Of a stretch of DNA of 64,000 nt, positions 1 through 64,000 are shown piece by piece (the stretch's first letter is position 1; each line of letters opens with the position of its first letter). The notes beneath the pieces were generated by a model. That model searched no databases and was not told the DNA's origin. It worked only from the letters and a program-made list of their open reading frames with translations. The position numbers and the translations under genes are program-made. The stretch is from Stappia sp. TSB10P1A. GTDB lineage: Bacteria > Pseudomonadota > Alphaproteobacteria > Rhizobiales > Stappiaceae. The stretch lies in NCBI RefSeq assembly GCF_900185725.1, contig NZ_FYAU01000013.1:62001-126000 (forward strand), in the 5' to 3' direction.

Positions 1-407
1 GCCAGCCCGTGCTGGGCGTAGAGCAGGCTGAGCCGCAGGTTCGGCGCCACTTCCGCGAAGTCGACGAGACGGGGGATCAGGTAGCGCGTGCCGAAGGAGG
101 GCACGCAGGCGATGGACAGTTCCGGCCGGCGCACCGTTTCCAGCACGTCGTGGCAGACCTCGCCGATGCGCTGCAGCGCGCCCTGGGTCGCGTCGGCGAT
201 GCGCTCGGCCTCCGCCGTCAGCTCGACGCGGCGTCCGACGCGCCGGACCAAGGCGACGCCGAACCAGTCCTCCAGATTGCGCAGATGATGGCTGACGGCG
301 GCATGGGTGACGCCGAGTTCGTCGGCGGCCAGGCCGACCCGGCCGGTCTGGGCGAGGGCGGCCAAGGCCCTGAGCGCATTGAGGGGAGGGAGGGGAGCAT
401 TGCTCAT
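1..407 (-). CDS. LysR-family transcriptional regulator, GcvA-like (3' end outside window)
   Basis: The reverse strand from the ATG at 407 is open to the window edge, giving the first 135 residues. The start reads MSNAPLPPLNALRALAALAQ. It is followed by the LysR winged helix-turn-helix (residues about 8-65, including LAADELGVTHAAVSHHLRN) and the beginning of the substrate-binding domain. The PLNALRALAAL opening is typical of the GcvA/AmpR branch. It is transcribed away from livH, across a 404-base gap, so it could control the liv operon, but that is inference from position only. Truncated by the window, not a pseudogene. Confidence 0.85.
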   Translation of the reverse strand, partial: MSNAPLPPLNALRALAALAQTGRVGLAADELGVTHAAVSHHLRNLEDWFGVALVRRVGRRVELTAEAERIADATQGALQRIGEVCHDVLETVRRPELSIACVPSFGTRYLIPRLVDFAEVAPNLRLSLLYAQHGL

Positions 408-811
408 CGTTAGATTTTCTAACGATCATGTCGGTAAGTTTCAATTGAAACTGTCGTTTCCTTGTGACTTTTTTCCCCAACGTTAACGGTGCGCAGGGAG
501 GAGCCACGCAGCCGCTTCGATGTCCCGCCATGGATCTGTCCGCTTCCTGCCGGGCGCGCCTCGCGCGCCGCGGCGCGTCGCCGGACGGTATTTTCCGCGC
601 GGGGACGCCTTGCGGCGCAGTGGAGGAACAATCGCATTCCGTTTGCCGGGCAAGAGGAAAGATGTTCTTTTCTAAGTGCCGGATTTCGAGGGGAATTGTG
701 CCGCCCACAGGGGCTTGGTAAGGAAATGACATCATGCACAGCCGCGCTGTCGGCGGTGCTGCGGACTGAGAACGGCGAAGCCGCCAGTCCTTCAGGGGGA
801 CCACAGGGCCT
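408..811. other. Intergenic region between divergent lysR and livH
   Basis: This 404-base gap separates the divergent lysR and livH starts and must hold both promoters. A GTTAACG half-palindrome lies at 480-486, and the middle (about 550-600) is rich in GCGC runs that could fold. I saw no convincing gene, tRNA or known riboswitch. A LysR-type T-N11-A operator close to lysR is plausible but not decidable by eye. Confidence 0.5.
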
Positions 812-1747
812 ATGGACTACTTTATCCAGCAATTGATCAATGGCGTAACGCTCGGGTCGATCTACGGCCTGATCGCCATTGGCTACACGATGGTCTACGG
901 GATCATCGGCATGATCAACTTCGCCCATGGAGATATCTTCATGGTCGGATCCTTCATCGCGCTCATCGTCATCATCGCGCTCGGCATCACCGCGGCGACG
1001 CCCTTGCTGCTGCTGATCCTGGCGCTCGGCCTGGTGCTGGTCATCGCCATGGCGCTGACCGCCGTCTGGGGCTGGACGGTGGAGCGGATCGCCTACCGGC
1101 CGCTGCGCGGCTCCTTCCGCCTGGCGCCGCTGATCACCGCCATCGGCGCCTCGATCGCGCTGCAGAACTTCGTGCAGATCTCGCAGGGCGCGCGCACCAA
1201 GCCGCTGCAGCCGCTGCTGGGCGGCAACATCAAGCTGTGGGAGACGGTCGGTCCCGGCGGCAATTTCGTCGTCCAGATCAGCTATATGCAGATCCTGATC
1301 ATCGTCGCGACGGTGCTGCTGATGGCCGGCTTCACCTTCCTGATCACCAGGACGCCGCTCGGCCGCGCCCAGCGGGCCTGCGAACAGGACCGCAAGATGG
1401 CGGCGCTGCTCGGCGTCAATGTCGACCGGACGATCTCGCTGACCTTCGTCATGGGTGCGTCGCTGGCCGCCGTCGCCGGCCTGATGTTCCTGCTCTATTA
1501 TGGCGTCATCGACTTCTATATCGGCTTCCTGGCCGGCGTTAAGGCCTTCACCGCGGCCGTGCTCGGCGGCATCGGCTCGCTGCCCGGCGCCATGCTCGGC
1601 GGTCTGCTGATCGGCCTCATCGAGACCTTCTGGTCCGGCTACTTCTCCCTTGAATACAAGGATGTCGCCGCGTTCTCGATCCTTGCCATCGTGCTGATCT
1701 TCATGCCCGAGGGGCTCCTGGGCAAACCCGAAGTCGAGAAGGTCTGA
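812..1747 (+). CDS. livH: Branched-chain amino acid ABC transporter permease LivH
   Basis: 311-residue inner-membrane permease of the HAAT (hydrophobic amino acid) ABC family. The N-terminus, with QQLINGVTLGSIYGLIAIGY followed by MVYGIIGMINFAHGD, is diagnostic for LivH. About eight hydrophobic segments follow, and the coupling-loop-like RACEQDRKMAALLGVN lies near residues 192-207. The start ATG at 812 is preceded by AGGGGGA at 794-800. It is first in livHMGF-DUF6867-livJ and pairs with LivM to form the translocation channel. The ligand (Leu/Ile/Val, or another amide or amino acid) cannot be read from the permease. The length is normal. Confidence 0.95.
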   Translation: MDYFIQQLINGVTLGSIYGLIAIGYTMVYGIIGMINFAHGDIFMVGSFIALIVIIALGITAATPLLLLILALGLVLVIAMALTAVWGWTVERIAYRPLRGSFRLAPLITAIGASIALQNFVQISQGARTKPLQPLLGGNIKLWETVGPGGNFVVQISYMQILIIVATVLLMAGFTFLITRTPLGRAQRACEQDRKMAALLGVNVDRTISLTFVMGASLAAVAGLMFLLYYGVIDFYIGFLAGVKAFTAAVLGGIGSLPGAMLGGLLIGLIETFWSGYFSLEYKDVAAFSILAIVLIFMPEGLLGKPEVEKV

Positions 1748-1751
1748 GACC

Positions 1752-3073
<1,322 letters not shown>

Positions 3074-3077
<4 letters not shown>

Positions 3078-3915
3078 CCCGCTGGAACAACGATCCCGTT
3101 CTTCGCATCGAACACGTGACCATGCGCTTCGGCGGCCTGATCGCGGTGCACGACCTCTCGTTCAATGTCGGGCGCGGCGACATCACCGCCCTGATCGGAC
3201 CCAACGGCGCCGGCAAGACCACGGTCTTCAACTGCGCCACCGGCTTCTACAAGCCGACCGAGGGGCGCATCACCATGAAGCGCCACACCGGCGAGCACTA
3301 CCTGCTGGAGCGGATGCCCGACTTCAAGATCTCGGCCGAGGCCGGGGTCGCGCGCACCTTCCAGAACATCCGTCTGTTCGGCGGCATGACCTTGCTGGAA
3401 AACCTGATGGTGGCGCAGCACAACCCGCTGATGGTGGCCTCCGGCTACACCGTCGGCGGCCTGCTCGGCATCGGCGGTTTCCGCAAGGCGGAGGCCGGCG
3501 CGGTGGAGCGGGCCAAGTACTGGCTCGAGCGCACCAACCTGATCGACCGGGCCGACGCGCCGGCGGCGGACCTGCCCTATGGCGACCAGCGGCGGCTCGA
3601 GATCGCCCGCGCCATGTGCACCATGCCGGAGCTGCTGTGCCTCGACGAGCCGGCGGCGGGCCTCAATCCGCGCGAGAGCGCGGAGCTGAACACGCTGCTG
3701 CATTACATCCGCGACGAGCACAAGACCTCGGTGCTGCTGATCGAGCACGACATGTCGGTGGTCATGGAGATTTCCGACCATGTGGTGGTGCTTGATTATG
3801 GCGAGAAGATCTCCGACGGCACGCCGGACGAAGTGAAGAACGACCCGAAGGTCATCGCCGCCTATCTCGGCGTTGCCGATGACGAGGTCGAACAGGTGGA
3901 AGAAGAGGTGGGCCT

Positions 3916-3919
<4 letters not shown>
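3074..3919 (+). CDS. livG: Branched-chain amino acid ABC transporter ATP-binding protein LivG
   Basis: 281-residue cytoplasmic ATPase. Walker A is GPNGAGKTT (about residues 41-49), the signature is LPYGDQRRLEIARAM rather than the usual LSYGQQRR, and Walker B is LLCLDEPAAGLNP. The insert RTFQNIRLFGGMTLLENLMV is typical of LivG. The C-terminal about 20 residues form an acidic tail (DDEVEQVEEEVG) beyond the usual end of the family. It overlaps livM by ATGA and its own stop overlaps the GTG start of livF. Confidence 0.95.
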
Positions 3920-4647
<728 letters not shown>

Positions 4648-4648
4648 T

Positions 4649-4662
4649 CCGGCGGCCGCCGG
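4649..4662. repeat. 14-bp perfect palindrome after livF
   Basis: CCGGCGGCCGCCGG begins two bases after the livF stop codon and is its own reverse complement. A related CCCGGCGGCCGG follows at 4671-4682. In RNA this would be a short hairpin between livF and the DUF6867 gene, possibly protecting or separating the two messages. There is no T-tract, so it is not a canonical terminator. Confidence 0.4.
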
Positions 4663-4752
4663 CGCCTCGGCCCGGCGGCCGGAACCCGTGTTCTCATTCT
4701 CGCCGGCACCTGCGCCCCATGGGGGCGGGCCGGCGGCCAACGGGAGGTCCTG

Positions 4753-5115
4753 ATGGGATTCCTCTATGACACGACCCTTGCGGGCTTCATCATCCTGACC
4801 CTGGCGCTCGGCGGCGCCGCCGCCTGGTCCACGGGCCGGGCCTGCGCGCTGACCTGGCGTCCGCTGTTCGTCCTGGTCTGGTTCATTTTCCTGCTGTCGC
4901 TGGCGGTGCGCTTCCTCAGCTTCGCGCTCTATGGCGGCACGCTGCTGTCGGTGCAGCACTGGCTGATCGCCTTCGCCTATCTGGTGGCGCTGGCGCTCGC
5001 CGGCTGGCGGGTGACGCGCACCAACCAGATGACCAGCCAGTATCGCTGGCTCTACGAGAAGACCAGCCCGTTCGGCTGGCGGCTGCGTCCGGGAGCGGAC
5101 GACCGCATCGCCTGA
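4753..5115 (+). CDS. DUF6867-type small membrane protein in the liv operon
   Basis: 120 residues with three hydrophobic segments (about 8-24, 34-56 and 66-86), then a soluble tail with TRTNQMTSQYRWLYEKTSPFG. I recognise the pattern as the family annotated DUF6867, which in Hyphomicrobiales sits between livF and the binding-protein gene. Its function is unknown. A GGGAGG sequence at 4741-4746 precedes the ATG. Its constant place inside a HAAT transporter operon suggests an accessory to that transporter, which is inference. Confidence 0.75.
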   Translation: MGFLYDTTLAGFIILTLALGGAAAWSTGRACALTWRPLFVLVWFIFLLSLAVRFLSFALYGGTLLSVQHWLIAFAYLVALALAGWRVTRTNQMTSQYRWLYEKTSPFGWRLRPGADDRIA

Positions 5116-5314
5116 CAGGGCACGTTTTGCGGGAGGGTGCGCCTTTCCGCCGCGGAATCCGAAACGCTCGACTTTGCCGAAAAAGGCGATAGTGTTTCGG
5201 TACATGGCCGCTCCGGAAGGGGCGGCAGCGGGCGCAAAGCCCGCACGACCAGAGTGGTTCAGCACCGGTCCGGGGTGGACCGGGAATGCATCTGGAGCAA
5301 GGGGAGAGTACCTT

Positions 5315-6418
5315 ATGAAGAAGCTTCTTTTGGCGAGCGTTGCCACCGTCGCGGGCCTCGGCCTGTCGAGCGCGGCGATGGCCGACATCGTCATCGCGAC
5401 CGCCGGTCCGATGACCGGCCAGTACGCCTCGTTCGGCGCGCAGATGAAGGCGGGCGCCGAGCAGGCGATCGAGGACATCAACGCGGCGGGCGGCATCAAC
5501 GGCGAGAAGCTGGTGCTGCAGGTCGGCGACGATGCCTGCGATCCGAAGCAGGCCGTGGCGGTCGCCAACCAGTTCGTCGGCTCGGGCGTCGTCTTCGTCG
5601 CCGGCCACTTCTGCTCGGGTTCGTCGATCCCGGCCAGCCAGGTCTATGCCGAGGAGGGCATCGTCCAGATCTCTCCGGCCTCGACCAACCCGAAGTTCAC
5701 CGATGAGCGTCCGGGTCCGGGCGTGTTCCGCACCTGCGGCCGTGACGACCAGCAGGGCCAGGTGGCCGGTGCCTTCCTCGCCGAGAAGTTCGGCGACAAG
5801 AACATCGCCATCATCCACGACAAGACCGCCTACGGCAAAGGCCTTGCCGACGAGACCAAGAAGTACATGAACGAGGCCGGCAAGCAGGAAGCCCTCTATG
5901 AGGCCTATACGGCCGGCGAGAAGGACTACACCGCGCTCGTCTCCAAGCTGAAGTCCGAGAACATCGACGTGCTTTATGTCGGCGGCTACCACACGGAAGC
6001 CGGCCTCATCAAGCGCCAGATGGCCGAGCAGGGCATGAGCACCATCCTCGTCTCCGGCGACGCGCTGGTCACCGACGAGTACTGGTCGATCACCGGCGAC
6101 GTCGGTGCCGGCACGCTGATGACCTTCTCGCCGGATCCGCGCAAGAACGAGGTCGCCGCGCCGGTCGTCGCCGCGCTCGAGGCCGCCGGCCGCACCGCCG
6201 AGGGCTACTCGCTCTACACCTATGCCGCGATCCAGGCTTGGGCCGAGGCCGCCAAGGCCGCCGGTTCCACCGACTTCGACGCGGTGGTCGGCAAGCTGAA
6301 CGAGATGGAGTTCGCCACCGTTCTCGGCAACCTCTCCTTCAACGACGTCGGCGACGTGACCCTGCCGGGCTACGTCTTCTACGAGTGGAAGGACGGCAAC
6401 TACGACTACCTGCAGTAA
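5315..6418 (+). CDS. livJ: Branched-chain amino acid ABC transporter substrate-binding protein
   Basis: 367-residue periplasmic binding protein of the LivJ/LivK (Peripla_BP_6) family. A signal peptide MKKLLLASVATVAGLGLSSA ends near AMA-D (residue 23). The mature start DIVIATAGPMTGQYASFGAQ is the classic first strand and ligand loop. The ATG at 5315 is chosen over in-frame upstream codons because it begins the signal peptide and follows GGGGAGAG. It lies about 200 bases downstream of the DUF6867 gene, so it may have its own promoter for higher expression. A strong terminator follows. Confidence 0.93.
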   Translation: MKKLLLASVATVAGLGLSSAAMADIVIATAGPMTGQYASFGAQMKAGAEQAIEDINAAGGINGEKLVLQVGDDACDPKQAVAVANQFVGSGVVFVAGHFCSGSSIPASQVYAEEGIVQISPASTNPKFTDERPGPGVFRTCGRDDQQGQVAGAFLAEKFGDKNIAIIHDKTAYGKGLADETKKYMNEAGKQEALYEAYTAGEKDYTALVSKLKSENIDVLYVGGYHTEAGLIKRQMAEQGMSTILVSGDALVTDEYWSITGDVGAGTLMTFSPDPRKNEVAAPVVAALEAAGRTAEGYSLYTYAAIQAWAEAAKAAGSTDFDAVVGKLNEMEFATVLGNLSFNDVGDVTLPGYVFYEWKDGNYDYLQ

Positions 6419-6444
6419 GCCTTTCGGCTCACTGCGGATTTTCG

Positions 6445-6474
6445 CCCCGCCCGGTTCGTCCGGGCGGGGTTTTT
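6445..6474 (+). terminator. Intrinsic terminator after the liv operon
   Basis: A perfect 10-bp stem (CCCCGCCCGG at 6445-6454, CCGGGCGGGG at 6460-6469) with a 5-base loop TTCGT is followed by TTTTT. It lies 27 bases after the binding-protein stop codon. Confidence 0.93.
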
Positions 6475-6504
6475 CGTGTTTCGGACCTCAAGATCGGCCG
6501 GCGC

Positions 6505-6600
6505 GTAAACCTTAACCGGTAACCATGCGAATCGATTCGCGGCGGCGATTCCCGTAAACCCTTTAACCGCGTGCGCCAATGCGTAAATAATCGGTAAACC
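6505..6600 (+). promoter_or_regulatory. Repeated GTAAACC / TTAACC elements upstream of an L,D-transpeptidase
   Basis: The 140-base gap before the transpeptidase carries GTAAACC three times (6505-6511, 6554-6560, 6594-6600) and TTAACC twice (6512-6517, 6563-6568). These AT-containing heptamers stand out in GC-rich DNA. TTAACC is a CtrA half-site in alphaproteobacteria, but no full TTAA-N7-TTAAC box is present, so the binding protein is unknown. Confidence 0.35.
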
Positions 6601-6616
6601 AATACCGGAGTGGGCG

Positions 6617-7135
6617 ATGGGCAGAGTGGTCTGGGGGATGGTCGCCATCTACATGGCGATCGGGGTGGCGCTGTGGAGCCATTCGGCATGGGCCGCGCCG
6701 GAGCTCGTCGCCTTTGCCGACGCCCGTGTCGCGCCGGGCACCATCGTCATCCGCAACAGCGAGAAGCGGCTCTATCTGGTGCAGCCGGGCGGCACCGCCC
6801 TGCGCTATTCGGTGGCCGTGGGCAAGCGCGGCAAGGCCTGGGCGGGGCGCACCTATATCACCGGCATGCATGTGCGTCCGGCCTGGGCACCGCCCGCCGA
6901 CGTCAAGCGCGACCTGCCGCATCTGCCGGCGGTGATCGCGGGCGGGGCGCCGAACAATCCGATGGGCGTTGCCGCGATGACGCTCGCCGGGGGCGAATAC
7001 GCCATCCACGGCACCAACCGGCCGGACTCCATCGGCCGTCCGGTCTCCTATGGCTGCATCCGCATGCACAATCGCGACATCGCCGACCTGTTCCGCCGGG
7101 TCGGCGTCAACACGCCGGTGATTGCCGTCAACTGA
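6617..7135 (+). CDS. L,D-transpeptidase (YkuD family), secreted
   Basis: 172 residues. A hydrophobic N-terminus with AWA-A (about residues 24-27) looks like a Sec signal peptide, so the enzyme should act in the periplasm on peptidoglycan, making 3-3 crosslinks or attaching proteins. The YkuD catalytic motif is complete: His131 in AIHGTNRPDSIG and Cys147 in SYGCIRMHNRD. The family normally needs no penicillin-sensitive site. It is monocistronic between the liv terminator and a small minus-strand gene. Confidence 0.9.
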   Translation: MGRVVWGMVAIYMAIGVALWSHSAWAAPELVAFADARVAPGTIVIRNSEKRLYLVQPGGTALRYSVAVGKRGKAWAGRTYITGMHVRPAWAPPADVKRDLPHLPAVIAGGAPNNPMGVAAMTLAGGEYAIHGTNRPDSIGRPVSYGCIRMHNRDIADLFRRVGVNTPVIAVN

Positions 7136-7157
7136 TCGCGGTCAACTGACGCTTCCG

Positions 7158-7400
7158 TCAGCCGAGCCGCGCCGGGGGCGCCGTCTCCATCGGCCGGGCC
7201 AGCGTCGCGTCCTTGCGCGTCATGTCGACGAGGCCGGCGCCGAGCACCATCAAGGTCGCGGCGCCGAGCACGAAGACGATCAGCGCCGGCAGCATCAGCC
7301 GCGCGCGCCGGGGTCGGGCAGGGTCATGGGGCTCGGTCAGTCGCATCTCGTCCGTCCAGCGATCTGTCTGCGCTTTCTCCGCTTTCGCTGACAAAGACAT
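7158..7400 (-). CDS. Small single-pass membrane protein, hypothetical
   Basis: 80 residues beginning MSLSAKAEKAQTDRWTDEMR. A charged N-terminal half is followed by one clear transmembrane helix (about residues 36-59, LMLPALIVFVLGAATLMVLG) and a short tail. I do not recognise a family. It converges on the transpeptidase gene and is divergent from lrgA. Start codons at 7400 or at internal ATGs are both possible. A real gene is likely from the membrane-helix pattern, but the evidence is modest. Confidence 0.45.
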   Translation of the reverse strand: MSLSAKAEKAQTDRWTDEMRLTEPHDPARPRRARLMLPALIVFVLGAATLMVLGAGLVDMTRKDATLARPMETAPPARLG

Positions 7401-7607
7401 GGCGACGGTCTTGGTGCGATCAAGTCCTTCTCCCGGCTCTGCCTTCTCTCGACTGTTCACATTTACGTAATTTTCCCGAGAACCTTCCGCTTCCCCTGCG
7501 ACAGCGGCGCGCCGCGCGCGCGGGCCTTGCCGGCGGTTCGGCGGGCCTGCACTGTGGGGCACTGTGGGGGAGCACTGTGTGCGGATCGAAGATTGGGGAT
7601 CGGGCGA

Positions 7608-7982
7608 ATGATCGGGGCCCTGACGCTGATATTGTGCTGCCAGCTTGCCGGCGAACTTGCGGTCACGGCGAGCGGGCTGCCGGTGCCGGGGCCGGTGCTC
7701 GGCATGATCCTTCTGTTCCTGCTGCTCGCCGTCCGCGGCGGGGTGGGGGAGGATCTCGGCCGGGTCGGCGATGCGCTCTTGAAGAACCTTGCGCTGCTCT
7801 TCGTGCCGGCCGGCGTCGGCGTCGTCGTGCATCTCGGCCTGATCGGGCGCGAGGGGCTGGCGATCACCGCCGCGCTCGTCGTCTCCACCTTGCTGACGGT
7901 GCTGGTCACCGGCCTTGTCATGAGCCGGCTGGCGCGGCGGGAGGCGGACGGCCCCTCCGGTCCCGAGGCAGGCGCGCCATGA
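7608..7982 (+). CDS. lrgA: LrgA/CidA-family membrane protein
   Basis: 124 residues, four hydrophobic segments, with the family core ASGLPVPGPVLGMILLFLLL and LLFVPAGVGVVVHL. LrgA/CidA proteins are holin-like inner-membrane proteins that work with LrgB/CidB; in Bacillus and Staphylococcus such pairs affect pyruvate uptake and lysis control. The start ATG at 7608 is placed where homology begins; an earlier in-frame ATG would add a 27-residue non-membrane leader. The stop overlaps the lrgB start (ATGA). Confidence 0.88.
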   Translation: MIGALTLILCCQLAGELAVTASGLPVPGPVLGMILLFLLLAVRGGVGEDLGRVGDALLKNLALLFVPAGVGVVVHLGLIGREGLAITAALVVSTLLTVLVTGLVMSRLARREADGPSGPEAGAP

Positions 7983-8701
7983 GCGAGCCGCTGTCGCAGA
8001 TCTGGGTCTATCTCTCGGCGAGCCCGCTTGCCGCGCTGACGCTCACCCTTGCCGCCTATCAGGTCGGCTTTTTCCTCTACCGCCGGGCCGGCTTTCACCC
8101 CCTGGTCAATCCGGTGCTGGTCGCGGTGCTGCTGATCGGCGCCGTGCTGCTTGTCAGCGGCACCGCCTATCCGGTCTATTTCGACGGCGCCAAGTTCGTG
8201 CACTTTTTGCTGGGGCCGGCGACGGTGGCGCTCGCCATTCCGCTCTACCGCCAGTTCGCGCGGGTGCGCCGCTCGGCGCTGGCCATCGGCGTCAGCCTGC
8301 TGGCCGGCTCGCTCACCGCCGCGCTCTCGGCGCTGGCGGTCGCCTCGCTGCTCGGCGCCTCGCGCCAGACGCTGGCCTCGCTGGCGCCGAAATCCGCCAC
8401 CGCGCCGGTTGCCATGGGCATTGCCGAGCCGCTCGGCGGGCTACCCTCGCTCACCGCCGTCCTCGTCATCCTCACCGGCATCCTCGGCGCGGCGCTCGGG
8501 CCGCTGGTGCTGGATCTGGCGCGCATTCGCGACTGGCGGGCGCGCGGCTTTGCCATCGGCACGGCCGCCCATGGCATCGGCACCTCGCGCGCGCTGCTGG
8601 TCAACGAGACCGCCGGCGCCTTTTCCAGCCTTGCCATGGGGCTCAATGCCATCGCCACGGCGCTGCTGGTGCCGCTGGTCTGGCGCCTGATCTTCGGGTA
8701 A
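7979..8701 (+). CDS. lrgB: LrgB/CidB-family membrane protein
   Basis: 240-residue polytopic membrane protein. Diagnostic LrgB blocks are AGFHPLVNPVLVAVLL, GPATVALAIPLYRQ, LAPKSATAPVAMGIAEPLGG and GTAAHGIGTSRAL. It starts inside the lrgA stop codon (ATGA at 7979-7982), so the two are translationally coupled and form one unit. The stop codon lies inside a 15-bp tandem repeat at the convergent junction with the CoxE-like gene. Confidence 0.9.
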   Translation: MSEPLSQIWVYLSASPLAALTLTLAAYQVGFFLYRRAGFHPLVNPVLVAVLLIGAVLLVSGTAYPVYFDGAKFVHFLLGPATVALAIPLYRQFARVRRSALAIGVSLLAGSLTAALSALAVASLLGASRQTLASLAPKSATAPVAMGIAEPLGGLPSLTAVLVILTGILGAALGPLVLDLARIRDWRARGFAIGTAAHGIGTSRALLVNETAGAFSSLAMGLNAIATALLVPLVWRLIFG

Positions 8702-8735
8702 CGGGTCTTCGGGTAGCGGGACTTCGGGTAACGGG
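8691..8735. repeat. Three tandem 15-bp units at the lrgB/coxE convergent junction
   Basis: Units TCTTCGGGTAACGGG (8691-8705), TCTTCGGGTAGCGGG (8706-8720) and ACTTCGGGTAACGGG (8721-8735) are arranged head to tail. The first contains the lrgB stop codon, and the last ends directly against the CoxE-like stop codon at 8736. Only three short contiguous units are present, with no spacers. Confidence 0.85.
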
Positions 8736-10013
8736 TCAGGGCGCCGCCAGCCGCGCCGTGTCCTGCGCCGCATGCGCGTCTGCCCGGCGCAGCCAGGCGC
8801 GCGGATCGGTCATCTGGCCGCCGCGCCCGCGCCCGCCACTGAGCGCGGTGCACAGGTCCGCCACCGCCTCCAGCGAATGCACGGCGCGGAACTCGTCGAC
8901 ATGCGGCAGCATCGCCCGCACGCCTCTCGCCCGCGCCTCGAACCCCTCGAAGCGCAGGAGCGGGTTCAGCCAGATCAGCCGGCGGCAGGAGCGGTGCAGC
9001 CGGTCGATCTCGCGTTCCAGGTCCTCGTCGCTGTCGCGCTCCAGCCCGTCGGTGACGAGCAGCACGATCGGCCCGCCGGACAGCACCCGGCGCGACCAGT
9101 GCCGGTTGAAGGCGGCGAGCGCGGTGGCGATGCGGGTGCCGCCCGACCAGTCCTCCACCCCTTGGGTGCAGGCGGCGAGCGCCTCGTCCGGGTCCTTCAT
9201 CCGCAATTGCCGCGTGACATTGGTCAGCCTGGTGCCGAACAGGAAGGTGTGGACGTTGCGCCGCTCCTCGGTCAGCGCATGCATGAAATGCAGCAGGATG
9301 CGGGTGTACTGGCTCATCGAGCCGGAAATGTCGCAAAGCGCGACGATCGGCGGGCGCTTCAGGTCGTGGCGCCGGTGGCGCAGCTCGATCATGTCGCCGC
9401 CGGTGCGCAGCGAGGCGCGCAAGGTCCGGCGCGGGTCGATGCGCCCGCGCGGGGCGCTGACCAGCCGGCGCAGCCGCACCTTCTCCATCGGCAGCACCAT
9501 CCTCCGCAGCGCGTCCTTGGCGGCGCGGATCTCGGCCGCGTTCATCTGGGCGAAGTCCTTGCGCTGCAGCAGTTCGCGGCCCGACACGGTGAAGCGGGCG
9601 TCGACCACCACTTCCTCGCGCTCGTGCTGCGGCTGGCGTTCGCGCGTTGCCTGAAACGCCTGGGCGACGCGGGTCTGGCCGGCCTTGGGCTTGTCCGGCG
9701 CGGCGCGTGCCGGCGCCACCGGCGAGAGGATCGACAGCAGCTTCTCGATCAGCCCGCGCGAGCGCCAGTAGATGCGGAAGGCCTCGTCGAAGACGGCGCG
9801 CTGCTCGCGCTTGCGCACGAAGACCGCGTGCAGCGTCCAATAGAGGTCCTCGCGGCTGCGCAGGCCGGCGACCTCCACCGCGCGCACCGCATCGACGACG
9901 CTGGCCGGGCCGACCGGCAGGCCGGCGCGGCGCAGGGTCCGGGCGAACTGCACGATATTGTCGGCGATGCGCCCGCCGGCCTGCTCTTGCAGCGTCGCGA
10001 GGTCGTCGGTCAT
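8736..10013 (-). CDS. CoxE-like VWA-domain protein
   Basis: 425 residues. The N-terminal half matches the CoxE/VWA_CoxE family. The C-terminal half is a von Willebrand A domain with a full MIDAS start (DISGSM, Asp228, Ser230, Ser232) and later LLVTDGLERDSDEDL. CoxE works with the MoxR ATPase CoxD to mature enzymes such as CO dehydrogenase (Cu-Mo active site). Its partner ATPase lies 4 bases upstream in the same operon. No CO dehydrogenase subunits are in the window, so the client here is unknown. Confidence 0.85.
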   Translation of the reverse strand: MTDDLATLQEQAGGRIADNIVQFARTLRRAGLPVGPASVVDAVRAVEVAGLRSREDLYWTLHAVFVRKREQRAVFDEAFRIYWRSRGLIEKLLSILSPVAPARAAPDKPKAGQTRVAQAFQATRERQPQHEREEVVVDARFTVSGRELLQRKDFAQMNAAEIRAAKDALRRMVLPMEKVRLRRLVSAPRGRIDPRRTLRASLRTGGDMIELRHRRHDLKRPPIVALCDISGSMSQYTRILLHFMHALTEERRNVHTFLFGTRLTNVTRQLRMKDPDEALAACTQGVEDWSGGTRIATALAAFNRHWSRRVLSGGPIVLLVTDGLERDSDEDLEREIDRLHRSCRRLIWLNPLLRFEGFEARARGVRAMLPHVDEFRAVHSLEAVADLCTALSGGRGRGGQMTDPRAWLRRADAHAAQDTARLAAP

Positions 10014-10017
10014 CGGC

Positions 10018-10953
<936 letters not shown>

Positions 10954-11094
10954 CTGGGCTCCTGGTCCTTGCGTGCCCGCGCGTCTTTCGCGCCGGGCTG
11001 TTTCCCGCACCATAGTGCGGGCAGGCCGGGCTTGTCAGGTGTCCTTAGGGCCAAGGCCGATGGCTGGCGGCGGAACGCTTGGGTTACCTCCCCG

Positions 11095-11111
11095 TTAACC
11101 CCCCATTAACC
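11095..11111 (+). promoter_or_regulatory. CtrA-type box upstream of usg
   Basis: TTAACCCCCCATTAACC fits the Caulobacter CtrA consensus TTAA-N7-TTAAC exactly. It lies 50 bases before the usg start, in the divergent gap between usg and the MoxR gene. Confidence 0.6.
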
Positions 11112-11160
11112 GTGACATGCGGACACTTGACGCAGGGAGAGGCTACGAAAGGTTCCGGTC

Positions 11161-11430
11161 ATGATCTCATCGGATTTTTCCCGCCAGCTCGAGGGCTACG
11201 GCCTGCTCACGGCCCAGATCCTCTATCACATGCCCGACCATCCGCGGCTGCTGCAGACCTTCCTCTGGCAGACGCTGGACAAGGCGCCGACCTTCCCCGA
11301 GCTCAGCCGCTTCCTGCGGTTCTGGGAGCGCGACATCGAGGGCCGGCTGCATTCGGTGCGCATTTCCCATCGCGACCTGATCGGGCCGAGCGACTGGCGC
11401 ATCCTCGACGCGGAGTTCCCGATCCACTGA
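11161..11430 (+). CDS. usg: Usg family protein
   Basis: 89 residues. The alphaproteobacterial Usg pattern is clear: LEGYGLLTAQILYHMPDHP, LLQTFLWQTLDKAPTFPELSRFLRFWERDIEG, LHSVRISH. The protein is small and soluble. It was first noted upstream of trpF in Caulobacter and its function is unknown. The gene stands alone here, with a CtrA-type box 50 bases upstream, suggesting cell-cycle control. Confidence 0.9.
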   Translation: MISSDFSRQLEGYGLLTAQILYHMPDHPRLLQTFLWQTLDKAPTFPELSRFLRFWERDIEGRLHSVRISHRDLIGPSDWRILDAEFPIH

Positions 11431-11460
11431 CGGATCGGCCCCCCGTCGGCGTCGGTCCCC

Positions 11461-12363
11461 TCAGCGCGGCGGGGGCGGCGGCAGGCCGGCGCCGTCGCGC
11501 ATGATCGCGCGCGCCTCGGGAGTGAAATCGGAGCCGGCGCCCTCGTGCAGCACGAAGCCCGGCAAGAGGCGCAGCGGTGCCCGGCTCGCCCGCACGGCGC
11601 GCACCAGCACGCGCGTTGCCGCGGCCTCAGGGCGCGGGCGCAGCGGAATGACGTCGATGGCGCCGAAGCGGCCGGGCAGCAGGTGCAGGATCTCGCCCAG
11701 CCCGTCGGCGCGGAAGATCATGGTCAGCGTGCCGCCCTCGCGCACGATGTCGGTGGCGACCCGCACCCACGGCTCCAGCCCGCGCGTGTCCAGCACATGC
11801 GCCCCGGCGCGCGGGGCGGCGGGCGAGGCGCGAAAGCGCCCATCCGTATAATAGGGCGGGTTGACGATGGCATGGTCGGCAAGGCCGGGCGTCAGACCGG
11901 CGGCGTGGCGCTCGCGCCCGCGGGCAGTGATGTCCGCCTCCAGGATGGTCACCCTCGGCGCGAAACCGGCATTGTCGGGAAGGGCCAGCGCCTGCTGCGC
12001 CAGATCGAGAGCTGCCCGGTCGCGGTCGACCAGCACCACCTCCACCTCCGGCAGGCGCGCGGCAAGGCAGAAGCCGGCGGTGCCGACGCCCGAGCCGAGA
12101 TCGACGACGCGCCCGCGCGTGGCCGGGGGCACGGCGGCAGCCAGATAGACCGCGTCGAGCCCGGCGCGGTGGGCGCCGCGCGCCGGCTGCAGCACCTGCA
12201 CCAGTCCGCCGAGAAAGGCGTCGCGGGTGATCTCCGCGCTCTCCTGCAAGGCCTGCTCGACAGGTCCCGGCGTAATGGGCTCCGGCGCGATGGACTCCGG
12301 CGCGATGGACTCCGGTTCGGGCGGGGCTTCGACCTCGGCCGAGGCCTGACTGTCGCCGTTCAC
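11461..12363 (-). CDS. Class I SAM methyltransferase, TrmN6-like (N6-adenine type)
   Basis: 300 residues. The SAM motif is VVDLGSGVGTAGFCLAARLP (about 98-117), the acidic loop is VVLVDRDRAALDLA, and the catalytic NPPYY marks an N6-adenine or related amino methyltransferase, as in TrmN6 (tRNA1Val A37). The N-terminal about 50 residues are low complexity, with repeated P-E-S-I-A units. The GTG start at 12363 overlaps the TGA of the DUF2007 gene (GTGA), so the two are coupled. The tRNA target is inferred from the family. Confidence 0.8.
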   Translation of the reverse strand: MNGDSQASAEVEAPPEPESIAPESIAPEPITPGPVEQALQESAEITRDAFLGGLVQVLQPARGAHRAGLDAVYLAAAVPPATRGRVVDLGSGVGTAGFCLAARLPEVEVVLVDRDRAALDLAQQALALPDNAGFAPRVTILEADITARGRERHAAGLTPGLADHAIVNPPYYTDGRFRASPAAPRAGAHVLDTRGLEPWVRVATDIVREGGTLTMIFRADGLGEILHLLPGRFGAIDVIPLRPRPEAAATRVLVRAVRASRAPLRLLPGFVLHEGAGSDFTPEARAIMRDGAGLPPPPPR

Positions 12364-12626
12364 GGGGCCTCGCTCCCGCCGGCCCTTGCGTGGCGGGCCA
12401 GCGTGTCGGCGTCCAGTTCGTGGGCGAGGTCGGCCTCGCGCATGAGGCGAACGGCCGCATCGAGGTCGTCCTCGGTGACCATCACCCGGCGGGCGATGAT
12501 GCCGATCGAGCCTTCCAGGATGCTCATGTTGCCGTCGAGCACGAGATGGCCGATGCCGGCCTCGTCCAGAAGCGCCTCGACATAGGAAATCAGGACCATA
12601 TCGTTGGTCTTGAGCAGAGGAACCAT
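12360..12626 (-). CDS. DUF2007 domain protein
   Basis: 88 residues with the DUF2007 pattern: MVPLLKTNDMVLISYVEALL, then LVLDGNMSILEGSIGIIARRVMV, then DLDAAVRLMREADL. DUF2007 proteins are small soluble proteins sometimes called putative signal-transducing proteins, with no known biochemical role. It is first in a two-gene operon with the methyltransferase and divergent from ispB, an arrangement common in Hyphomicrobiales. Confidence 0.85.
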   Translation of the reverse strand: MVPLLKTNDMVLISYVEALLDEAGIGHLVLDGNMSILEGSIGIIARRVMVTEDDLDAAVRLMREADLAHELDADTLARHARAGGSEAP

Positions 12627-12822
12627 GTCGTCCTTGGTCGTTGGGCGGTCGGGGGCCGCAGCTTACAGGACCGGACCGCGCGAAGCGACCTTTGCCGGCT
12701 CCCCGCCTGTGCGGCATCCGGCCGGTTTGGTCAACAGTGCTTCTTGCGAAAGACGGCTTGCCGTGGGCATGGGGCGGACCTATTGTCCCGCCCGTCTCTT
12801 ACCTTATACGAGGTTGTTCAAC

Positions 12823-13839
12823 GTGGGCGTGGTGGTTCCCTTGCGCGAAACCCGGTCAGAACCGGCCAGCATCCAGACCCTGGTCGACCTCACCGCCGGC
12901 GGCATGGAGGCCGTCAACCAGCTCATCCTGTCCAAGGCGGGGTCGAATGTCGAGCTGATCCCGGAGATCGCCCGCCACCTGATCTCGTCGGGCGGCAAGC
13001 GGCTGCGGCCGATGCTGACCCTCGCCATGGCCGACATGTTCGGCTATGCGGGCGAGGGTCATGTCGGCCTCGCCGCCAGCGTCGAGTTCATGCACACCGC
13101 GACGCTGCTGCATGACGATGTCGTCGACGAGAGCGACATGCGGCGCGGCAAGCTGGCGGCGCGCAAACTGTGGGGCAATCAGGCAAGCGTGCTGGTCGGC
13201 GACTACCTGCTCGGCCAGGCCTTCAAGATGATGGTCGATGTCGGCTCGCTGGAGGCGCTGCGGATCCTGGCCAGCGCCTCGGCCGTCATCGCCGAGGGCG
13301 AGGTGATGCAGCTCGGCGCGGCGCAGGACCTGGAGACCACCGAAGAGCGCTACATGCAGGTCATCGAGGCGAAGACGGCGGCGCTCTTTGCCGCTGCCGC
13401 CGAGGTCGGCCCGGTGATCGCCGGGGCCTCCGACGCCGACCGCGCCCATGCCCGCGCCTATGGCATGGCGCTCGGCCTTGCCTTCCAGCTCGTCGACGAT
13501 GCGCTCGACTATGGCGGCTCGGCCGCGGATCTTGGCAAGGACACCGGCGACGACCTGCGCGAAGGCAAGATCACCCTGCCGGTTATCCTCGCCATCCGCC
13601 GGGGCAAGCCGGAGGACCGCGAATTCTGGTCGCGCTGCCTCGAGGAGCGCGACGTGCGCGAGGGCGATCTCGACCGGGCCATCGCGATCATGCGCGAGAC
13701 CGGGGCGCTCTCCGAGACGGTCGAGCGGGCCCGTGCCTTCGGGGCCGAGGCGCTGGAGGCGCTGCGGGGATTACCGGCGAGCGGGCAGCGCGAGGCGCTG
13801 GCCGAGGCGGTCGATTTCTGCATCGCCCGCGTCAACTGA
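12823..13839 (+). CDS. ispB: Polyprenyl (octa/decaprenyl) diphosphate synthase
   Basis: 338 residues. Both aspartate motifs of trans-prenyltransferases are present: LLHDDVVDESDMRRG (DDxxD at 98-102) and QLVDDALDY (225-229), with GGKRLRPM (57-64) for isopentenyl diphosphate binding. It should extend farnesyl diphosphate to the quinone side chain. The GTG at 12823 (GVVVPLRE...) was chosen because homologues begin with this block and CGAGG precedes it. In-frame upstream codons are non-conserved. Chain length (C40 or C50) cannot be read from sequence. Confidence 0.92.
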   Translation: MGVVVPLRETRSEPASIQTLVDLTAGGMEAVNQLILSKAGSNVELIPEIARHLISSGGKRLRPMLTLAMADMFGYAGEGHVGLAASVEFMHTATLLHDDVVDESDMRRGKLAARKLWGNQASVLVGDYLLGQAFKMMVDVGSLEALRILASASAVIAEGEVMQLGAAQDLETTEERYMQVIEAKTAALFAAAAEVGPVIAGASDADRAHARAYGMALGLAFQLVDDALDYGGSAADLGKDTGDDLREGKITLPVILAIRRGKPEDREFWSRCLEERDVREGDLDRAIAIMRETGALSETVERARAFGAEALEALRGLPASGQREALAEAVDFCIARVN

Positions 13840-13856
13840 GGTTTTTGAGACGCGAT

Positions 13857-13908
13857 TCTCGAAATTGAGCGATTTCGAGACGGTTTTTTGCAAAATCCGT
13901 CTCGAAAT
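13857..13908. repeat. Two overlapping inverted repeats after ispB
   Basis: TCTCGAAAT (13857-13865) pairs with ATTTCGAGA (13872-13880). That second arm also begins ATTTCGAGACGG (13872-13883), which pairs perfectly with CCGTCTCGAAAT (13897-13908), with inner TTTT-GC-AAAA able to extend the stem. The shared middle arm means only one hairpin can form at a time. It lies 18 bases after the ispB stop, between convergent genes. Confidence 0.8.
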
Positions 13909-13957
13909 TTGCAACCGCCCCGCTGACCTTCGCGGGGCAGGTTGTCCCCGTGGCGGC

Positions 13958-13978
13958 ACCAGCCCCGTCGGGGCTGGT
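13958..13978. terminator. GC-rich hairpin between convergent ispB and purU
   Basis: ACCAGCCCC (13958-13966) and GGGGCTGGT (13970-13978) form a 9-bp stem with loop GTC, 8 bases from the purU stop codon. A weaker CCCCGC/GCGGGG stem lies at about 13918-13937. There is no long T-run on either side, so it is likely but not certain to terminate. Confidence 0.5.
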
Positions 13979-13985
13979 TATCCTC

Positions 13986-14870
13986 TCAGCCCATCCGCTC
14001 CGAGGCGTAGCTGCCGGGGCTGGCCGGGAAGACCACCGTCTTGTTTCCATTGAGGAAAACGCGCCGGTGGATATGCGCGTGGATGGCGCGGGCGAGCACC
14101 TGGCTCTCCACGTCGCGGCCGAGCGAGACGTAATCCTCGGGCGACTGGGCATGGGTGACGCGCACCGTATCCTGCTCGATGATCGGCCCCTCGTCGAGAT
14201 CGCTGGTGACATAGTGGGAGGTCGCGCCGATCAGCTTGACGCCGCGCGCGAAGGCCTGCTTGTACGGGTTCGCCCCCTTGAAGCTGGGGAGGAAAGAATG
14301 GTGGATGTTGATCACCCGCCCGGCCATTTCCTCGCACATGCGCGTCGACAGCACCTGCATGTAGCGGGCCAGAACCACCAGTTCCGCGCCGGTTTCCTCG
14401 ACGATCGCCATCTGGCGGGCCTCGGCCTCCGCCTTGTTGTCCTTCGTCACCTTGATGTAGTGGAAGGGGATATCGTGGTTCACCACCAGCTTCTGGTAGT
14501 CCAGATGGTTGGAGATCACGCCGACGATATCGATCGGCAGCGCCCCGATCCGCCACCGGTACAAAATGTCGTTCAGGCAGTGCCCGAACCGAGAAACCAT
14601 AATTAAAACCTTCATTTGCGCCGTTTCGTCATGGAACGAAAAGTCCATTCCGAAGGCCTCGGCACGGCTCGCGAAGCCGCTTGAAAGCGTCTCCAGCGTC
14701 GCGCCGGTCTCGCTGTTGAAGCTGACGCGCATGAAGAAATTCCCGGTCTCGCGGTCGTCGAACTGGGCGCTGTCGGTGATGTTGCAGCCGTTCTCCGCCA
14801 GATAGGTGGAGATGGCGGCGACGATGCCACGGGTCGAGCGGCAGGTGACGGTCAGGGCAAAGGCGCTCAT
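13986..14870 (-). CDS. purU: Formyltetrahydrofolate deformylase PurU
   Basis: 294 residues. An N-terminal ACT domain (about 4-80, with RGIVAAISTYLAENGCNITD) regulates activity. The C-terminal formyltransferase fold carries INIHHSFLPSFKGANPYKQA (188-207) and SDLDEGPIIEQD. PurU hydrolyses 10-formyl-THF to formate and THF, feeding purine synthesis and balancing one-carbon units. The ATG at 14870 begins directly with the ACT strand SAFALTVTC. It is a single-gene unit, convergent with ispB. Confidence 0.95.
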   Translation of the reverse strand: MSAFALTVTCRSTRGIVAAISTYLAENGCNITDSAQFDDRETGNFFMRVSFNSETGATLETLSSGFASRAEAFGMDFSFHDETAQMKVLIMVSRFGHCLNDILYRWRIGALPIDIVGVISNHLDYQKLVVNHDIPFHYIKVTKDNKAEAEARQMAIVEETGAELVVLARYMQVLSTRMCEEMAGRVINIHHSFLPSFKGANPYKQAFARGVKLIGATSHYVTSDLDEGPIIEQDTVRVTHAQSPEDYVSLGRDVESQVLARAIHAHIHRRVFLNGNKTVVFPASPGSYASERMG

Positions 14871-15023
14871 CGGCGGTGATTCCCGGCTGCGAGGAAAACA
14901 GGTCCACGCGATAGCGGAGTGTCGCGGGTTGTCCAAGTGTTGTCGCGATCGCGCGCCGGGGACATTCCGAAAAACGGCGCGCGGGAGAAGATTTGCGACG
15001 GGGAGGATATCGCGGCCCGGCGC

Positions 15024-16010
15024 TCAGCCGACCGCAGCGACCGGTGCGGCCTGCACCCACCATGCGGGATGACGGGCAGTGAGGCGGCGGGCCTCCCGCT
15101 CGGCCTCCTCTATCCCCGCGAACAGGGCAAAGCATGTCGCGCCCGATCCGGACATGCGGGCAAGGCGGGCGCCCCGCGCCGAGCGCAGCGCGGCCAGCAC
15201 CTCGGCGATCTGCGGCGCCACGGTCAGTGCCGGCGCTTCGAGGTCGTTGCGGGTGCCCTCGAGCCAGGCAATCAGCGCGTCGAAGGAGGCGAGATCGCTC
15301 TCGCCAAGCGGGGAGAGCGGCGGGTTCTCGCGGCAGGCCAGACGGGCGAAAACATCAGGCGTTGCAACGGGTAAGCCCGGATTTGCCAGCAGCACCGCAT
15401 GGCCCGGAAAGCGGGGAAGAGATGCGACTTCGGTGCCGGTGCCGCTGACCAGCGCCGGCTTCGAGGCCAGGCACATCGGCACGTCGGCTCCGAGCCGTTC
15501 CGCAATTTTTTCCAGCCGCGCCATGTCGCCCGCCTCCGCCGGACGGCCGGTCATCGCCGCAAAGGCGATATGCAGCGCGGCGGCGGCGTCGGCCGAGCCG
15601 CCGCCGATTCCGGAGGCGACGGGCAGGCGCTTGACGAGGGTAAAGGCGAGGGCGGGAGGGCCTCCGCCGAGGTTTTCGGCGAGCGCGTGCACGGCCCGCA
15701 GCACCAGGTTATCCCCGGCGGATCCGTCCGGTGTCTGCGGGGACAGGGCGCTCGCGAAGGGGCCTTCGAGCGCCAGCGAGAGGCCGGGCCCCCCGGTGGC
15801 GGCCGACAGCGTGTCGCCGAATTCGGCAAAGGCGACAAGGCTTTGCAGCATATGGTAGCCATCGGCGCGGCGGCCGGTGACGTGCAGGGCGTAGTTCAGC
15901 TTGGCGCGGGCAAGCCGTGCGGCGGCCGGCTCTGTGGGCGCCGGTTTGTCCGCCTGCGACCCGGCGCCGGACTGGCTGGGGGAACCGCCCGTCGATGCGG
16001 GGGGACACAT
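15024..16010 (-). CDS. ispE: 4-diphosphocytidyl-2-C-methyl-D-erythritol kinase IspE
   Basis: 328 residues. It is a GHMP kinase of the non-mevalonate isoprenoid pathway, phosphorylating CDP-methylerythritol. The ATP loop LPVASGIGGGSADAAAALH, the catalytic start ARAKLNYALHVTGRRADGYH and the C-terminal MSGSGATCFALF are all present. About 33 N-terminal residues before ARAKLN are a proline/alanine-rich extension not usual for IspE, so translation may start later. The gene follows the TPR gene by 7 bases, one operon. Confidence 0.92.
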   Translation of the reverse strand: MCPPASTGGSPSQSGAGSQADKPAPTEPAAARLARAKLNYALHVTGRRADGYHMLQSLVAFAEFGDTLSAATGGPGLSLALEGPFASALSPQTPDGSAGDNLVLRAVHALAENLGGGPPALAFTLVKRLPVASGIGGGSADAAAALHIAFAAMTGRPAEAGDMARLEKIAERLGADVPMCLASKPALVSGTGTEVASLPRFPGHAVLLANPGLPVATPDVFARLACRENPPLSPLGESDLASFDALIAWLEGTRNDLEAPALTVAPQIAEVLAALRSARGARLARMSGSGATCFALFAGIEEAEREARRLTARHPAWWVQAAPVAAVG

Positions 16011-16017
16011 GGCGGCG

Positions 16018-17802
16018 TCAGCCGCCGTTCTGCTTCGGCTCGGCCTTGGCGGCGGGCGGCTCGCCGGGCTCCGGCAGGCCGTTTTCGATCTTCTCCAGGA
16101 TCTTCGGCAGCTCTTCGGGCTCCGGATCGAGGTCGCGGGCGTGGTTCCACTGGAACCGCGCCTCGAGGCGGCGCCCGACCTTCCAATAGGCATCGCCGAG
16201 ATGGTCGTTGATCACCGAATCCTGCGGCCGCAGCTCCACGGCCTTCTCCAGCTCGACGACGGCGTCCTCATAGCGGTGCAGCTTGTAGTAGGCCCAGCCG
16301 AGACTGTCGACGATGTAGCCGTCGCGCGGGCGCAGCTCCACCGCCTTGCGGATCATGTCGAGCGCCTCGGGCAGCTTGAGACCCTGATCGACAAGCGAAT
16401 ATCCGAGGTAGTTCAGCACCAGCGGCTGATCGGGCGACAGCTCCAGCGAGAGACGGAAATCGGCCTCGGCCTGATCCCATTTCTTCAGTCTTTCCCGGCA
16501 GATACCGCGATAATAGTAGATCGTCCAATGCTGCGGTTGCGGCTCGGAAATGGTGGCGATGCCCTTGCTGTAGGCCTCCTCGGCCTCCTCGAAGAGCTTG
16601 TGCGAGCGCAGCACGTTGCCGAGTGCGGTGACCGCGTCGAGGTCGCTCGGATCGCTCTCCACCAGCGCCGCCAGATGGGCGCGGGACTCTTCGAGGTTCT
16701 CCAGCGCATTGTAATTTATGCCGACCTGAATCTCGGCATCGCGCTTCAGCGGGGAGGTGTCCGGCACGCCCGAAAGCACCTCGATGGAGCGTTCGAAACG
16801 CCCCATCCGATCGAACAGGCCGGCCAGCGCGATGGCGGCGACATCGGCCTCCTCGTCGAGATGCAGCGAAAGCTGCAGGAAGGTGGCGGCGAGTTCCTCG
16901 CCGCCGTCACGGCCGATCGCCGCGCCCAGCCCGTACAGCACCTCGGCGACGCCGACTTCGGGGCTCCGGACAATGGTGCCAAGTGTCTCGCCGGCCTCGA
17001 TTTTCTTGCGGGTTGCGAGCAGGGACGGATGGTTGGGCAGCATGGCGTTGAAGTCGTCCAGCACCTTCAGTGCCGCGTCCTTGTCGCCATTGCGATAGAG
17101 CGAGAGCGCGTAGGCGTTGACCACTCGCAGGGCGCCGCGGTCAGCCTCATAGGCCTCGCGGAAGTTGTCTTCCGCTTCCGCAGCGCGGCCGGCGTGATCC
17201 TGGATCAGGCCGGAATGGTAGGTGACGAAGACGGTGTACCAGCTCGGCCCGGAAAGCCGCGAGATCCGCGCCAGCGCCTCGTCGGTCTCGCCGCGGGCGG
17301 CAAGCAGCCAGGCGGAGATCAGCCCGGAGGCCAGTTCCGCCAGCGGGCCGCGCCCGCCGTCGGACAGGTATTCGCCGGCCTTGGCGTAGTTGCCGGCGCG
17401 CATCTCCTCCACCGCCAGCATCAGCCCGGCAAGGAAGTGGTCCGCCTGTTCGCCCTTCAGCCGTTCCGCCAGTTCCAGCGCCTCGGCGAGATCGCCATTG
17501 GCGAGCTTCAGCACGAAGGTGCGGTCGAGCAGGAAAGGGTTGCCCGGATCGACCAGCAGCGCCTCGCCGAAGAAGGCGGCGGCATTGCCGATGTCGTTGC
17601 TCTGGCCCGCCAGCCGGCCGGCGAGATAGCTGCCGCTCAGGGTGATCGGCAGTCCTTCCGGCGTTCCCGTGACAGTGCCGATTGCCTGGGCCTGGGTCTC
17701 GGCGACGGCCTGGGGAGCGGCGAGGGCGACGAGGGCCAGCAGCGCGACGCTGCAGGCGAGCTTGCCGCGGCGGGCGGAACGGGTGAGGCGGCGTGTGGTC
17801 AT
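16018..17802 (-). CDS. Tetratricopeptide-repeat protein, exported
   Basis: 594 residues. A twin-arginine-like or Sec signal (MTTRRLTRSARRGK then LACSVALLALVALAAPQAVAE) ends near residue 35. The rest is mostly TPR helices; clear ones are EALDMIRKAVELRPRDGYIVDSLGWAYYKL and DAVVELEKAVELRPQDSVINDHLGDAYWK near the C-terminus. The tail is proline/lysine-rich. Placement immediately upstream of ispE is common in Hyphomicrobiales. The partner and role are unknown; periplasmic or outer-membrane-associated scaffolding is inferred. Confidence 0.88.
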   Translation of the reverse strand: MTTRRLTRSARRGKLACSVALLALVALAAPQAVAETQAQAIGTVTGTPEGLPITLSGSYLAGRLAGQSNDIGNAAAFFGEALLVDPGNPFLLDRTFVLKLANGDLAEALELAERLKGEQADHFLAGLMLAVEEMRAGNYAKAGEYLSDGGRGPLAELASGLISAWLLAARGETDEALARISRLSGPSWYTVFVTYHSGLIQDHAGRAAEAEDNFREAYEADRGALRVVNAYALSLYRNGDKDAALKVLDDFNAMLPNHPSLLATRKKIEAGETLGTIVRSPEVGVAEVLYGLGAAIGRDGGEELAATFLQLSLHLDEEADVAAIALAGLFDRMGRFERSIEVLSGVPDTSPLKRDAEIQVGINYNALENLEESRAHLAALVESDPSDLDAVTALGNVLRSHKLFEEAEEAYSKGIATISEPQPQHWTIYYYRGICRERLKKWDQAEADFRLSLELSPDQPLVLNYLGYSLVDQGLKLPEALDMIRKAVELRPRDGYIVDSLGWAYYKLHRYEDAVVELEKAVELRPQDSVINDHLGDAYWKVGRRLEARFQWNHARDLDPEPEELPKILEKIENGLPEPGEPPAAKAEPKQNGG

Positions 17803-18241
17803 CCGGAGTGTCTCAATGCCCCTGCTTTTGCACCGATCCGGGTGCCTGACCCGGCGCCTGAGCTCGGCGTCTGGATCTGGGTGTCTGCCTTGGCGCGAAT
17901 GTGGCGAGTCATCCGCATGATCTTGCGTGCGAGGATGGCCGCAATATGTCCCGCCTGCAAGCGCGACCGCCCGGCGCGCCCGCGAAGCCGGCTCAGGCTT
18001 TGCGGCGCTCCCGCGATATGGGGTGCGCGGGCCGCTCCGGCAATGGGATCCGCGGGCCGGTGGAAGCGAGGCTCCATAGGCTGCGGCAATAACGAAAGGG
18101 GGCGGGCGCGCAAAAAACCTTTGTTTCGTGCACTGCATCATTTAAGGGGAGGGGCATCCGGGAAGGGAGGCGCGCGCGACCTCAAGCGCGGGGCCCGGCG
18201 CCTCCGGGGTGCAAGCCCCGAAGCGAGAGGATGCAGGCGGC
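17803..18241. other. Intergenic region between divergent TPR gene and ppdK
   Basis: 439 bases between two divergent starts. It is GC-rich near the TPR gene and more AT-rich next to ppdK, with the run of A and T at 18113-18136 (CAAAAAACCTTTG...CATTTAAGG) the likeliest ppdK promoter zone. I saw no credible gene, RNA or repeat. Confidence 0.5.
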
Positions 18242-20914
<2,673 letters not shown>

Positions 20915-20918
20915 GGCC

Positions 20919-21863
20919 ATGGCGGTCCGGCGGCCGGCGACGATCGGAGAGCTTGCCGCCGGGGGCAAGGCGGCACTCGCCCGCACGCTCTCGGCCATCG
21001 AGACCGATGGCGACGAGCCCGCGTTCCTGCATCTGCTCGACACGGCCGTGCAGGCCGGGCGCGGCCGCGTCCTCGGCCTCACCGGCCCGCCGGGGGTCGG
21101 CAAGTCGACGCTGACCAACGCCTTGATCCGTGCCTATCGGGGGCGGGGCGAGAGCGTCGGCGTGATCGCCGTCGATCCGTCCTCGCAGATCACCGGCGGG
21201 GCGCTGCTCGGCGACCGCACGCGGCTGTCCACCGATCCGGAGGACATGGGCGTCTTTGTGCGCTCGATGGCGGCGCGGGACCGGCTCGGCGGGCTCTCCG
21301 ACCACGCCATCGCCGCCGTCGTCCTGATGCGGGCTGTGATGGACCGGGTGATCGTCGAATCGGTCGGCATCGGCCAGTCCGAGGCCGATGTCGCCCATGT
21401 CGCCGACACGCTCGCCCTGTGCATCCAGCCGGGCTCGGGCGACAGTCTGCAATTCATGAAAGCCGGGGTGATGGAACTGCCCGACCTGGTGCTGGTCACC
21501 AAGGCGGACATGGGCGCGCTGGCGCGGCGCGCGGCCGCCGACGTGCAGGGGGCGCTGTCGCTGGCCCGCCCGGCGGGAGCGGCGCTGCCCGAGGTGCTGA
21601 CGGTCTCGGCGACGGCGGAACAGGGCATCGCCGAGGCTGTCGCGGCCTGCGATGCCCACGCGGCGCGGCTCGAGACGTCGGGAGAGCTCGACCACCGTCG
21701 GCGGCGTCAACAGCGGCACTGGGTGGAGGATGCGGTGATGCGGCGCTTCGGCACGGTCGGACGAGCGACCTGCGATATCGATGCGGCGCTAGCCGGGGCG
21801 GGCGGTCCGTTCACCGCGATCGCCCGGCTGGACGCGGAATTGCGCGGACGGCTTACGCCCTGA
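20919..21863 (+). CDS. meaB: Methylmalonyl-CoA mutase-associated GTPase MeaB
   Basis: 314 residues, G3E-type P-loop GTPase. G1 is GPPGVGKST (about 55-63), the base of the switch is VIAVDPSSQITGGALLGDRTRL, then VESVGIGQSE and TKAD for guanine. MeaB gates cobalamin loading and protects methylmalonyl-CoA mutase. No mutase gene is in this window. Starting 4 bases after ppdK, it is probably cotranscribed. Its last 11 bases overlap the convergent GGDEF-EAL gene. Confidence 0.9.
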   Translation: MAVRRPATIGELAAGGKAALARTLSAIETDGDEPAFLHLLDTAVQAGRGRVLGLTGPPGVGKSTLTNALIRAYRGRGESVGVIAVDPSSQITGGALLGDRTRLSTDPEDMGVFVRSMAARDRLGGLSDHAIAAVVLMRAVMDRVIVESVGIGQSEADVAHVADTLALCIQPGSGDSLQFMKAGVMELPDLVLVTKADMGALARRAAADVQGALSLARPAGAALPEVLTVSATAEQGIAEAVAACDAHAARLETSGELDHRRRRQQRHWVEDAVMRRFGTVGRATCDIDAALAGAGGPFTAIARLDAELRGRLTP

Positions 21864-24102
21864 GCGACATCGCCACCTGGCTCTCGCCGGACAGGCGCGC
21901 CTCCGCCTCGGCGATCCGCGCCGACGGCACGGGCCGCGACAGGTAGAAGCCCTGCAGGCGGTCGCAATTGGTCCGCTGCAGGATCATCGCCTGCTGGCGG
22001 GTCTCGATGCCTTCCGCGACCACCTTCATGCCGAGCGCCTCGCCGAGATCGATGATCGTCGACAGGATCGCATGGGCATGCGGGGCGACTTCCAGGTCGG
22101 CGATGAAGGAGCGGTCGATCTTCAGCGTGTCGAAGGGGAAGCGGCGCAGATAGCTGAGGCTCGAATAGCCGACGCCGAAATCGTCGAGGGCAACCCGAAC
22201 ACCCATGTCCTGCACCTGGGTGAGGATCTTGAGAATGTCGATGTCGTTGTCGGCGAAAACCGACTCCGTCACCTCGATCTCCAGCCGCGACGGCTCGAAA
22301 CCGCAGGCCTCAAGCGTGTCGCGCAGATCCTCGATGAAGCGCGGATGGCGGAACTGGGTCGGCGAGACATTGACCGCAAGGCCCAGATGCGGCCAGGCGG
22401 CGGCGTCCTCGCAGGCGCGGCGCAGCACATAGAGGCCGAGATCATTGATGAGGCCGGTTTCCTCGGCGATCGGCACGAAGGTGGACGGGCTGATGACGCC
22501 CATCTCCGCGTCGGTCCAGCGCAGCAGGGCCTCGACGGACAGGACCTTGGTGCCGTCGATGGTGGTCTGCGGCTGATAGACGACGCCGAGCCTGTTGTTG
22601 GTGATGGCCTCGCGCAGCGCATGGGCGAGGTTCTCGCGGGTGCGCACGTGTTCTTCCATGCATGCATCGAAAAACGCCCAGCGGCCGCGACCGCCCGCCT
22701 TTGCCGAATACAGGGCGATGTCGGCCTTGCGGAGCAACTCGCCCATCGACAGGCTGTCGTGCGGGGCGATGGCCGCGCCGACGCTGAGGCTGATATGCAG
22801 ATGGTTGCCGCCGATATACATCGGCACGGCAAACCGGTCCTGAATGCGCTTCAGCATCTGCTCGATGCGCTCGCGGGACTCGCAGCCGGGCAGCAGCAGG
22901 GCGAACTCGTCGCCGCTGATGCGCGCGAGCGTCGCGCCCTCCGGCACCAATACCCGCAGCCGGCGCGCCGCCTCGCGGATCACCTCGTCGCCGGCAGCGT
23001 GTCCGAGCGTGTCGTTGATGTCCTTGAAGTGGTCGAGGTCGATGTAGATGACGCCGAGCAACCCCTTGCCGACCTGCCAGCTTGCCAGTTCCTCGCGGAA
23101 ACTGGTGGCGAAATAGTCGCGATTGGCAAGGCCGGTCAGGCTGTCGTGCAGGGCGGCATGCTGGGCGCGCGCCTCGCTCTCGGCAAGGCGTCGGGTGTTC
23201 TGGCGGGTGTAGTAGAGCACCAGGCCAGTGAGACCGGCGATGGTGGCGGCCAGGAAGAACAGAACCGGCCCGACGCCGTAGAGGATCGAGGAGCCGGGGT
23301 TCTGCGCCTGCCAGACGAGATAGCCGATGGGCGCGTTGCGGGGGTCGCGCAGTTCCATGCTGGCGAACGCGCCATCGGGGTCGGTAACCGACCGCAGGCC
23401 GCGCACGCCGGAGCGCTCGGCCAGCCCCTGGAGCCGCGCGGGATCGAGCTTCTTCAGGCTGATCAGCACCGCGGGTGCGCGGCGGGCGGACAGGAACTGC
23501 TTGAGCTCGGGGCCGATCGCCGTCACCGAAACCAGCGCCGGCACGCCTTCGAAGACCGTCATGCCGGTTTCGTGCAGGGACCGCGTGAAGCCGCTCGGCG
23601 GCCGCTCGATGTAGTAGAGGCCGGACGGCAGGCGGTTGAAGCTGGCGATGAAGCGGGCGCGGACGCCGGCAATGAGCGGCTCGATGTCTTCCAGCAGACC
23701 CGAGGTCTCCTCGACCGGGTGCCGTTTCCCGCGCACGGAGTTGTAGATCGGGCGTCCGTGGATATCGAGAATGACGGCCTGGTCGTGTCCGTAGTTGGAG
23801 AAAAGCCAGAGGCCGACATTGCTGTCGAGCCAGTCGGTGCTCAGCGTCTCGGGACGCGAGTAGAAGAAGGACTGGTCCCAGACCGCTGCGCCCTCCTGTT
23901 CCTTGGCCAGAAGCTCGAGCTGCAGATTGGTACTGCCCTTCAGGAGCGACCGTTCACTGTTGAGGGCGGCGATGTCGGCGGAGCGCGAGGTGTAGACGAT
24001 CAGCGCCACCGAGAAGGCGATGGCGAGCAGAACCAGCCCCACAACGGGGAACAGGATGGCGTTGGCGAGTCGTGTGCCAGTGTCCGTTCGTGTCGCTACC
24101 AT
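21853..24102 (-). CDS. CHASE4-GGDEF-EAL membrane protein (cyclic-di-GMP turnover)
   Basis: 749 residues. TM1 (about 15-37), a periplasmic CHASE4-like sensor (about 55-265) with WDQSFFYSRPETLSTDWLDSN, TM2 (about 275-298), a GGDEF domain whose signature is SGDEF (396-400), and an EAL domain. The EAL domain keeps EALLRW (524 on), NVSPTQF, EVTES, LDDFGVGYSSL, KIDRSF and AEGIET, so it should be an active phosphodiesterase. No RxxD inhibitory site precedes SGDEF. Diguanylate cyclase activity is uncertain. The 3' end overlaps meaB on the other strand. Confidence 0.9.
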   Translation of the reverse strand: MVATRTDTGTRLANAILFPVVGLVLLAIAFSVALIVYTSRSADIAALNSERSLLKGSTNLQLELLAKEQEGAAVWDQSFFYSRPETLSTDWLDSNVGLWLFSNYGHDQAVILDIHGRPIYNSVRGKRHPVEETSGLLEDIEPLIAGVRARFIASFNRLPSGLYYIERPPSGFTRSLHETGMTVFEGVPALVSVTAIGPELKQFLSARRAPAVLISLKKLDPARLQGLAERSGVRGLRSVTDPDGAFASMELRDPRNAPIGYLVWQAQNPGSSILYGVGPVLFFLAATIAGLTGLVLYYTRQNTRRLAESEARAQHAALHDSLTGLANRDYFATSFREELASWQVGKGLLGVIYIDLDHFKDINDTLGHAAGDEVIREAARRLRVLVPEGATLARISGDEFALLLPGCESRERIEQMLKRIQDRFAVPMYIGGNHLHISLSVGAAIAPHDSLSMGELLRKADIALYSAKAGGRGRWAFFDACMEEHVRTRENLAHALREAITNNRLGVVYQPQTTIDGTKVLSVEALLRWTDAEMGVISPSTFVPIAEETGLINDLGLYVLRRACEDAAAWPHLGLAVNVSPTQFRHPRFIEDLRDTLEACGFEPSRLEIEVTESVFADNDIDILKILTQVQDMGVRVALDDFGVGYSSLSYLRRFPFDTLKIDRSFIADLEVAPHAHAILSTIIDLGEALGMKVVAEGIETRQQAMILQRTNCDRLQGFYLSRPVPSARIAEAEARLSGESQVAMSLRA

Positions 24103-24410
24103 GCAGGCCTCTTAAGATCGACCGAAGGTTGCACGGCTCCTGTTAACAAATGACCACCAACAATTGGTTAATCCGTGTAAAGGGCTTTATCGAAAGATCT
24201 TTATTTGACAATGGGTTAGATGGATTGCGCCGAGGCCTGGCAGCGTCCGAGGTCGCCGCCGTCGCCGGGGTCCGGAGATTGACGGATTGCGCGTCCGGGG
24301 AGGGGGCATACATGCTTGGGCACTACGATCTTCCGGGTGCATGGCCCGGCCAGCCCATGACAGGTCGCCAGACCGACCTCCAACACCAGCGAGCCGGAAC
24401 CGATCTTCCG
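24103..24410. other. Intergenic region between divergent GGDEF-EAL and MaoC/PTA genes
   Basis: 308 bases, more AT-rich than its surroundings at 24110-24220, with TTAAC at 24143 and GGTTAAT at 24165. The downstream gene's frame is open back to an ATG at 24150, but those residues have no family character, so I treat the stretch as regulatory. TTGACA occurs at 24205-24210 without a matching -10 at normal spacing. Confidence 0.45.
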
Positions 24411-25823
24411 ATGGACATACGAACAGGCGCCACCAACCGGGACATGGTGGAGAACCGGACTTTCGACGAGATCGCGGCCGGCGACAGCACGATGATGCGC
24501 CGCACCCTGGTCCAGCAGGATATCGACCTGCTGGCGGTGATTTCCGGCGGGGCGATGCCGGGCGGCTCCCTTGTCGGAGGAGGTGCTGCGCCGGGACCGC
24601 TGGTCACTGGCCTGCTGTCGCTGCTGCTGGCGACGGAACTGCCCGGCCCAGGGACGGTGATGACGGCACAGGAACTCTCCTTCCACAGCGGGGTCGCGGC
24701 CGGCGACACGCTGCTGCTGTCGCTCGAGGTGCTGGAGCGGGAGCCGTCAACGCGCGAACTCGTGCTCGCCTGCACCTGCCGGACGGATACGGGGCGGGTG
24801 ATCGCGTCGGGCCGGGTGCGGGTGCAGGCGCCCAAAGAAAAGATCCGCCGTCCGCGCGCGGAACTGCCCGATATCCGGATGAGCCGGCATGAGCGCTTCC
24901 GTGCGCTGATGGCGGAGGCGGCTTCGACCGTGCCGCCAGTCGCCGCTGTCGCGCATCCCTGCAGCGCCTCGGCGATTGCCGCGGTGGCCGAGGCGGCGGA
25001 CGCGGGAATTATCGAACCGGTGCTTGTGGGTGCGCGCAAGAAGATCGAGCAGGCGGCCGCGGAGGCGGGCGTTGCCCTCGACCGGTTCCGCCTGGTGGAG
25101 GCGCCGCACAGCCATGCGGCGGCCGAGGAGGCGGTGGCGCTGGTCAGATGCGGCGAGGCCTCGCTGCTGATGAAGGGCTCGCTGCATACCGACGAGTTGC
25201 TGCGCGCGGTCCTCGACCGGGCGAAGGGGCTGCGAACCGAGCGGCGGCTGTCGCATGTCTATCTGATGGACGTACCGGGGCACCCCCGGCCGCTGCTGGT
25301 GACCGATGCGGCGGTGAACATCGCGCCGGATCTCGCCATCAAGCGCGACATCATCCAGAACGCCATCGATCTCGCCCACGCGATGGGGATTGCACTGCCG
25401 AAGGTGGCGATCCTCTCGGCGGTGGAGACGATCAACCCGAAGCTCGCCTCGACGCTGGATGCCGCTGCCCTGTGCAAGATGGCCGAACGCGGCCAGATCA
25501 CCGGCGGGCTGGTCGACGGGCCGCTGGCGTTCGACAATGCGGTGAACCTGCAGGCGGCACGGGAAAAGGGCATCGTCTCGCCGGTGGCGGGAGAGGCCGA
25601 CATCCTGGTCGTGCCGGACCTTGAGGCCGGAAACATCCTGGCCAAGCAATTGACCTTCCTTGCCGGCGCCGACGCGGCCGGCGTGGTGCTCGGTGCCCGG
25701 GTGCCGATCATCCTGACCAGCCGGGCCGATGCCGAACGCACGCGGCTCGCCTCCTGCGCCGTGGCGGCAAAGCTCGCCCGGGTGCGGATCGCGGTAGCGG
25801 CCGGCGGCGAGGGCTCAGCGTGA
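24411..25823 (+). CDS. MaoC-like / phosphate acetyl(butyryl)transferase fusion protein
   Basis: 470 residues. An N-terminal MaoC-like hotdog domain (about 13-150, ENRTFDEIAAGDS) is fused to a PTA/PTB acyl-phosphate transferase domain (about 165-470) containing KGSLHTDELLRAVLDRAKGL, LSHVYLMDVP and DLAIKRDIIQNAIDLAHAMGI. The family normally shows SGDxNPxH in the hotdog part. Here it reads SGGAMPGG, so the catalytic Asp (Gly47) and His (Gly52) are gone, and only the transferase is likely active. The start could also be ATG 24444. It is coupled by GTGA to ackA. Confidence 0.85.
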   Translation: MDIRTGATNRDMVENRTFDEIAAGDSTMMRRTLVQQDIDLLAVISGGAMPGGSLVGGGAAPGPLVTGLLSLLLATELPGPGTVMTAQELSFHSGVAAGDTLLLSLEVLEREPSTRELVLACTCRTDTGRVIASGRVRVQAPKEKIRRPRAELPDIRMSRHERFRALMAEAASTVPPVAAVAHPCSASAIAAVAEAADAGIIEPVLVGARKKIEQAAAEAGVALDRFRLVEAPHSHAAAEEAVALVRCGEASLLMKGSLHTDELLRAVLDRAKGLRTERRLSHVYLMDVPGHPRPLLVTDAAVNIAPDLAIKRDIIQNAIDLAHAMGIALPKVAILSAVETINPKLASTLDAAALCKMAERGQITGGLVDGPLAFDNAVNLQAAREKGIVSPVAGEADILVVPDLEAGNILAKQLTFLAGADAAGVVLGARVPIILTSRADAERTRLASCAVAAKLARVRIAVAAGGEGSA

Positions 25824-27010
25824 GCGGTGGCCCGACGGTTGGCGCGATCCTGACCCTGAATGCGGGGTCATCGAGCCTCAAGCTGGCGATCTTCGACCTT
25901 GTGGCAAGCGGAGCGTTGCTGCCTTGGCGACGCGGCGAGCTACGTCAGGATGGGGCGGCGCAGCGGTTCCGGCTGAGGGACGCCGATGGCGTGACGATCG
26001 TGAACGAAGTCTGGAGCGAGGCGCGGTTCGATGCCTCGCTCGGGCATCTGCTGGCGCGGATCGACGGGGAACTGGCAGGGCGCAGGCTCATCGGCATCGG
26101 CCACCGGGTGGTGCATGGCGGAGCCGGACACCGGATGCCGGAGGAGGTGACGCCGGAGTTGCTCGCCCTTCTCGGCGAACTGGCGGAACTGGCGCCGCTG
26201 CATGTGCCGCACAACCTGGCGCCGATCCGCGAAATCGCCCTTGCACGGCCGGATATGCGTCAGGTCGTGTGTTTCGACACCGCCTTCCACCGGACGATCC
26301 CCACGGTGGCGACGCGCTTCGCGCTGCCGCGCGAGTTCGAGAGCCGGGGCATTCGCCGCTATGGCTTCCACGGGCTTTCCTACGAATATGTCGCCCGGCG
26401 ACTGGCGGTGCTGTCGCCGCGTCTCTATGCCGGGCGGGTGATCGCCGCGCATCTGGGCAATGGCGCCAGCCTGTGCGCGTTGAAGGGCGGAGAGAGCATC
26501 GACACGACGATGGGCTTCACGGCTCTCGACGGGCTCGTCATGGGGACGCGCTGCGGCGCGCTGGATCCCGGCGCGCTGCTCCATCTGATGCGCTGGGAGG
26601 GGCTGTCCGTCGACGAGGCCGAGCGCCTGCTCTACACGCGCTCCGGCCTGCTGGGCCTGTCAGGCATTTCCAACGACATGCGGGTGTTATTGGAGAGCGG
26701 TGAGCCGGCGGCGGCGGAAGCGGTCGACGTCTTCATTCACCGCATCGTGCGGGAGGCTGGTGCCCTGGCAAGCATTCTCGGTGGGCTCGACGGGCTGGTC
26801 TTCACCGCCGGCATCGGCGAGAACGCGCCGGAAATCCGCGCGCGCGTCTGCGAGCGGCTCGGCTGGCTGGGCTTGCGTCTCGACGAGACGGCGAACGCGG
26901 ACGGTGCGGAGATCATCTCGGCGCCGGACAGCGCGGTTGAGGTTCGGGTGATCGCCACGGACGAAGAGGCGATGATCGCGGAACATGTCCGCGATCTGCC
27001 GGCAGCGTGA
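25820..27010 (+). CDS. ackA: Acetate (or butyrate) kinase
   Basis: 396 residues, ASKHA acetokinase family. Motifs are LTLNAGSSSLKLAIFD, RRYGFHGLSYEYVARRL, HLGNGASLCALKGG, TMGFTALDGLVMGTRCGALDPG and FTAGIGENAPEIRARVC. It makes ATP and acetate from acetyl phosphate, or the reverse. The GTG start lies inside the stop of the phosphotransacylase gene (GTGA at 25820-25823), so the two enzymes form an acyl-CoA to acyl-phosphate to acid pair. Substrate chain length is not certain. Confidence 0.93.
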   Translation: MSGGPTVGAILTLNAGSSSLKLAIFDLVASGALLPWRRGELRQDGAAQRFRLRDADGVTIVNEVWSEARFDASLGHLLARIDGELAGRRLIGIGHRVVHGGAGHRMPEEVTPELLALLGELAELAPLHVPHNLAPIREIALARPDMRQVVCFDTAFHRTIPTVATRFALPREFESRGIRRYGFHGLSYEYVARRLAVLSPRLYAGRVIAAHLGNGASLCALKGGESIDTTMGFTALDGLVMGTRCGALDPGALLHLMRWEGLSVDEAERLLYTRSGLLGLSGISNDMRVLLESGEPAAAEAVDVFIHRIVREAGALASILGGLDGLVFTAGIGENAPEIRARVCERLGWLGLRLDETANADGAEIISAPDSAVEVRVIATDEEAMIAEHVRDLPAA

Positions 27011-27028
27011 GATAGGGACCGTGTCCCG

Positions 27029-27427
27029 TCAGGCGACGACGAGAGCGGCCGCCTTGAGTTCGTCGGAGATCTCTTCCGCTTCGCGGGCAACCTGCTCCAC
27101 GGCTTCGGAGGTAACCTCGGGAACGAGATTGGCGTTGCGGAAGGCTTCCCGCGCGTAGTCCTCGACGGCCTCGCTGCAGAATTCGGTGCAGGCCGAGACA
27201 ACCTCGCCCGGCTCACGCGCCTGCAACAGCCGTTCGGCGAGACGCATGTCCTTCTCGATCCGCAGGCGAAGGAAGTCGACCATCTCGACCTGGCGCTCCA
27301 GCGTCGCGCGCAATGCCTCGGACTGCATCCGCCCGACGAGCAGCATCGGGTTGCAGTAGACGGTCTCGAAAGGCGTGAGGGACACGTTGACGGCGTCCTC
27401 GGAAACGGTCTTGCGGGTCTTGGCCAC
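27029..27427 (-). CDS. Phasin-family protein
   Basis: 132 residues from a GTG at 27427, which has a GGGAGG ribosome site upstream. Almost entirely amphipathic helix, it follows the phasin pattern: MQSEALRATLERQVEMVDFLRLRIEKDMRLAERLLQAREPGEV, then FCSEAVEDYAREAFR. Phasins coat polyhydroxyalkanoate granules. It converges on ackA with an 18-base gap, and the shared theme of short-chain acyl-CoA storage and disposal fits. The family assignment is from pattern only. Confidence 0.7.
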   Translation of the reverse strand: MAKTRKTVSEDAVNVSLTPFETVYCNPMLLVGRMQSEALRATLERQVEMVDFLRLRIEKDMRLAERLLQAREPGEVVSACTEFCSEAVEDYAREAFRNANLVPEVTSEAVEQVAREAEEISDELKAAALVVA

Positions 27428-27673
27428 TCTTCTGTTCCCTCCCTGTTGGCCGGTGCCGTTCGGCGTCCGGCAAAGTGCGGTCGTCCACGACCGCTCGTCC
27501 AGCATAGACCTCGCATGTGGCAGAACGTTGATGCAGGTCAACGACGATGTGCGACAGGGTGTCGCTACGTAAGACTCGCAGGGTCCGCCGGCGGTCGGGT
27601 GGTCCGCCGATGGCATCTCGGCCGCGGCGCGTGCCGCATCACGGTGGCAGAAGCCGGCGGTCCTTGTCCTCGA

Positions 27674-28561
27674 TCAAGGGTCGAGGGCGGCAGGCCGCGC
27701 GCCGCTGCGGTATCCCACGACGAGACAGGAGGCGATGATCAATCCGGCCCCGGCCATGGCGACAGCGTCCGGGATTTCGCCAAAGGCGAAATAGGCGATT
27801 GCGGCGCTGAAGGGCAGGCGTGCGAAGTCGAACTGCATCACCGTGCTGGCCGGTGCGGCCCGGAAGGCGAGAAGCATGGTCACGCGCCCGGTGTACATCA
27901 GGCCGGCGATCAGGGCGATCCAGACCAGCGTGGCGACCGAGGGCAGCCCCCATACCCAGACGGCCGGCAGGAAGCCGACCAGCATCGGGCTCAGCGTCAT
28001 CATGGCGGCGGCGCGGCGGGTGCTGTCCACGCCCATGATCTGTTTCGACAGGATGTAGAGACCGGACATGCCGACGGTCGCCAGGAGCACCGCGATCGTG
28101 CCGCCATCGACGACGGCAAAGCCCGGCTTGACGATCAGCAGCACGCCGAGAAACCCGGCGAAGATCGCGGCCCAACCGAGCGGATGCACCTGTTCGCCGA
28201 AGAGCAGACCCGCACAGGCGGTGACGATGATCGGCGCCGCGAAGCTGATGGCGGTCGCCTCGGCAAGCGGCACATGGGCGAGGGCGTAGAACCACGACAG
28301 GTTGGAAAACCCGCCGAAGGCGGCCGCGATCACGTAAAGCCTTATGCGCCGCGTGCGGTGCTGCGGCGGGGCCGGAAGCCGCAGCGCGGGCCAGACCAGC
28401 AGGAAGATGGCGGCGTTGGTCAGGAAGCCGATCTGGAAAGGATGCAGGTCGGAGGCCACCTTCGGGATCACTGCGTTGCCGCAGGAGATGCAGGCCGTGC
28501 TCAGGATCATCCAGCAGATGCCATGACGCACCGTGGCGTGCGCCGGAAGGAGGCTGTTCAT
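27674..28561 (-). CDS. EamA-family (DMT) transporter 1
   Basis: 295 residues, about ten transmembrane helices in two EamA repeats (residues about 14-145 and 155-285). Repeat features include AFGGFSNLSWFYALAHVPLAEATAISFAAPI and RAAPASTVMQFDFARLPFSAAIAYFAFGEIPD. Such proteins usually export amino acids or metabolites; the substrate is unknown. It is downstream of the GntR-FCD gene on the same strand but 310 bases away. An ATTGAATACAAT element 100 bases before the start suggests its own regulated promoter. Confidence 0.88.
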   Translation of the reverse strand: MNSLLPAHATVRHGICWMILSTACISCGNAVIPKVASDLHPFQIGFLTNAAIFLLVWPALRLPAPPQHRTRRIRLYVIAAAFGGFSNLSWFYALAHVPLAEATAISFAAPIIVTACAGLLFGEQVHPLGWAAIFAGFLGVLLIVKPGFAVVDGGTIAVLLATVGMSGLYILSKQIMGVDSTRRAAAMMTLSPMLVGFLPAVWVWGLPSVATLVWIALIAGLMYTGRVTMLLAFRAAPASTVMQFDFARLPFSAAIAYFAFGEIPDAVAMAGAGLIIASCLVVGYRSGARPAALDP

Positions 28562-28871
28562 GGGCGTAAACGGACCAGTTGGAGCGGACTGCCGACAGGG
28601 CAGGCGGGAACATCGACGGCACGCCGGCCACTCGGGCCGACAGGCGGACGTCCCGTTCAGATTGAATACAATATTTGAAAAGGCAAGATAAATGTGTGCA
28701 ACTTCGGCGGTTGCGAGACGCCTCTCGCCGGCGGCCGGACAAGGGCTTCGGTGCGGCGGATGGTCGATCGCGCGGGTATTGCCGCGCGGCCGGGCAGGCG
28801 CCTGGGACGCGTCGGGAGGATGGAGGTGCGGAAGGGCCCTCGTTCCTGGGGCCGGGCCCTGGGGCAGGGCC
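28562..28871. other. Region between gntR stop and EamA transporter 1 start
   Basis: 310 bases. The part nearest the transporter (28655-28695) is strongly AT-rich and carries the candidate operator at 28661-28672. The part nearest gntR has AGGGCCCT at 28833-28840 and 28866-28873, with another GGGCCC at 28854-28859, giving alternative GC hairpins just after the gntR stop. These may act as a terminator, but there is no T-run. No gene was seen. Confidence 0.5.
28661..28672. promoter_or_regulatory. Candidate GntR-FCD operator before EamA transporter 1
   Basis: ATTGAATACAAT, inverted half-sites ATTG and CAAT around AATA, occurs identically at 41296-41307. The position is 100 bases before the transporter start codon. 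FCD regulators commonly bind AT-rich TTGTATACAA-like palindromes. Assignment to the neighbouring GntR is inference. Confidence 0.5.
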
Positions 28872-29588
28872 CTAGACCGCGACCATCCGGCCCTTGCTGC
28901 GCGGGCGCCGCCGCTCGGCTTCGGACATTTCCTGCTCGCGGAAATACTCCAGCATGCGCTGGGAGCCGCGGCGGACATGCTCCTGCGACAGGGCTTCGGC
29001 ACGGGCGCCCTGGCCCTGCAGGATCGCCTTGAGGATGTACTCGTGATCCTCGTGGGCGCGGGCGATGAAGGCGAAGTCGAAGACGTCGCGTTTGATCGTC
29101 TCGATGCGCGGCAGATTGCGGGTGCGGTCGAGCATCTCCGCCAGGTGCTCGTTGCGCGCGGCGCAAATGATCGCCTGGTGGAAGGCGTTGTTGAGGTCGC
29201 TCAGCTTGCGGATCGCGTCGGGTCCGTCGGGTCCGCGGGCGATCACCTCGTCCGTTTCCGCGACGAGGCGATGCAGGGTGCCGCGGGCCTCGTCGCTGAC
29301 GCCGGCCTCGGCGGCAAGGCGGGCCGCCAGCCCTTCCAGCGAGCTGCGCACGTCATACACGCCGGCGATGTAGTCCGCGTTGAAGGCGCGGACAACGAAG
29401 CCGGCATTGGGCCGATAGACGACGAGACCGTCGCTCGCCAGATGGTTCAGCGCCGCGCGCACGGGGGTGCGCGAGGTGCCGAGTTCCGACGCGAGATCGA
29501 CCTCGTTGAGCCGCGAGCCGGGTTCGTAGTGCCCGTTGATCAGGCGCTCCCGCAGTTTCGTCTTCACTTCCTGACCGCGCGTTGCCAC
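28872..29588 (-). CDS. GntR-family regulator with FCD domain
   Basis: 238 residues. N-terminal winged helix-turn-helix (about 8-70, LNEVDLASELGTSRTPVRAALNHLASDGLV) and C-terminal FCD ligand/metal domain (about 78-215, with LNNAFHQAIICAARNEHL). FCD regulators typically respond to small organic acids or amino-acid-like effectors and repress catabolic operons. It is last in the amidase/ABC cluster, 110 bases after amidase 1. TACAA-type motifs in that gap (29630-29639, 29687-29698) suggest autoregulation. Confidence 0.9.
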   Translation of the reverse strand: MATRGQEVKTKLRERLINGHYEPGSRLNEVDLASELGTSRTPVRAALNHLASDGLVVYRPNAGFVVRAFNADYIAGVYDVRSSLEGLAARLAAEAGVSDEARGTLHRLVAETDEVIARGPDGPDAIRKLSDLNNAFHQAIICAARNEHLAEMLDRTRNLPRIETIKRDVFDFAFIARAHEDHEYILKAILQGQGARAEALSQEHVRRGSQRMLEYFREQEMSEAERRRPRSKGRMVAV

Positions 29589-29629
29589 CTGGTTCTCCCT
29601 GACCCATCGTCTTGTTGCGAGTGGGCTGC

Positions 29630-29698
29630 CTTATACAAGCTGGAGCCAGGGCTGGCAACGTACGCAATCCGACCAAGTGTTGCCCTGTTGTATTCCGA
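29630..29698. promoter_or_regulatory. Two partial operator-like motifs in the gntR promoter
   Basis: CTTATACAAG (29630-29639) and, read on the reverse strand, TCGGAATACAAC (29687-29698) share the TACAA core with ATTGAATACAAT; the second matches 8 of 12 positions. They lie 42 and 99 bases before the gntR start. Confidence 0.35.
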
Positions 29699-31009
29699 TC
29701 AGGCGACCAGTTTGTCGTCGAGGGCCGGGGCGATGGCCTCGGCGATGGCGAGCATGCGGGCATCCGACAGCCGGGGTCCGACGATCTGCACGCCGACGGG
29801 CAGCCCGTTCGGTCCGCTGTGGCAGGGAATGGCAACGCAGGGCGCATGCAGCAGGGTCCACATTGCATTCATCACCCAGTTGCCGGTGGTGTCCAGACCG
29901 GGAGGCGCCTCGCCGGGCGCGGCGAGCGTCACGATGGCGTCGAGCTGACCGCCGAACAATCCGTCGAAAAGCGCTCGGCAGCGGGCGGCAAGATTGACGA
30001 AGCCGAGATAGGTTTCCGGTGTGATGCCCTCGCGGTTCTCCACCTTGTCCCGGAAGTCCTGGTGCAGGAGGGCATGGCCCGAGAGATATTCGGCGAGGAA
30101 CTGTGCTCGTCCCTCCATCGTCATGATCGCCCACTGGGCGTCGTTGAGGGCGGAGAACTCCTCGGGCAGGTCGAGATCGAAGACTGTCGCGCCGGCCCCG
30201 CCCAGACGCCGGCCGGCGAGTTCCAGCGCCTCGACGCCTTCCGCTGCCGCATGGCTCCAGTTGTGGCTGCGGACGACGCCGATCTTCAGCGCGCCGATGC
30301 TCTCCGGCTCCGCATCGTCGATGCCGGGAAGGCGGAAGGCCTTCGCCACCAGGGTGAGATCCTTCGGCGAGCGCCCATACCAGCCGAGCGTGTCGAGCGA
30401 GGGCGAATATTGCCGCGCGCCGGACCACGAGACGACCCCGAGGGTGGGCTTCAAGGCATAGACGCCGTTGAACGAGGCGGGCCGGATCAGCGAACCGCCG
30501 GTCTGGGTGCCAAGGGCGAGCGGCACCTGAAAGTCGCCGACCGCCGCGCCCGATCCCGAGGACGAGCCGCCCGGCGTGGTGCCCGGCTTCATCGGGTGAT
30601 GGGTCAGGGCCTTGCGACCTCCGGCGGCGAACTCCACCGTGTCGGTCTTGCCGAGGACGAGGCCGCCGGTGGCCCGGATGACCCTGACGCAATCCGCGTC
30701 ATGGCTCGGCCGGTTGTCGAAATAGGCCGGCGAGTTGTTGGTGGTCGGCATGTCCGCCGTGTCGATCATGTCCTTGATGCCGAAGGGCAGGCCATGAAGG
30801 GGCCCGAGCGAGCCGCGCGCGACGCGGATCTTGTCGAGTTCGCGGGCGCGCCGGATCGCAGCGTCCGGATCGACATAGGTCCACGCCTTGACCGCCGGGT
30901 CCCGCTCGCTGATGCGGGTGAGACAGGATCGGGTCAGGTCCTCGACGCTCAGTTCGCCCTTTTCGATGAGGCGGGCCGCCTCGCTTGCAGTCAGTCGACA
31001 GGCTTCCAT
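29699..31009 (-). CDS. Amidase-signature family amidase 1
   Basis: 436 residues with the full Ser-cisSer-Lys triad: Lys79 (FGIKDM), Ser149 (PGGSSSGSG) and nucleophile Ser173 (TQTGGSLIRPAS). It hydrolyses a carbon-nitrogen amide bond; the substrate is unknown. It differs from amidases 2 and 3 in being shorter, with an unrelated C-terminus ending DDKLVA. It follows the 65-residue AtzG/GatC-like gene by 42 bases, so the two may form a heteromeric enzyme. It is cytoplasmic, with no signal peptide. Confidence 0.9.
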   Translation of the reverse strand: MEACRLTASEAARLIEKGELSVEDLTRSCLTRISERDPAVKAWTYVDPDAAIRRARELDKIRVARGSLGPLHGLPFGIKDMIDTADMPTTNNSPAYFDNRPSHDADCVRVIRATGGLVLGKTDTVEFAAGGRKALTHHPMKPGTTPGGSSSGSGAAVGDFQVPLALGTQTGGSLIRPASFNGVYALKPTLGVVSWSGARQYSPSLDTLGWYGRSPKDLTLVAKAFRLPGIDDAEPESIGALKIGVVRSHNWSHAAAEGVEALELAGRRLGGAGATVFDLDLPEEFSALNDAQWAIMTMEGRAQFLAEYLSGHALLHQDFRDKVENREGITPETYLGFVNLAARCRALFDGLFGGQLDAIVTLAAPGEAPPGLDTTGNWVMNAMWTLLHAPCVAIPCHSGPNGLPVGVQIVGPRLSDARMLAIAEAIAPALDDKLVA

Positions 31010-31051
31010 GGCAGTCCTCGTGCAACAGAGAGAGGTTTGACGGGCAGGGCG

Positions 31052-31249
31052 TCAGGTCAGCGGAACACGGAAGACCGGGGCCGGCTCATCGCTCTTGCGC
31101 GGCATGCGAGGGATGGCGGCGCTGGCCAGGGCGACCTTGTCGGCGATCTCGCGCATGCGCTCCAGATGCGCAGGTTCAAGCCTGGTGAGGCCATAGCGCG
31201 CGGCATAGGCGGCGATTTCGTCGATGGTCCAGGGGGTGGTGTCGGTCAT
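31052..31249 (-). CDS. AtzG/GatC-like small amidase-associated protein 1
   Basis: 65 residues. Two helices (WTIDEIAAYAARYGLTRL and AHLERMREIADKVALAS) are followed by a tail with DEPAPVFRVP. The layout of helix pair plus (D/V)EPxxVF tail resembles GatC and AtzG (DUF4089), small partners that stabilise amidase-signature enzymes. AtzG is known to bind AtzE in the cyanuric acid pathway. It sits between amidase 2 (25 bases upstream) and amidase 1 (42 bases downstream), so either could be its partner. The assignment is by pattern, not search. Confidence 0.6.
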   Translation of the reverse strand: MTDTTPWTIDEIAAYAARYGLTRLEPAHLERMREIADKVALASAAIPRMPRKSDEPAPVFRVPLT

Positions 31250-31274
31250 GGGATAGGCTCCTTGCAGGACAGGA

Positions 31275-32705
31275 CTAGAGAACCGGACGTTCGGCGCGCC
31301 AGGGCGTCGCCGCTTCATAGGCGCGGGCGACCCGGTAGACGGTCGCCTCGTCGAACCAGCGGCCGACGATCTGCGCGCTGGTGGGCATGCCGTCCGCATC
31401 GAAGCCGTTGCAGATCGAGAGAGCCGGGTGCCCGGTGGCGTTGAAGATCGAGGTGGCCGCCCCGAAGGTGAATTTCGTCAGCGTCTCCTGGTCGTCGAAG
31501 GTCGGCGCGGTCAGGAACGTGCAAGGGGCGAGCACGGCATCGCAGGCGCTGAGGACGGCGTCGGTCGACTGGGCGAGTTCGCGCCGGCGGCGCTGGGCGG
31601 CGATATAGTCGACGGCGCGCATGGTGAAGCCGGCGGTCATCTTGTCGCGCAGGGCCTTGCCCATCAGGTCGGCGCGCTCGAGAAAATCGCGCTCATGGAT
31701 CGAATAGGATTCGCCCCAGTTGATCGCGCCGACGATCTGGCGATAGCCCGACAGGGGGGCCGGCAGCGAGATCTCGACAAGCCTTGCGCCGAGGTCCTCC
31801 AGCACCGCCTCCATGGCCTCCAGGTTCGCCCTGGTGTCCGGCTGCATCGAGGGGGCATCCGGGCCGAGGTCGCGGATCACGCCGATCACCATGCCGGCAA
31901 TGCCGGCGCCGATCCCTTGCAGGTAGTCGGGGACGAGCCTGTCTGCCGATCCGGGATCGCGCGGGTCATGGCCGGCGATGGTGCGCAGAACGAGGGCGTT
32001 GTCCTCGCAGGTCCAGGTGAGCGGGCCGGCGACGTCCAGCGACCAGCAGTTCGGCAGGATGCCGGCCCGGCTGACCACGCCGTAGGTTGCCTTCATGCCC
32101 TGAACGCCAGCGGCCGCGGCCGGCAGACGCACCGAGCCGCCGGTGTCCGAGCCAAGCGCGAACATGGCACTGCCGGCCGCGACCGCAACGCCCGCCCCGG
32201 TCGAGGAGCCGCCGGTGAAGCGGTCGGTGTTCCAGGGGTTGCGGGCGAGCGGGAAGGGCAGATCGTCATGGATCTCGCCGGTGCCTGTGCCGTATTCCCA
32301 GGTGTTGAGCTTGCCGAGCAGGATCGCGCCGGCGGCGGTCAGGCGCTCGATGGCCGTTGCGGTCTCGTCGGCAACATAGTCCAGCATCAGGCGCGAGGCG
32401 CCGGTCGTGCGCACGCCGACGACGTGGTAGTTGTCCTTTACGGCGAAGGGAATACCGTGAAGCGGCCCCTTGTAGCGGCCGGCGGCGATGTCGGCCTCCG
32501 CCTGGCGCGCGGCCGCCAGCGCCTCGTCGCCAAGCACGGTGATATAGGCGTGGAGACGGTCCTCCGTCGCGGCGATGCGCGCGAGAAACGCCTCCACCAG
32601 TTCGACCGGCGACAGGCGACGCGCGGCGATCAGGCGTGACGCCTCCGTGATCGTCAGATGCACGAGTTCGGGCGCGGCGGGCGCAAGCTTGGGCATGGCT
32701 TTCAT
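31275..32705 (-). CDS. Amidase-signature family amidase 2
   Basis: 476 residues. Triad: Lys90 (FAVKDNYH), Ser167 (TGGSSTGAG), nucleophile Ser191 (DTGGSVRLPA). Landmarks such as GKLNTWEYGTGTGE and a C-terminal AYEAATPWRAERPVL are shared with amidase 3, so the two are paralogues and probably arose by tandem duplication. The ATG overlaps the amidase 3 stop (ATGA), a coupled junction. No signal peptide. Substrate unknown; the resemblance of the TWEYGTG block to that in the paralogue suggests related ligands. Confidence 0.92.
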   Translation of the reverse strand: MKAMPKLAPAAPELVHLTITEASRLIAARRLSPVELVEAFLARIAATEDRLHAYITVLGDEALAAARQAEADIAAGRYKGPLHGIPFAVKDNYHVVGVRTTGASRLMLDYVADETATAIERLTAAGAILLGKLNTWEYGTGTGEIHDDLPFPLARNPWNTDRFTGGSSTGAGVAVAAGSAMFALGSDTGGSVRLPAAAAGVQGMKATYGVVSRAGILPNCWSLDVAGPLTWTCEDNALVLRTIAGHDPRDPGSADRLVPDYLQGIGAGIAGMVIGVIRDLGPDAPSMQPDTRANLEAMEAVLEDLGARLVEISLPAPLSGYRQIVGAINWGESYSIHERDFLERADLMGKALRDKMTAGFTMRAVDYIAAQRRRRELAQSTDAVLSACDAVLAPCTFLTAPTFDDQETLTKFTFGAATSIFNATGHPALSICNGFDADGMPTSAQIVGRWFDEATVYRVARAYEAATPWRAERPVL

Positions 32706-34111
32706 AGCGTCGGTCTCCTCAGTCTCCAGGTGGTCGCCGCTTCGTAGGCGGCCGCGATCTTCAGGATGTTGGCTTCCGCGAAGCGACGGCCGACGATCTG
32801 CCAGTGAAGCGGCAGACCCGAGCCCGTGAAGCCGTTGCATTGCACCAGGGACGGATGCCCGGAGAGCGAAAAGGGTGTGAGCATCGTGTCGGCGGTGAAG
32901 GCCGTCATCTCGGGCTCGACGCCAAGGCGCGGGGCGACATGAAAGGCGCCGAAGGTCACCACCGCGTCATAGGTCCGGATGGTCCGGTCGAGGGCATCGG
33001 CGACCATCCGGCGCACGCGCTGCGCGGCGAGATAGTCGCTTGCCCGGGTCATCGCCCCGCGCATGAGCTTGTCGCGCAGGGCGAAACCCATGTCCTGCGG
33101 GCGTTCGCGAAGCTCGGCCTCGTGGATTGCGGCGGACTCGCTGGAGCCGATGACCGAGGCGGCGAGGAAGCATTCGGCCGCAGGCACGGGAAGGGAAATC
33201 TCGAAAAGCTCGGCACCGAGCTCCTCGAGCACCGTAAGTCCCTCGGTGAAGGCGGTGACGAGGGCGGCGTCGGGACCGGCCATGCCCGGACCGGGGTCGA
33301 GGATGACGCCGATGCGAAGCCCCGAAAGCGAGGCGGGGCGGGTCGGGGCGGGAGCGACCGTGGCCGACGGGCCGGCAAGCGCGCGCAGCACGAGAGCCGC
33401 GTCCTCCACCGTCCATGCGAGCGGACCGGGCACGTCCATCGAATAGCAGTTGGCGATCATGCCGGCCTTGTCGAGCAGGCCGTGGGTTGGCCGAAGACCC
33501 ACCACGCCGCAGGCTGAGGCCGGCAGGCGCACCGAGCCTGTCGTGTCGGAGCCGAGCGCGATGACGGTCGTGCCGGCGGCAACCGCGGCGCCGGCGCCTG
33601 TCGACGAGCCGCCGGCGAAACGCTGGGTGTCCCATGGGTTGCGCGTCGTCGGGATCGGCAGGTCGAAATACTCCCCGCCGTTGCCGGTGCCGTATTCCCA
33701 GGTCGACAGCTTGCCGAGCAGGATCGCACCGGCGTTCTTCATCGCCGCCACGAGGATCGCGTCACGGTCGGCCACCGTCCCGGCCATGAGCCGGGAGCCG
33801 CCGCAGGTCGGCAGACCGGCAGCGTCGTAATTGTCCTTGGCGGCGAAGGGAATGCCGTGCAGCGGCCCGCGCGAGCGCCCGGCCGCGATCTCGGCCTCGG
33901 CGTGGCGCGCCGCCGCGAGCGCGCGCTCGGCATCGACATAGACGAAGCTGTGGATTGTCCCGTCGACGGCCTCGATACGCCTGAGGCACGCCTCGACCAG
34001 ATCCACCGGCGACAGGCGGCCTGCGGCGATCTCCCGGGCGGCGGCGGCAGCCGTCGGCGGATGGTCGGGCACAACGGGCGACGGCGCGGCTGCTGCGGTC
34101 GTTTGGCTCAT
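32702..34111 (-). CDS. Amidase-signature family amidase 3
   Basis: 469 residues. Triad: Lys92 (FAAKDNYD), Ser169 (AGGSSTGAG), nucleophile Ser193 in DTTGSVRLPAS, where the usual DTGGS is DTTGS. It is a close paralogue of amidase 2 (GKLSTWEYGTGNGG, AYEAATTWRLRRPTL), with a 20-residue alanine/proline-rich N-terminus. The start overlaps the stop of the PF05145 membrane protein (ATGA), and its own stop overlaps the amidase 2 start. It is the first amidase in the operon. Confidence 0.92.
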   Translation of the reverse strand: MSQTTAAAAPSPVVPDHPPTAAAAAREIAAGRLSPVDLVEACLRRIEAVDGTIHSFVYVDAERALAAARHAEAEIAAGRSRGPLHGIPFAAKDNYDAAGLPTCGGSRLMAGTVADRDAILVAAMKNAGAILLGKLSTWEYGTGNGGEYFDLPIPTTRNPWDTQRFAGGSSTGAGAAVAAGTTVIALGSDTTGSVRLPASACGVVGLRPTHGLLDKAGMIANCYSMDVPGPLAWTVEDAALVLRALAGPSATVAPAPTRPASLSGLRIGVILDPGPGMAGPDAALVTAFTEGLTVLEELGAELFEISLPVPAAECFLAASVIGSSESAAIHEAELRERPQDMGFALRDKLMRGAMTRASDYLAAQRVRRMVADALDRTIRTYDAVVTFGAFHVAPRLGVEPEMTAFTADTMLTPFSLSGHPSLVQCNGFTGSGLPLHWQIVGRRFAEANILKIAAAYEAATTWRLRRPTL

Positions 34112-35313
34112 TTCTCGGCGTCCTTCGACAGCGACTGGGGCAGGGGTTGCAGCGCCGACTGGGGGGCGGGCTGCGGCGGGATGGGGGATGCGGGACGGCC
34201 GGCATGGCAGGCCGGGATCAGACCGATGGCGCGCATCGCCGTGAAGGCCGGCGAGATCAGCATGACCAGGATCAGGATTCGGATGACATGGAAGGCGGTG
34301 ACCACGGGGACGTTGAAGCCGAGCGCCTGCGCGGTGATCGACATTTCGGTGACGCTGCCCGGGGCGGTGGCCAGCACCATGGTGGCGATGCTCTCGTCGT
34401 CGACGAGATGGAGCAGGAAGCCGAGCGTGGCGCAGGCGAGCGTGACGAGCAGCACGTTCATCAGCGCCGCCGGCAGGAAACGCTTCATGCTGCGCAGGAC
34501 ATCCCGGCGGAACTGCGCACCGAGATAGGCGCCCATCAGCACCTGGCAGGCCATCATCAGTTCCGCCGGAACCGACGACAGATGCGCGTCGCTGGCACCG
34601 AGCGCGATGCCGACGGCGAGCGGCCCGACGATGAAGGCGGCCGTCACGTTCATCCACCGCAGCATCAGCGCCAGGGCGAGCGACAGCCCCATGGTCACCA
34701 GGAAGCCCGTCAGGTGGAAAGGGTCGGCCGAGAATGTCCAGACATGTTCGCCATGCAGGTCGAGCAGGACCATTGTCGGCGGGATCACCACCACCAGCGT
34801 GACGATGCGCATGAGCTGGCAGATGGCGATGGGGGGCATGTTCGCGCCCTGCCGCGCGCCGAGAACGCTCATTTCCGCCGGACCGCCCGGCACGGAGCAG
34901 AAGAAGGCCGTCGTGCGGTCGATGTTGCTGAGGCGCGCCAGCAGCAGCGAGGCAATGCAGCCGATCAGCAGCGTCGCGAGGGCGGCGAGCAGGATCATTG
35001 GCAGCAGCCGCAGGCTGGTTTCCGCCGCCTGGGGGGTGAAGGTGAGACCGATGCCGGTCAGCAATACGAGAACCCCGGCATCGCGCAGGCTCCGCCGCGT
35101 GCCGAGCGGCAGGCCGAGCATCGACAGGGTCGCGACCATGGCCAGCGCCCCGATCAGCCAGGGCAGCGGAACGCCGATCCACCAGGCGATGGCACCGCCG
35201 ACGCCGCCGGCAACCTGGCCGAGGGCGACGAAGGCAAGGTCGCGGGGGTTCAGCCGGAGGGCGGGTTGCCGCTCAGGCCGTGACGGGAGCAGAGACACGA
35301 TAGGCTTCCTCAT
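34108..35313 (-). CDS. AbrB/PF05145 polytopic membrane protein
   Basis: 401 residues, around ten hydrophobic segments in two similar halves; each half has the PF05145 hallmark (CSVPGGPAEMSVLG and TAPGSVTEMSITAQALG). Often annotated as an AbrB-type regulator or ammonia monooxygenase protein, it is plainly membranous and unrelated to the AbrB DNA-binding protein. A transport role is likely. The first 41 bases overlap the end of the ABC ATPase gene, and its stop overlaps amidase 3. A proline/glutamine-rich C-terminal tail (about 30 residues) is an extra. Confidence 0.82.
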   Translation of the reverse strand: MRKPIVSLLPSRPERQPALRLNPRDLAFVALGQVAGGVGGAIAWWIGVPLPWLIGALAMVATLSMLGLPLGTRRSLRDAGVLVLLTGIGLTFTPQAAETSLRLLPMILLAALATLLIGCIASLLLARLSNIDRTTAFFCSVPGGPAEMSVLGARQGANMPPIAICQLMRIVTLVVVIPPTMVLLDLHGEHVWTFSADPFHLTGFLVTMGLSLALALMLRWMNVTAAFIVGPLAVGIALGASDAHLSSVPAELMMACQVLMGAYLGAQFRRDVLRSMKRFLPAALMNVLLVTLACATLGFLLHLVDDESIATMVLATAPGSVTEMSITAQALGFNVPVVTAFHVIRILILVMLISPAFTAMRAIGLIPACHAGRPASPIPPQPAPQSALQPLPQSLSKDAEK

Positions 35314-36403
35314 CGCCGTGAATGTGACAGCGCATGTCGCGCTGCGAATGTCCCGCCCCCGCGCCGGGGAGCCGGATCAGGTCCGGCGCGACCGCGAGAC
35401 AATGGGCGCGGGCATGGCGGCAGCGCGGCGCGAAGCTGCAGCCGGGCGGCAGCATGGCGAGATCTGGGGGCGATCCGGGGATCGCGTCGAGCACCTTGCC
35501 GCGCATGCCGGCCTGCACCGTGGACCGCATCAGGGCCTGGGTGTAGGGGTGAAGCGGGTCCTTGATGATGGCGGCAACGTCGGCCCCCTCGACGAGGCGG
35601 CCGGCATACATCACCCCGACCCGGTCGGCGATTTCGCAGGCGACACCAAGGTCATGGGTGACGAAAACCGTTGCCATGCCCAACTCGCGCTGCAGCTCGC
35701 GCAGCAGGAGCAGCACCTGGATCTGCACCGTCGCGTCGAGGGCCGTCGTCGGTTCGTCGGCAAGCAGGAGCTTGGGGTCGCAGGACAGGGCGAGCGCGAT
35801 CATCGCCCGCTGCTTGAGGCCGCCCGACAATTCGTGCGGATAGGCATCGAGACGCTGGCGTGCGGAGGGAATCTGGACAAGCTCCAGCAATTGCAGCGCC
35901 CGGGCACGGGCGTCGGCCCAGGACAGGCCCTTGTGTTCGACCAGCGTCTCGCCGATCTGGTGGCCGATGGTGAAGACCGGATCGAGCGCGGTGGCCGGTT
36001 CCTGGAAGATCATCGCGATCTTCGAGCCGCGGACGCGGCGCAATTCGCTTTCGCTGGCGCCGACGAGGTTCTGCCCGTCGACGTCCATCCTGCCGCTGAC
36101 GCGGGCGGTCGGCGGCAGAATGCCGAGCAGGGTGCGCAGGGTGACGCTCTTGCCGGAGCCGGATTCGCCCAGAAGGCACAGAACCTCGCCACGGTCGAGG
36201 GAGAAGGTGACGCCGTTGAGGATCGACACGTCGCCGTCGCGGGAGACGAAACGGACACCCAGATCCTCCACATGGAGAATGCGTTCGGACGGTACCGGCG
36301 CGGGAGCGGGCGTCGGCGCGACAAGCGCCTCCAGCCGGCTGCCGGTGGACCGCCAGCGCTTGGGAAGCCAGGGCTGCCTGGACAGAGCGGGGCTTGCGGG
36401 CAT
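35273..36403 (-). CDS. Oligopeptide/dipeptide-type ABC transporter ATP-binding protein (DppD/OppD-like)
   Basis: 376 residues. Walker A GESGSGKSV, signature LSGGLKQRAMIALAL, Walker B LLLADEPTTALD, then the oligopeptide C-terminal domain with CSFAPRCRHARAHC. About 40 proline-rich residues precede the first strand (ILHVEDLGVRF). It is fifth of five transporter genes in the operon and the partner of the DppF-like ATPase 17 bases upstream. Its end overlaps the PF05145 gene by 41 bases. Confidence 0.93.
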   Translation of the reverse strand: MPASPALSRQPWLPKRWRSTGSRLEALVAPTPAPAPVPSERILHVEDLGVRFVSRDGDVSILNGVTFSLDRGEVLCLLGESGSGKSVTLRTLLGILPPTARVSGRMDVDGQNLVGASESELRRVRGSKIAMIFQEPATALDPVFTIGHQIGETLVEHKGLSWADARARALQLLELVQIPSARQRLDAYPHELSGGLKQRAMIALALSCDPKLLLADEPTTALDATVQIQVLLLLRELQRELGMATVFVTHDLGVACEIADRVGVMYAGRLVEGADVAAIIKDPLHPYTQALMRSTVQAGMRGKVLDAIPGSPPDLAMLPPGCSFAPRCRHARAHCLAVAPDLIRLPGAGAGHSQRDMRCHIHGDEEAYRVSAPVTA

Positions 36404-36420
36404 GGAGGTCTCCTTTGCGT

Positions 36421-37491
36421 TCAGGCTGCGGGGGACAGGCTGTGGCCGGTGCCGACGCCGCGCGCGTGGCAGGCAACGCTCTGGCCCGGCCGATCCGGCA
36501 GGGCGGCGAGTTCGGGCGCTCTGGCGGCGCAGATCGGCTCCGCGAGGGGGCAGCGGGTGCGGAAGCGGCAGCCGCTCGGCGGGTTGACCGGGTTCGGGGG
36601 ATCGCCCGTCAGCGGCGGGGCGATCCGCCTGCGGGCGGGATCCATCGAGGGGCGAGAGGACAGCAGCGCCTGGGTATAGGGGTGGCTTGGTGCGCTGTAG
36701 AGATCGTCCACGTCGCCGATCTCCACCACCTCGCCGAGATACATCACAAGCACCCGGTCTGAGATGTACTGGACCACGTTGAGGTCGTGGGAGATGAAGA
36801 TATAGGTGAGGCTGAATTGCTCCTTGAGCCGGGCGAGCAGGTTGAGAACCTGGGCCTCCACCGATTTGTCGAGCGCCGAGACGGCTTCATCGAGAACGAC
36901 GAGACGCGGCTTCATGGCGAGGGCGCGGGCGATGTTGACGCGCTGGCGCTGACCACCGGAAAGCTGGTGCGGATAGCGGCGCGCGAACTGGCGCGGATTG
37001 AGGCCGACCAGGCCGAGAAGCTCCTCGGCATCGGCCCGGGCCTTGCGCGTCGGCGTCCCATGGGCCTTGGGGCCGAAGGCGATGGAATCGACGATCGGCA
37101 GGCGCGGGTTGAGGGAGGAGTAGGAGTCCTGGAACACCATCTGCATCTGCTTGCGCAGGTCCGCGACGGTGATGCCGCCATAGGGGCCGACCGGGTCGCC
37201 GTCAAAGACGATGGAACCGGCATCGGGCGGGATCAGATGGGTGAGCAGGCGGGCGGTGGTGGACTTGCCGCAGCCGGACTCCCCGACGATGCCCAGCGTT
37301 CTGCCCTTGTCGACATGGAAGCTGACCCCGTCGACGGCGCGCACGACCGAGGGAGCCTTGCGCAGGAAGCCGCCACCGATGGGAAAGTGCTTCTTGAGAT
37401 CCTCGACGATGAGCAGGGGCTGCATGGGGCCGCCGCGGTCGCGGGTGTCGTCGGCGATGGGCAGCGTGGCGGCTTGCGAGGTGTCGTGCAT
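36421..37491 (-). CDS. Oligopeptide/dipeptide-type ABC transporter ATP-binding protein (DppF/OppF-like)
   Basis: 356 residues. Walker A GESGCGKST, the Q-loop block MVFQDSYSSLNPR, signature LSGGQRQRVNIARAL, Walker B LVVLDEAVSALDKSVEAQ (with EAVSALD as usual for DppF), and a C-terminal CRFRTRCPLAEPIC oligopeptide domain. A downstream ATG at residue 23 (MQPLLIVEDLKKHF) is an alternative start. It lies 9 bases after the permease gene, one operon. Confidence 0.93.
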   Translation of the reverse strand: MHDTSQAATLPIADDTRDRGGPMQPLLIVEDLKKHFPIGGGFLRKAPSVVRAVDGVSFHVDKGRTLGIVGESGCGKSTTARLLTHLIPPDAGSIVFDGDPVGPYGGITVADLRKQMQMVFQDSYSSLNPRLPIVDSIAFGPKAHGTPTRKARADAEELLGLVGLNPRQFARRYPHQLSGGQRQRVNIARALAMKPRLVVLDEAVSALDKSVEAQVLNLLARLKEQFSLTYIFISHDLNVVQYISDRVLVMYLGEVVEIGDVDDLYSAPSHPYTQALLSSRPSMDPARRRIAPPLTGDPPNPVNPPSGCRFRTRCPLAEPICAARAPELAALPDRPGQSVACHARGVGTGHSLSPAA

Positions 37492-37500
37492 GGCTGGCTC

Positions 37501-38409
37501 CTAGTCCTTGACGTCCATGGCGGAGCGCAACCCGTCGCTCATCATGTTGAAGCACATGGAGGTGATGAAGATCATCACGCCGGGAACGACCGCGTTGACC
37601 GGGGCGATGTAGATCGCCTGGCGCAGCGTGTTCAGCATCAGACCCCAGTCGGCCTGCGGCGGGCTGACGCCGAGACCGAGAAACGCCAGGCCCGAGGCGA
37701 CGACGATGGAGACGCTGATCAGACTGGAGGCGTAGATGAACACCGGGCCGAGCACGTTGGGCAGGATATGCGTGCCGATGATGCGCGGGGTGGAGGCGCC
37801 GGTCGCGCGCGCCGCGTCGACATAGTCTTCCGTGCGGATCTGGGTGGTGACGCTTTCGGCGATGCGGCAGATCGGCGGGATGAAGACCACCGTCAAGGCG
37901 ATCAGAACGTTGAGCAGGCCGGCGCCGAGGGCGCCGGAGATGGCGACGGCGAGCAGCACGGAGGGAAAGGCATAGAAGACGTCCATGGTGCGCATCACGG
38001 CGGTGTTGACCAGGCCGCCGAAATAGCCGGCAAGAAGCCCCAGCCCGCCGCCGATCAGTGTCGCCAGGAAGACCGGCGTCAGACCGGTGAACAGCGAGAT
38101 GCGACCGCCATAGATCAGCCGGGAGAGCATGTCGCGGCCGAGTTCGTCGGTGCCGAGAAGGTGGCCGTCGGTGCCGATCGGCTTCAGCCGGCGCGTCATG
38201 CTGGTCGCGTAAGGGTCGTTGGGTGCGACGAAGGGAGCGAAGATCGCGGCCAGCACGATCAGGAGCACGACCGCCATGCAGACGACGGTGACCGGGTCGC
38301 GCCGGAGCTTGCGCCATACGCCGCCCCAATAGCCGGGCGTCTTGGCGGCGGCCGCCGCCGCGGCTCCGTACGAGCCGGCAAGAGCGGTATCTGTCGTGGC
38401 ATGGGCCAT
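37501..38409 (-). CDS. Oligopeptide/dipeptide-type ABC transporter permease (DppC-like)
   Basis: 302 residues, six transmembrane helices. The N-terminal OppC_N motif is RKLRRDPVTVVCMAVVLL, then HLLGTDELGRDMLSRLIYGGRISL, and the EAA coupling loop is EDYVDAARATGASTPRIIGTHILPN. The C-terminus has GLAFLGLGVSPPQADWG, typical of DppC. It forms the channel with the DppB-like permease encoded 25 bases upstream. Confidence 0.94.
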   Translation of the reverse strand: MAHATTDTALAGSYGAAAAAAAKTPGYWGGVWRKLRRDPVTVVCMAVVLLIVLAAIFAPFVAPNDPYATSMTRRLKPIGTDGHLLGTDELGRDMLSRLIYGGRISLFTGLTPVFLATLIGGGLGLLAGYFGGLVNTAVMRTMDVFYAFPSVLLAVAISGALGAGLLNVLIALTVVFIPPICRIAESVTTQIRTEDYVDAARATGASTPRIIGTHILPNVLGPVFIYASSLISVSIVVASGLAFLGLGVSPPQADWGLMLNTLRQAIYIAPVNAVVPGVMIFITSMCFNMMSDGLRSAMDVKD

Positions 38410-38434
38410 GGCTTGGTCTCCGTGTGGCTGCCCG

Positions 38435-39388
38435 TCACGCGCGCTTGATGCGCGGGTCGAAGACGACCTGCAGGACGTCGACGATCAGGTTGATCAGGAC
38501 GAAGAAGAGGGAGAGCACGAGGATCGTGCCCTGGAGGACGGGCAGGTCGCGCGTGAAGATGGCGCTGTTCATCAAGAACCCGGTGCCGGGCCAGGAGAAG
38601 ACCATCTCCACGAGGATCGAGCCGCCGAGAAGCTGGGCGAATTGAAGGCCTGAGACGGCAAGGACCACGGGCGCGGCGTTCTTGGCGACATGCAGGAAGA
38701 TGCGGGGCCTCGGCATGCCCTTGGCGCGCAGGGCGGAGACGAATTCGCGCTTGCGGACCTCGGCCACGGTGGCCCGCACGGAGCGGGCAATGATACCGGC
38801 CGGGATCACGGCCAGGGTGATCGCCGGCAGGATGAGGTGCTTCAGATGCGCCCAGTCGATGGTGAAGCCGCTTTGACCTCCCGGTCCCATGCCCATTGCC
38901 GGCAGCATGCCGAGGTTGACGGCAAAGACGACGACAAGGACGAGGCCGAGCCAGTAGTGCGGAACGCTGACGCCGGTGATGGCGAAGGCGGTCACGGCCT
39001 TGTCGAGAAGGCTGCCCTCGACATGGCCGGCGACGGCACCGGCAAGGATGCCGAAGCTGAAGCCGAGCAGCACGGCCGCGAAGGCGAGGATCATCGTGTT
39101 GCGGACCGCCGGCAGAACGTCGCCGAGGACCGGGCGACGGGACTGCACCGACACGCCGAAATCGCCCTGGGCGACGTTGCCGAGCCAGACGAGATACTGG
39201 ATCGGCAGCGGCTTGTCGAAGCCGTAGGCCGCCCGGATCTGGGCCGCGACCTCGGGCGAGGCATTGTCGGGCAACACGGTGCTGAGGGGATCGCCCGGGG
39301 CCAGATGGATCAGCGAAAAACAGACGATCGTCACGCCGATCGTGATCGGGACGGCGTAGAGCAGGCGGCGGATGACATAGAAGAGCAT
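38435..39388 (-). CDS. Oligopeptide/dipeptide-type ABC transporter permease (DppB-like)
   Basis: 317 residues, six transmembrane helices. It opens with FYVIRRLLYAVPITIGVTIVCFSLIHLAPGDP, the standard DppB start. The coupling loop is REFVSALRAKGMPRPRIFLHVAKNAAP, and near the end VEMVFSWPGTGFLMN matches the conserved E-VFSxPGxG element. It follows the binding-protein gene after 153 bases containing strong hairpins. Confidence 0.94.
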   Translation of the reverse strand: MLFYVIRRLLYAVPITIGVTIVCFSLIHLAPGDPLSTVLPDNASPEVAAQIRAAYGFDKPLPIQYLVWLGNVAQGDFGVSVQSRRPVLGDVLPAVRNTMILAFAAVLLGFSFGILAGAVAGHVEGSLLDKAVTAFAITGVSVPHYWLGLVLVVVFAVNLGMLPAMGMGPGGQSGFTIDWAHLKHLILPAITLAVIPAGIIARSVRATVAEVRKREFVSALRAKGMPRPRIFLHVAKNAAPVVLAVSGLQFAQLLGGSILVEMVFSWPGTGFLMNSAIFTRDLPVLQGTILVLSLFFVLINLIVDVLQVVFDPRIKRA

Positions 39389-39474
39389 CGCGAATGTCCT
39401 TCGATCGGGCTGCGGGACGCGGGGTGCGCGGCGGACGTGGCGGCGAACAGGGACACGGACGTCGTTGCCGTGGC

Positions 39475-39534
39475 CGCCCGGCCGGGCGTTTCCCGGCCGG
39501 AGGACTTGGCTCCCCGACCGGAGATCCGGCCGGG
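39475..39534 (-). repeat. Inverted repeats between binding-protein and permease genes
   Basis: CCCGGCCGGA (39492-39501) and TCCGGCCGGG (39525-39534) form a 10-bp stem 7 bases after the binding-protein stop, in transcription order. A 14-bp perfect palindrome CGCCCGGCCGGGCG lies at 39475-39488. Such hairpins commonly protect binding-protein mRNA or attenuate readthrough into the permease genes. Confidence 0.6.
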
Positions 39535-39541
39535 GACGGCG

Positions 39542-41212
39542 CTACTTCTCGACGTAGACCGGCGTCATGTCCTGGAACCAGTTCTGGGCCTGGACGAACC
39601 CCTTGACGTTGGGAGCGAGCGCGCGCGGGTTGAGGTCGTGCACCACCCAGATCCACATCGCGTCGTCGACGATGATCTGGTGCAGCTCGGCCAGGAGCGC
39701 GTCCTGTTCCTTCGGGTCGAAGGCGACCTTGGCCTTAGCGATGACCGCGTCGGCGGCAGGGTTGGAATAGCCGCCCCAGTTGAAGCCGCCCGGAGGCGTC
39801 TCATCGCTGCCGGAGGTCTTGATCAGGGCGATGTTGGGGTCCCAGAAGGCCCAGGAATTGTTGAGCCCATGGGCGCCGGCGTTTTCCGGCGCCATGGCCC
39901 CGGCCCGCCGACGTGCCCTGAGGGCTTCCCATTCGAAGACCTCGAACTCGACCTTGAAGCCGACGGCGTTGAGGTTCTCCTCGATGAACTCGTTCATCGG
40001 CAGCGGTTGCATCTGGCCGGAGCCGGCCGTGGAGATCAGGAACTTGACCGGGAGCGGGTTGTCGGGGCCGTGGCCGATCTCCTGAAGCAGGGTCTTGGCG
40101 GTCTGCGGATCGTAGCCGATCTCGAAGGTCGGCTTGCCGAACCAGGGATGCCCCTCGTTGACCTGACCCTTTGCCGGGACCGCCAGCCCGCCGAGGAACT
40201 GGGCGAGGCCCTCGCGATCGATGGCAAGGTTGGCGGCCTTGCGGACCCGCAGATCGCGGAAGGGAGAGCCTTCCTCATAGCTGAGCTGATAGGGCCAGAT
40301 ATGCGGGTAGACATTGGTGACGATCTGCATGCCGGAGGACTGCAGCCGCGGCACGGCATCGGGCGGGGGCGCCTCGATGAAGTCGACCTGACCGGACAGC
40401 AGAGCGGCGACACGGGTGGACGTGTCGGGCATGCACAGGAGGATCATGCGGTCGGACGCGGTTATCCGCTCGGGATCCCAGTAGTCCGCATTGCGGACCA
40501 GTTCGGCGCGTTCGCGCGGGACGAGCTTTTCCAGCTTCCAGGGGCCGGTGCCGGAGGGTTGTTCGGCAAACTTGCCCCAGTCGCCGCCGAGCGCCTCCCA
40601 CTGCGCGGGGCTGGAGTAGACGATGCCGGAAATCTGGTAGGGGAAGGTCGCGTCCGGCTCCTTGGTGCGAATGGCGACCGTCAGATCGTCGAGGACCTCA
40701 TAGGAGGCAATGGCACCGAACCACTGCGAGGCCTGTGCCGCCTGCGCGGTGTCGTATTGCGGCGAGTCCTTGTTGATCAGCTTGTCGAGGTTCCAGACCA
40801 CCGCCTCGGCGGTAAACGGCGAGCCGTCGTGGAACGTGACGCCCTCGCGCAGCTTGAAGGTCCAGATCGTCTTCGTCTCCTCGTCGACCGACCAGTCGGT
40901 GGCGAGACCCGGCCGCAGGACCGAGGGCATGTCGGCCTTGGACAGGTCCCAGGCGATGAGCGGGTCATAGAGGGCGAGGCCGATGAAACGGGTTCCCTCG
41001 CCGCCCTGATTGGCCTGGCCTGTGGTCAGCGGGACGTCTGCGACGGTCATCGCAACCCGCAACACGCTCTCTTCGGCGCCTGCCGGCAGGATCTGGATGG
41101 CTCCGGTGGCCAGAAAGACGGCAAGAGCGCTGGTCCTGGCGAGGCGACGGAGGAGCGTGGCAGCGCTTGCGAGCGGCCCAGCCTGTTCTGCTCTGTTCGG
41201 ATTGATTGGCAC
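39542..41212 (-). CDS. ABC transporter substrate-binding protein, family 5 (peptide/amide type)
   Basis: 556 residues, SBP_bac_5 (DppA/OppA) family. A long signal region (about 1-48, LARTSALAVFLATGAIQILPAGA) precedes the mature ESVLRVAMTVADVPLTTGQ. Typical blocks follow: SVDEETKTIWTFKLREGVTFHDGSPFTAEAVVWN and RVRKAANLAIDREGLAQFL. GTG 41212 is chosen since AGGGGAG sits 8 bases upstream; an in-frame TTG at 41278 lacks this. It is first in the long operon and may deliver amide-bearing ligands, which is inferred from the amidases downstream. Confidence 0.92.
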   Translation of the reverse strand: MPINPNRAEQAGPLASAATLLRRLARTSALAVFLATGAIQILPAGAEESVLRVAMTVADVPLTTGQANQGGEGTRFIGLALYDPLIAWDLSKADMPSVLRPGLATDWSVDEETKTIWTFKLREGVTFHDGSPFTAEAVVWNLDKLINKDSPQYDTAQAAQASQWFGAIASYEVLDDLTVAIRTKEPDATFPYQISGIVYSSPAQWEALGGDWGKFAEQPSGTGPWKLEKLVPRERAELVRNADYWDPERITASDRMILLCMPDTSTRVAALLSGQVDFIEAPPPDAVPRLQSSGMQIVTNVYPHIWPYQLSYEEGSPFRDLRVRKAANLAIDREGLAQFLGGLAVPAKGQVNEGHPWFGKPTFEIGYDPQTAKTLLQEIGHGPDNPLPVKFLISTAGSGQMQPLPMNEFIEENLNAVGFKVEFEVFEWEALRARRRAGAMAPENAGAHGLNNSWAFWDPNIALIKTSGSDETPPGGFNWGGYSNPAADAVIAKAKVAFDPKEQDALLAELHQIIVDDAMWIWVVHDLNPRALAPNVKGFVQAQNWFQDMTPVYVEK

Positions 41213-41295
41213 AGTGGACTCCCCTGCTCTGATGGGTGGGGGCAACGGCCTGCCTGACGGCGTGACCCCATGCCTCAAGCCTAGAAACGGCGATA

Positions 41296-41337
41296 ATTGA
41301 ATACAATAATTATGTTTGAGGAAATATTGTGCACATT
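41296..41337. promoter_or_regulatory. Candidate GntR-FCD operators before the ABC/amidase operon
   Basis: ATTGAATACAAT (41296-41307) is identical to the site at 28661-28672. ATTGTGCACATT (41326-41337) shares 8 of 12 positions and starts 30 bases away, near three helical turns. Both are within 130 bases of the start of the binding-protein gene. Confidence 0.5.
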
Positions 41338-41589
41338 AAATCGACGAAAGATCGCAGAATCTCAAGGGCTTAGAAATTGAGCGTTGCGAGTGGCGGGAAT
41401 TTGCGCCGCAGCAATTGTGCGCCTGCGAGAAAATCAGGCATGCCCTAAGCGCAGAGCTAATCTATGTTTTTTCGGCGAGTTGACGTTTTTGTGTCGCAAC
41501 TCTTCCCACCTTCTATCTTGCATTGCAGCATGGGGTGGCATTCTCCCCTCGGCTGTGGCTGCTCCGGCAAGATGCGACAGGTTGTCTGT

Positions 41590-41601
41590 ATTGTGTACAA
41601 A
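41590..41601. promoter_or_regulatory. Candidate GntR-FCD operator before AtzG-like 2 / amidase 4
   Basis: ATTGTGTACAAA contains the palindrome TTGT-GT-ACAA and matches the 12-mer at 41296 in 9 positions. It lies 56 bases before the start codon of the plus-strand unit, where a repressor would cover the promoter. Confidence 0.45.
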
Positions 41602-41656
41602 ACGCGCGATCATCTCCGCCGGGGATGGCGCCGAGGCACCAAAGGAGATTCAGACG

Positions 41657-41857
41657 ATGACAGATGCCGACACCGCAATCGTAAGCCGTGAGGATCTTCG
41701 GGTTCTCGTGCGCAATGCCGGCCTCGATCCGAGCGACCAGCAGTTCGAGGAGATGTTTGACGCCTATCAGCACGTCAAGGCGATGCTCGACCGGCTCAAC
41801 CGCGACTTCGGGTTCGCCGACGAGCCTGCCCATGTCTACTCACCGCTCAAGTTCTGA
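41657..41857 (+). CDS. AtzG/GatC-like small amidase-associated protein 2
   Basis: 66 residues. An N-terminal helix (REDLRVLVRNAGLDP), a longer second helix (FEEMFDAYQHVKAMLDRL) and a tail ADEPAHVYSP. This tail matches DEPAPVF of the other small protein in the island and the GatC/AtzG layout. It sits 44 bases before amidase 4 with AAAGGAG at 41641-41647 as ribosome site, so it probably forms a complex with that enzyme. The family call is by pattern. Confidence 0.62.
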   Translation: MTDADTAIVSREDLRVLVRNAGLDPSDQQFEEMFDAYQHVKAMLDRLNRDFGFADEPAHVYSPLKF

Positions 41858-41901
41858 CACAACGGACCTTGCTCCGAGCGCATGACGAGGGGGATTCATC
41901 C

Positions 41902-43323
41902 ATGTCCGACCTGCATTTCATGACCGCATCCGAGGCGGCCGCGCTGTTTCGCAGCGGCAAGCTCTCCCCGGTGGAACTGACCCGCGCCTATCTTGATCGC
42001 ATCGAGGCGCTCGATCACCTCATCGACAGCTACATCACCGTGACGATAGAGCGCGCCATGGCCGATGCCGGGCGCGCCGAACGCGAATTCGCTGCGGGGC
42101 TCGACCGGGGACCGATGCACGGCATTCCCTATTGCCTCAAGGACATCGTCGAGACCGAGGGCATCCTGACCACCGGCCAGTCGCGCAGTCTGGCCCAGCA
42201 CATACCGACGAAGGACGCGACCCTGGAGGCGCGTCTGCGCGCTGGTGGCGCGGTGCTTCTCGGCAAGACGACAACCTGGGAGTTTGCCCATGGCGGGCCG
42301 TCCTGGGACGTGGTGGCGCCGCCGGCGCGCAACCCCTGGAACCGGGAGAACCATCCGGCCGGGTCGAGTTCCGGCACGGGCGCGGCGATTGCCGCCGGCA
42401 TGGCGGCGACGGGCATCGGGACGGATACGGGCGGTTCGATCCGCCTGCCCGCTGCCGTCTGCGGCATTGCCGGGCTGAAGCCGACCTACGGGCGGGTGAG
42501 CCGGACCGGTGTCCTGCCGAACAGTTTCACCCATGACCATGCCGGACCAATGGCCTGGACCTCGCTGGACGTGGCAATGATGCTCGCGGTGATCGCGGGC
42601 CACGACCCGCTCGATCCGGGAAGCGGCGAGGTGCCGGTGGCGGGCGATCTTGCCCAACTCGACGAGCGGGTGCTGAGCGGATTGACCATCGGCGTGCCCT
42701 ATCGCTGGTTCGAGGAGGAGGCGCCGTCGTCGGCCGAGGTGCGAGAGGCGTTCGATGCTGCCCTTTCGGCCATGGTCGATGCCGGAGCGCGGGTGGTTCC
42801 GGTCGAGCTGCCGAGCCTCGAGAGCTATGCGGATGCGAAGAAGACGATCGCCATGGCCGAACTCTATTCCATCCATCACAAGACGCTGAAGGAAACGCCG
42901 CATCTGCTCGGCGAGAGCCTCCGCTACCGCATCCAGTGCGGCGCGCTGATCCGGGCGGAGGACTATGTGCAGGCGATGCGCTGGCGCACCCAGTTGTCGC
43001 GCGTGACGCAGGCGGTCTTCGACACGGTCGACATTCTCGCCATGCCGACAGCGGAACCGGCCGGGCGGCTGGAGGCCACGCCGCATTCCTGGCTGTTCAA
43101 GCACAAGTCCCTGACGACCCCGTTCAACACCACCGGCAACCCGGCCTTGAGCGTATGCAACGGCTTTTCCAAGGCCGGCATGCCCTTGTCGCTGCAACTT
43201 GTCGGCAAACCGTTCGACGACCGTCTTGTCTTGTCCGTCGGCAGCGCCTACGAGCAGATCACGCCATGGCGGGCTAAACGTCCGGTTCTTGCGGGCGCGG
43301 AACCTGCCAGCAGCGCTGCCTGA
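41902..43323 (+). CDS. Amidase-signature family amidase 4
   Basis: 473 residues. Triad: Lys80 (YCLKDI), Ser155 (PAGSSSGTG, with Ala in place of the first Gly) and nucleophile Ser179 (DTGGSIRLPAAV). The C-terminus AYEQITPWRAKRPVL resembles amidases 2 and 3, but GKTTTWEFAHGGPSWD differs from their WEYGTG block, so the substrate may differ. It is preceded by the 66-residue GatC/AtzG-like gene and followed after 77 bases by an EamA transporter, probably one unit. Confidence 0.92.
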   Translation: MSDLHFMTASEAAALFRSGKLSPVELTRAYLDRIEALDHLIDSYITVTIERAMADAGRAEREFAAGLDRGPMHGIPYCLKDIVETEGILTTGQSRSLAQHIPTKDATLEARLRAGGAVLLGKTTTWEFAHGGPSWDVVAPPARNPWNRENHPAGSSSGTGAAIAAGMAATGIGTDTGGSIRLPAAVCGIAGLKPTYGRVSRTGVLPNSFTHDHAGPMAWTSLDVAMMLAVIAGHDPLDPGSGEVPVAGDLAQLDERVLSGLTIGVPYRWFEEEAPSSAEVREAFDAALSAMVDAGARVVPVELPSLESYADAKKTIAMAELYSIHHKTLKETPHLLGESLRYRIQCGALIRAEDYVQAMRWRTQLSRVTQAVFDTVDILAMPTAEPAGRLEATPHSWLFKHKSLTTPFNTTGNPALSVCNGFSKAGMPLSLQLVGKPFDDRLVLSVGSAYEQITPWRAKRPVLAGAEPASSAA

Positions 43324-43400
43324 GCGCATTCAAAGGTCTCAATCGGGGGGCGGAGCTGTTTCGCCCCTCGCTCACTCTCCTCCGGCAAGAAGATCACGGC

Positions 43401-44297
43401 GTGTTCTCCGATTGGCTCTGGATTGTCTTCACCCTCATCGCCTCGGCCGCGCAAACGGTCCGCAACTCCATGCAGAAGGAACTGACGGGCACCCTCGGCA
43501 CCGTCGGCGCGACCCAGGTCCGGTTTTTTTACGGACTGCCGTTCGCGGCGGGCTTTCTTGCCATGGCCGTCTTCGCCACCGGTGAAGCGCCGCCGTTCTC
43601 GGAGTTGGCGCAGGTGCCCTGGACGGCGGCCGGGGCGCTGGCGCAGGTCTTTGCCACCGGGATGATGCTGGCGGCGATGAGAACCCGTTCCTTCGTCGTG
43701 GCGATCACCTATACCAAGATCGAGCCGGTGCTGGTGCTTGGCTTCGCGGTACTGCTGCTGGGTGAAGTGCCGACACCGGTGGCCATGGCCGGTGTGTTCG
43801 TGGCGACGGCCGGCGTTGTGCTGCTGTCCTGGCCCGGACGCGGTCACTGGACCAATGGCTGGCTGCAGACGACGGCCTTTGGCCTCGGTTCCGGCGCGCT
43901 GTTCGCGGTTTCGGCGGTCTGCTACCGGGGCGGCATCCTGGCGCTGGGCGACGGCCACTTCCTGATCAATGCGTCGACGACGCTGGTGACCGCGCTCGCC
44001 CTGCAGACAGGCGTCGTGAGCCTCTATCTGTACGTCTTCGACCGGGCGGTCCTGCACCAGCTCGTTGCCGCCTGGCGCTCATCGCTCGCAGCGGGTTTCT
44101 TCGGCGCGCTGGCTTCCCAGTTCTGGTTTCTGGCGTTTTCCCTGCAAAGCGCCTCGCTTGTGCGGGCGTTGGCGCTGATCGAGATCGTGTTTGCCCAGAT
44201 CGTCTCCTTGCGCCTGTTCCGGCAGAAGGACACGCCGCGCGAGATCGCCGGCATGGTGGTGATCACGGCCGGCGTGCTGATGATCCTGCTGGCGTGA
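43401..44297 (+). CDS. EamA-family (DMT) transporter 2
   Basis: 298 residues, about ten transmembrane helices. The start MFSDWLWIVFTLIASAAQTVRNSMQKEL (first half shown) resembles EamA proteins that begin directly in the membrane. The second repeat begins near WTNGWLQTTAFGLGSGALFAVSAV. The GTG at 43401 is the first codon of the membrane helix. Substrate unknown; following amidase 4 in the same direction, it may export or import a reaction product. It converges on the TRAP permease gene. Confidence 0.86.
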   Translation: MFSDWLWIVFTLIASAAQTVRNSMQKELTGTLGTVGATQVRFFYGLPFAAGFLAMAVFATGEAPPFSELAQVPWTAAGALAQVFATGMMLAAMRTRSFVVAITYTKIEPVLVLGFAVLLLGEVPTPVAMAGVFVATAGVVLLSWPGRGHWTNGWLQTTAFGLGSGALFAVSAVCYRGGILALGDGHFLINASTTLVTALALQTGVVSLYLYVFDRAVLHQLVAAWRSSLAAGFFGALASQFWFLAFSLQSASLVRALALIEIVFAQIVSLRLFRQKDTPREIAGMVVITAGVLMILLA

Positions 44298-44329
44298 CTG
44301 CGTCCGGACGGGGGGGGGCGGCTGGTCGC

Positions 44330-45616
44330 TCAGTTGGCCCCCATCACCAGGTTCGGCAGCCACAGGGAGATCTGCGGAAACAGCAGCAGCATCGCCAACG
44401 CGCTGACCAGCGGAATGAAATAGGGCAGCGTGGCGCGCACGATGTCTTCGAGCGGCGCCCCCGAGATGCGCGCCACCACGAACAGGCCGATCCCGAGCGG
44501 CGGGGTGGCGATGCCGAGGATCAGCGACATCTGCAGGATGATGCCGAAATGCACCCGGTCGATCCCATAGGCATCGACCAGGGGAAGCAGGATCGGCACC
44601 AGCAGAAGCTTGATCGTCACTCCGTCGATGAAGCAGCCGAGCATCAGGACAAGGGCCATGATCGACAGCAGGAACACCAGCCGGGAATCGATCAGGTTGG
44701 GCAGGGACCGGGCGAGATCCTGAGGGATCTGCTCGATCGCCAGAAGCCAGCCCATGCTGCCGGCAAAGCCGATGATGATCATGATCATCGAGGTGATCAG
44801 GATGGTTTCGGTGAGCGCCCGCCACAGGGCGGCGAAGGTCAGCGTGCGGAAAAATACCCCGAGAAGAATGACATAGGCGGAGGCGAGAACCCCGGCCTCC
44901 GACGCGGTGGTGGTGCCGGTGAGAATGCCGCCCATGATGATCGCCGGTGCGACCAGGGCAAAGGTGCCGCCGATGGTGTGTTTCCAGATCTCCCTGGCGC
45001 TGGCGCGCGGCTGCCGGGGGAAGTCCACCCGTGTCGCCAGAACCCGATTGAACGCCATCAGGCTGGCCGCGATCAGCAGCCCAGGGACCACGCCGGCCAG
45101 AAACATGCGGGCGACGGAGGTGTTGGACAGGAAGGCATAGACCACGAGCGGCACGGAGGGCGGAATGAACGGGGCGACGATCGCCGAGACGACGGTGATC
45201 GCCGAAGAGAAGGAGGCGGTATAGCCGCGCTCCCGCATCGCCTTGATCTCCACCGCCCCAAGGCCGGCGATGTCGGCAACGGCTGCTCCCGTGCCGCCGG
45301 CCAGCATGACGGAAGCCAGCACGTTGACCTGTGCCAGTCCGGCGCGGAAATGCCCCACCAGCGCGTTGGCGAGATTGAAGATCTTCTCGGTGATCCCGAT
45401 GGCATTCATCAGGTTGCCCGCGAGGACGAAGAAGGGGATGGCGAGAAGCGAGGTGTTCGACGCGCTCTCCAGCACCTTCATCGGCACGATCCACAGGATG
45501 TCCGAAAAGCCGCTCATCACCAGCGCCGCGACGACAGCCAGGCCGATCGCCATGGTGATCGGCGTGCGCAGGGCGACGAGCCCCAGGAACAAGGCGAAAA
45601 GGACGACGGCCGTCAT
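44330..45616 (-). CDS. dctM: TRAP transporter large permease (DctM-like)
   Basis: 428 residues, about twelve transmembrane segments. DctM landmarks include SNTSLLAIPFFVLAGNLMNAIGI, VLASVMLAGGTGAAVADIAGLG, FIPPSVPLVVYAFLSNTSVARMFLAG and LILGIATPPLGIGLFV. It carries the sodium-coupled translocation path. The ATG overlaps the dctQ stop (ATGA at 45613-45616). It is last in a nit-rraA-dctPQM unit. Confidence 0.94.
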   Translation of the reverse strand: MTAVVLFALFLGLVALRTPITMAIGLAVVAALVMSGFSDILWIVPMKVLESASNTSLLAIPFFVLAGNLMNAIGITEKIFNLANALVGHFRAGLAQVNVLASVMLAGGTGAAVADIAGLGAVEIKAMRERGYTASFSSAITVVSAIVAPFIPPSVPLVVYAFLSNTSVARMFLAGVVPGLLIAASLMAFNRVLATRVDFPRQPRASAREIWKHTIGGTFALVAPAIIMGGILTGTTTASEAGVLASAYVILLGVFFRTLTFAALWRALTETILITSMIMIIIGFAGSMGWLLAIEQIPQDLARSLPNLIDSRLVFLLSIMALVLMLGCFIDGVTIKLLLVPILLPLVDAYGIDRVHFGIILQMSLILGIATPPLGIGLFVVARISGAPLEDIVRATLPYFIPLVSALAMLLLFPQISLWLPNLVMGAN

Positions 45617-46131
45617 TCGCGTGCCTCCGCGAGCGCATGGGGATCGCGGCCCTCGATGAAGCCGATCACCGCAAGGCGCAGGTTCAGGACGTATTGCAGG
45701 ACGATCAGGGCGCAGGACGCCCAAAGCGGGGCGGCCAGCCAGTAGCGCTGGAACCCGACCAGGTCGATCCGCCCGACCTGGCGCGGGATCAGTATCGGTG
45801 CCTGCCGCAGGACGAGCAGCATCAGCCCGATGACGAGGAGCGCGACAAGGATCGCGACAAGCGCCGCGGGGCGGGCCGGCAGCCGTCTGGTCACCACATC
45901 GATGGTGATGTCCTGTCCGCGGCGGAAGATCACGAAGAACGCCAGGAAGATCGCCCAGACGAAGAGGACGCCCGTCCACGGGAAGACCCAGATGATCCCC
46001 TTGTCCCAGATCAGCCGGGACAGGATGTTGGCGAGGTTGATCGCCAACATCGTCAGCAGGAGGCCGTTGGCGCCGGCCAGAAAGAGCCGCTCGGCCCAGC
46101 CAAGGCCGGCGTCAAGGGCGCGCCAGACCAT
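45613..46131 (-). CDS. dctQ: TRAP transporter small permease (DctQ-like)
   Basis: 172 residues with four transmembrane helices and the DctQ pattern (NLLLTMLAINLANILSRL-like first helix, VFVWAIFLAFFVIFRRGQDITIDVV). It forms a membrane complex with DctM. The start shares one base with the stop of the binding-protein gene (TGATG), and the stop overlaps dctM, so all three TRAP genes are tightly coupled. Confidence 0.9.
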   Translation of the reverse strand: MVWRALDAGLGWAERLFLAGANGLLLTMLAINLANILSRLIWDKGIIWVFPWTGVLFVWAIFLAFFVIFRRGQDITIDVVTRRLPARPAALVAILVALLVIGLMLLVLRQAPILIPRQVGRIDLVGFQRYWLAAPLWASCALIVLQYVLNLRLAVIGFIEGRDPHALAEARE

Positions 46132-47141
46132 CAGTTCGAGGGCCGGGTGGCGTTGATCGCGTCCAGAAGGCCTTCCGGCAAGGTGCCGGCGACATTCATG
46201 CCGGTGTAGAACTCGGCCATCTTGGCGACGACCGGCCCCGTATCCATGACGGTGAAGGTCACGCCTTTTTCCGCCATGCGTGCGAGGGACTCGTTCGCGG
46301 TGGCATCGGTCTTGGCGGCGAACTCTGCCGCGACCTCGTCATAGGCCTCCAGAATCTGCGCGCGCGTGGTCTCGTCGAGCCCGTTCCAGGCACGCGCATT
46401 GGTCATGAAGGCCAGCCCTTGCGGATACTCGTCATGGCGCACGATGTGCGGGGCGACTTCGTAGAAGCGCATCGACTCGACAAGAGCGATGGGACTGTTG
46501 ACCGCCTCGACGATGCCGCGTCCGATCGACTCGTAGGTCTCCGTCCAGGCGAGGGTGCGGACCTCGGCGCCGAGATGCCGCCAGGCGGCCGCCGCCAACT
46601 CGTCGGGATGCATGCGCAGCTTCAGGCCGGCGATGTCGTCGAGCGTGGTGACGGGCTTGCTGGTGACCATGACGCGATAGGGGCCGCGGACCATCTTGGT
46701 GGGGTCGCCGATGACGGTGACGCCCGCCTCGGCCTCGACCTTGGTCATCCAGCCCTTGACGAGATCGGAGCCCTGGAAGGCGGACCAGTGCTCGCGGCTT
46801 TCGAACAGGAAGGGAGAGCCGGTGAAGGCGATCTCCGGAACCCATTTCTGCAGATAGGTCGAGCCTTCCGGATAGATGTGAACCGTGCCGAGTTGGAGCT
46901 GCTCAAGGATGGCCTCGTCCTTGCCGAGCTGCTCGGCCGGATAGACCTGGACCGTGAGCTTGCCGTCGGTCTTGGCGGCGATGCGATCGGCAACCGCCTG
47001 GAAGATCTGGCCCTCGATCGACTCGGCCGGCATCTTGTGCGCCATGCGCCAGACTTCGGCACTGACCGCCGCGGTGCTGCTTCCGGCGAAAGCGAATGCC
47101 GCCAGCGCGGCAGTGGCGAGAGAAATCCTGAAGCTCAACAT
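46131..47141 (-). CDS. dctP: TRAP transporter solute-binding protein (DctP family)
   Basis: 336 residues. A signal peptide (MLSFRISLATAALAAFAFAG then SSTAAVSA) precedes mature EVWRMAHKMPAESIEGQI. TRAP landmarks are GKLTVQVYPAEQLGKDEAILEQLQLGTVHI and GLKLRMHPDELAAAAWRHLGA, in which the conserved ligand Arg (GLKLR) that salt-bridges a carboxylate is present. The ligand is therefore probably a carboxylic acid. ATG 47141 is supported by GGAGGGG just upstream. The gene is 61 bases downstream of the RraA-like gene. Confidence 0.92.
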   Translation of the reverse strand: MLSFRISLATAALAAFAFAGSSTAAVSAEVWRMAHKMPAESIEGQIFQAVADRIAAKTDGKLTVQVYPAEQLGKDEAILEQLQLGTVHIYPEGSTYLQKWVPEIAFTGSPFLFESREHWSAFQGSDLVKGWMTKVEAEAGVTVIGDPTKMVRGPYRVMVTSKPVTTLDDIAGLKLRMHPDELAAAAWRHLGAEVRTLAWTETYESIGRGIVEAVNSPIALVESMRFYEVAPHIVRHDEYPQGLAFMTNARAWNGLDETTRAQILEAYDEVAAEFAAKTDATANESLARMAEKGVTFTVMDTGPVVAKMAEFYTGMNVAGTLPEGLLDAINATRPSN

Positions 47142-47202
47142 GATCAAACCCCTCCGTTTTGTCTTTGGTTTGCGCTAGTCCAGTACCGGTGCGGCCTCCG
47201 TC

Positions 47203-47868
47203 TCAGGCTCTGAGCTTGTTCATCACCAGCTTGCTCGCCCCGGAAATCTCGGGCAGTTGCTCTCCCTTCTCCAACCGCGCGAGCAGTTCGATCTCCCGCT
47301 CCTGCATGCCAAGCGCCCGGTCGGCGACCTCCTCGATCTGCCAGGGCTTCAGGAACAGAACGCCGCTTTCGTCGGCGAGAACCGCATCGCCTGGCTCGAC
47401 CGAGACGCCGCCGACCGAGACGGGCCCGTTGAGCAGACCTTCAAGACCGAGAAGCTTGGTCGTGATCGGAGACGGTCCCCGGCACCAGAGCGGCATGCCG
47501 ACCCGGCGCACCTCGTTGAAGTCTGTCGCCGGACCGTCGATCACGGCTCCGACCACACCGCCGAGCTTTGCGGCGTTGGTGATGACGCCGCCCCAGCAGG
47601 CGTGATGGGAATCGCCGCAGCGGTCGATCACCAGGAAGTCGCCCGGCCGGACCAGCGACATCAGATGATGCAGCAGAGTGGAATCCGCGCCGGGAATACG
47701 AAGGGTCACCGCCGTTCCGGCCACCCGCTTCTCGGGCAGGACGGCGCGCAGGCCGATATCGGCGAACTGGCTGTGCAGCACATGGCCGACAGTGGCGGTT
47801 TCCACCTTTTCGAGTTTTGCGATCAGCGCGGGATCAATCTGGTCGGGCATCGGGCGCAGGTCGAACAT
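47203..47868 (-). CDS. RraA-like protein / putative HMG-type aldolase
   Basis: 221 residues, RraA/4-hydroxy-4-methyl-2-oxoglutarate aldolase fold. The family core is GDFLVIDRCGDSHHACWGG, then GGVVGAVIDGPATDFNEVR. Active aldolases normally read DGxxRD here; this protein has DGPATD (Thr115 in place of Arg, Asp116 kept), so aldolase activity is doubtful. Such genes are frequent beside catabolic transporters. It lies 13 bases after the nitrilase-family gene in one operon. Confidence 0.8.
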   Translation of the reverse strand: MFDLRPMPDQIDPALIAKLEKVETATVGHVLHSQFADIGLRAVLPEKRVAGTAVTLRIPGADSTLLHHLMSLVRPGDFLVIDRCGDSHHACWGGVITNAAKLGGVVGAVIDGPATDFNEVRRVGMPLWCRGPSPITTKLLGLEGLLNGPVSVGGVSVEPGDAVLADESGVLFLKPWQIEEVADRALGMQEREIELLARLEKGEQLPEISGASKLVMNKLRA

Positions 47869-47881
47869 GGCCGCGGCTCCT

Positions 47882-48682
47882 TCAAAGGACGTGATGATTG
47901 TGGACGGGGATCGACGCGCGCACTTTCGCGGCGTAGGCATCGTCGATCCTGCCGGTGACATGTCCGGTATGGTCGCCCACCTGTGCCACCACATGGCCCC
48001 AGGGATCGATCAGCATCGAATGGCCGTAGCAGGCCTTCTTGCCGCCGGCATGCGTGCCGAACTGGCCGACGGCGAGGAAATGGGTTCCGGTCTCGATGGC
48101 GCGGGCGCGGGCGAGAACCTCCCAGTGGTCCTTGCCGGTCATCAGGGTGAAGGCGGCCGGCAGGACGATCACCTCCGCTCCCTTGTCGCGCAGGGCGCGG
48201 AACAGCTCGGGGAAGCGGATGTCGTAGCAGATCGCGCAGCCGACGGTGGTGCCGTTCACCTCATAGGTGACGACCTGGTCGCCGGCCGCGATCGTGGCAC
48301 TTTCGCGATAGCTCATGCCGCCGGGAACGTCGACGTCGAACAGGTGGATCTTGCGATAGCGCGCGAGTTCGCTGCCATCGGGGGCGAAGACCAGCGTGGT
48401 GTTGTGATGGGCGTTTCCGGCCTTCTCGACGATCGATCCGCCATGCAGCGTGATGCCGTGGCGGCGTGCCATGTCCTGCATCGCGCGATAGGCATCGCCG
48501 TCCGGGAATTCCTCGGCGCTGGCGTGGAATTCTTCGGGGCCTTCGCCCAGCATCGCCCAATATTCGGGAAGGACGATAAGGTCTGGCCCGTCCTTCGCTG
48601 CCTCGGCGACGAGCGCTTCAGCCTGGGCGATGTTCGCCTGCTTGTCGGACTGGGAATTCATCTGTATCAGGGCGACTTTCAC
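47882..48682 (-). CDS. Nitrilase-superfamily carbon-nitrogen hydrolase
   Basis: 266 residues with the complete Glu-Lys-Cys triad: Glu40 (IVLPEYW), Lys111 (YRKIHLFD) and Cys152 (CAICYDIRFPE). The YRKIHLFDVD and CYDIRFPELFR patterns place it with the Nit1/Nit2 or omega-amidase branch, which hydrolyses alpha-keto amides such as alpha-ketoglutaramate or deaminated glutathione. In this island an amide-hydrolysing role is consistent. It is first in the nit-rraA-dctPQM unit, with a 187-base gap before the LysR gene. Confidence 0.9.
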   Translation of the reverse strand: MKVALIQMNSQSDKQANIAQAEALVAEAAKDGPDLIVLPEYWAMLGEGPEEFHASAEEFPDGDAYRAMQDMARRHGITLHGGSIVEKAGNAHHNTTLVFAPDGSELARYRKIHLFDVDVPGGMSYRESATIAAGDQVVTYEVNGTTVGCAICYDIRFPELFRALRDKGAEVIVLPAAFTLMTGKDHWEVLARARAIETGTHFLAVGQFGTHAGGKKACYGHSMLIDPWGHVVAQVGDHTGHVTGRIDDAYAAKVRASIPVHNHHVL

Positions 48683-48869
48683 GTTCAGCCTCTTTCATGA
48701 ACTGTTTCCGACAAGCATGGTTCAGCCTCCCCGATCCGGTGTCCAACGGGAAATTTTTGGGATCTTCATAAGAATTTCTTTTGCAGGCTAATGGTGGGGC
48801 CTCGCCTGGAGAAGACCGTATCGCCTTGGCCGGGCCGGCCGAGACGGGACGTATGTGTCGGAACCGCCG

Positions 48870-49781
48870 TCAGGCGAGAGCAGGATCGGCGCGTTGCACG
48901 AAATCCTGGGCGATGTCCCGCGCGAGCTCCGCGATGGTGGCCGGGACGAGCCGCGCCGGTCCGTCGAACCAGGTGGCGTGGAAGCGCATGGGTGGGATGG
49001 GTTGCTCGGCCTCGATCAGCACCAGTTCCTTGCGAGCAAGTTCACGTGGGGCGACGATCGGCGGGATGGTGGCGACACCGATCCCGTCGATGGTCATGCG
49101 GATGATCGTCGCGAGCGAGTTGGCGGCGAAAAAACGCGCGGTCTCGAGCCCGTTCTGTTGGAAGAAGCGGGTGATATGCGCGTGCGGCTGGCTGTTCTTG
49201 GGGAAGCAAATCACTGGATAGTCCGCGAGGCGTTCCAGGCTGACGGGCCCTGGCGGGAAACGGAGGTTGGGAGAGGCGACCCAATGGCAGGAATAGGTGC
49301 AGAGCTCGATATTGGCGTAGCTGGGCTCGAGCAACGGTCCCATGATGAGTGCCAGATCGATCTCTCCGGCGCGCAGCAGTTCCACCAGCTTGAGGCTCGT
49401 TTCCGCGGAAAACTCCAGGGTAAGGTCGGGATAGGTGTCCTTGGCGGCGCGGATCAGGTCGATCAGCCAGGTGTAGGTGATCGTGTCGATCACGCCGATC
49501 CGCAAGGTTCCCCGGATGCCCTGAGTGCCACTGACCTCGTCGACGAAGACGCGGGCGTTTCTCAGCAGCGGTTCGGCGCGGGCCAGGGCTTCGACTCCCT
49601 GCGGCGTCAGCGACAGGCGCCGGTGTTCCCGGACGAAGAGTTTTACGCCGAGTTCCGCTTCCAGCGCGGCGATGCGTGAGGAGACCGCCGCTTGCGTGGC
49701 ATTCAGCCGTTCGGCGGCCAGCGTGAAACTCTTCAGCCGCGCCACCCAGACGAACGTCTCCAGAAAGGTAAGGTTGATCAA
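48870..49781 (-). CDS. LysR-family transcriptional regulator
   Basis: 303 residues. N-terminal winged helix-turn-helix (about 4-63, LETFVWVARLKSFTLAAERLNATQAAVSSRIAALEAELG) and LysR substrate domain (about 90-295). It is transcribed in the same direction as the downstream nit-rraA-dctPQM unit, 187 bases away, so it may control that unit, but LysR regulators are more often divergent from their targets. The length is normal. Confidence 0.9.
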   Translation of the reverse strand: MINLTFLETFVWVARLKSFTLAAERLNATQAAVSSRIAALEAELGVKLFVREHRRLSLTPQGVEALARAEPLLRNARVFVDEVSGTQGIRGTLRIGVIDTITYTWLIDLIRAAKDTYPDLTLEFSAETSLKLVELLRAGEIDLALIMGPLLEPSYANIELCTYSCHWVASPNLRFPPGPVSLERLADYPVICFPKNSQPHAHITRFFQQNGLETARFFAANSLATIIRMTIDGIGVATIPPIVAPRELARKELVLIEAEQPIPPMRFHATWFDGPARLVPATIAELARDIAQDFVQRADPALA

Positions 49782-49968
49782 GCCCTCCTCCCGGGCGCAC
49801 AGACGTGGCCGGGCCTCCTGTGTCGGGTGAGCCCTGCCTCACATCTCGACCAAGGGAACGCTACGCCGCCACCTGCGAGCGATCAAGCTTCAACTTCGGC
49901 CACGCTGCCTCAATGGCAGGCGCACGCCCTTGAAACAGCGGGTGTTTTCGGTCCAGCCGGGGTTAGGC

Positions 49969-50679
49969 CTAAAGGAGTTGCAGGCCCTTGAAGCTTGCAT
50001 GACCGTCGCGTCCGACGATGATGTGGTCATGCAGGACGATGCCCAGCGTACCGGCGATCTCGGAGATCTGCTTGGTCATCTGGATGTCGGCGCGCGAAGG
50101 CGTCGGATCGCCGGACGGGTGATTATGGACGAGAATGATGGCGCTGGCGGAAAGCTCCAGCGCCCGCTTCATCACCTCGCGCGGATAGACGGGCGTATGA
50201 TCGACGGTGCCGCGCTGCTGCACCTCGTCGGCGATCAGTGCGTTCTTCTTGTCGAGGAAGAGGATGCGGAATTCCTCGCGGTCGGAGAAGGCCATGGCGG
50301 TGCGGACATAGTCGATCACCTGCGACCAGGAGGAGAGCAGGGTGCGCTCGCGAACCCGGCCGCGCAGGAAGCGCTCGGCCACCGCATGGGCGAGCTTCAA
50401 CTCGTCGACCACCCGGTCGCCGACGCCGCGCACTTCCTTGAGGAGGGCGGGCGGAGCCGCGAGCACCTCGGCGAACGAGCCGAAACGGTCGATCAGCGCC
50501 TTGGCGACCGGCTTGGTATCGGCCCGGCGGATCGGCGAGAAGAGCAACAGTTCCAGCAACTCATAGTCCTGAAGCGCGGCGTGGCCGCCTTCGCGGAAGC
50601 GCTGGCGCAGCCGGTCGCGGTGGCCGTGAAAATGCGGAGAGATGCCAGCGTCGGAGAAGCCGTCGTCCGTGCCGCTCAT
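49969..50679 (-). CDS. radC: RadC-family JAB domain protein (UPF0758)
   Basis: 236 residues. An N-terminal helix-hairpin-helix ([14 protein letters not shown]) precedes the RadC/JAB domain with zinc-binding [14 protein letters not shown] (His185, His187, Asp198) and [22 protein letters not shown]. Historically called a DNA repair protein, its real function is unclear. It follows map by 24 bases on the same strand, a frequent pairing in alphaproteobacteria. Confidence 0.93.
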
Positions 50680-50703
50680 GCCGCCTCCTCCCGTGATGCC
50701 GCG

Positions 50704-51537
50704 TCAGGAGCGATCGAAAGCCAGTGGATTGTCGAGGCCGGCTGGCGACAGGGTGAAGATCTCGCAGCCCGTCGCGGTGATGCCGACCGAGTGCTCGAAT
50801 TGGGCAGACAGCGAGCGGTCGCGGGTGACGGCGGTCCAGCCATCGCTCAGCACCTTCACATGCGGCCGGCCGAGATTGACCATCGGCTCGATGGTGAAGA
50901 TCATGCCCGGCTTCAGTTCGATGCCTTCGCCCGGTCGGCCATAGTGCAGGATGTTCGGCATGTCGTGGAACAGCCGGCCGACCCCATGGCCGCAGAAGTC
51001 GCGCACGACCGAGCAGCGCTCCGCCTCGACGAAGCTCTGGATGGCATGGCCGATATCGCCGGTGGTCCGGCCGGGGCGCGCCGCCTCGATGCCCCGCAAC
51101 AGCGCCTCGTAGGTGACCTCGACCAGTCGTTCGGCCGCCCGCTTCAGCTTGCCGACCGCATACATGCGGCTGGAATCGCCGTGCCAGCCGTCGACGATAT
51201 AGGTTACGTCGATGTTGACGATGTCGCCTTCCTTCAGCGGCTTGTCGTTGGGGATGCCGTGGCAGACGACATGATTGATGGAGGTGCAGGTCGACTTCGT
51301 GTAGCCGCGATAGTTCAGCGTCGCCGGCAGGGCGCCATTGTCGATGCCGAAGCTGTAGACGAAGTCGTCGATCTCCTGGGTGGTGATGCCGGGCACGATC
51401 TTTTCGACCAGCGCGTCGAGGCAGCGGGCGGTAAGCTGTCCGGCCTTGTGCATGGCGGCAAAGTCGTCCGGCCCGTAGAGGCGAATCTGGCCGGTATTCT
51501 TCAAAGGGGCGGTAGCGGCGTCGATATAGGTGACCAT
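50704..51537 (-). CDS. map: Methionine aminopeptidase, type I
   Basis: 277 residues. It removes N-terminal Met from new proteins. The metal ligands lie in NIDVTYIVDGWHGDSSRMY (two Asp), FCGHGVGRLFHDMPNILHYG (His), IFTIEPMVN (Glu) and FEHSVGIT (Glu), as required. The CTSINHVVCHGIPNDKPL block is also standard. The ATG at 51537 begins a 20-residue leader before the catalytic start. It is cotranscribed with radC. Confidence 0.95.
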   Translation of the reverse strand: MVTYIDAATAPLKNTGQIRLYGPDDFAAMHKAGQLTARCLDALVEKIVPGITTQEIDDFVYSFGIDNGALPATLNYRGYTKSTCTSINHVVCHGIPNDKPLKEGDIVNIDVTYIVDGWHGDSSRMYAVGKLKRAAERLVEVTYEALLRGIEAARPGRTTGDIGHAIQSFVEAERCSVVRDFCGHGVGRLFHDMPNILHYGRPGEGIELKPGMIFTIEPMVNLGRPHVKVLSDGWTAVTRDRSLSAQFEHSVGITATGCEIFTLSPAGLDNPLAFDRS

Positions 51538-51805
51538 GCGGGATGCTCGTCCGGATTGTTCGTGCGGCGGATCGCCCGCCCGCCGCCGGAACGGCGGCTG
51601 CCACGCTGGTGCGGAAGGCACGCGGGCCGAGGCGCCGGGGGCGGGATGTGCGCCGACAGGATTTCCAACTAGCCTTAAAACGCGGGGGCGCGGGGCGCAA
51701 TCCGCTTTCGCCGCAAGGTTTGGCCGGGGAGCTGCGCGATGCGCGGAGCGGGCCGCCGGTCTTCCCTCTTGCGCCGCTTCCAAGGTGCTTGTACCCAAAG
51801 CGGGC

Positions 51806-51890
51806 GCGGACGTGGTGGAACCGGTAGACACAAGGGACTTAAAATCCCTCGGCCTCGGCCATGCGGGTTCGAGTCCCGCCGTCCGTACCA
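51806..51890 (+). tRNA. tRNA-Leu (TAA anticodon)
   Basis: 85 bases with an encoded 3' CCA. Acceptor arms GCGGACG and CGTCCGT pair (with a G-T end pair). Anticodon stem AGGGA/TCCCT encloses CTTAAAA, so the anticodon is TAA, reading UUA. A long variable arm (about 51850-51863) is as expected for Leu. TTCGAGTC marks the T loop. It is isolated between map and trkH, and no integrase or duplicated 3' end is nearby. Confidence 0.95.
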
Positions 51891-51969
51891 AGGATTGCCG
51901 CCACGCACCGCAAAGCGGGACGACCATCGCGGGTCCCAGACGACGCCAGACGACGAAAGACGCCGATCC

Positions 51970-53415
51970 GTGATTTCGCTGCGCCCCGTGCTTAACGTCC
52001 TCGGCTTCCTCTATGTGGGCCTGGCGACGGCCATGCTGATCCCGGCGATGGTCGACGTTGCCGCCCGCAATGCCGATTGGCAGGCCTTCGTCATGTCGGC
52101 GCTGATCACCGGACTGATCGGACTGCTGCTGTCGGTGGCCGTCGGCGGGGCGTTGAGCGAGGGGCTCGACATCCGCCAGACCTTCATCCTGACGACCCTG
52201 TCCTGGTTGACGCTGCCGGCTTTCGGGGCGCTGCCGTTCCTCTGGCTGGGGGTCGGTTATGCGGATGCGGTGTTCGAGGCGGTGTCCGGCTTCACCACGA
52301 CCGGATCGACGGTGCTGTCCGGTCTCGACGGGTTGCCGCCGGGCCTGCTGGTCTGGCGTTCGCTGATGCAATGGATGGGCGGGATCGGCATCGTCGTCAT
52401 GGCCATCGTGCTGCTGCCGTTCCTGCGCATCGGCGGCATGCAACTGTTCCAGAGCGAGAGTTCCGACCGCAGCGAGAAGATCGTCTCCCGCTCGGTGGAA
52501 CTGATCCGCCTGCTCGGCATCACCTATCTGTTCCTGACTTTCGTCTGCATCCTTGCCTTTCTGGTCACCGGCATGACCGTTTTCGATGCGATCAATCACG
52601 GGATGACGACGATCGCCACCGGCGGCTACTCCACGCACGACGCGTCCTTCGGCTTTTTCACCAACCCGGCCGCCGGATGGGTTGCGGTGGTCTTCATGCT
52701 GATCGGGGCCATGCCCTTCGTCCTAGTCATCCAGGCGCTGCGCGGCCGGCCGTTGCTGCTGTGGAACGATCCGCAGGTGCGCGCTCTGCTCGGGCTCGTG
52801 GTGCTGGCCTCGCTGACAGTGACCGTGTATCTCGGGGCGGTGTTGGAGATGAACTTCTCCGAAGCCTTGCTGGCCTCGACCTTCAACATCGTCTCGATCA
52901 TCACCACGACGGGCTTTGCCATGGGCGACTACAGCGCGTGGGGGCCTCCTGTGATCGGCCTTGCGCTGTTGCTCACCTTCGTCGGCGGCTGCACCGGCTC
53001 GACCTCGGGTGGCATCAAGATGTTCCGTTTTCTGGTGTTCTTCGGCACCGTACGGGCCCATCTGCGGCGAATGATCCGGCCGAACCGCGTGATGTCCGAG
53101 CAATATGCCAACACCCGACTGACGCCGGAGCTGTCCTTCTCGGTGCTGGCCTTCCTCGTCGTCTATATGGGTTCGGTCGGCACGATCACGCTGGCACTGT
53201 CCGGTTTCGGGCTCGATCTGGTGACAGCGCTGTCGGCGGCCGCGACGGCGGTGTCGAATGTGGGTCCGGGGCTTGGGCCGGTCATCGGTCCGGCCGGCAA
53301 TTTCGCGCCGCTGCCCGACGGCGCAAAATGGATCCTGTCTTTTGCCATGCTGATGGGCCGGCTGGAGCTTTTCACGGTGCTGGTGCTGCTCGATCCGGAT
53401 TTCTGGTCGCGCTGA
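51970..53415 (+). CDS. trkH: Potassium uptake protein TrkH
   Basis: 481 residues, membrane subunit of the Trk/Ktr potassium transporter. Four selectivity-filter loops are visible: SGFTTTGSTV, TIATGGYSTHD, ITTTGFAMGDY and AVSNVGPGLGP. GGCTGSTSGGIKMFR lies between the third and fourth. The GTG at 51970 starts the first membrane helix; the upstream frame crosses the tRNA gene and cannot be coding. The TrkA partner is not in the window. Confidence 0.94.
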   Translation: MISLRPVLNVLGFLYVGLATAMLIPAMVDVAARNADWQAFVMSALITGLIGLLLSVAVGGALSEGLDIRQTFILTTLSWLTLPAFGALPFLWLGVGYADAVFEAVSGFTTTGSTVLSGLDGLPPGLLVWRSLMQWMGGIGIVVMAIVLLPFLRIGGMQLFQSESSDRSEKIVSRSVELIRLLGITYLFLTFVCILAFLVTGMTVFDAINHGMTTIATGGYSTHDASFGFFTNPAAGWVAVVFMLIGAMPFVLVIQALRGRPLLLWNDPQVRALLGLVVLASLTVTVYLGAVLEMNFSEALLASTFNIVSIITTTGFAMGDYSAWGPPVIGLALLLTFVGGCTGSTSGGIKMFRFLVFFGTVRAHLRRMIRPNRVMSEQYANTRLTPELSFSVLAFLVVYMGSVGTITLALSGFGLDLVTALSAAATAVSNVGPGLGPVIGPAGNFAPLPDGAKWILSFAMLMGRLELFTVLVLLDPDFWSR

Positions 53416-53442
53416 GCCCATTCAACGGCTGGAGTTGGTCCC

Positions 53443-54144
53443 TTGCGTTTTTCCTCCCCCCTTGTGTCCGGCCGTCTGGTCAAGCGCTACAAGCGCTTTC
53501 TCGCCGATGTGATCCTCGACAGCGGCGAGGCGGTGACCGCGCATTGCGCCAATCCCGGCTCGATGCTGGGGCTGCGCGAACCGGGTGCGCGGGTCTTCCT
53601 GTCGCTGTCCGACAATCCGGCGCGCAAGCTGAAATACTCCTGGGAGATCGTCGAGGCGGACGGCGCGCTGGTCGGCATCAACACCGCTCATCCCAACGGC
53701 CTGGTCGAGGAGGCGTTGACGGCGCGGCTGATTCCCGAACTGGCCGGTTTTTCCGGCTTGCGGCGCGAGGTGAAATACGGTCGCAACTCACGCATCGACA
53801 TCCTGCTTGAGGGCTCAGACGGGCGCCCTGTCTATGTCGAGGTGAAGAACGTCCATCTGATGCGGCAGGCGGGCCTTGCCGAGTTCCCGGACTCGGTGAC
53901 AGCGCGAGGCGCCAAGCACCTTGTCGAGATGGGGGACATGGTGGCGGAAGGAGCGCGCGCCGCGATGGTCTATCTGGTGCAACGGCCGGACTGCGACCGC
54001 CTGTCCTTCGCTGCCGACATCGATCCCGCCTATGCGGCGGCCTTTGTGGCGGCGAAGGCACGCGGCGTCGAGGCCTATGCGATCGGCTGCCGCGTCACGC
54101 CCGAGGAAATCGTGGCAGAGCGGCCTGTGACACTGACCGCTTGA
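53443..54144 (+). CDS. sfsA: SfsA family protein (sugar fermentation stimulation homologue)
   Basis: 233 residues. The family pattern is complete: [75 protein letters not shown] and [19 protein letters not shown]. This is a PD-(D/E)XK-like nuclease fold; SfsA was named for maltose metabolism in E. coli and its role is unsettled. It uses a TTG start at 53443, supported by GGAG at 53431 and by homology beginning at once. Confidence 0.92.
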
Positions 54145-54181
54145 GCCGCCGGATTTCAGGAAGCGGCCAGGCTCGCGTAGC

Positions 54182-54919
54182 TCAGGCAATGCCCTCGTTG
54201 CCTTGCAGGACCACGATCGGCGTGTTGTTGGGCACTCGCGCGGCCAGATCAATGACGTCCTGGTTGATCAGGCGCACGCAACCGGAAGAGACCGCCTTGC
54301 CGATGGTCCAGTACTCCATCGTGCCGTGGATCCGGTAGATCGTGTCGCGATTGCCTTCGAAGATGTAGAGCGCGCGGGCGCCCAGCGGATTGTCCAGCCC
54401 CGGCTCCATGCCGTTGCGATAGGGCTCGAGTTCCGGCTGGCGGGCGATCATCTCGGCCGGCGGGGTCCAGCGCGGCCATGCGCGCTTGTAGGCGATGCGC
54501 GCGCGCCCGCCCCAGTCGAAGCCGGCGCGGCCGATACCCACGCCATAGCGCAGCGCCTGCCCGTTCTCCATCACCAGATAGAGAAAGCGGTTCGGCGTGT
54601 CGACGACCAGTGTGCCGGGACGCTCCCGCGTCGGGTAGGACACCACCTGGCGGAAATACATCGGATCCACACGCCGCAGGTCGACGGCCGGCAACGGGAA
54701 CCTCTCCTGTGGCATCGCCGCATACATCTGCAGGTAATAGGGATCGATCACCGGCGCCGGGGGCGCCGACGAGGCCGCCTGCAGGCGAGGGTTGCTGCCG
54801 GTGGTCTGGCAGCCGGCGAGCGCCATCGCGCCGAGGCCAACGAGGGCGGCGCGGCGCGTCATGAGGGTGTTGCCGGAGGCGGAGCCGCTTCCGGAGCGCG
54901 GGAGAATCTCGTGTGTCAT
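54182..54919 (-). CDS. L,D-transpeptidase lipoprotein (ErfK/YbiS type)
   Basis: 245 residues. A lipobox LAGC (Cys37) after RRAALVGLGAMA indicates an exported lipoprotein, with an RR pair suggesting Tat or a strong Sec n-region. The YkuD motif has His198 (RIHGTMEYW) and Cys214 (SSGCVRLIN), so the enzyme should be active in the periplasm. ATG 54862, 19 residues in, is an alternative start that begins closer to the signal peptide. It is convergent with sfsA. Confidence 0.88.
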   Translation of the reverse strand: MTHEILPRSGSGSASGNTLMTRRAALVGLGAMALAGCQTTGSNPRLQAASSAPPAPVIDPYYLQMYAAMPQERFPLPAVDLRRVDPMYFRQVVSYPTRERPGTLVVDTPNRFLYLVMENGQALRYGVGIGRAGFDWGGRARIAYKRAWPRWTPPAEMIARQPELEPYRNGMEPGLDNPLGARALYIFEGNRDTIYRIHGTMEYWTIGKAVSSGCVRLINQDVIDLAARVPNNTPIVVLQGNEGIA

Positions 54920-55037
54920 GACGCGGTTATAGGCTCAGAAATTGCGCCGAAATATGGGCACGGCAATAACTTTCCCGCGAGCGCAAGGCTGCCCTGCGCC
55001 TGTCGGGAGGCTCGAGGCCGGCGAAACGCGACGGCGC

Positions 55038-55547
55038 TCAGCCTTGGCTGTGGGTGGCGATCGGCGGCTGGAACTGCCAGCCCATGTCCCAGGGGAAGTA
55101 GATCCAGGTGTCCTGCGACACCTCCGTCACGAAGGTGTCGACCAGCGGACGCCCCATCGGTTTGGCATAGACGGTTGCGAAATGGGCATCGGGCAACATG
55201 TCGCGAACGACGCGTGCGGTCTTTCCGGTGTCGACAAGGTCGTCGATGACCAGGACGCCGGAGCCCTTGCCGCCGTTGAGATCGATCACCCGCTTGTCGA
55301 TGGTCTTCAGGACCTGCAACTCGCCCTGGTTCTCATAGTCGTGATAGGACGCGACGCAGACCGTCTCGATAAGGCGAATGCCGAGCTCGCGGGCGACGAT
55401 GGCCGCGGGAACCAGGCCGCCGCGGGTGATGCAGACGATTGCTTCCCATTTGCCCTGTCCCGACAGGCGCCATGCGAGCGCGCGGCAGTCGCGGTGGAAC
55501 TGATCCCAGGAGACGGGAAAGGCTTTGGGGGCTTGCGGGTTTTCCAT
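55038..55547 (-). CDS. gpt: Xanthine(-guanine) phosphoribosyltransferase
   Basis: 169 residues. The PRPP loop [17 protein letters not shown] and the start [20 protein letters not shown] match bacterial Gpt. It salvages xanthine and guanine to nucleotides with PRPP. ATG 55547 is preferred over an upstream TTG since AGGA precedes it at a fair distance. It follows the MoaB/CinA-like gene by 40 bases on the same strand. Confidence 0.93.
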
Positions 55548-55587
55548 GCGGGTCAAGTCCTGTCGTTCTGGCAAGGGATGATTCTGC

Positions 55588-56325
55588 TCAGCGGGCCGCA
55601 GCCGCGACGGCAGTGCGCACTGCGTCGCAGGCCTGCCGCATCAACCCGGCATCGCGCGAGCGGACGACGATCTGGGTGGAGAAGCGTCCGTCGACCGAGC
55701 GCGGATAGGAGCCGATCATGACGCCCGGATGAGCGTCCTGGATCTCGCGCAGGGCGGCGGCGATGCGACTTTCCGGAAGGTCGGCATCGACGGCCTCCGA
55801 GAGCATGCGCAGGCCGGTCTTCAGCGTCGGGGCGACGGCGTCCAGCATGGCCTGCATGATCGCCGGAACACCGGCCATGACATGGACATTGCCGATGCGA
55901 AAACCCGGAGCCTTCGAAACCGAATTCTCGATCAGTTCCGCGCCTTCCGGGATCCGCGCCATGCGCAGACGCGCCTCGGTGAGTTGGCCCTCGGGATAGA
56001 AGTTGCGCAGGATCTCCACGGCGCGGGGATCGTGGCCGATCGGCACGCCGAAGGCCTTTGCCATCGAATCGGCGGTGATGTCGTCATGAGTCGGGCCGAT
56101 GCCGCCGGAGGTGAAGACATAGGTGTAGCGGGCGCTGAGCTCGCGGACCGCCTCGACGATGCGATCTTCCACATCCGGCACCACGCGCACCTCGGCCAGG
56201 TCGATGCCGATCGCGGTGAGGTATTCGGCCAGGTAACCGATGTTCTTGTCCTTGGTGCGGCCCGACAGAATCTCGTCGCCGATGACGAGGAAGCCCGCGG
56301 TCACGATATCCTGGTCAGCCGTCAT
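55588..56325 (-). CDS. MoaB/CinA N-terminal-type molybdopterin-binding protein
   Basis: 245 residues. The MoCF-binding core is [17 protein letters not shown] and [28 protein letters not shown]. It corresponds to the first domain of CinA without the C-terminal amidohydrolase. Such stand-alone proteins are common in alphaproteobacteria and may be ADP-ribose or nucleotide pyrophosphatase-like, but their role is not firmly known. It is probably cotranscribed with gpt. Confidence 0.87.
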
Positions 56326-56385
56326 GCCCGTTCATTCCCGTTGTTCCCCGCCCTCAGCCGCTGCGGGAGGCGCTCGCAGACGCCA

Positions 56386-57609
56386 TCAGGCGCCGGGAGG
56401 TCGCCATCCATATAGCCAATCGAGCCGCGCGAGAAGACGTTCCGAGGGCAAGGCGCGCATCACCGCATCGCGGGCGAGGGAAAGCGGGCGGCGCATGTGA
56501 TAGATGCGGTCGTTGGCGCGCGACAGGCGCATGACGCGCTCGGCCCGGTCCTGCCGCTCCGCCTCGTAGGCACGCAGGGCCCGGGGTACGTCGTCCATGC
56601 CTTCGGACAGATGGCGGGCAAGCGCGTCGGCGTCCTCGATGGCCATGGCCGCCCCCTGCGCGGCGAAGGGCAGCATGGCATGGGCGGCATCGCCGAGCAG
56701 GGCGAAGCGGCCGTCGACCCAACTGGTGCCGGGGTCCATCGAACAGAGCGCCCATTTCAGCCAGGAGGAGGGGAGCGACAGCAACTCCCGGCAGCCGCGC
56801 GGCCAGTCACAAAAGCGCGAGAGCAGCGCGTCGCGGTCGGCCTGGGCGGACCAGACCTCTTCCTGCCAGTCCTCTTCGACCAACGCCACGAGGTTGAATT
56901 GTTCGCCGCCGGCGAGCGGATAGTGGACGATATGGGCGCGGGGACCGAGCCACAGGCCGGTGACATTGCGCCAGCGCTGCGGCACCTCGCTCACGGGTAT
57001 GACTGCGCGATAGGCGGTGCGCCCCGAAAAGGCGGCGCCCCGCAGGCCCATGATCCGGCGGCGCACCGTCGACCAGACACCATCGGCGCCGATCAGGGCC
57101 GCGCCGGTGTCATGGTCGAGCGGGGCCTGCGGATCGGCATCGTCTCCGGCCCGCTCGAATTCCAGCTTGATACGGTCGGCATTCTGTGCGGCGTCGCGCA
57201 AGCGCGTGCCGAGACGCAGGGTGATGCCGGCGGAGGCGCGTGCCGCCTGCAGCAGCACCGCCTGCAAGTCCGCCCTGTGAATGACGAGATAGGGGGCGCC
57301 ATAGCGCTTCTCGGCCGTGGCGCCGAGGGGAATCTCGGCGACCGGATCCTCGCTGTGCGCGGTCATCACCTGGATGGCGCGCGGCGCGACCACATGCGGC
57401 AGCAGCGCGTCCTCAAGACCCAGTTCGCGCATCACCTGCATGGTGTTGGGGGGGAGTTGCAGACCGGAGCCGACCGGACGAAGCTCGCTCGCCTGTTCGA
57501 TCACTGTGACTGGACGCGACCGGCGCGACAGACAGAGCGCGGCAGTGAGCCCGCCGATCCCTGCACCGGCGATGAAGATGCGGTTTGCGTCGGATCGGGA
57601 TTGCGCCAT
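56386..57609 (-). CDS. FAD-dependent monooxygenase (PHBH/salicylate hydroxylase-like)
   Basis: 407 residues. The Rossmann FAD motif is IFIAGAGIGGLTAALCLSRR, the DG motif ALIGADGVWSTVRRRIMG, and the second FAD motif FALLGDAAHAMLPFAAQGAAMAIEDADAL, all in the class A flavoprotein hydroxylase order. It hydroxylates an aromatic or similar ring using NAD(P)H; salicylate-type substrates are typical but unproven here. It lies 60 bases upstream of the CinA-like gene on the same strand. Confidence 0.88.
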   Translation of the reverse strand: MAQSRSDANRIFIAGAGIGGLTAALCLSRRSRPVTVIEQASELRPVGSGLQLPPNTMQVMRELGLEDALLPHVVAPRAIQVMTAHSEDPVAEIPLGATAEKRYGAPYLVIHRADLQAVLLQAARASAGITLRLGTRLRDAAQNADRIKLEFERAGDDADPQAPLDHDTGAALIGADGVWSTVRRRIMGLRGAAFSGRTAYRAVIPVSEVPQRWRNVTGLWLGPRAHIVHYPLAGGEQFNLVALVEEDWQEEVWSAQADRDALLSRFCDWPRGCRELLSLPSSWLKWALCSMDPGTSWVDGRFALLGDAAHAMLPFAAQGAAMAIEDADALARHLSEGMDDVPRALRAYEAERQDRAERVMRLSRANDRIYHMRRPLSLARDAVMRALPSERLLARLDWLYGWRPPGA

Positions 57610-57633
57610 GCGCGGGCCTTGCGTGAGCGCCGG

Positions 57634-57879
57634 TCAGGCGGCTTCAGGCGTCCAGATGCAGTCGGCCGGGTCCGCCTGATGGACGTCAAGCGCCGGATTG
57701 TAGCGGTAGAGCGTCGAGCAATAGGGGCAGATGATCTCGTTGTCGTCGCCCATGTCCAGGAAGACGTGCGGGTGGTCGAAGGGCGGGCGGGCGCCCACGC
57801 ACTGGAACTCCTTCGCGCCGATCTCGATCGACTCCAGGCCGCGATCATTCTGGAAATGGGGGATTACAGCATGCGCCAT
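57634..57879 (-). CDS. zf-CHCC zinc-finger protein, NDUFS6-like
   Basis: 81 residues. The signature is IEIGAKEFQCVG, then RPPFDHPHVFLDMGDDNEIICPYCSTLYRYN, giving a Cys-His-Cys-Cys zinc site. In alphaproteobacteria this family is the homologue of mitochondrial complex I subunit NDUFS6, an accessory subunit also found in Paracoccus complex I. ATG 57888 is a possible alternative start. It lies 24 bases upstream of the FAD monooxygenase gene. Assignment by pattern is strong. Confidence 0.88.
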   Translation of the reverse strand: MAHAVIPHFQNDRGLESIEIGAKEFQCVGARPPFDHPHVFLDMGDDNEIICPYCSTLYRYNPALDVHQADPADCIWTPEAA

Positions 57880-58109
57880 CGCATCCATCCGTCGTTCAGC
57901 AGGGTCTGCAGAATTTGGCGGACCATACGCAGGAAGGAGCTGTTTGAACAGGGGGAAGTGGCGGTTTGGCCACATCTGCGGCAACAGGTGGCAGGCGGGG
58001 TGGCGGCGCTCATGCGAGCCGCCATGCGGGCTGCGGGCTTTTCATCCGCACAGTCGCGCATTATCGTAAGGGTCATCTTTTTACGTTTACGTCAAGGTAA
58101 AGGCCCTCA

Positions 58110-58877
58110 ATGCCCCATTTCGATTCCGCCGGCCTGCGCATCGCCTATCTGGACGAGGGACGGGGGGAGCCGATCCTGCTCATCCACGGCTTTGCGTCCA
58201 ACAAGCACATGAACTGGGTCTATCCCGGTTGGGTGAAGCTGTTGACGGAAGCCGGTCGCCGGGTGATCGCCATCGACAATCGCGGCCATGGCGAGAGCGA
58301 CGGCAGCCATGATCCGGAAGATTATGGCGCCCCGACAATGGCGGAGGATGCAAGGCGTCTGCTCGATCACCTGGGCATCGAGCGGACCGACGTGATGGGC
58401 TATTCGATGGGCGCGCGGATCTCCGCCTTCCTGACGCTCGACCATCCGCAACGGGTGCGCAGCGCCGTCTTCGGAGGGCTTGGCTATGGCATGATCACCG
58501 GTGTTGGCGATCCCGAACCGATTGCCGCCGGGCTGGAAGCGGCAAAGCTCTCCGACGTCACCGACCGGGCGGCCCGCGCCTTCCGCGCCTTTGCCGAGCA
58601 GACCAATTCCGATCGGTTGGCGCTTGCCGCCTGCATGCGGTCCTCGCGGCAGAAGATCAGCGAGGAGCAGGTCTCGCGGATCACCCAGCCGGTGCTGGTT
58701 GCGGTCGGCACGAAGGACGAGATCGCCGGCTCGCCGGAGAGGCTTGCCCGACTGATGCCGCGCGCGAAGGTGCTGGAGATCCCCGGCCGCGACCACATGG
58801 TCGCCGTAGGCGACAAGGTCTACAAGGCCGGCGTCACCGGTTTCCTGGAGAGCCTGGCGCGGGAGGGGATCGCGTGA
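58110..58877 (+). CDS. Alpha/beta hydrolase 1
   Basis: 255 residues. HGFASNKHMNW is the oxyanion strand, the nucleophile elbow is GYSMGA (Ser at about 98), DNRGHGESDG precedes it, and GRDHMVAVGD supplies the catalytic His. The substrate is unknown; esterase, lactonase or thioesterase are all possible. The stop overlaps the GTG of the next hydrolase (GTGA at 58874-58877), so the two are coupled. Confidence 0.9.
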   Translation: MPHFDSAGLRIAYLDEGRGEPILLIHGFASNKHMNWVYPGWVKLLTEAGRRVIAIDNRGHGESDGSHDPEDYGAPTMAEDARRLLDHLGIERTDVMGYSMGARISAFLTLDHPQRVRSAVFGGLGYGMITGVGDPEPIAAGLEAAKLSDVTDRAARAFRAFAEQTNSDRLALAACMRSSRQKISEEQVSRITQPVLVAVGTKDEIAGSPERLARLMPRAKVLEIPGRDHMVAVGDKVYKAGVTGFLESLAREGIA

Positions 58878-59758
58878 ACGCCAGGACCCTCACTCTGACA
58901 GGAGCTGACGGCAACGATCTCGTTGCCGACGTCCACGGCGCGGGCAGCCGCTCCGTGCTGCTGCTGCATGGCGGCGGCCAGACACGCCATGCCTGGGAGG
59001 CAACAGGCGCACGGCTCGCGGCGCGCGGGCTGTCGGCATGGTGTCTCGACCAACGCGGCCATGGCGGCAGCGACTGGATCGCGAGCGGTGCTTACGAGTT
59101 TCGGGATTTCGCCCGCGACGTGGTGGCGGTGTCAGACCAGATCGCCGGACGCTCGGGCGTGCGGCCCGTTGGCATTGGCGCCTCGCTTGGCGGCATTGCC
59201 AGTCTTCTGGCCGAAGGGCAGTTGCGGCCCGGTACGCTGTCGGCGCTGGTGCTTGTCGACGTGACGCCGCGTATGGATCCCGCCGGGGTGAACAAGGTCA
59301 TCTCCTTCATGGCAGACAGGGCCGAGGCCGGGTTTGCCACTGTGGAGGAGGCGGCCGACGCGATCGCCCGCTACCTGCCCCATCGCAAGCGTCCCGAGCG
59401 GCTCGACGGGCTCGCCAAGAACCTGCGCCTGCATGACGACGGCCGCTACCGCTGGCATTGGGACCCGCGCTTCCTCGGGCACCGGCGCGGCCGGCCGCTC
59501 GATCCCAGCGACGGCATCGAGGAGAGGGTCGAGGGCGAGTTGGTGCGGGCCGCGCAATCGCTCAAGGTGCCGGTGCTGCTGGTGCGCGGCGCGCGCTCCG
59601 AACTGGTGACCCAGAGCCATGTCGACGAGTTCCTGACCCTGGTGCCGCATGCCGAGTATGCGGATGTGGCGGATGCCGGCCACATGGTCGCCGGCGACCG
59701 CAACGACGCCTTTGCCGGCGCGGTGGTGACGTTTCTCGAGCGGCTCAAGGCCGCCTGA
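58874..59758 (+). CDS. Alpha/beta hydrolase 2
   Basis: 294 residues. LLLHGGGQTRHAWE is the oxyanion region, LDQRGHGGSDW follows, the nucleophile elbow is GASLGGI (Ser at about 99), and DAGHMVAGDRND provides the His. It is a paralogue-type neighbour of hydrolase 1 and shares its operon by GTGA overlap. PRMDPAGVNKVISFM marks a lid region common in peroxidase-like or epoxide-type members, but the activity is unknown. Confidence 0.9.
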   Translation: MNARTLTLTGADGNDLVADVHGAGSRSVLLLHGGGQTRHAWEATGARLAARGLSAWCLDQRGHGGSDWIASGAYEFRDFARDVVAVSDQIAGRSGVRPVGIGASLGGIASLLAEGQLRPGTLSALVLVDVTPRMDPAGVNKVISFMADRAEAGFATVEEAADAIARYLPHRKRPERLDGLAKNLRLHDDGRYRWHWDPRFLGHRRGRPLDPSDGIEERVEGELVRAAQSLKVPVLLVRGARSELVTQSHVDEFLTLVPHAEYADVADAGHMVAGDRNDAFAGAVVTFLERLKAA

Positions 59759-60342
59759 ACGGCACGTCTTGCCGGCTTGCGGCGTGTTTTCAGAACCGCT
59801 GATCATGTGGTGCCAGCAAGGCCTTCCGCCTTGGCTCGCAGCGCGCATGGACCCCGCTCCCGGGTGGCCGGACCCGTTTTCACACCACTTTTCGGCGAGA
59901 GCTGCGCGCTCGCGGCTACATGATGGTGTTCATTTTTCAGATAGATAAATCAATTTCTTATATGGTTAACTGATAGTTAATGTGGAACTGCGCGCGCAGT
60001 AATGCATTAGGTGAAGACCTTGCTTCAAGCCTCTGTTTATGTGGGGTATTTTTCTGGAATTTAAAGTGGTGCATCAACCTGTGCTCAGGATCTGATTCAG
60101 GATCCTCACAGACAGAATCAACACGGTGCGGGCGTCAGGGAATCATTCCCGATTCCCAGCGTCAAGAGCACACCTCGGCATGTCCGCATCGGCGTTGTCC
60201 TGACCGATGCCATACATTCGACGCTGCAAGGAGTCGGTTAACAAAATGACTCCACGTCAGCCGCCTGCCGCGATCGGCCTGCCATCACCGATAGGGGCGG
60301 GGCCGGCTTGCCGCGAGCAGCGACAGGTATCGTCGAGCGAGG
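59759..60342. other. 584-base AT-rich non-coding stretch
   Basis: The gap between convergent hydrolase 2 and the enoyl-CoA hydratase-like gene. Its middle (about 59930-60100) is far richer in A and T than the rest of the window, including TTTCTTATATGGTTAACTGA. It holds a TTAA-N7-TTAA box (59966-59980) and a GGGAATC/GATTCCC hairpin (60138-60157). The only open frame (59980-60249) has no start signal or protein-like character. It may be a remnant or an unannotated RNA. Confidence 0.5.
59966..59980 (-). promoter_or_regulatory. CtrA-type box in AT-rich non-coding stretch
   Basis: TTAACTGATAGTTAA is TTAA-N7-TTAA; read on the reverse strand with its flank it is TTAA-CTATCAG-TTAACC, an exact full site. 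No protein-coding gene follows within 250 bases in either direction. Confidence 0.45.
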
Positions 60343-61152
60343 TTAACTGCCGGTGAAGTCGGGGGCGCGTTTTTCCATGAAGGCTGTGCGGCCCTCGGCG
60401 AAATCGCGGCTGTCGAAACAGGCGTCGGCAAGGGTCTGGCAGGCGTCGCGATCTTCTGCCGACAGGCGGGCGGTGAGGGCATCGATGCCGGCCTTGGCGG
60501 CGCGCAGGGTGAGAGGTGCGCCGCTGGCGATCTCGCCGGCAAGACGCCTGGTCTCCGTCTCCAGCGTTTCCGGCGCGGCGACAAGATCGAGAAAGCCGAA
60601 GCGTTCGGCCTCGGCCGTGCCGATGCGCCGGGCCGTGAAGAAGAGCAGTTTGGCGCGCGCCGGTCCGATGAGGCGCACGACGTCGGCAATCGCGGTCGGA
60701 GGATATCCGACGCCCAGACGGGCGGCCGGGATGCCGAAACTGGAGCCATCCGCGGCGATGCGCAGGTCACAGGCTGCCGCAAGTCCGAAGCCGCCACCGA
60801 GGCAGAAGCCGCGGATCATCGCGAGGGTCGGCAAGGCCGCGTTGCGCAACGCGTCGAACGCCTCAGCGTTGGAGACCTCATAGGCGCGTGCGGAGGCGGC
60901 ATCCTTGCGCAACGTGGCGAACTCGGAAATGTCGGCGCCGGCGATAAAGGTCTCGTTGCCAGCTCCGCGCAGGACGATGACGCGCACGCGCGGGTCGCTC
61001 GAAAGCTCCGCCACCGCCTGGGGAATCGCCTGCCACATGGCGAGCGTAAGGGCGTTGCGCCGGGCGAGGTTGTCGACCTCCAGCCAGCCGATGCGATCCT
61101 CGATCCGGGTGGTGATACGGGCGGGGCGGGTGTCGGTCGAGATGTCGGTCAT
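60343..61152 (-). CDS. Enoyl-CoA hydratase/isomerase-family protein with altered active site
   Basis: 269 residues, crotonase fold. The CoA-thioester oxyanion elements AGADISEF (71-78) and GFCLGGGFGLAAACDL (115-130) are present, but the two catalytic glutamates of hydratases are replaced (Gly123 in GGGFGL, Ala143 in FGIPAARLG). It is therefore unlikely to be a normal hydratase and may be an isomerase, hydrolase or decarboxylase of the superfamily. It is divergent from cysE. Confidence 0.85.
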   Translation of the reverse strand: MTDISTDTRPARITTRIEDRIGWLEVDNLARRNALTLAMWQAIPQAVAELSSDPRVRVIVLRGAGNETFIAGADISEFATLRKDAASARAYEVSNAEAFDALRNAALPTLAMIRGFCLGGGFGLAAACDLRIAADGSSFGIPAARLGVGYPPTAIADVVRLIGPARAKLLFFTARRIGTAEAERFGFLDLVAAPETLETETRRLAGEIASGAPLTLRAAKAGIDALTARLSAEDRDACQTLADACFDSRDFAEGRTAFMEKRAPDFTGS

Positions 61153-61399
61153 ATCGGACTCCAGCAGGATGCGGCAGGGCTGCGGGCATATTGCAATCTC
61201 CAGCGACCCAGTCCATTCGCGCCGGGCGGAAAATCGATCGGATGGGCCCGTTCGGGGCAGGGGGCGACGCGAAATGGCCGCGACGGCGGCCTTGACCTAT
61301 GGCCTTGCCTGCATACATCGCGGTAAGATGGCACCCACGACCTATGCTTGAAAGGGGGCCGCCCTGCCCGCGTGGCGGAGGCTCCGTAAGGAGGCGAGC

Positions 61400-62233
61400 A
61401 TGCCGCAGATCAATCCCCTTGCCGAGGCGCCGACCCTGTCGCGCCACGACCCCGTCTGGAGCCAGTTACGCGAGGAGGCCGAGGCGATGGTGCGTTGCGA
61501 GCCGGCGCTCGCGTCCTTCGCCTACGAGACCGTGCTCAACCACGACCGACTGGAGGAGGCTGTCGTGCACCGGCTGGCCGACCGGCTGGGCCATGTGGTG
61601 GTTTCCCCCTCGCTGATCCGACAGACCTATCTGGAGGCGCTGCAGGATTCGCGTGCGCTTGCGGAAGCCTTTCGGGTCGACCTCGTCGCCGTGTATGACC
61701 GCGATCCGGCCTGCACCCGGCTGCTGGAGCCGCTGCTCTATTTCAAGGGTTTCCACGCGCTGCAGACGCATCGGCTGGCGAACTGGCTGTGGAAGCGCGG
61801 GCGCAAGGACTTTGCGCTGTATCTGCAGAGCCGGTGCTCGGAAGCCTTCCAGGTGGACATCCATCCGGCGGTGCCGGTCGGCGTCGGCGTGTTCGTCGAC
61901 CATGCCACCGGCATCGTCGTCGGTGCCACGGCGCAGATCGGCGACAATGTCTCGATCCTGCAGAACGTGACGCTGGGCGGCACGGGCAAGGAAGAGGGCG
62001 ATCGCCACCCGAAGATCCGCAACGGCGTGCTGCTGGGCGCTGGCGCCAAGGTGCTCGGCAATATCGAGATCGGCCACTGCTCAAAGGTCGCCTCTGGGTC
62101 GGTCGTGCTGACGGATGTGCCGCCGAACTCCACCGTTGCCGGCGTGCCGGCCCGGGTGGTCGGCGCGGCGGGCTGTGCCGAGCCGTCGCGGACGATGGAT
62201 CAGTTGCTTTCGGCGGACAGCGACAGGGGCTGA
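61400..62233 (+). CDS. cysE: Serine O-acetyltransferase
   Basis: 277 residues. The first step of cysteine synthesis, making O-acetylserine from serine and acetyl-CoA. The N-terminal helical SATase domain (about 15-110, VWSQLREEAEAMV) precedes the left-handed beta-helix with DIHPAVPVGVGVFVDHATGIVVG (catalytic His168) and NVTLGGTGKEEGDRHPKI (His203). The C-terminus ends DQLLSADSDRG rather than the usual terminal Ile, so interaction with cysteine synthase through an Ile tail is not expected. A terminator follows. Confidence 0.94.
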   Translation: MPQINPLAEAPTLSRHDPVWSQLREEAEAMVRCEPALASFAYETVLNHDRLEEAVVHRLADRLGHVVVSPSLIRQTYLEALQDSRALAEAFRVDLVAVYDRDPACTRLLEPLLYFKGFHALQTHRLANWLWKRGRKDFALYLQSRCSEAFQVDIHPAVPVGVGVFVDHATGIVVGATAQIGDNVSILQNVTLGGTGKEEGDRHPKIRNGVLLGAGAKVLGNIEIGHCSKVASGSVVLTDVPPNSTVAGVPARVVGAAGCAEPSRTMDQLLSADSDRG

Positions 62234-62262
62234 TCGGGCTGACGACCTGGTATCAATATGAG

Positions 62263-62301
62263 GCGCGCAGTTCCCCGTCTGGGGGAAAGGCGCGCTTTTT
62301 T
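62263..62301 (+). terminator. Intrinsic terminator after cysE
   Basis: GCGCGC (62263-62268) and TTCCCC (62271-62276) pair with GGGGAA (62282-62287) and GCGCGC (62290-62295) around loop GTCTG, with AG bulges on both sides, then TTTTTT to 62301. Confidence 0.88.
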
Positions 62302-62405
62302 CTTGGTTCACGCGGCCGAATGTGTAGGTTCGGGGCCAATCCGGCATTGCCGGCAACTCATGGGGCCGCCAGGGAAAGAGCCGTGGCCTTTGAAAGGAGC
62401 CTTTC

Positions 62406-62621
62406 GTGAAGCCAGACGAGATCCGCAAGCTCGAAGCCTATTTGCAGAAGAAGTTCGAGCTTCCGAAGCTTGTTGTCCGGGCGCGGCCGAAGAAGGACGA
62501 TTCCGCCGAAGTCTATATCGGTGAGGAGTTCATCGGCGTGATCTATCGCGACGATGACGACGACGACTTGAGCTGGAACTTCCAGATGGCGATCCTGTCC
62601 TACGACCTCGACGAGGCCTGA
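62406..62621 (+). CDS. DUF3126 family protein
   Basis: 71 residues from a GTG start preceded by AAAGGAG at 62391-62397. The pattern is EIRKLEAYLQKKFELPKLVVRARPKKDDSAEVYIGEEFIG-like (segments EIRKLEAYLQKKF and EVYIGEEFIGVIYRDDDDDD), ending SYDLDEA. DUF3126 is a small soluble alphaproteobacterial family of unknown function. It usually lies just downstream of cysE, as here, so a role linked to cysteine synthesis is possible but only by association. Confidence 0.9.
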   Translation: MKPDEIRKLEAYLQKKFELPKLVVRARPKKDDSAEVYIGEEFIGVIYRDDDDDDLSWNFQMAILSYDLDEA

Positions 62622-62660
62622 GCCGCCAGCGCTTCAGGGGGACCGGAAGGACGGAAACCA

Positions 62661-62694
62661 AAACGGGCGGACCGCAGGGCGGGCGCCCGTTTTT
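62661..62694 (+). terminator. Intrinsic terminator after DUF3126
   Basis: AAACGGGCG (62661-62669) pairs with CGCCCGTTT (62684-62692), a 9-bp perfect stem with a 14-base loop, followed by TT. It lies between the convergent DUF3126 gene and the hypothetical gene at 62736. Confidence 0.85.
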
Positions 62695-62735
62695 CGTTTC
62701 GCGGTTCCCGTCACGAGTGCGACCGCGAAGTGCGG

Positions 62736-63461
62736 TCAGGAGGCCGGTTGCGGCGCGAAACGGGCAACCAGTGCGGCGACGCCGTCATCGAGGCTCTGCC
62801 AGTGCTCCAACTGCCATTGGCGGAAGCGATAGGTGGCGAACAGGCCATGGCCGAGGCGGATGCTGCGCTCGCAGCTCGCGGCAAGCGTCTTGTCGCGCGG
62901 CGTGAAGCAGCGGGCTGCGAACAGCCGTCCGTCTTGCGAGCGGTGAGCCACGAAGTCCGTGCCGCTTGCCGCATCACCGGGCAAGGGTAGCAGCGCAAGG
63001 CCTGCAGGGCCCGGCAGAGGATCGCCCGAGGCAAGCGAAAGCCAGACATGGGTGAGCCGCTCGCTCGTGTCCATGATGTCGGCGGTGGCAAGCGGCTCCA
63101 GCGAGACGAGCATGACGGCGGACGTATCGCTGGGATCGGCAAAGGCGCGGGCGTTGAACTCGCTGTAGCCGTCCATGGACGGCCACAGGACTGCAAGGCT
63201 CAGCCGGTCGACGGAGCCGCCGGCAATGCGCTCCTCGACCCGCCGCATCATGTTGGCCGGCACCTTGAGCTGCACATCGCCGAGACTTATGGCGACACGC
63301 TCGCGGCTGTCGCTCCAGCCGGTGGGGCCGCGCGTGTAGTTCAGCCAGCTTCCGACCGTGTGGGCGAGCAGAGCGGTGCCGGCAAGCGCCAGCGCAACGA
63401 CCATCGATGTGAAATGGCGGGCCTCAACCCCCGTTCCGCCGGGAAGCGTCAACGGCATCAT
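62736..63461 (-). CDS. Hypothetical membrane-anchored protein
   Basis: 241 residues from an ATG ATG pair at 63461, with AGGAG about 10 bases upstream. One membrane helix (about residues 17-38, TSMVVALALAGTALLAHTVG) is followed by a soluble, probably periplasmic domain containing VQLKVPANMMRR and CFTPRDKTLAASCERSIRLGHGLFATYRF. The two cysteines near residues 182 and 194 could form a disulfide. I do not recognise the family. It is divergent from the partial gene at 63702. Confidence 0.75.
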   Translation of the reverse strand: MMPLTLPGGTGVEARHFTSMVVALALAGTALLAHTVGSWLNYTRGPTGWSDSRERVAISLGDVQLKVPANMMRRVEERIAGGSVDRLSLAVLWPSMDGYSEFNARAFADPSDTSAVMLVSLEPLATADIMDTSERLTHVWLSLASGDPLPGPAGLALLPLPGDAASGTDFVAHRSQDGRLFAARCFTPRDKTLAASCERSIRLGHGLFATYRFRQWQLEHWQSLDDGVAALVARFAPQPAS

Positions 63462-63679
63462 CCGAGCGCTCCTGTTGCAGGCCGCGACGGCAACCCCGGC
63501 CACGGCAGGTGACCCAGCAGATTGTCCCGATCCGGGACGGGTGTCCCGATCTGCTCCGGGACGCGGGGCACTCCGTTCGCCATCTTTATGGTTACCAGTT
63601 CGTTAATGGACCCGTGGAAACGGCATGCTAATTGCTGGTGCGAGACGTGAGTTTCCTATTAAGGTTCCCAGAGAATTGG

Positions 63680-63695
63680 TTAACGAGGGGTTAAC
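63680..63695 (+). promoter_or_regulatory. CtrA-type box overlapping the start region of the partial gene
   Basis: TTAACGAGGGGTTAAC is TTAA-N7-TTAAC and ends 6 bases before the ATG at 63702. The GAGGGG inside its spacer is also the likely ribosome-binding site, so bound protein would block or start transcription at the gene itself. Confidence 0.5.
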
Positions 63696-63701
63696 GGCAC
63701 C

Positions 63702-64000
63702 ATGAGTGAACTGGCGCTGGCGGTCTATCTGGGCTGCGCGGGCTTTGTCATCTCCGGAATCATCGGCAGTTTCTATCAGCTTGTGACCGGAGAGCCCCTT
63801 CGTTTCGCCATATCGGTCGAAACCTGGATCAAGGGCGTCCTGTCCTGTCTGCTGTGTGTTTTCGCAGGCCCCTTCATCATCATGCGCAACGCGATTCGCG
63901 GCCGGCGGGTCGAACAAAGGCCGCTCGGCTGGCTTGTTGCCTCCTCGACGATCGCCGGGATGTGGAGCCTTTGCTCCGGCATCATGGTGGTGCATGTCGC
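63702..64000 (+). CDS. Small polytopic membrane protein, DUF6949-like (3' end outside window)
   Basis: 99 complete codons to the window edge. Three hydrophobic segments (about 5-26, 42-63 and 77-98) and the start MSELALAVYLGCAGFVISGI. I suspect the family annotated DUF6949 in Hyphomicrobiales, but that is recall, not a search. The function is unknown. It is preceded by a CtrA-type box, and the whole 240-base gap to the divergent gene has other TTAA motifs (63603, 63660). Confidence 0.65.
   Translation, partial: MSELALAVYLGCAGFVISGIIGSFYQLVTGEPLRFAISVETWIKGVLSCLLCVFAGPFIIMRNAIRGRRVEQRPLGWLVASSTIAGMWSLCSGIMVVHV

Follow-up and report, generated by a model that had tools for sequence, protein, structure and literature searches.

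An inserted block with two putatively amide-catabolic gene modules in Stappia sp. TSB10P1A

The window analysed here, 64,000 nucleotides of Stappia sp. TSB10P1A, carries between a phasin gene and radC a sharply bordered block of ∼22.4 kb (27567-49972). Four congeners have only 30-41 bp in its place, and in blastn comparisons the matches of the window to these genomes end at 27566 and resume at 49973-49976. Pfam models identify in the block four amidase-signature (AS) enzymes, two EamA transporters, a GntR-FCD regulator, a PF05145 (AbrB) protein, an RraA-like protein, a CN_hydrolase and a LysR regulator, as well as a family 5 solute-binding protein, two permeases, two oligopeptide-type ATPases and the transporter proteins DctM, DctQ and DctP. 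Four of the eight PF01425 matches in the genome fall inside the block, a density well above chance. We conclude that the block is a single insertion with two modules: module A (27674-44297), comprising genes for EamA, GntR, AmiA, S1, AmiB, AmiC, the PF05145 protein, an ABC importer, S2, AmiD and a second EamA, and module B (44330-49781), comprising genes for a TRAP importer, the RraA-like protein, a Nit2-like hydrolase and LysR. The genes listed in an earlier sequence-only reading, with their intact catalytic residues, are thus borne out by Pfam and residue checks, and its picture is refined by the sharp borders and the division into two units.

No direct or inverted repeat of at least 10 bp was found in common between two 280-bp stretches at the block edges, no transposase or integrase is encoded among its 21 predicted genes, and an Rfam scan of 26500-53000 returned a tRNA as its sole match. 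Next to radC, ackA is present as a close orthologue in only five of 13 congeners; in the other eight the best ackA match lies elsewhere.

The importer of module A is an oligopeptide-type ABC set (SBP_bac_5, two BPD permeases and two ATPases with oligo_HPY), encoded on the minus strand as a solute-binding protein of family 5 (SBP5, 39542-41278), permeases B (38435-39388) and C (37501-38409), and ATPases D (36421-37491) and F (35273-36403). The start of SBP5 is uncertain, most relatives aligning from about residue 40-75. The PF05145 (AbrB-type) membrane protein (34108-35313, minus strand) also scores above the cut-off of TIGR03082. Eam1 (27674-28564, minus strand) matches the EamA model in two stretches and probably begins at 28564, with MNSLLP, in place of the start of the longest ORF. 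Eam2 (43401-44297, plus strand) forms the right end of the module and has a 63-71% orthologue following AmiD in genomes G159 and G333, in which 66-68% orthologues of the GntR-FCD regulator (28872-29588, minus strand) also lie beside AmiA.

A conserved palindrome, ATTGNATNCAAT, marks three promoter sites of module A and has no copy in module B. It occurs as ATTGAATACAAT upstream of Eam1 (28661-28672), where it is a candidate GntR operator, and ahead of the SBP operon (41296-41307), and as the palindrome-like ATTGTGTACAAA ahead of S2-AmiD (41590-41601). It is only through the palindrome that Eam1 is assigned to module A; synteny gives no support. A FadR-type operator pattern found one match only, in locus L179, and the single match of a promoter scan, which overlaps the palindrome at 41296, is no more than shuffled sequences yield.

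The four AS amidases, AmiA (29699-31009), AmiB (31275-32705) and AmiC (32702-34111, its likely start at 34111 in place of the longest ORF) on the minus strand and AmiD (41869-43323) on the plus strand, all retain an intact Lys-Ser-Ser triad, as had been claimed for them. The nucleophile motif is T-T-G-S in AmiC and T-G-G-S in the other three. Among solved structures, malonamidase E2 (1ock), from Bradyrhizobium japonicum, is the best match of AmiA (197.5 bits, with the next family at 127.6), and its Lys-Ser-Ser triad is present in AmiA. Both proteins have an arginine three residues past the nucleophile (TGGSLIRPA in AmiA, TGGSVIRPA in 1ock), which in malonamidase E2 we take to bind the substrate carboxylate. 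AmiB and AmiC, with 50% identity, are paralogues born within the cluster, so that the presence of four amidases does not imply as many steps. Each amidase groups with its own orthologue across the carriers of module A (AmiB, for example, with those of G159, G333, G165 and G200), implying that the amidases have been inherited together. AmiB, AmiC and AmiD, at 32-36% identity to AtzE, reach 236-262 bits on the AtzE models TIGR02715 and NF006631, under the cut-offs of 425.75 and 461; the best solved relatives of AmiD are GatA and then 6c62, an entry listed as biuret hydrolase.

Other solved AS relatives include urethanases, 6-aminohexanoate cyclic dimer hydrolase and, more distantly, peptide amidases. 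The last of these, together with the oligopeptide-like family of the importer, could suggest a peptide system, in which an Opp/Dpp-type importer supplies amidated peptides to AS enzymes acting as peptide amidases. We consider this very unlikely, given that module A of the window has no peptidase gene, that the enzyme which AmiA resembles has a substrate of three carbons, and that the racemase, M20 and ureidoglycolate lyase genes found near related importers (see below) do not point to peptides.

Both of the small proteins named in the sequence-only reading have genes here, S1 (65 aa; 31052-31249, minus strand) and S2 (66 aa; 41657-41857, plus strand). The two are homologous (hhalign, 97.5%), and S1 has a conserved EPA-x-x-F tail. 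In Pfam searches S1 matched no model, S2 gave one match far under the cut-off, and the AtzG-like domain PF13318 matched neither. S2 matches AtzG weakly in hhalign (E 0.0032, one pair); against the PDB its sequence profile places a haloacid dehalogenase at the top (E 0.006) and GatC at E 0.72, and its predicted fold may resemble that of GatC. A GatC/AtzG fold is thereby suggested at most for S2, and both proteins are probably GatC/AtzG-like partners. Across loci L059-L138, 48 of 48 S1/S2 homologues are encoded no more than 150 bp from an AS amidase gene on the same strand. If the assignment is right, GatC-like small proteins recurrently partner catabolic amidases and are too short and divergent for the Pfam models tried, and heterologous tests that express such amidases alone would fail or mislead.

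How widely is module A conserved? The SBP5 survey covered 60 of 64 non-own genomes (G183, G334, G216 and G394 being left out), with one best SBP5 match per genome; loci L181 and L072, both 82,126 in length, seem to represent a single contig. The full collinear amidase-importer order is present at four of the 60 loci fetched, within the same taxonomic order, and two of these four also carry GntR and the second EamA. A reduced order is found in Azorhizobium, Bradyrhizobium and Bordetella. A shared gene order in related genomes, which the sequence-only reading had proposed looking for, thus exists for the ABC-amidase part, and these genes are no accidental neighbours; on the strength of conserved order and controls a chance neighbourhood is rejected. 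Protein identity among the full carriers is 43-84% and module A-like clusters are spread over alpha- and betaproteobacteria, implying that the cluster is old. This age, and the lack of transposase or integrase genes among the 21 predicted in the block, tell against a pathway that was recruited in recent times to degrade a xenobiotic such as a man-made amide, carbamate or nylon oligomer. Such an origin, to which we give little credence, would be in keeping with the urethanases and 6-aminohexanoate cyclic dimer hydrolase among the solved AS relatives, and with the acesulfame clusters known from Bosea and Chelatococcus, into which AS amidases have been recruited (PMC10413263).

Relatives of the importer have as neighbours Asp/Glu racemase-family genes, M20 hydrolases and ureidoglycolate lyase, and one Acetobacteraceae relative has two amidohydrolase genes resembling hydantoinases and an asparaginase. 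Taken with the presence of 6c62 among the solved relatives of AmiD, these genes raise the possibility of a ureide- or hydantoin-type salvage, in which an N-carbamoyl compound would be imported and the AS enzymes would cleave carbamoyl groups, much like AtzE acting on 1-carboxybiuret, and not dicarboxylic half-amides. None of those enzymes is encoded in module A of the window, however, the racemase and M20 genes occur mostly at loci whose importer is ∼46-57% identical, and AmiA is nearer to malonamidase; we regard this salvage as possible but well short of an even chance. Isochorismatase was queried with three sequences, hydantoinase with two, and racemase and the other neighbours with one each, so that a miss does not amount to absence. 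Hydantoinase was rejected as a partner (3/60 against 2/40 loci), as was isochorismatase as a regular partner (0/60 with its three queries). Isochorismatase is annotated in Azospirillum and Aminobacter records, and five Bosea/Roseomonas-type loci have in common a gene family of which one member contains an isochorismatase domain. A barbiturate or cyanuric acid pathway seems unlikely, no ring opener (AtzD/barbiturase, PF09663) being matched in the genome, in a search in which the control genomes were equally silent.

Module B lies entirely on the minus strand. Its TRAP importer consists of the large permease DctM (44330-45622), the small permease DctQ (45613-46131) and the binding protein DctP (46131-47147), and is followed by the RraA-like protein (47203-47868, its likely start at 47868 in place of the longest ORF), a CN hydrolase of Nit2/omega-amidase type, CNH (47882-48682), and the LysR regulator (48870-49781), relatives of which, with 33-59% identity, lie near CNH and RraA. 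CNH keeps the Glu-Lys-Cys residues attributed to it earlier (Glu in LPEYW, Lys in RKIHLFD, Cys in ICYDIRF). Its closest sequence kin are Nit2/omega-amidase proteins, its closest solved relative is nitrilase homolog 2 (2w1v), and it scores 194.9 bits on the deaminated glutathione amidase model NF043013, for which the cut-off is 500. In the RraA-like protein the motif position reads Thr-Asp, as in six of six aligned CNH-linked relatives, compared with Arg-Asp in three of three PDB relatives; we assume this arginine to be catalytic in the RraA-fold HMG/CHA aldolase.

Module B recurs apart from module A, with swapped transporters. In a CNH survey of 20 of 21 non-own genomes (G216 being left out), the LysR-CNH-RraA set occurs at nine of 20 CNH loci of the same taxonomic order, the full set being missing in 11, and seven of the nine genomes with it lie outside the four module A carriers found. 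Seven annotated plasmid records show LysR, CNH and RraA together in five, RraA-CNH without LysR in one and CNH without RraA in one. From the other side, none of 80 AmiD-type loci has the CNH or RraA of module B at 40% identity or above within the locus DNA compared. We do not adopt the single island-wide pathway of the sequence-only reading as our main explanation, since module B is found elsewhere with other importers, away from module A, and in the window has no copy of the palindrome. A linked pathway, in which the product of module A would be a carboxylate amide, finished by the Nit2-like enzyme in module B and also taken up from the surroundings by the TRAP system, gains something from the presence of both modules in one inserted block, and from G165 and G200, where module A and a LysR-CNH-RraA set (in an ABC version) lie ∼55 kb apart on one contig. 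The separate regulators, the restriction of the palindrome to module A, the distributions given above, plasmids included, and the fact that G165 and G200 are of one genus and perhaps reflect one event make this link unlikely.

We favour, with some confidence, an explanation of the whole as one insertion carrying two catabolic modules, in which we infer the complexes, substrates, step order and regulation as follows. In module A, the GntR-FCD regulator would act on three promoters through ATTGNATNCAAT, and the ABC importer, judged by its family, would bring in a small polar compound with at least two amide or ureido bonds. AmiD with S2, and AmiB/AmiC with S1, would form GatCA/AtzEG-like heteromers of a catalytic AS subunit and a small GatC-like partner, freeing ammonia or a carbamoyl fragment to leave a short dicarboxylic half-amide. 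AmiA, of malonamidase type with its S-x-x-R motif, could then convert the half-amide to a dicarboxylate, and the EamA and PF05145 proteins may carry substrate or product over the membrane. In module B, under LysR control, the TRAP system would import a carboxylate amide, the Nit2-like enzyme would release ammonia from it, and the RraA-fold protein might process the product. The sequence-only view that the genes belong together, with import followed by amide hydrolysis as the natural reading, survives in this explanation; one pathway for the whole island does not. Nor was a complete named pathway found that fits, and the open-licence literature on methylenediurea gave nothing useful.

A bolder proposal, which we put forward only tentatively, is that module A represents an undescribed pathway in which several AS amidases with dedicated GatC-descended partners break a single bis-amide or ureide, once imported, down to a short dicarboxylate. 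On this view complexes of GatCA type would serve catabolism in general, AtzEG being the first of them to be recognised, and the second module joined to it in the island, of RraA/omega-amidase type, would contain an RraA-fold member that has lost the aldolase arginine and performs new chemistry. With its clear order of genes, its candidate operator and its importer, module A lends itself to direct tests of its substrate.

Comparison with known systems shows partial likenesses throughout. Malonamidase E2 (1ock), the closest solved relative of AmiA, shares its Lys-Ser-Ser triad and TGGS-x-IRPA nucleophile context, but AmiA, likened to it by sequence, sits inside an ABC-amidase cluster. CNH has its closest relatives, among solved structures and in NCBIfam, in Nit2/omega-amidase and deaminated glutathione amidase, but differs in falling under the NCBIfam cut-offs and in being paired with an RraA-like protein and a TRAP importer. 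The GatCAB tRNA amidotransferase similarly combines an AS and a small subunit, the latter perhaps resembled by the predicted fold of S2, but no GatB-type gene is seen among the genes of the block, and a GatC of the genome and a strong AS match lie together on contig C46. The acesulfame clusters of Bosea and Chelatococcus share an ABC importer, an AS amidase and a TauE-like protein, but have another gene set, a composite transposon and a metallo-beta-lactamase-type sulfatase (PMC10413263). A further parallel is AtzG-AtzE, the 1-carboxybiuret hydrolase of Pseudomonas sp. ADP and relatives (PDB 6c62), for which a 2018 paper describes atzG-atzE(-atzH) clusters accompanied by ABC transporters and amidases (PMC6219798). 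There too a small non-catalytic partner gene adjoins an AS amidase gene, as S1 and S2 do here, and in some betaproteobacteria ABC transporters and more amidases lie close by (PMC6219798). Among the 21 genes predicted in the block, Pfam shows none of AtzD or AtzH (DUF3225) type, and no AS protein reaches the level of allophanate hydrolase. The earlier description of the island as undescribed accordingly holds for substrate and function, for which no account was found in open-licence papers, but not for the general kind of cluster, of which atzG-atzE examples had already been published (PMC6219798). Module A looks like an uncharacterised pathway within a general kind of gene set noted before, and is set apart from AtzG-AtzE by its two small proteins, four amidases and own palindrome.

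The gene classes named by the sequence-only reading were all recovered by Pfam and NCBIfam scans, and the intact triads that it described are kept in all four amidase-signature (AS) proteins, as is Glu-Lys-Cys in the nitrilase-family protein. Four of the eight PF01425 matches in the genome fall within a single block (27567-49972) between the phasin and radC genes. In four congeners (G074, G075, G079 and G081; loci L032-L035) alignment with the window ends at 27566 and resumes at 49973-49976, with only 30-41 bp in place of the block, implying that ~22.4 kb has been inserted beside radC. An acetate kinase gene adjoins the RadC gene in 5 of 13 congeners, these four and G082, whose locus (L036) aligns on either flank less completely than the others. 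No common repeats of at least 10 bp were found at the block edges, and among the matches listed (E 1e-60 or better) from 86 other genomes of the family there was no relative of the amidase AmiD above 46% identity. The nearby tRNA-Leu(UAA) gene (51806-51890) is unsplit in the window and in L034. In L032 (101-392), L033 (84-375) and L035 (100-391) its orientation with respect to radC is reversed and it is interrupted directly 3' of the first anticodon base by ~207 bp, matching a group I intron family at 42-46 bits (E ~5e-8 or better), short of the gathering score of 50.

Module A (27674-44297) comprises the amidases AmiA-AmiD, their probable small partners S1 and S2, a PF05145 protein, an ABC importer with solute-binding protein SBP5, the EamA transporters Eam1 and Eam2, and a GntR regulator. 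An SBP5 search across the order gave matches in 65 of 397 genomes, our own included. Among the 60 loci fetched, four (G159, G333, G165 and G200) carry the complete series AmiA-S1-AmiB-AmiC-PF05145-F-D-C-B-SBP (F/D, ATPases; C/B, permeases) with S2-AmiD divergent, so that the importer-amidase part of the gene order proposed for comparison from sequence alone does recur in related genomes. Identities among full series are 43-84%; G159 and G333 additionally have a second AmiA, GntR (66-68%) and Eam2 (63-71%). In a maximum-likelihood tree every window amidase clusters with its own G159/G333 orthologue, and AmiB and AmiC are sister groups that arose inside the cluster. Module A has thus been passed on as a unit, by inheritance or transfer.

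Scanning genome contigs with AmiD gave 80 loci, 13 of them with SBP5 at 55% identity or more, including Bordetella, Achromobacter, Azorhizobium oxalatiphilum, Bradyrhizobium LHD-71 and several MAGs. Permeases and ATPases are also present in 12 of these; in the other, L065, the contig stops. Within the loci fetched, AmiB (at least 60%) occurs in 10 and AmiA (at least 54%) in 7, and all 10 carrier genomes searched have an AmiA relative of 56-58%. An Acetobacteraceae relative of module A (L061:3-1521, 10680-13233) includes two amidohydrolase genes resembling hydantoinases and an asparaginase gene. In G165 and G200 (L283/L284) another importer from this family adjoins module A, with asparaginase, isochorismatase-like, EamA, PF05145 and GntR relatives, the whole forming a larger amide region.

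Of the 60 importer-family loci, 36 have AS amidases no more than ~9 kb away, compared with none of 40 control regions drawn from 40 of these genomes. Racemase-family genes (21), M20 hydrolases (9) and ureidoglycolate lyase (7) were likewise confined to the importer loci, hydantoinase occurred in 3 loci and 2 controls, and isochorismatase in neither set; the p-values for this comparison are not independent, since few genera supply many of the loci.

The window has five copies of the palindrome TTGNNTACAA where 0.12 would be expected, an expectation generous to it because the pattern was defined after sites had been seen in aligned relatives. Three copies lie upstream of Eam1, SBP5 and S2, the fourth within a permease gene and the fifth close to the tRNA; TTGNATNCAA has three copies (0.36 expected). 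Each of the four module A loci has a single copy of ATTGNATNCAAT, in every case between SBP5 and S2; 780,340 control bases contain none. Similar sites lie near GntR and AmiD in Azorhizobium. The palindrome was not found at corresponding places in the Bordetella and Achromobacter loci, which instead have a gene in common, TetR-type in the one member that was scanned; module B lacks any site. We infer that GntR binds the palindrome. A TTGAATACAA copy at 1650-1659, within a branched-chain permease gene, is probably due to chance.

Module B (44330-49781) contains TRAP genes, an RraA-like protein, the Nit2-like hydrolase CNH and a LysR regulator. LysR, CNH and RraA recur with ABC importers in Shinella and Aminobacter, an MFS importer in Paraburkholderia and TRAP importers in Nitratireductor and Roseinatronobacter; of two other Agrobacterium records, one lacks LysR and one RraA. 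CNH (E <1e-75) is present in 22 of 397 genomes of the order, joined by LysR-type and RraA genes in 9 of 20 fetched loci, seven with polyamine-type ABC importers and two (G272, G222) with TRAP genes. The G272 version has identical gene order, at 59-81% identity. The module B RraA has Thr-Asp where solved relatives have Arg-Asp; Thr-Asp is common to the window protein (47203-47868) and CNH-linked RraA-like proteins in L139-L142, L144 and L145. The CNH-paired proteins may be an RraA subfamily with different chemistry. Besides the common block, the sole hint of a functional link between the modules is that G165 and G200 carry module A and a B-like set, ~55 kb apart.

What, then, might the pathway degrade? 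The nearest solved relative of AmiA is malonamidase E2, with the nucleophile context S-x-I-R in both; the arginine of this context binds the substrate carboxylate in malonamidase E2. Malonate could be used through GntR-FCD, TRAP and malonyl-CoA decarboxylase genes outside the block, which are grouped at L174 (G000:C63:248000-264000) in what is likely a malonate operon. On this kinship and the malonate genes elsewhere, the last step may act on a half-amide of a short dicarboxylate, but that is no more than a fair guess. Clusters of atzG and atzE, in some cases with atzH, that also hold ABC transporter and amidase genes have been described before (PMC6219798). We found no report of the cluster's substrate, that of module A, in open-licence papers. 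Compared with atzG-atzE-atzH clusters, the set of module A is a variant without AtzH. Module A is a real, conserved and apparently uncharacterised catabolic cluster adjoining a second conserved module, and is ordinary in kind.
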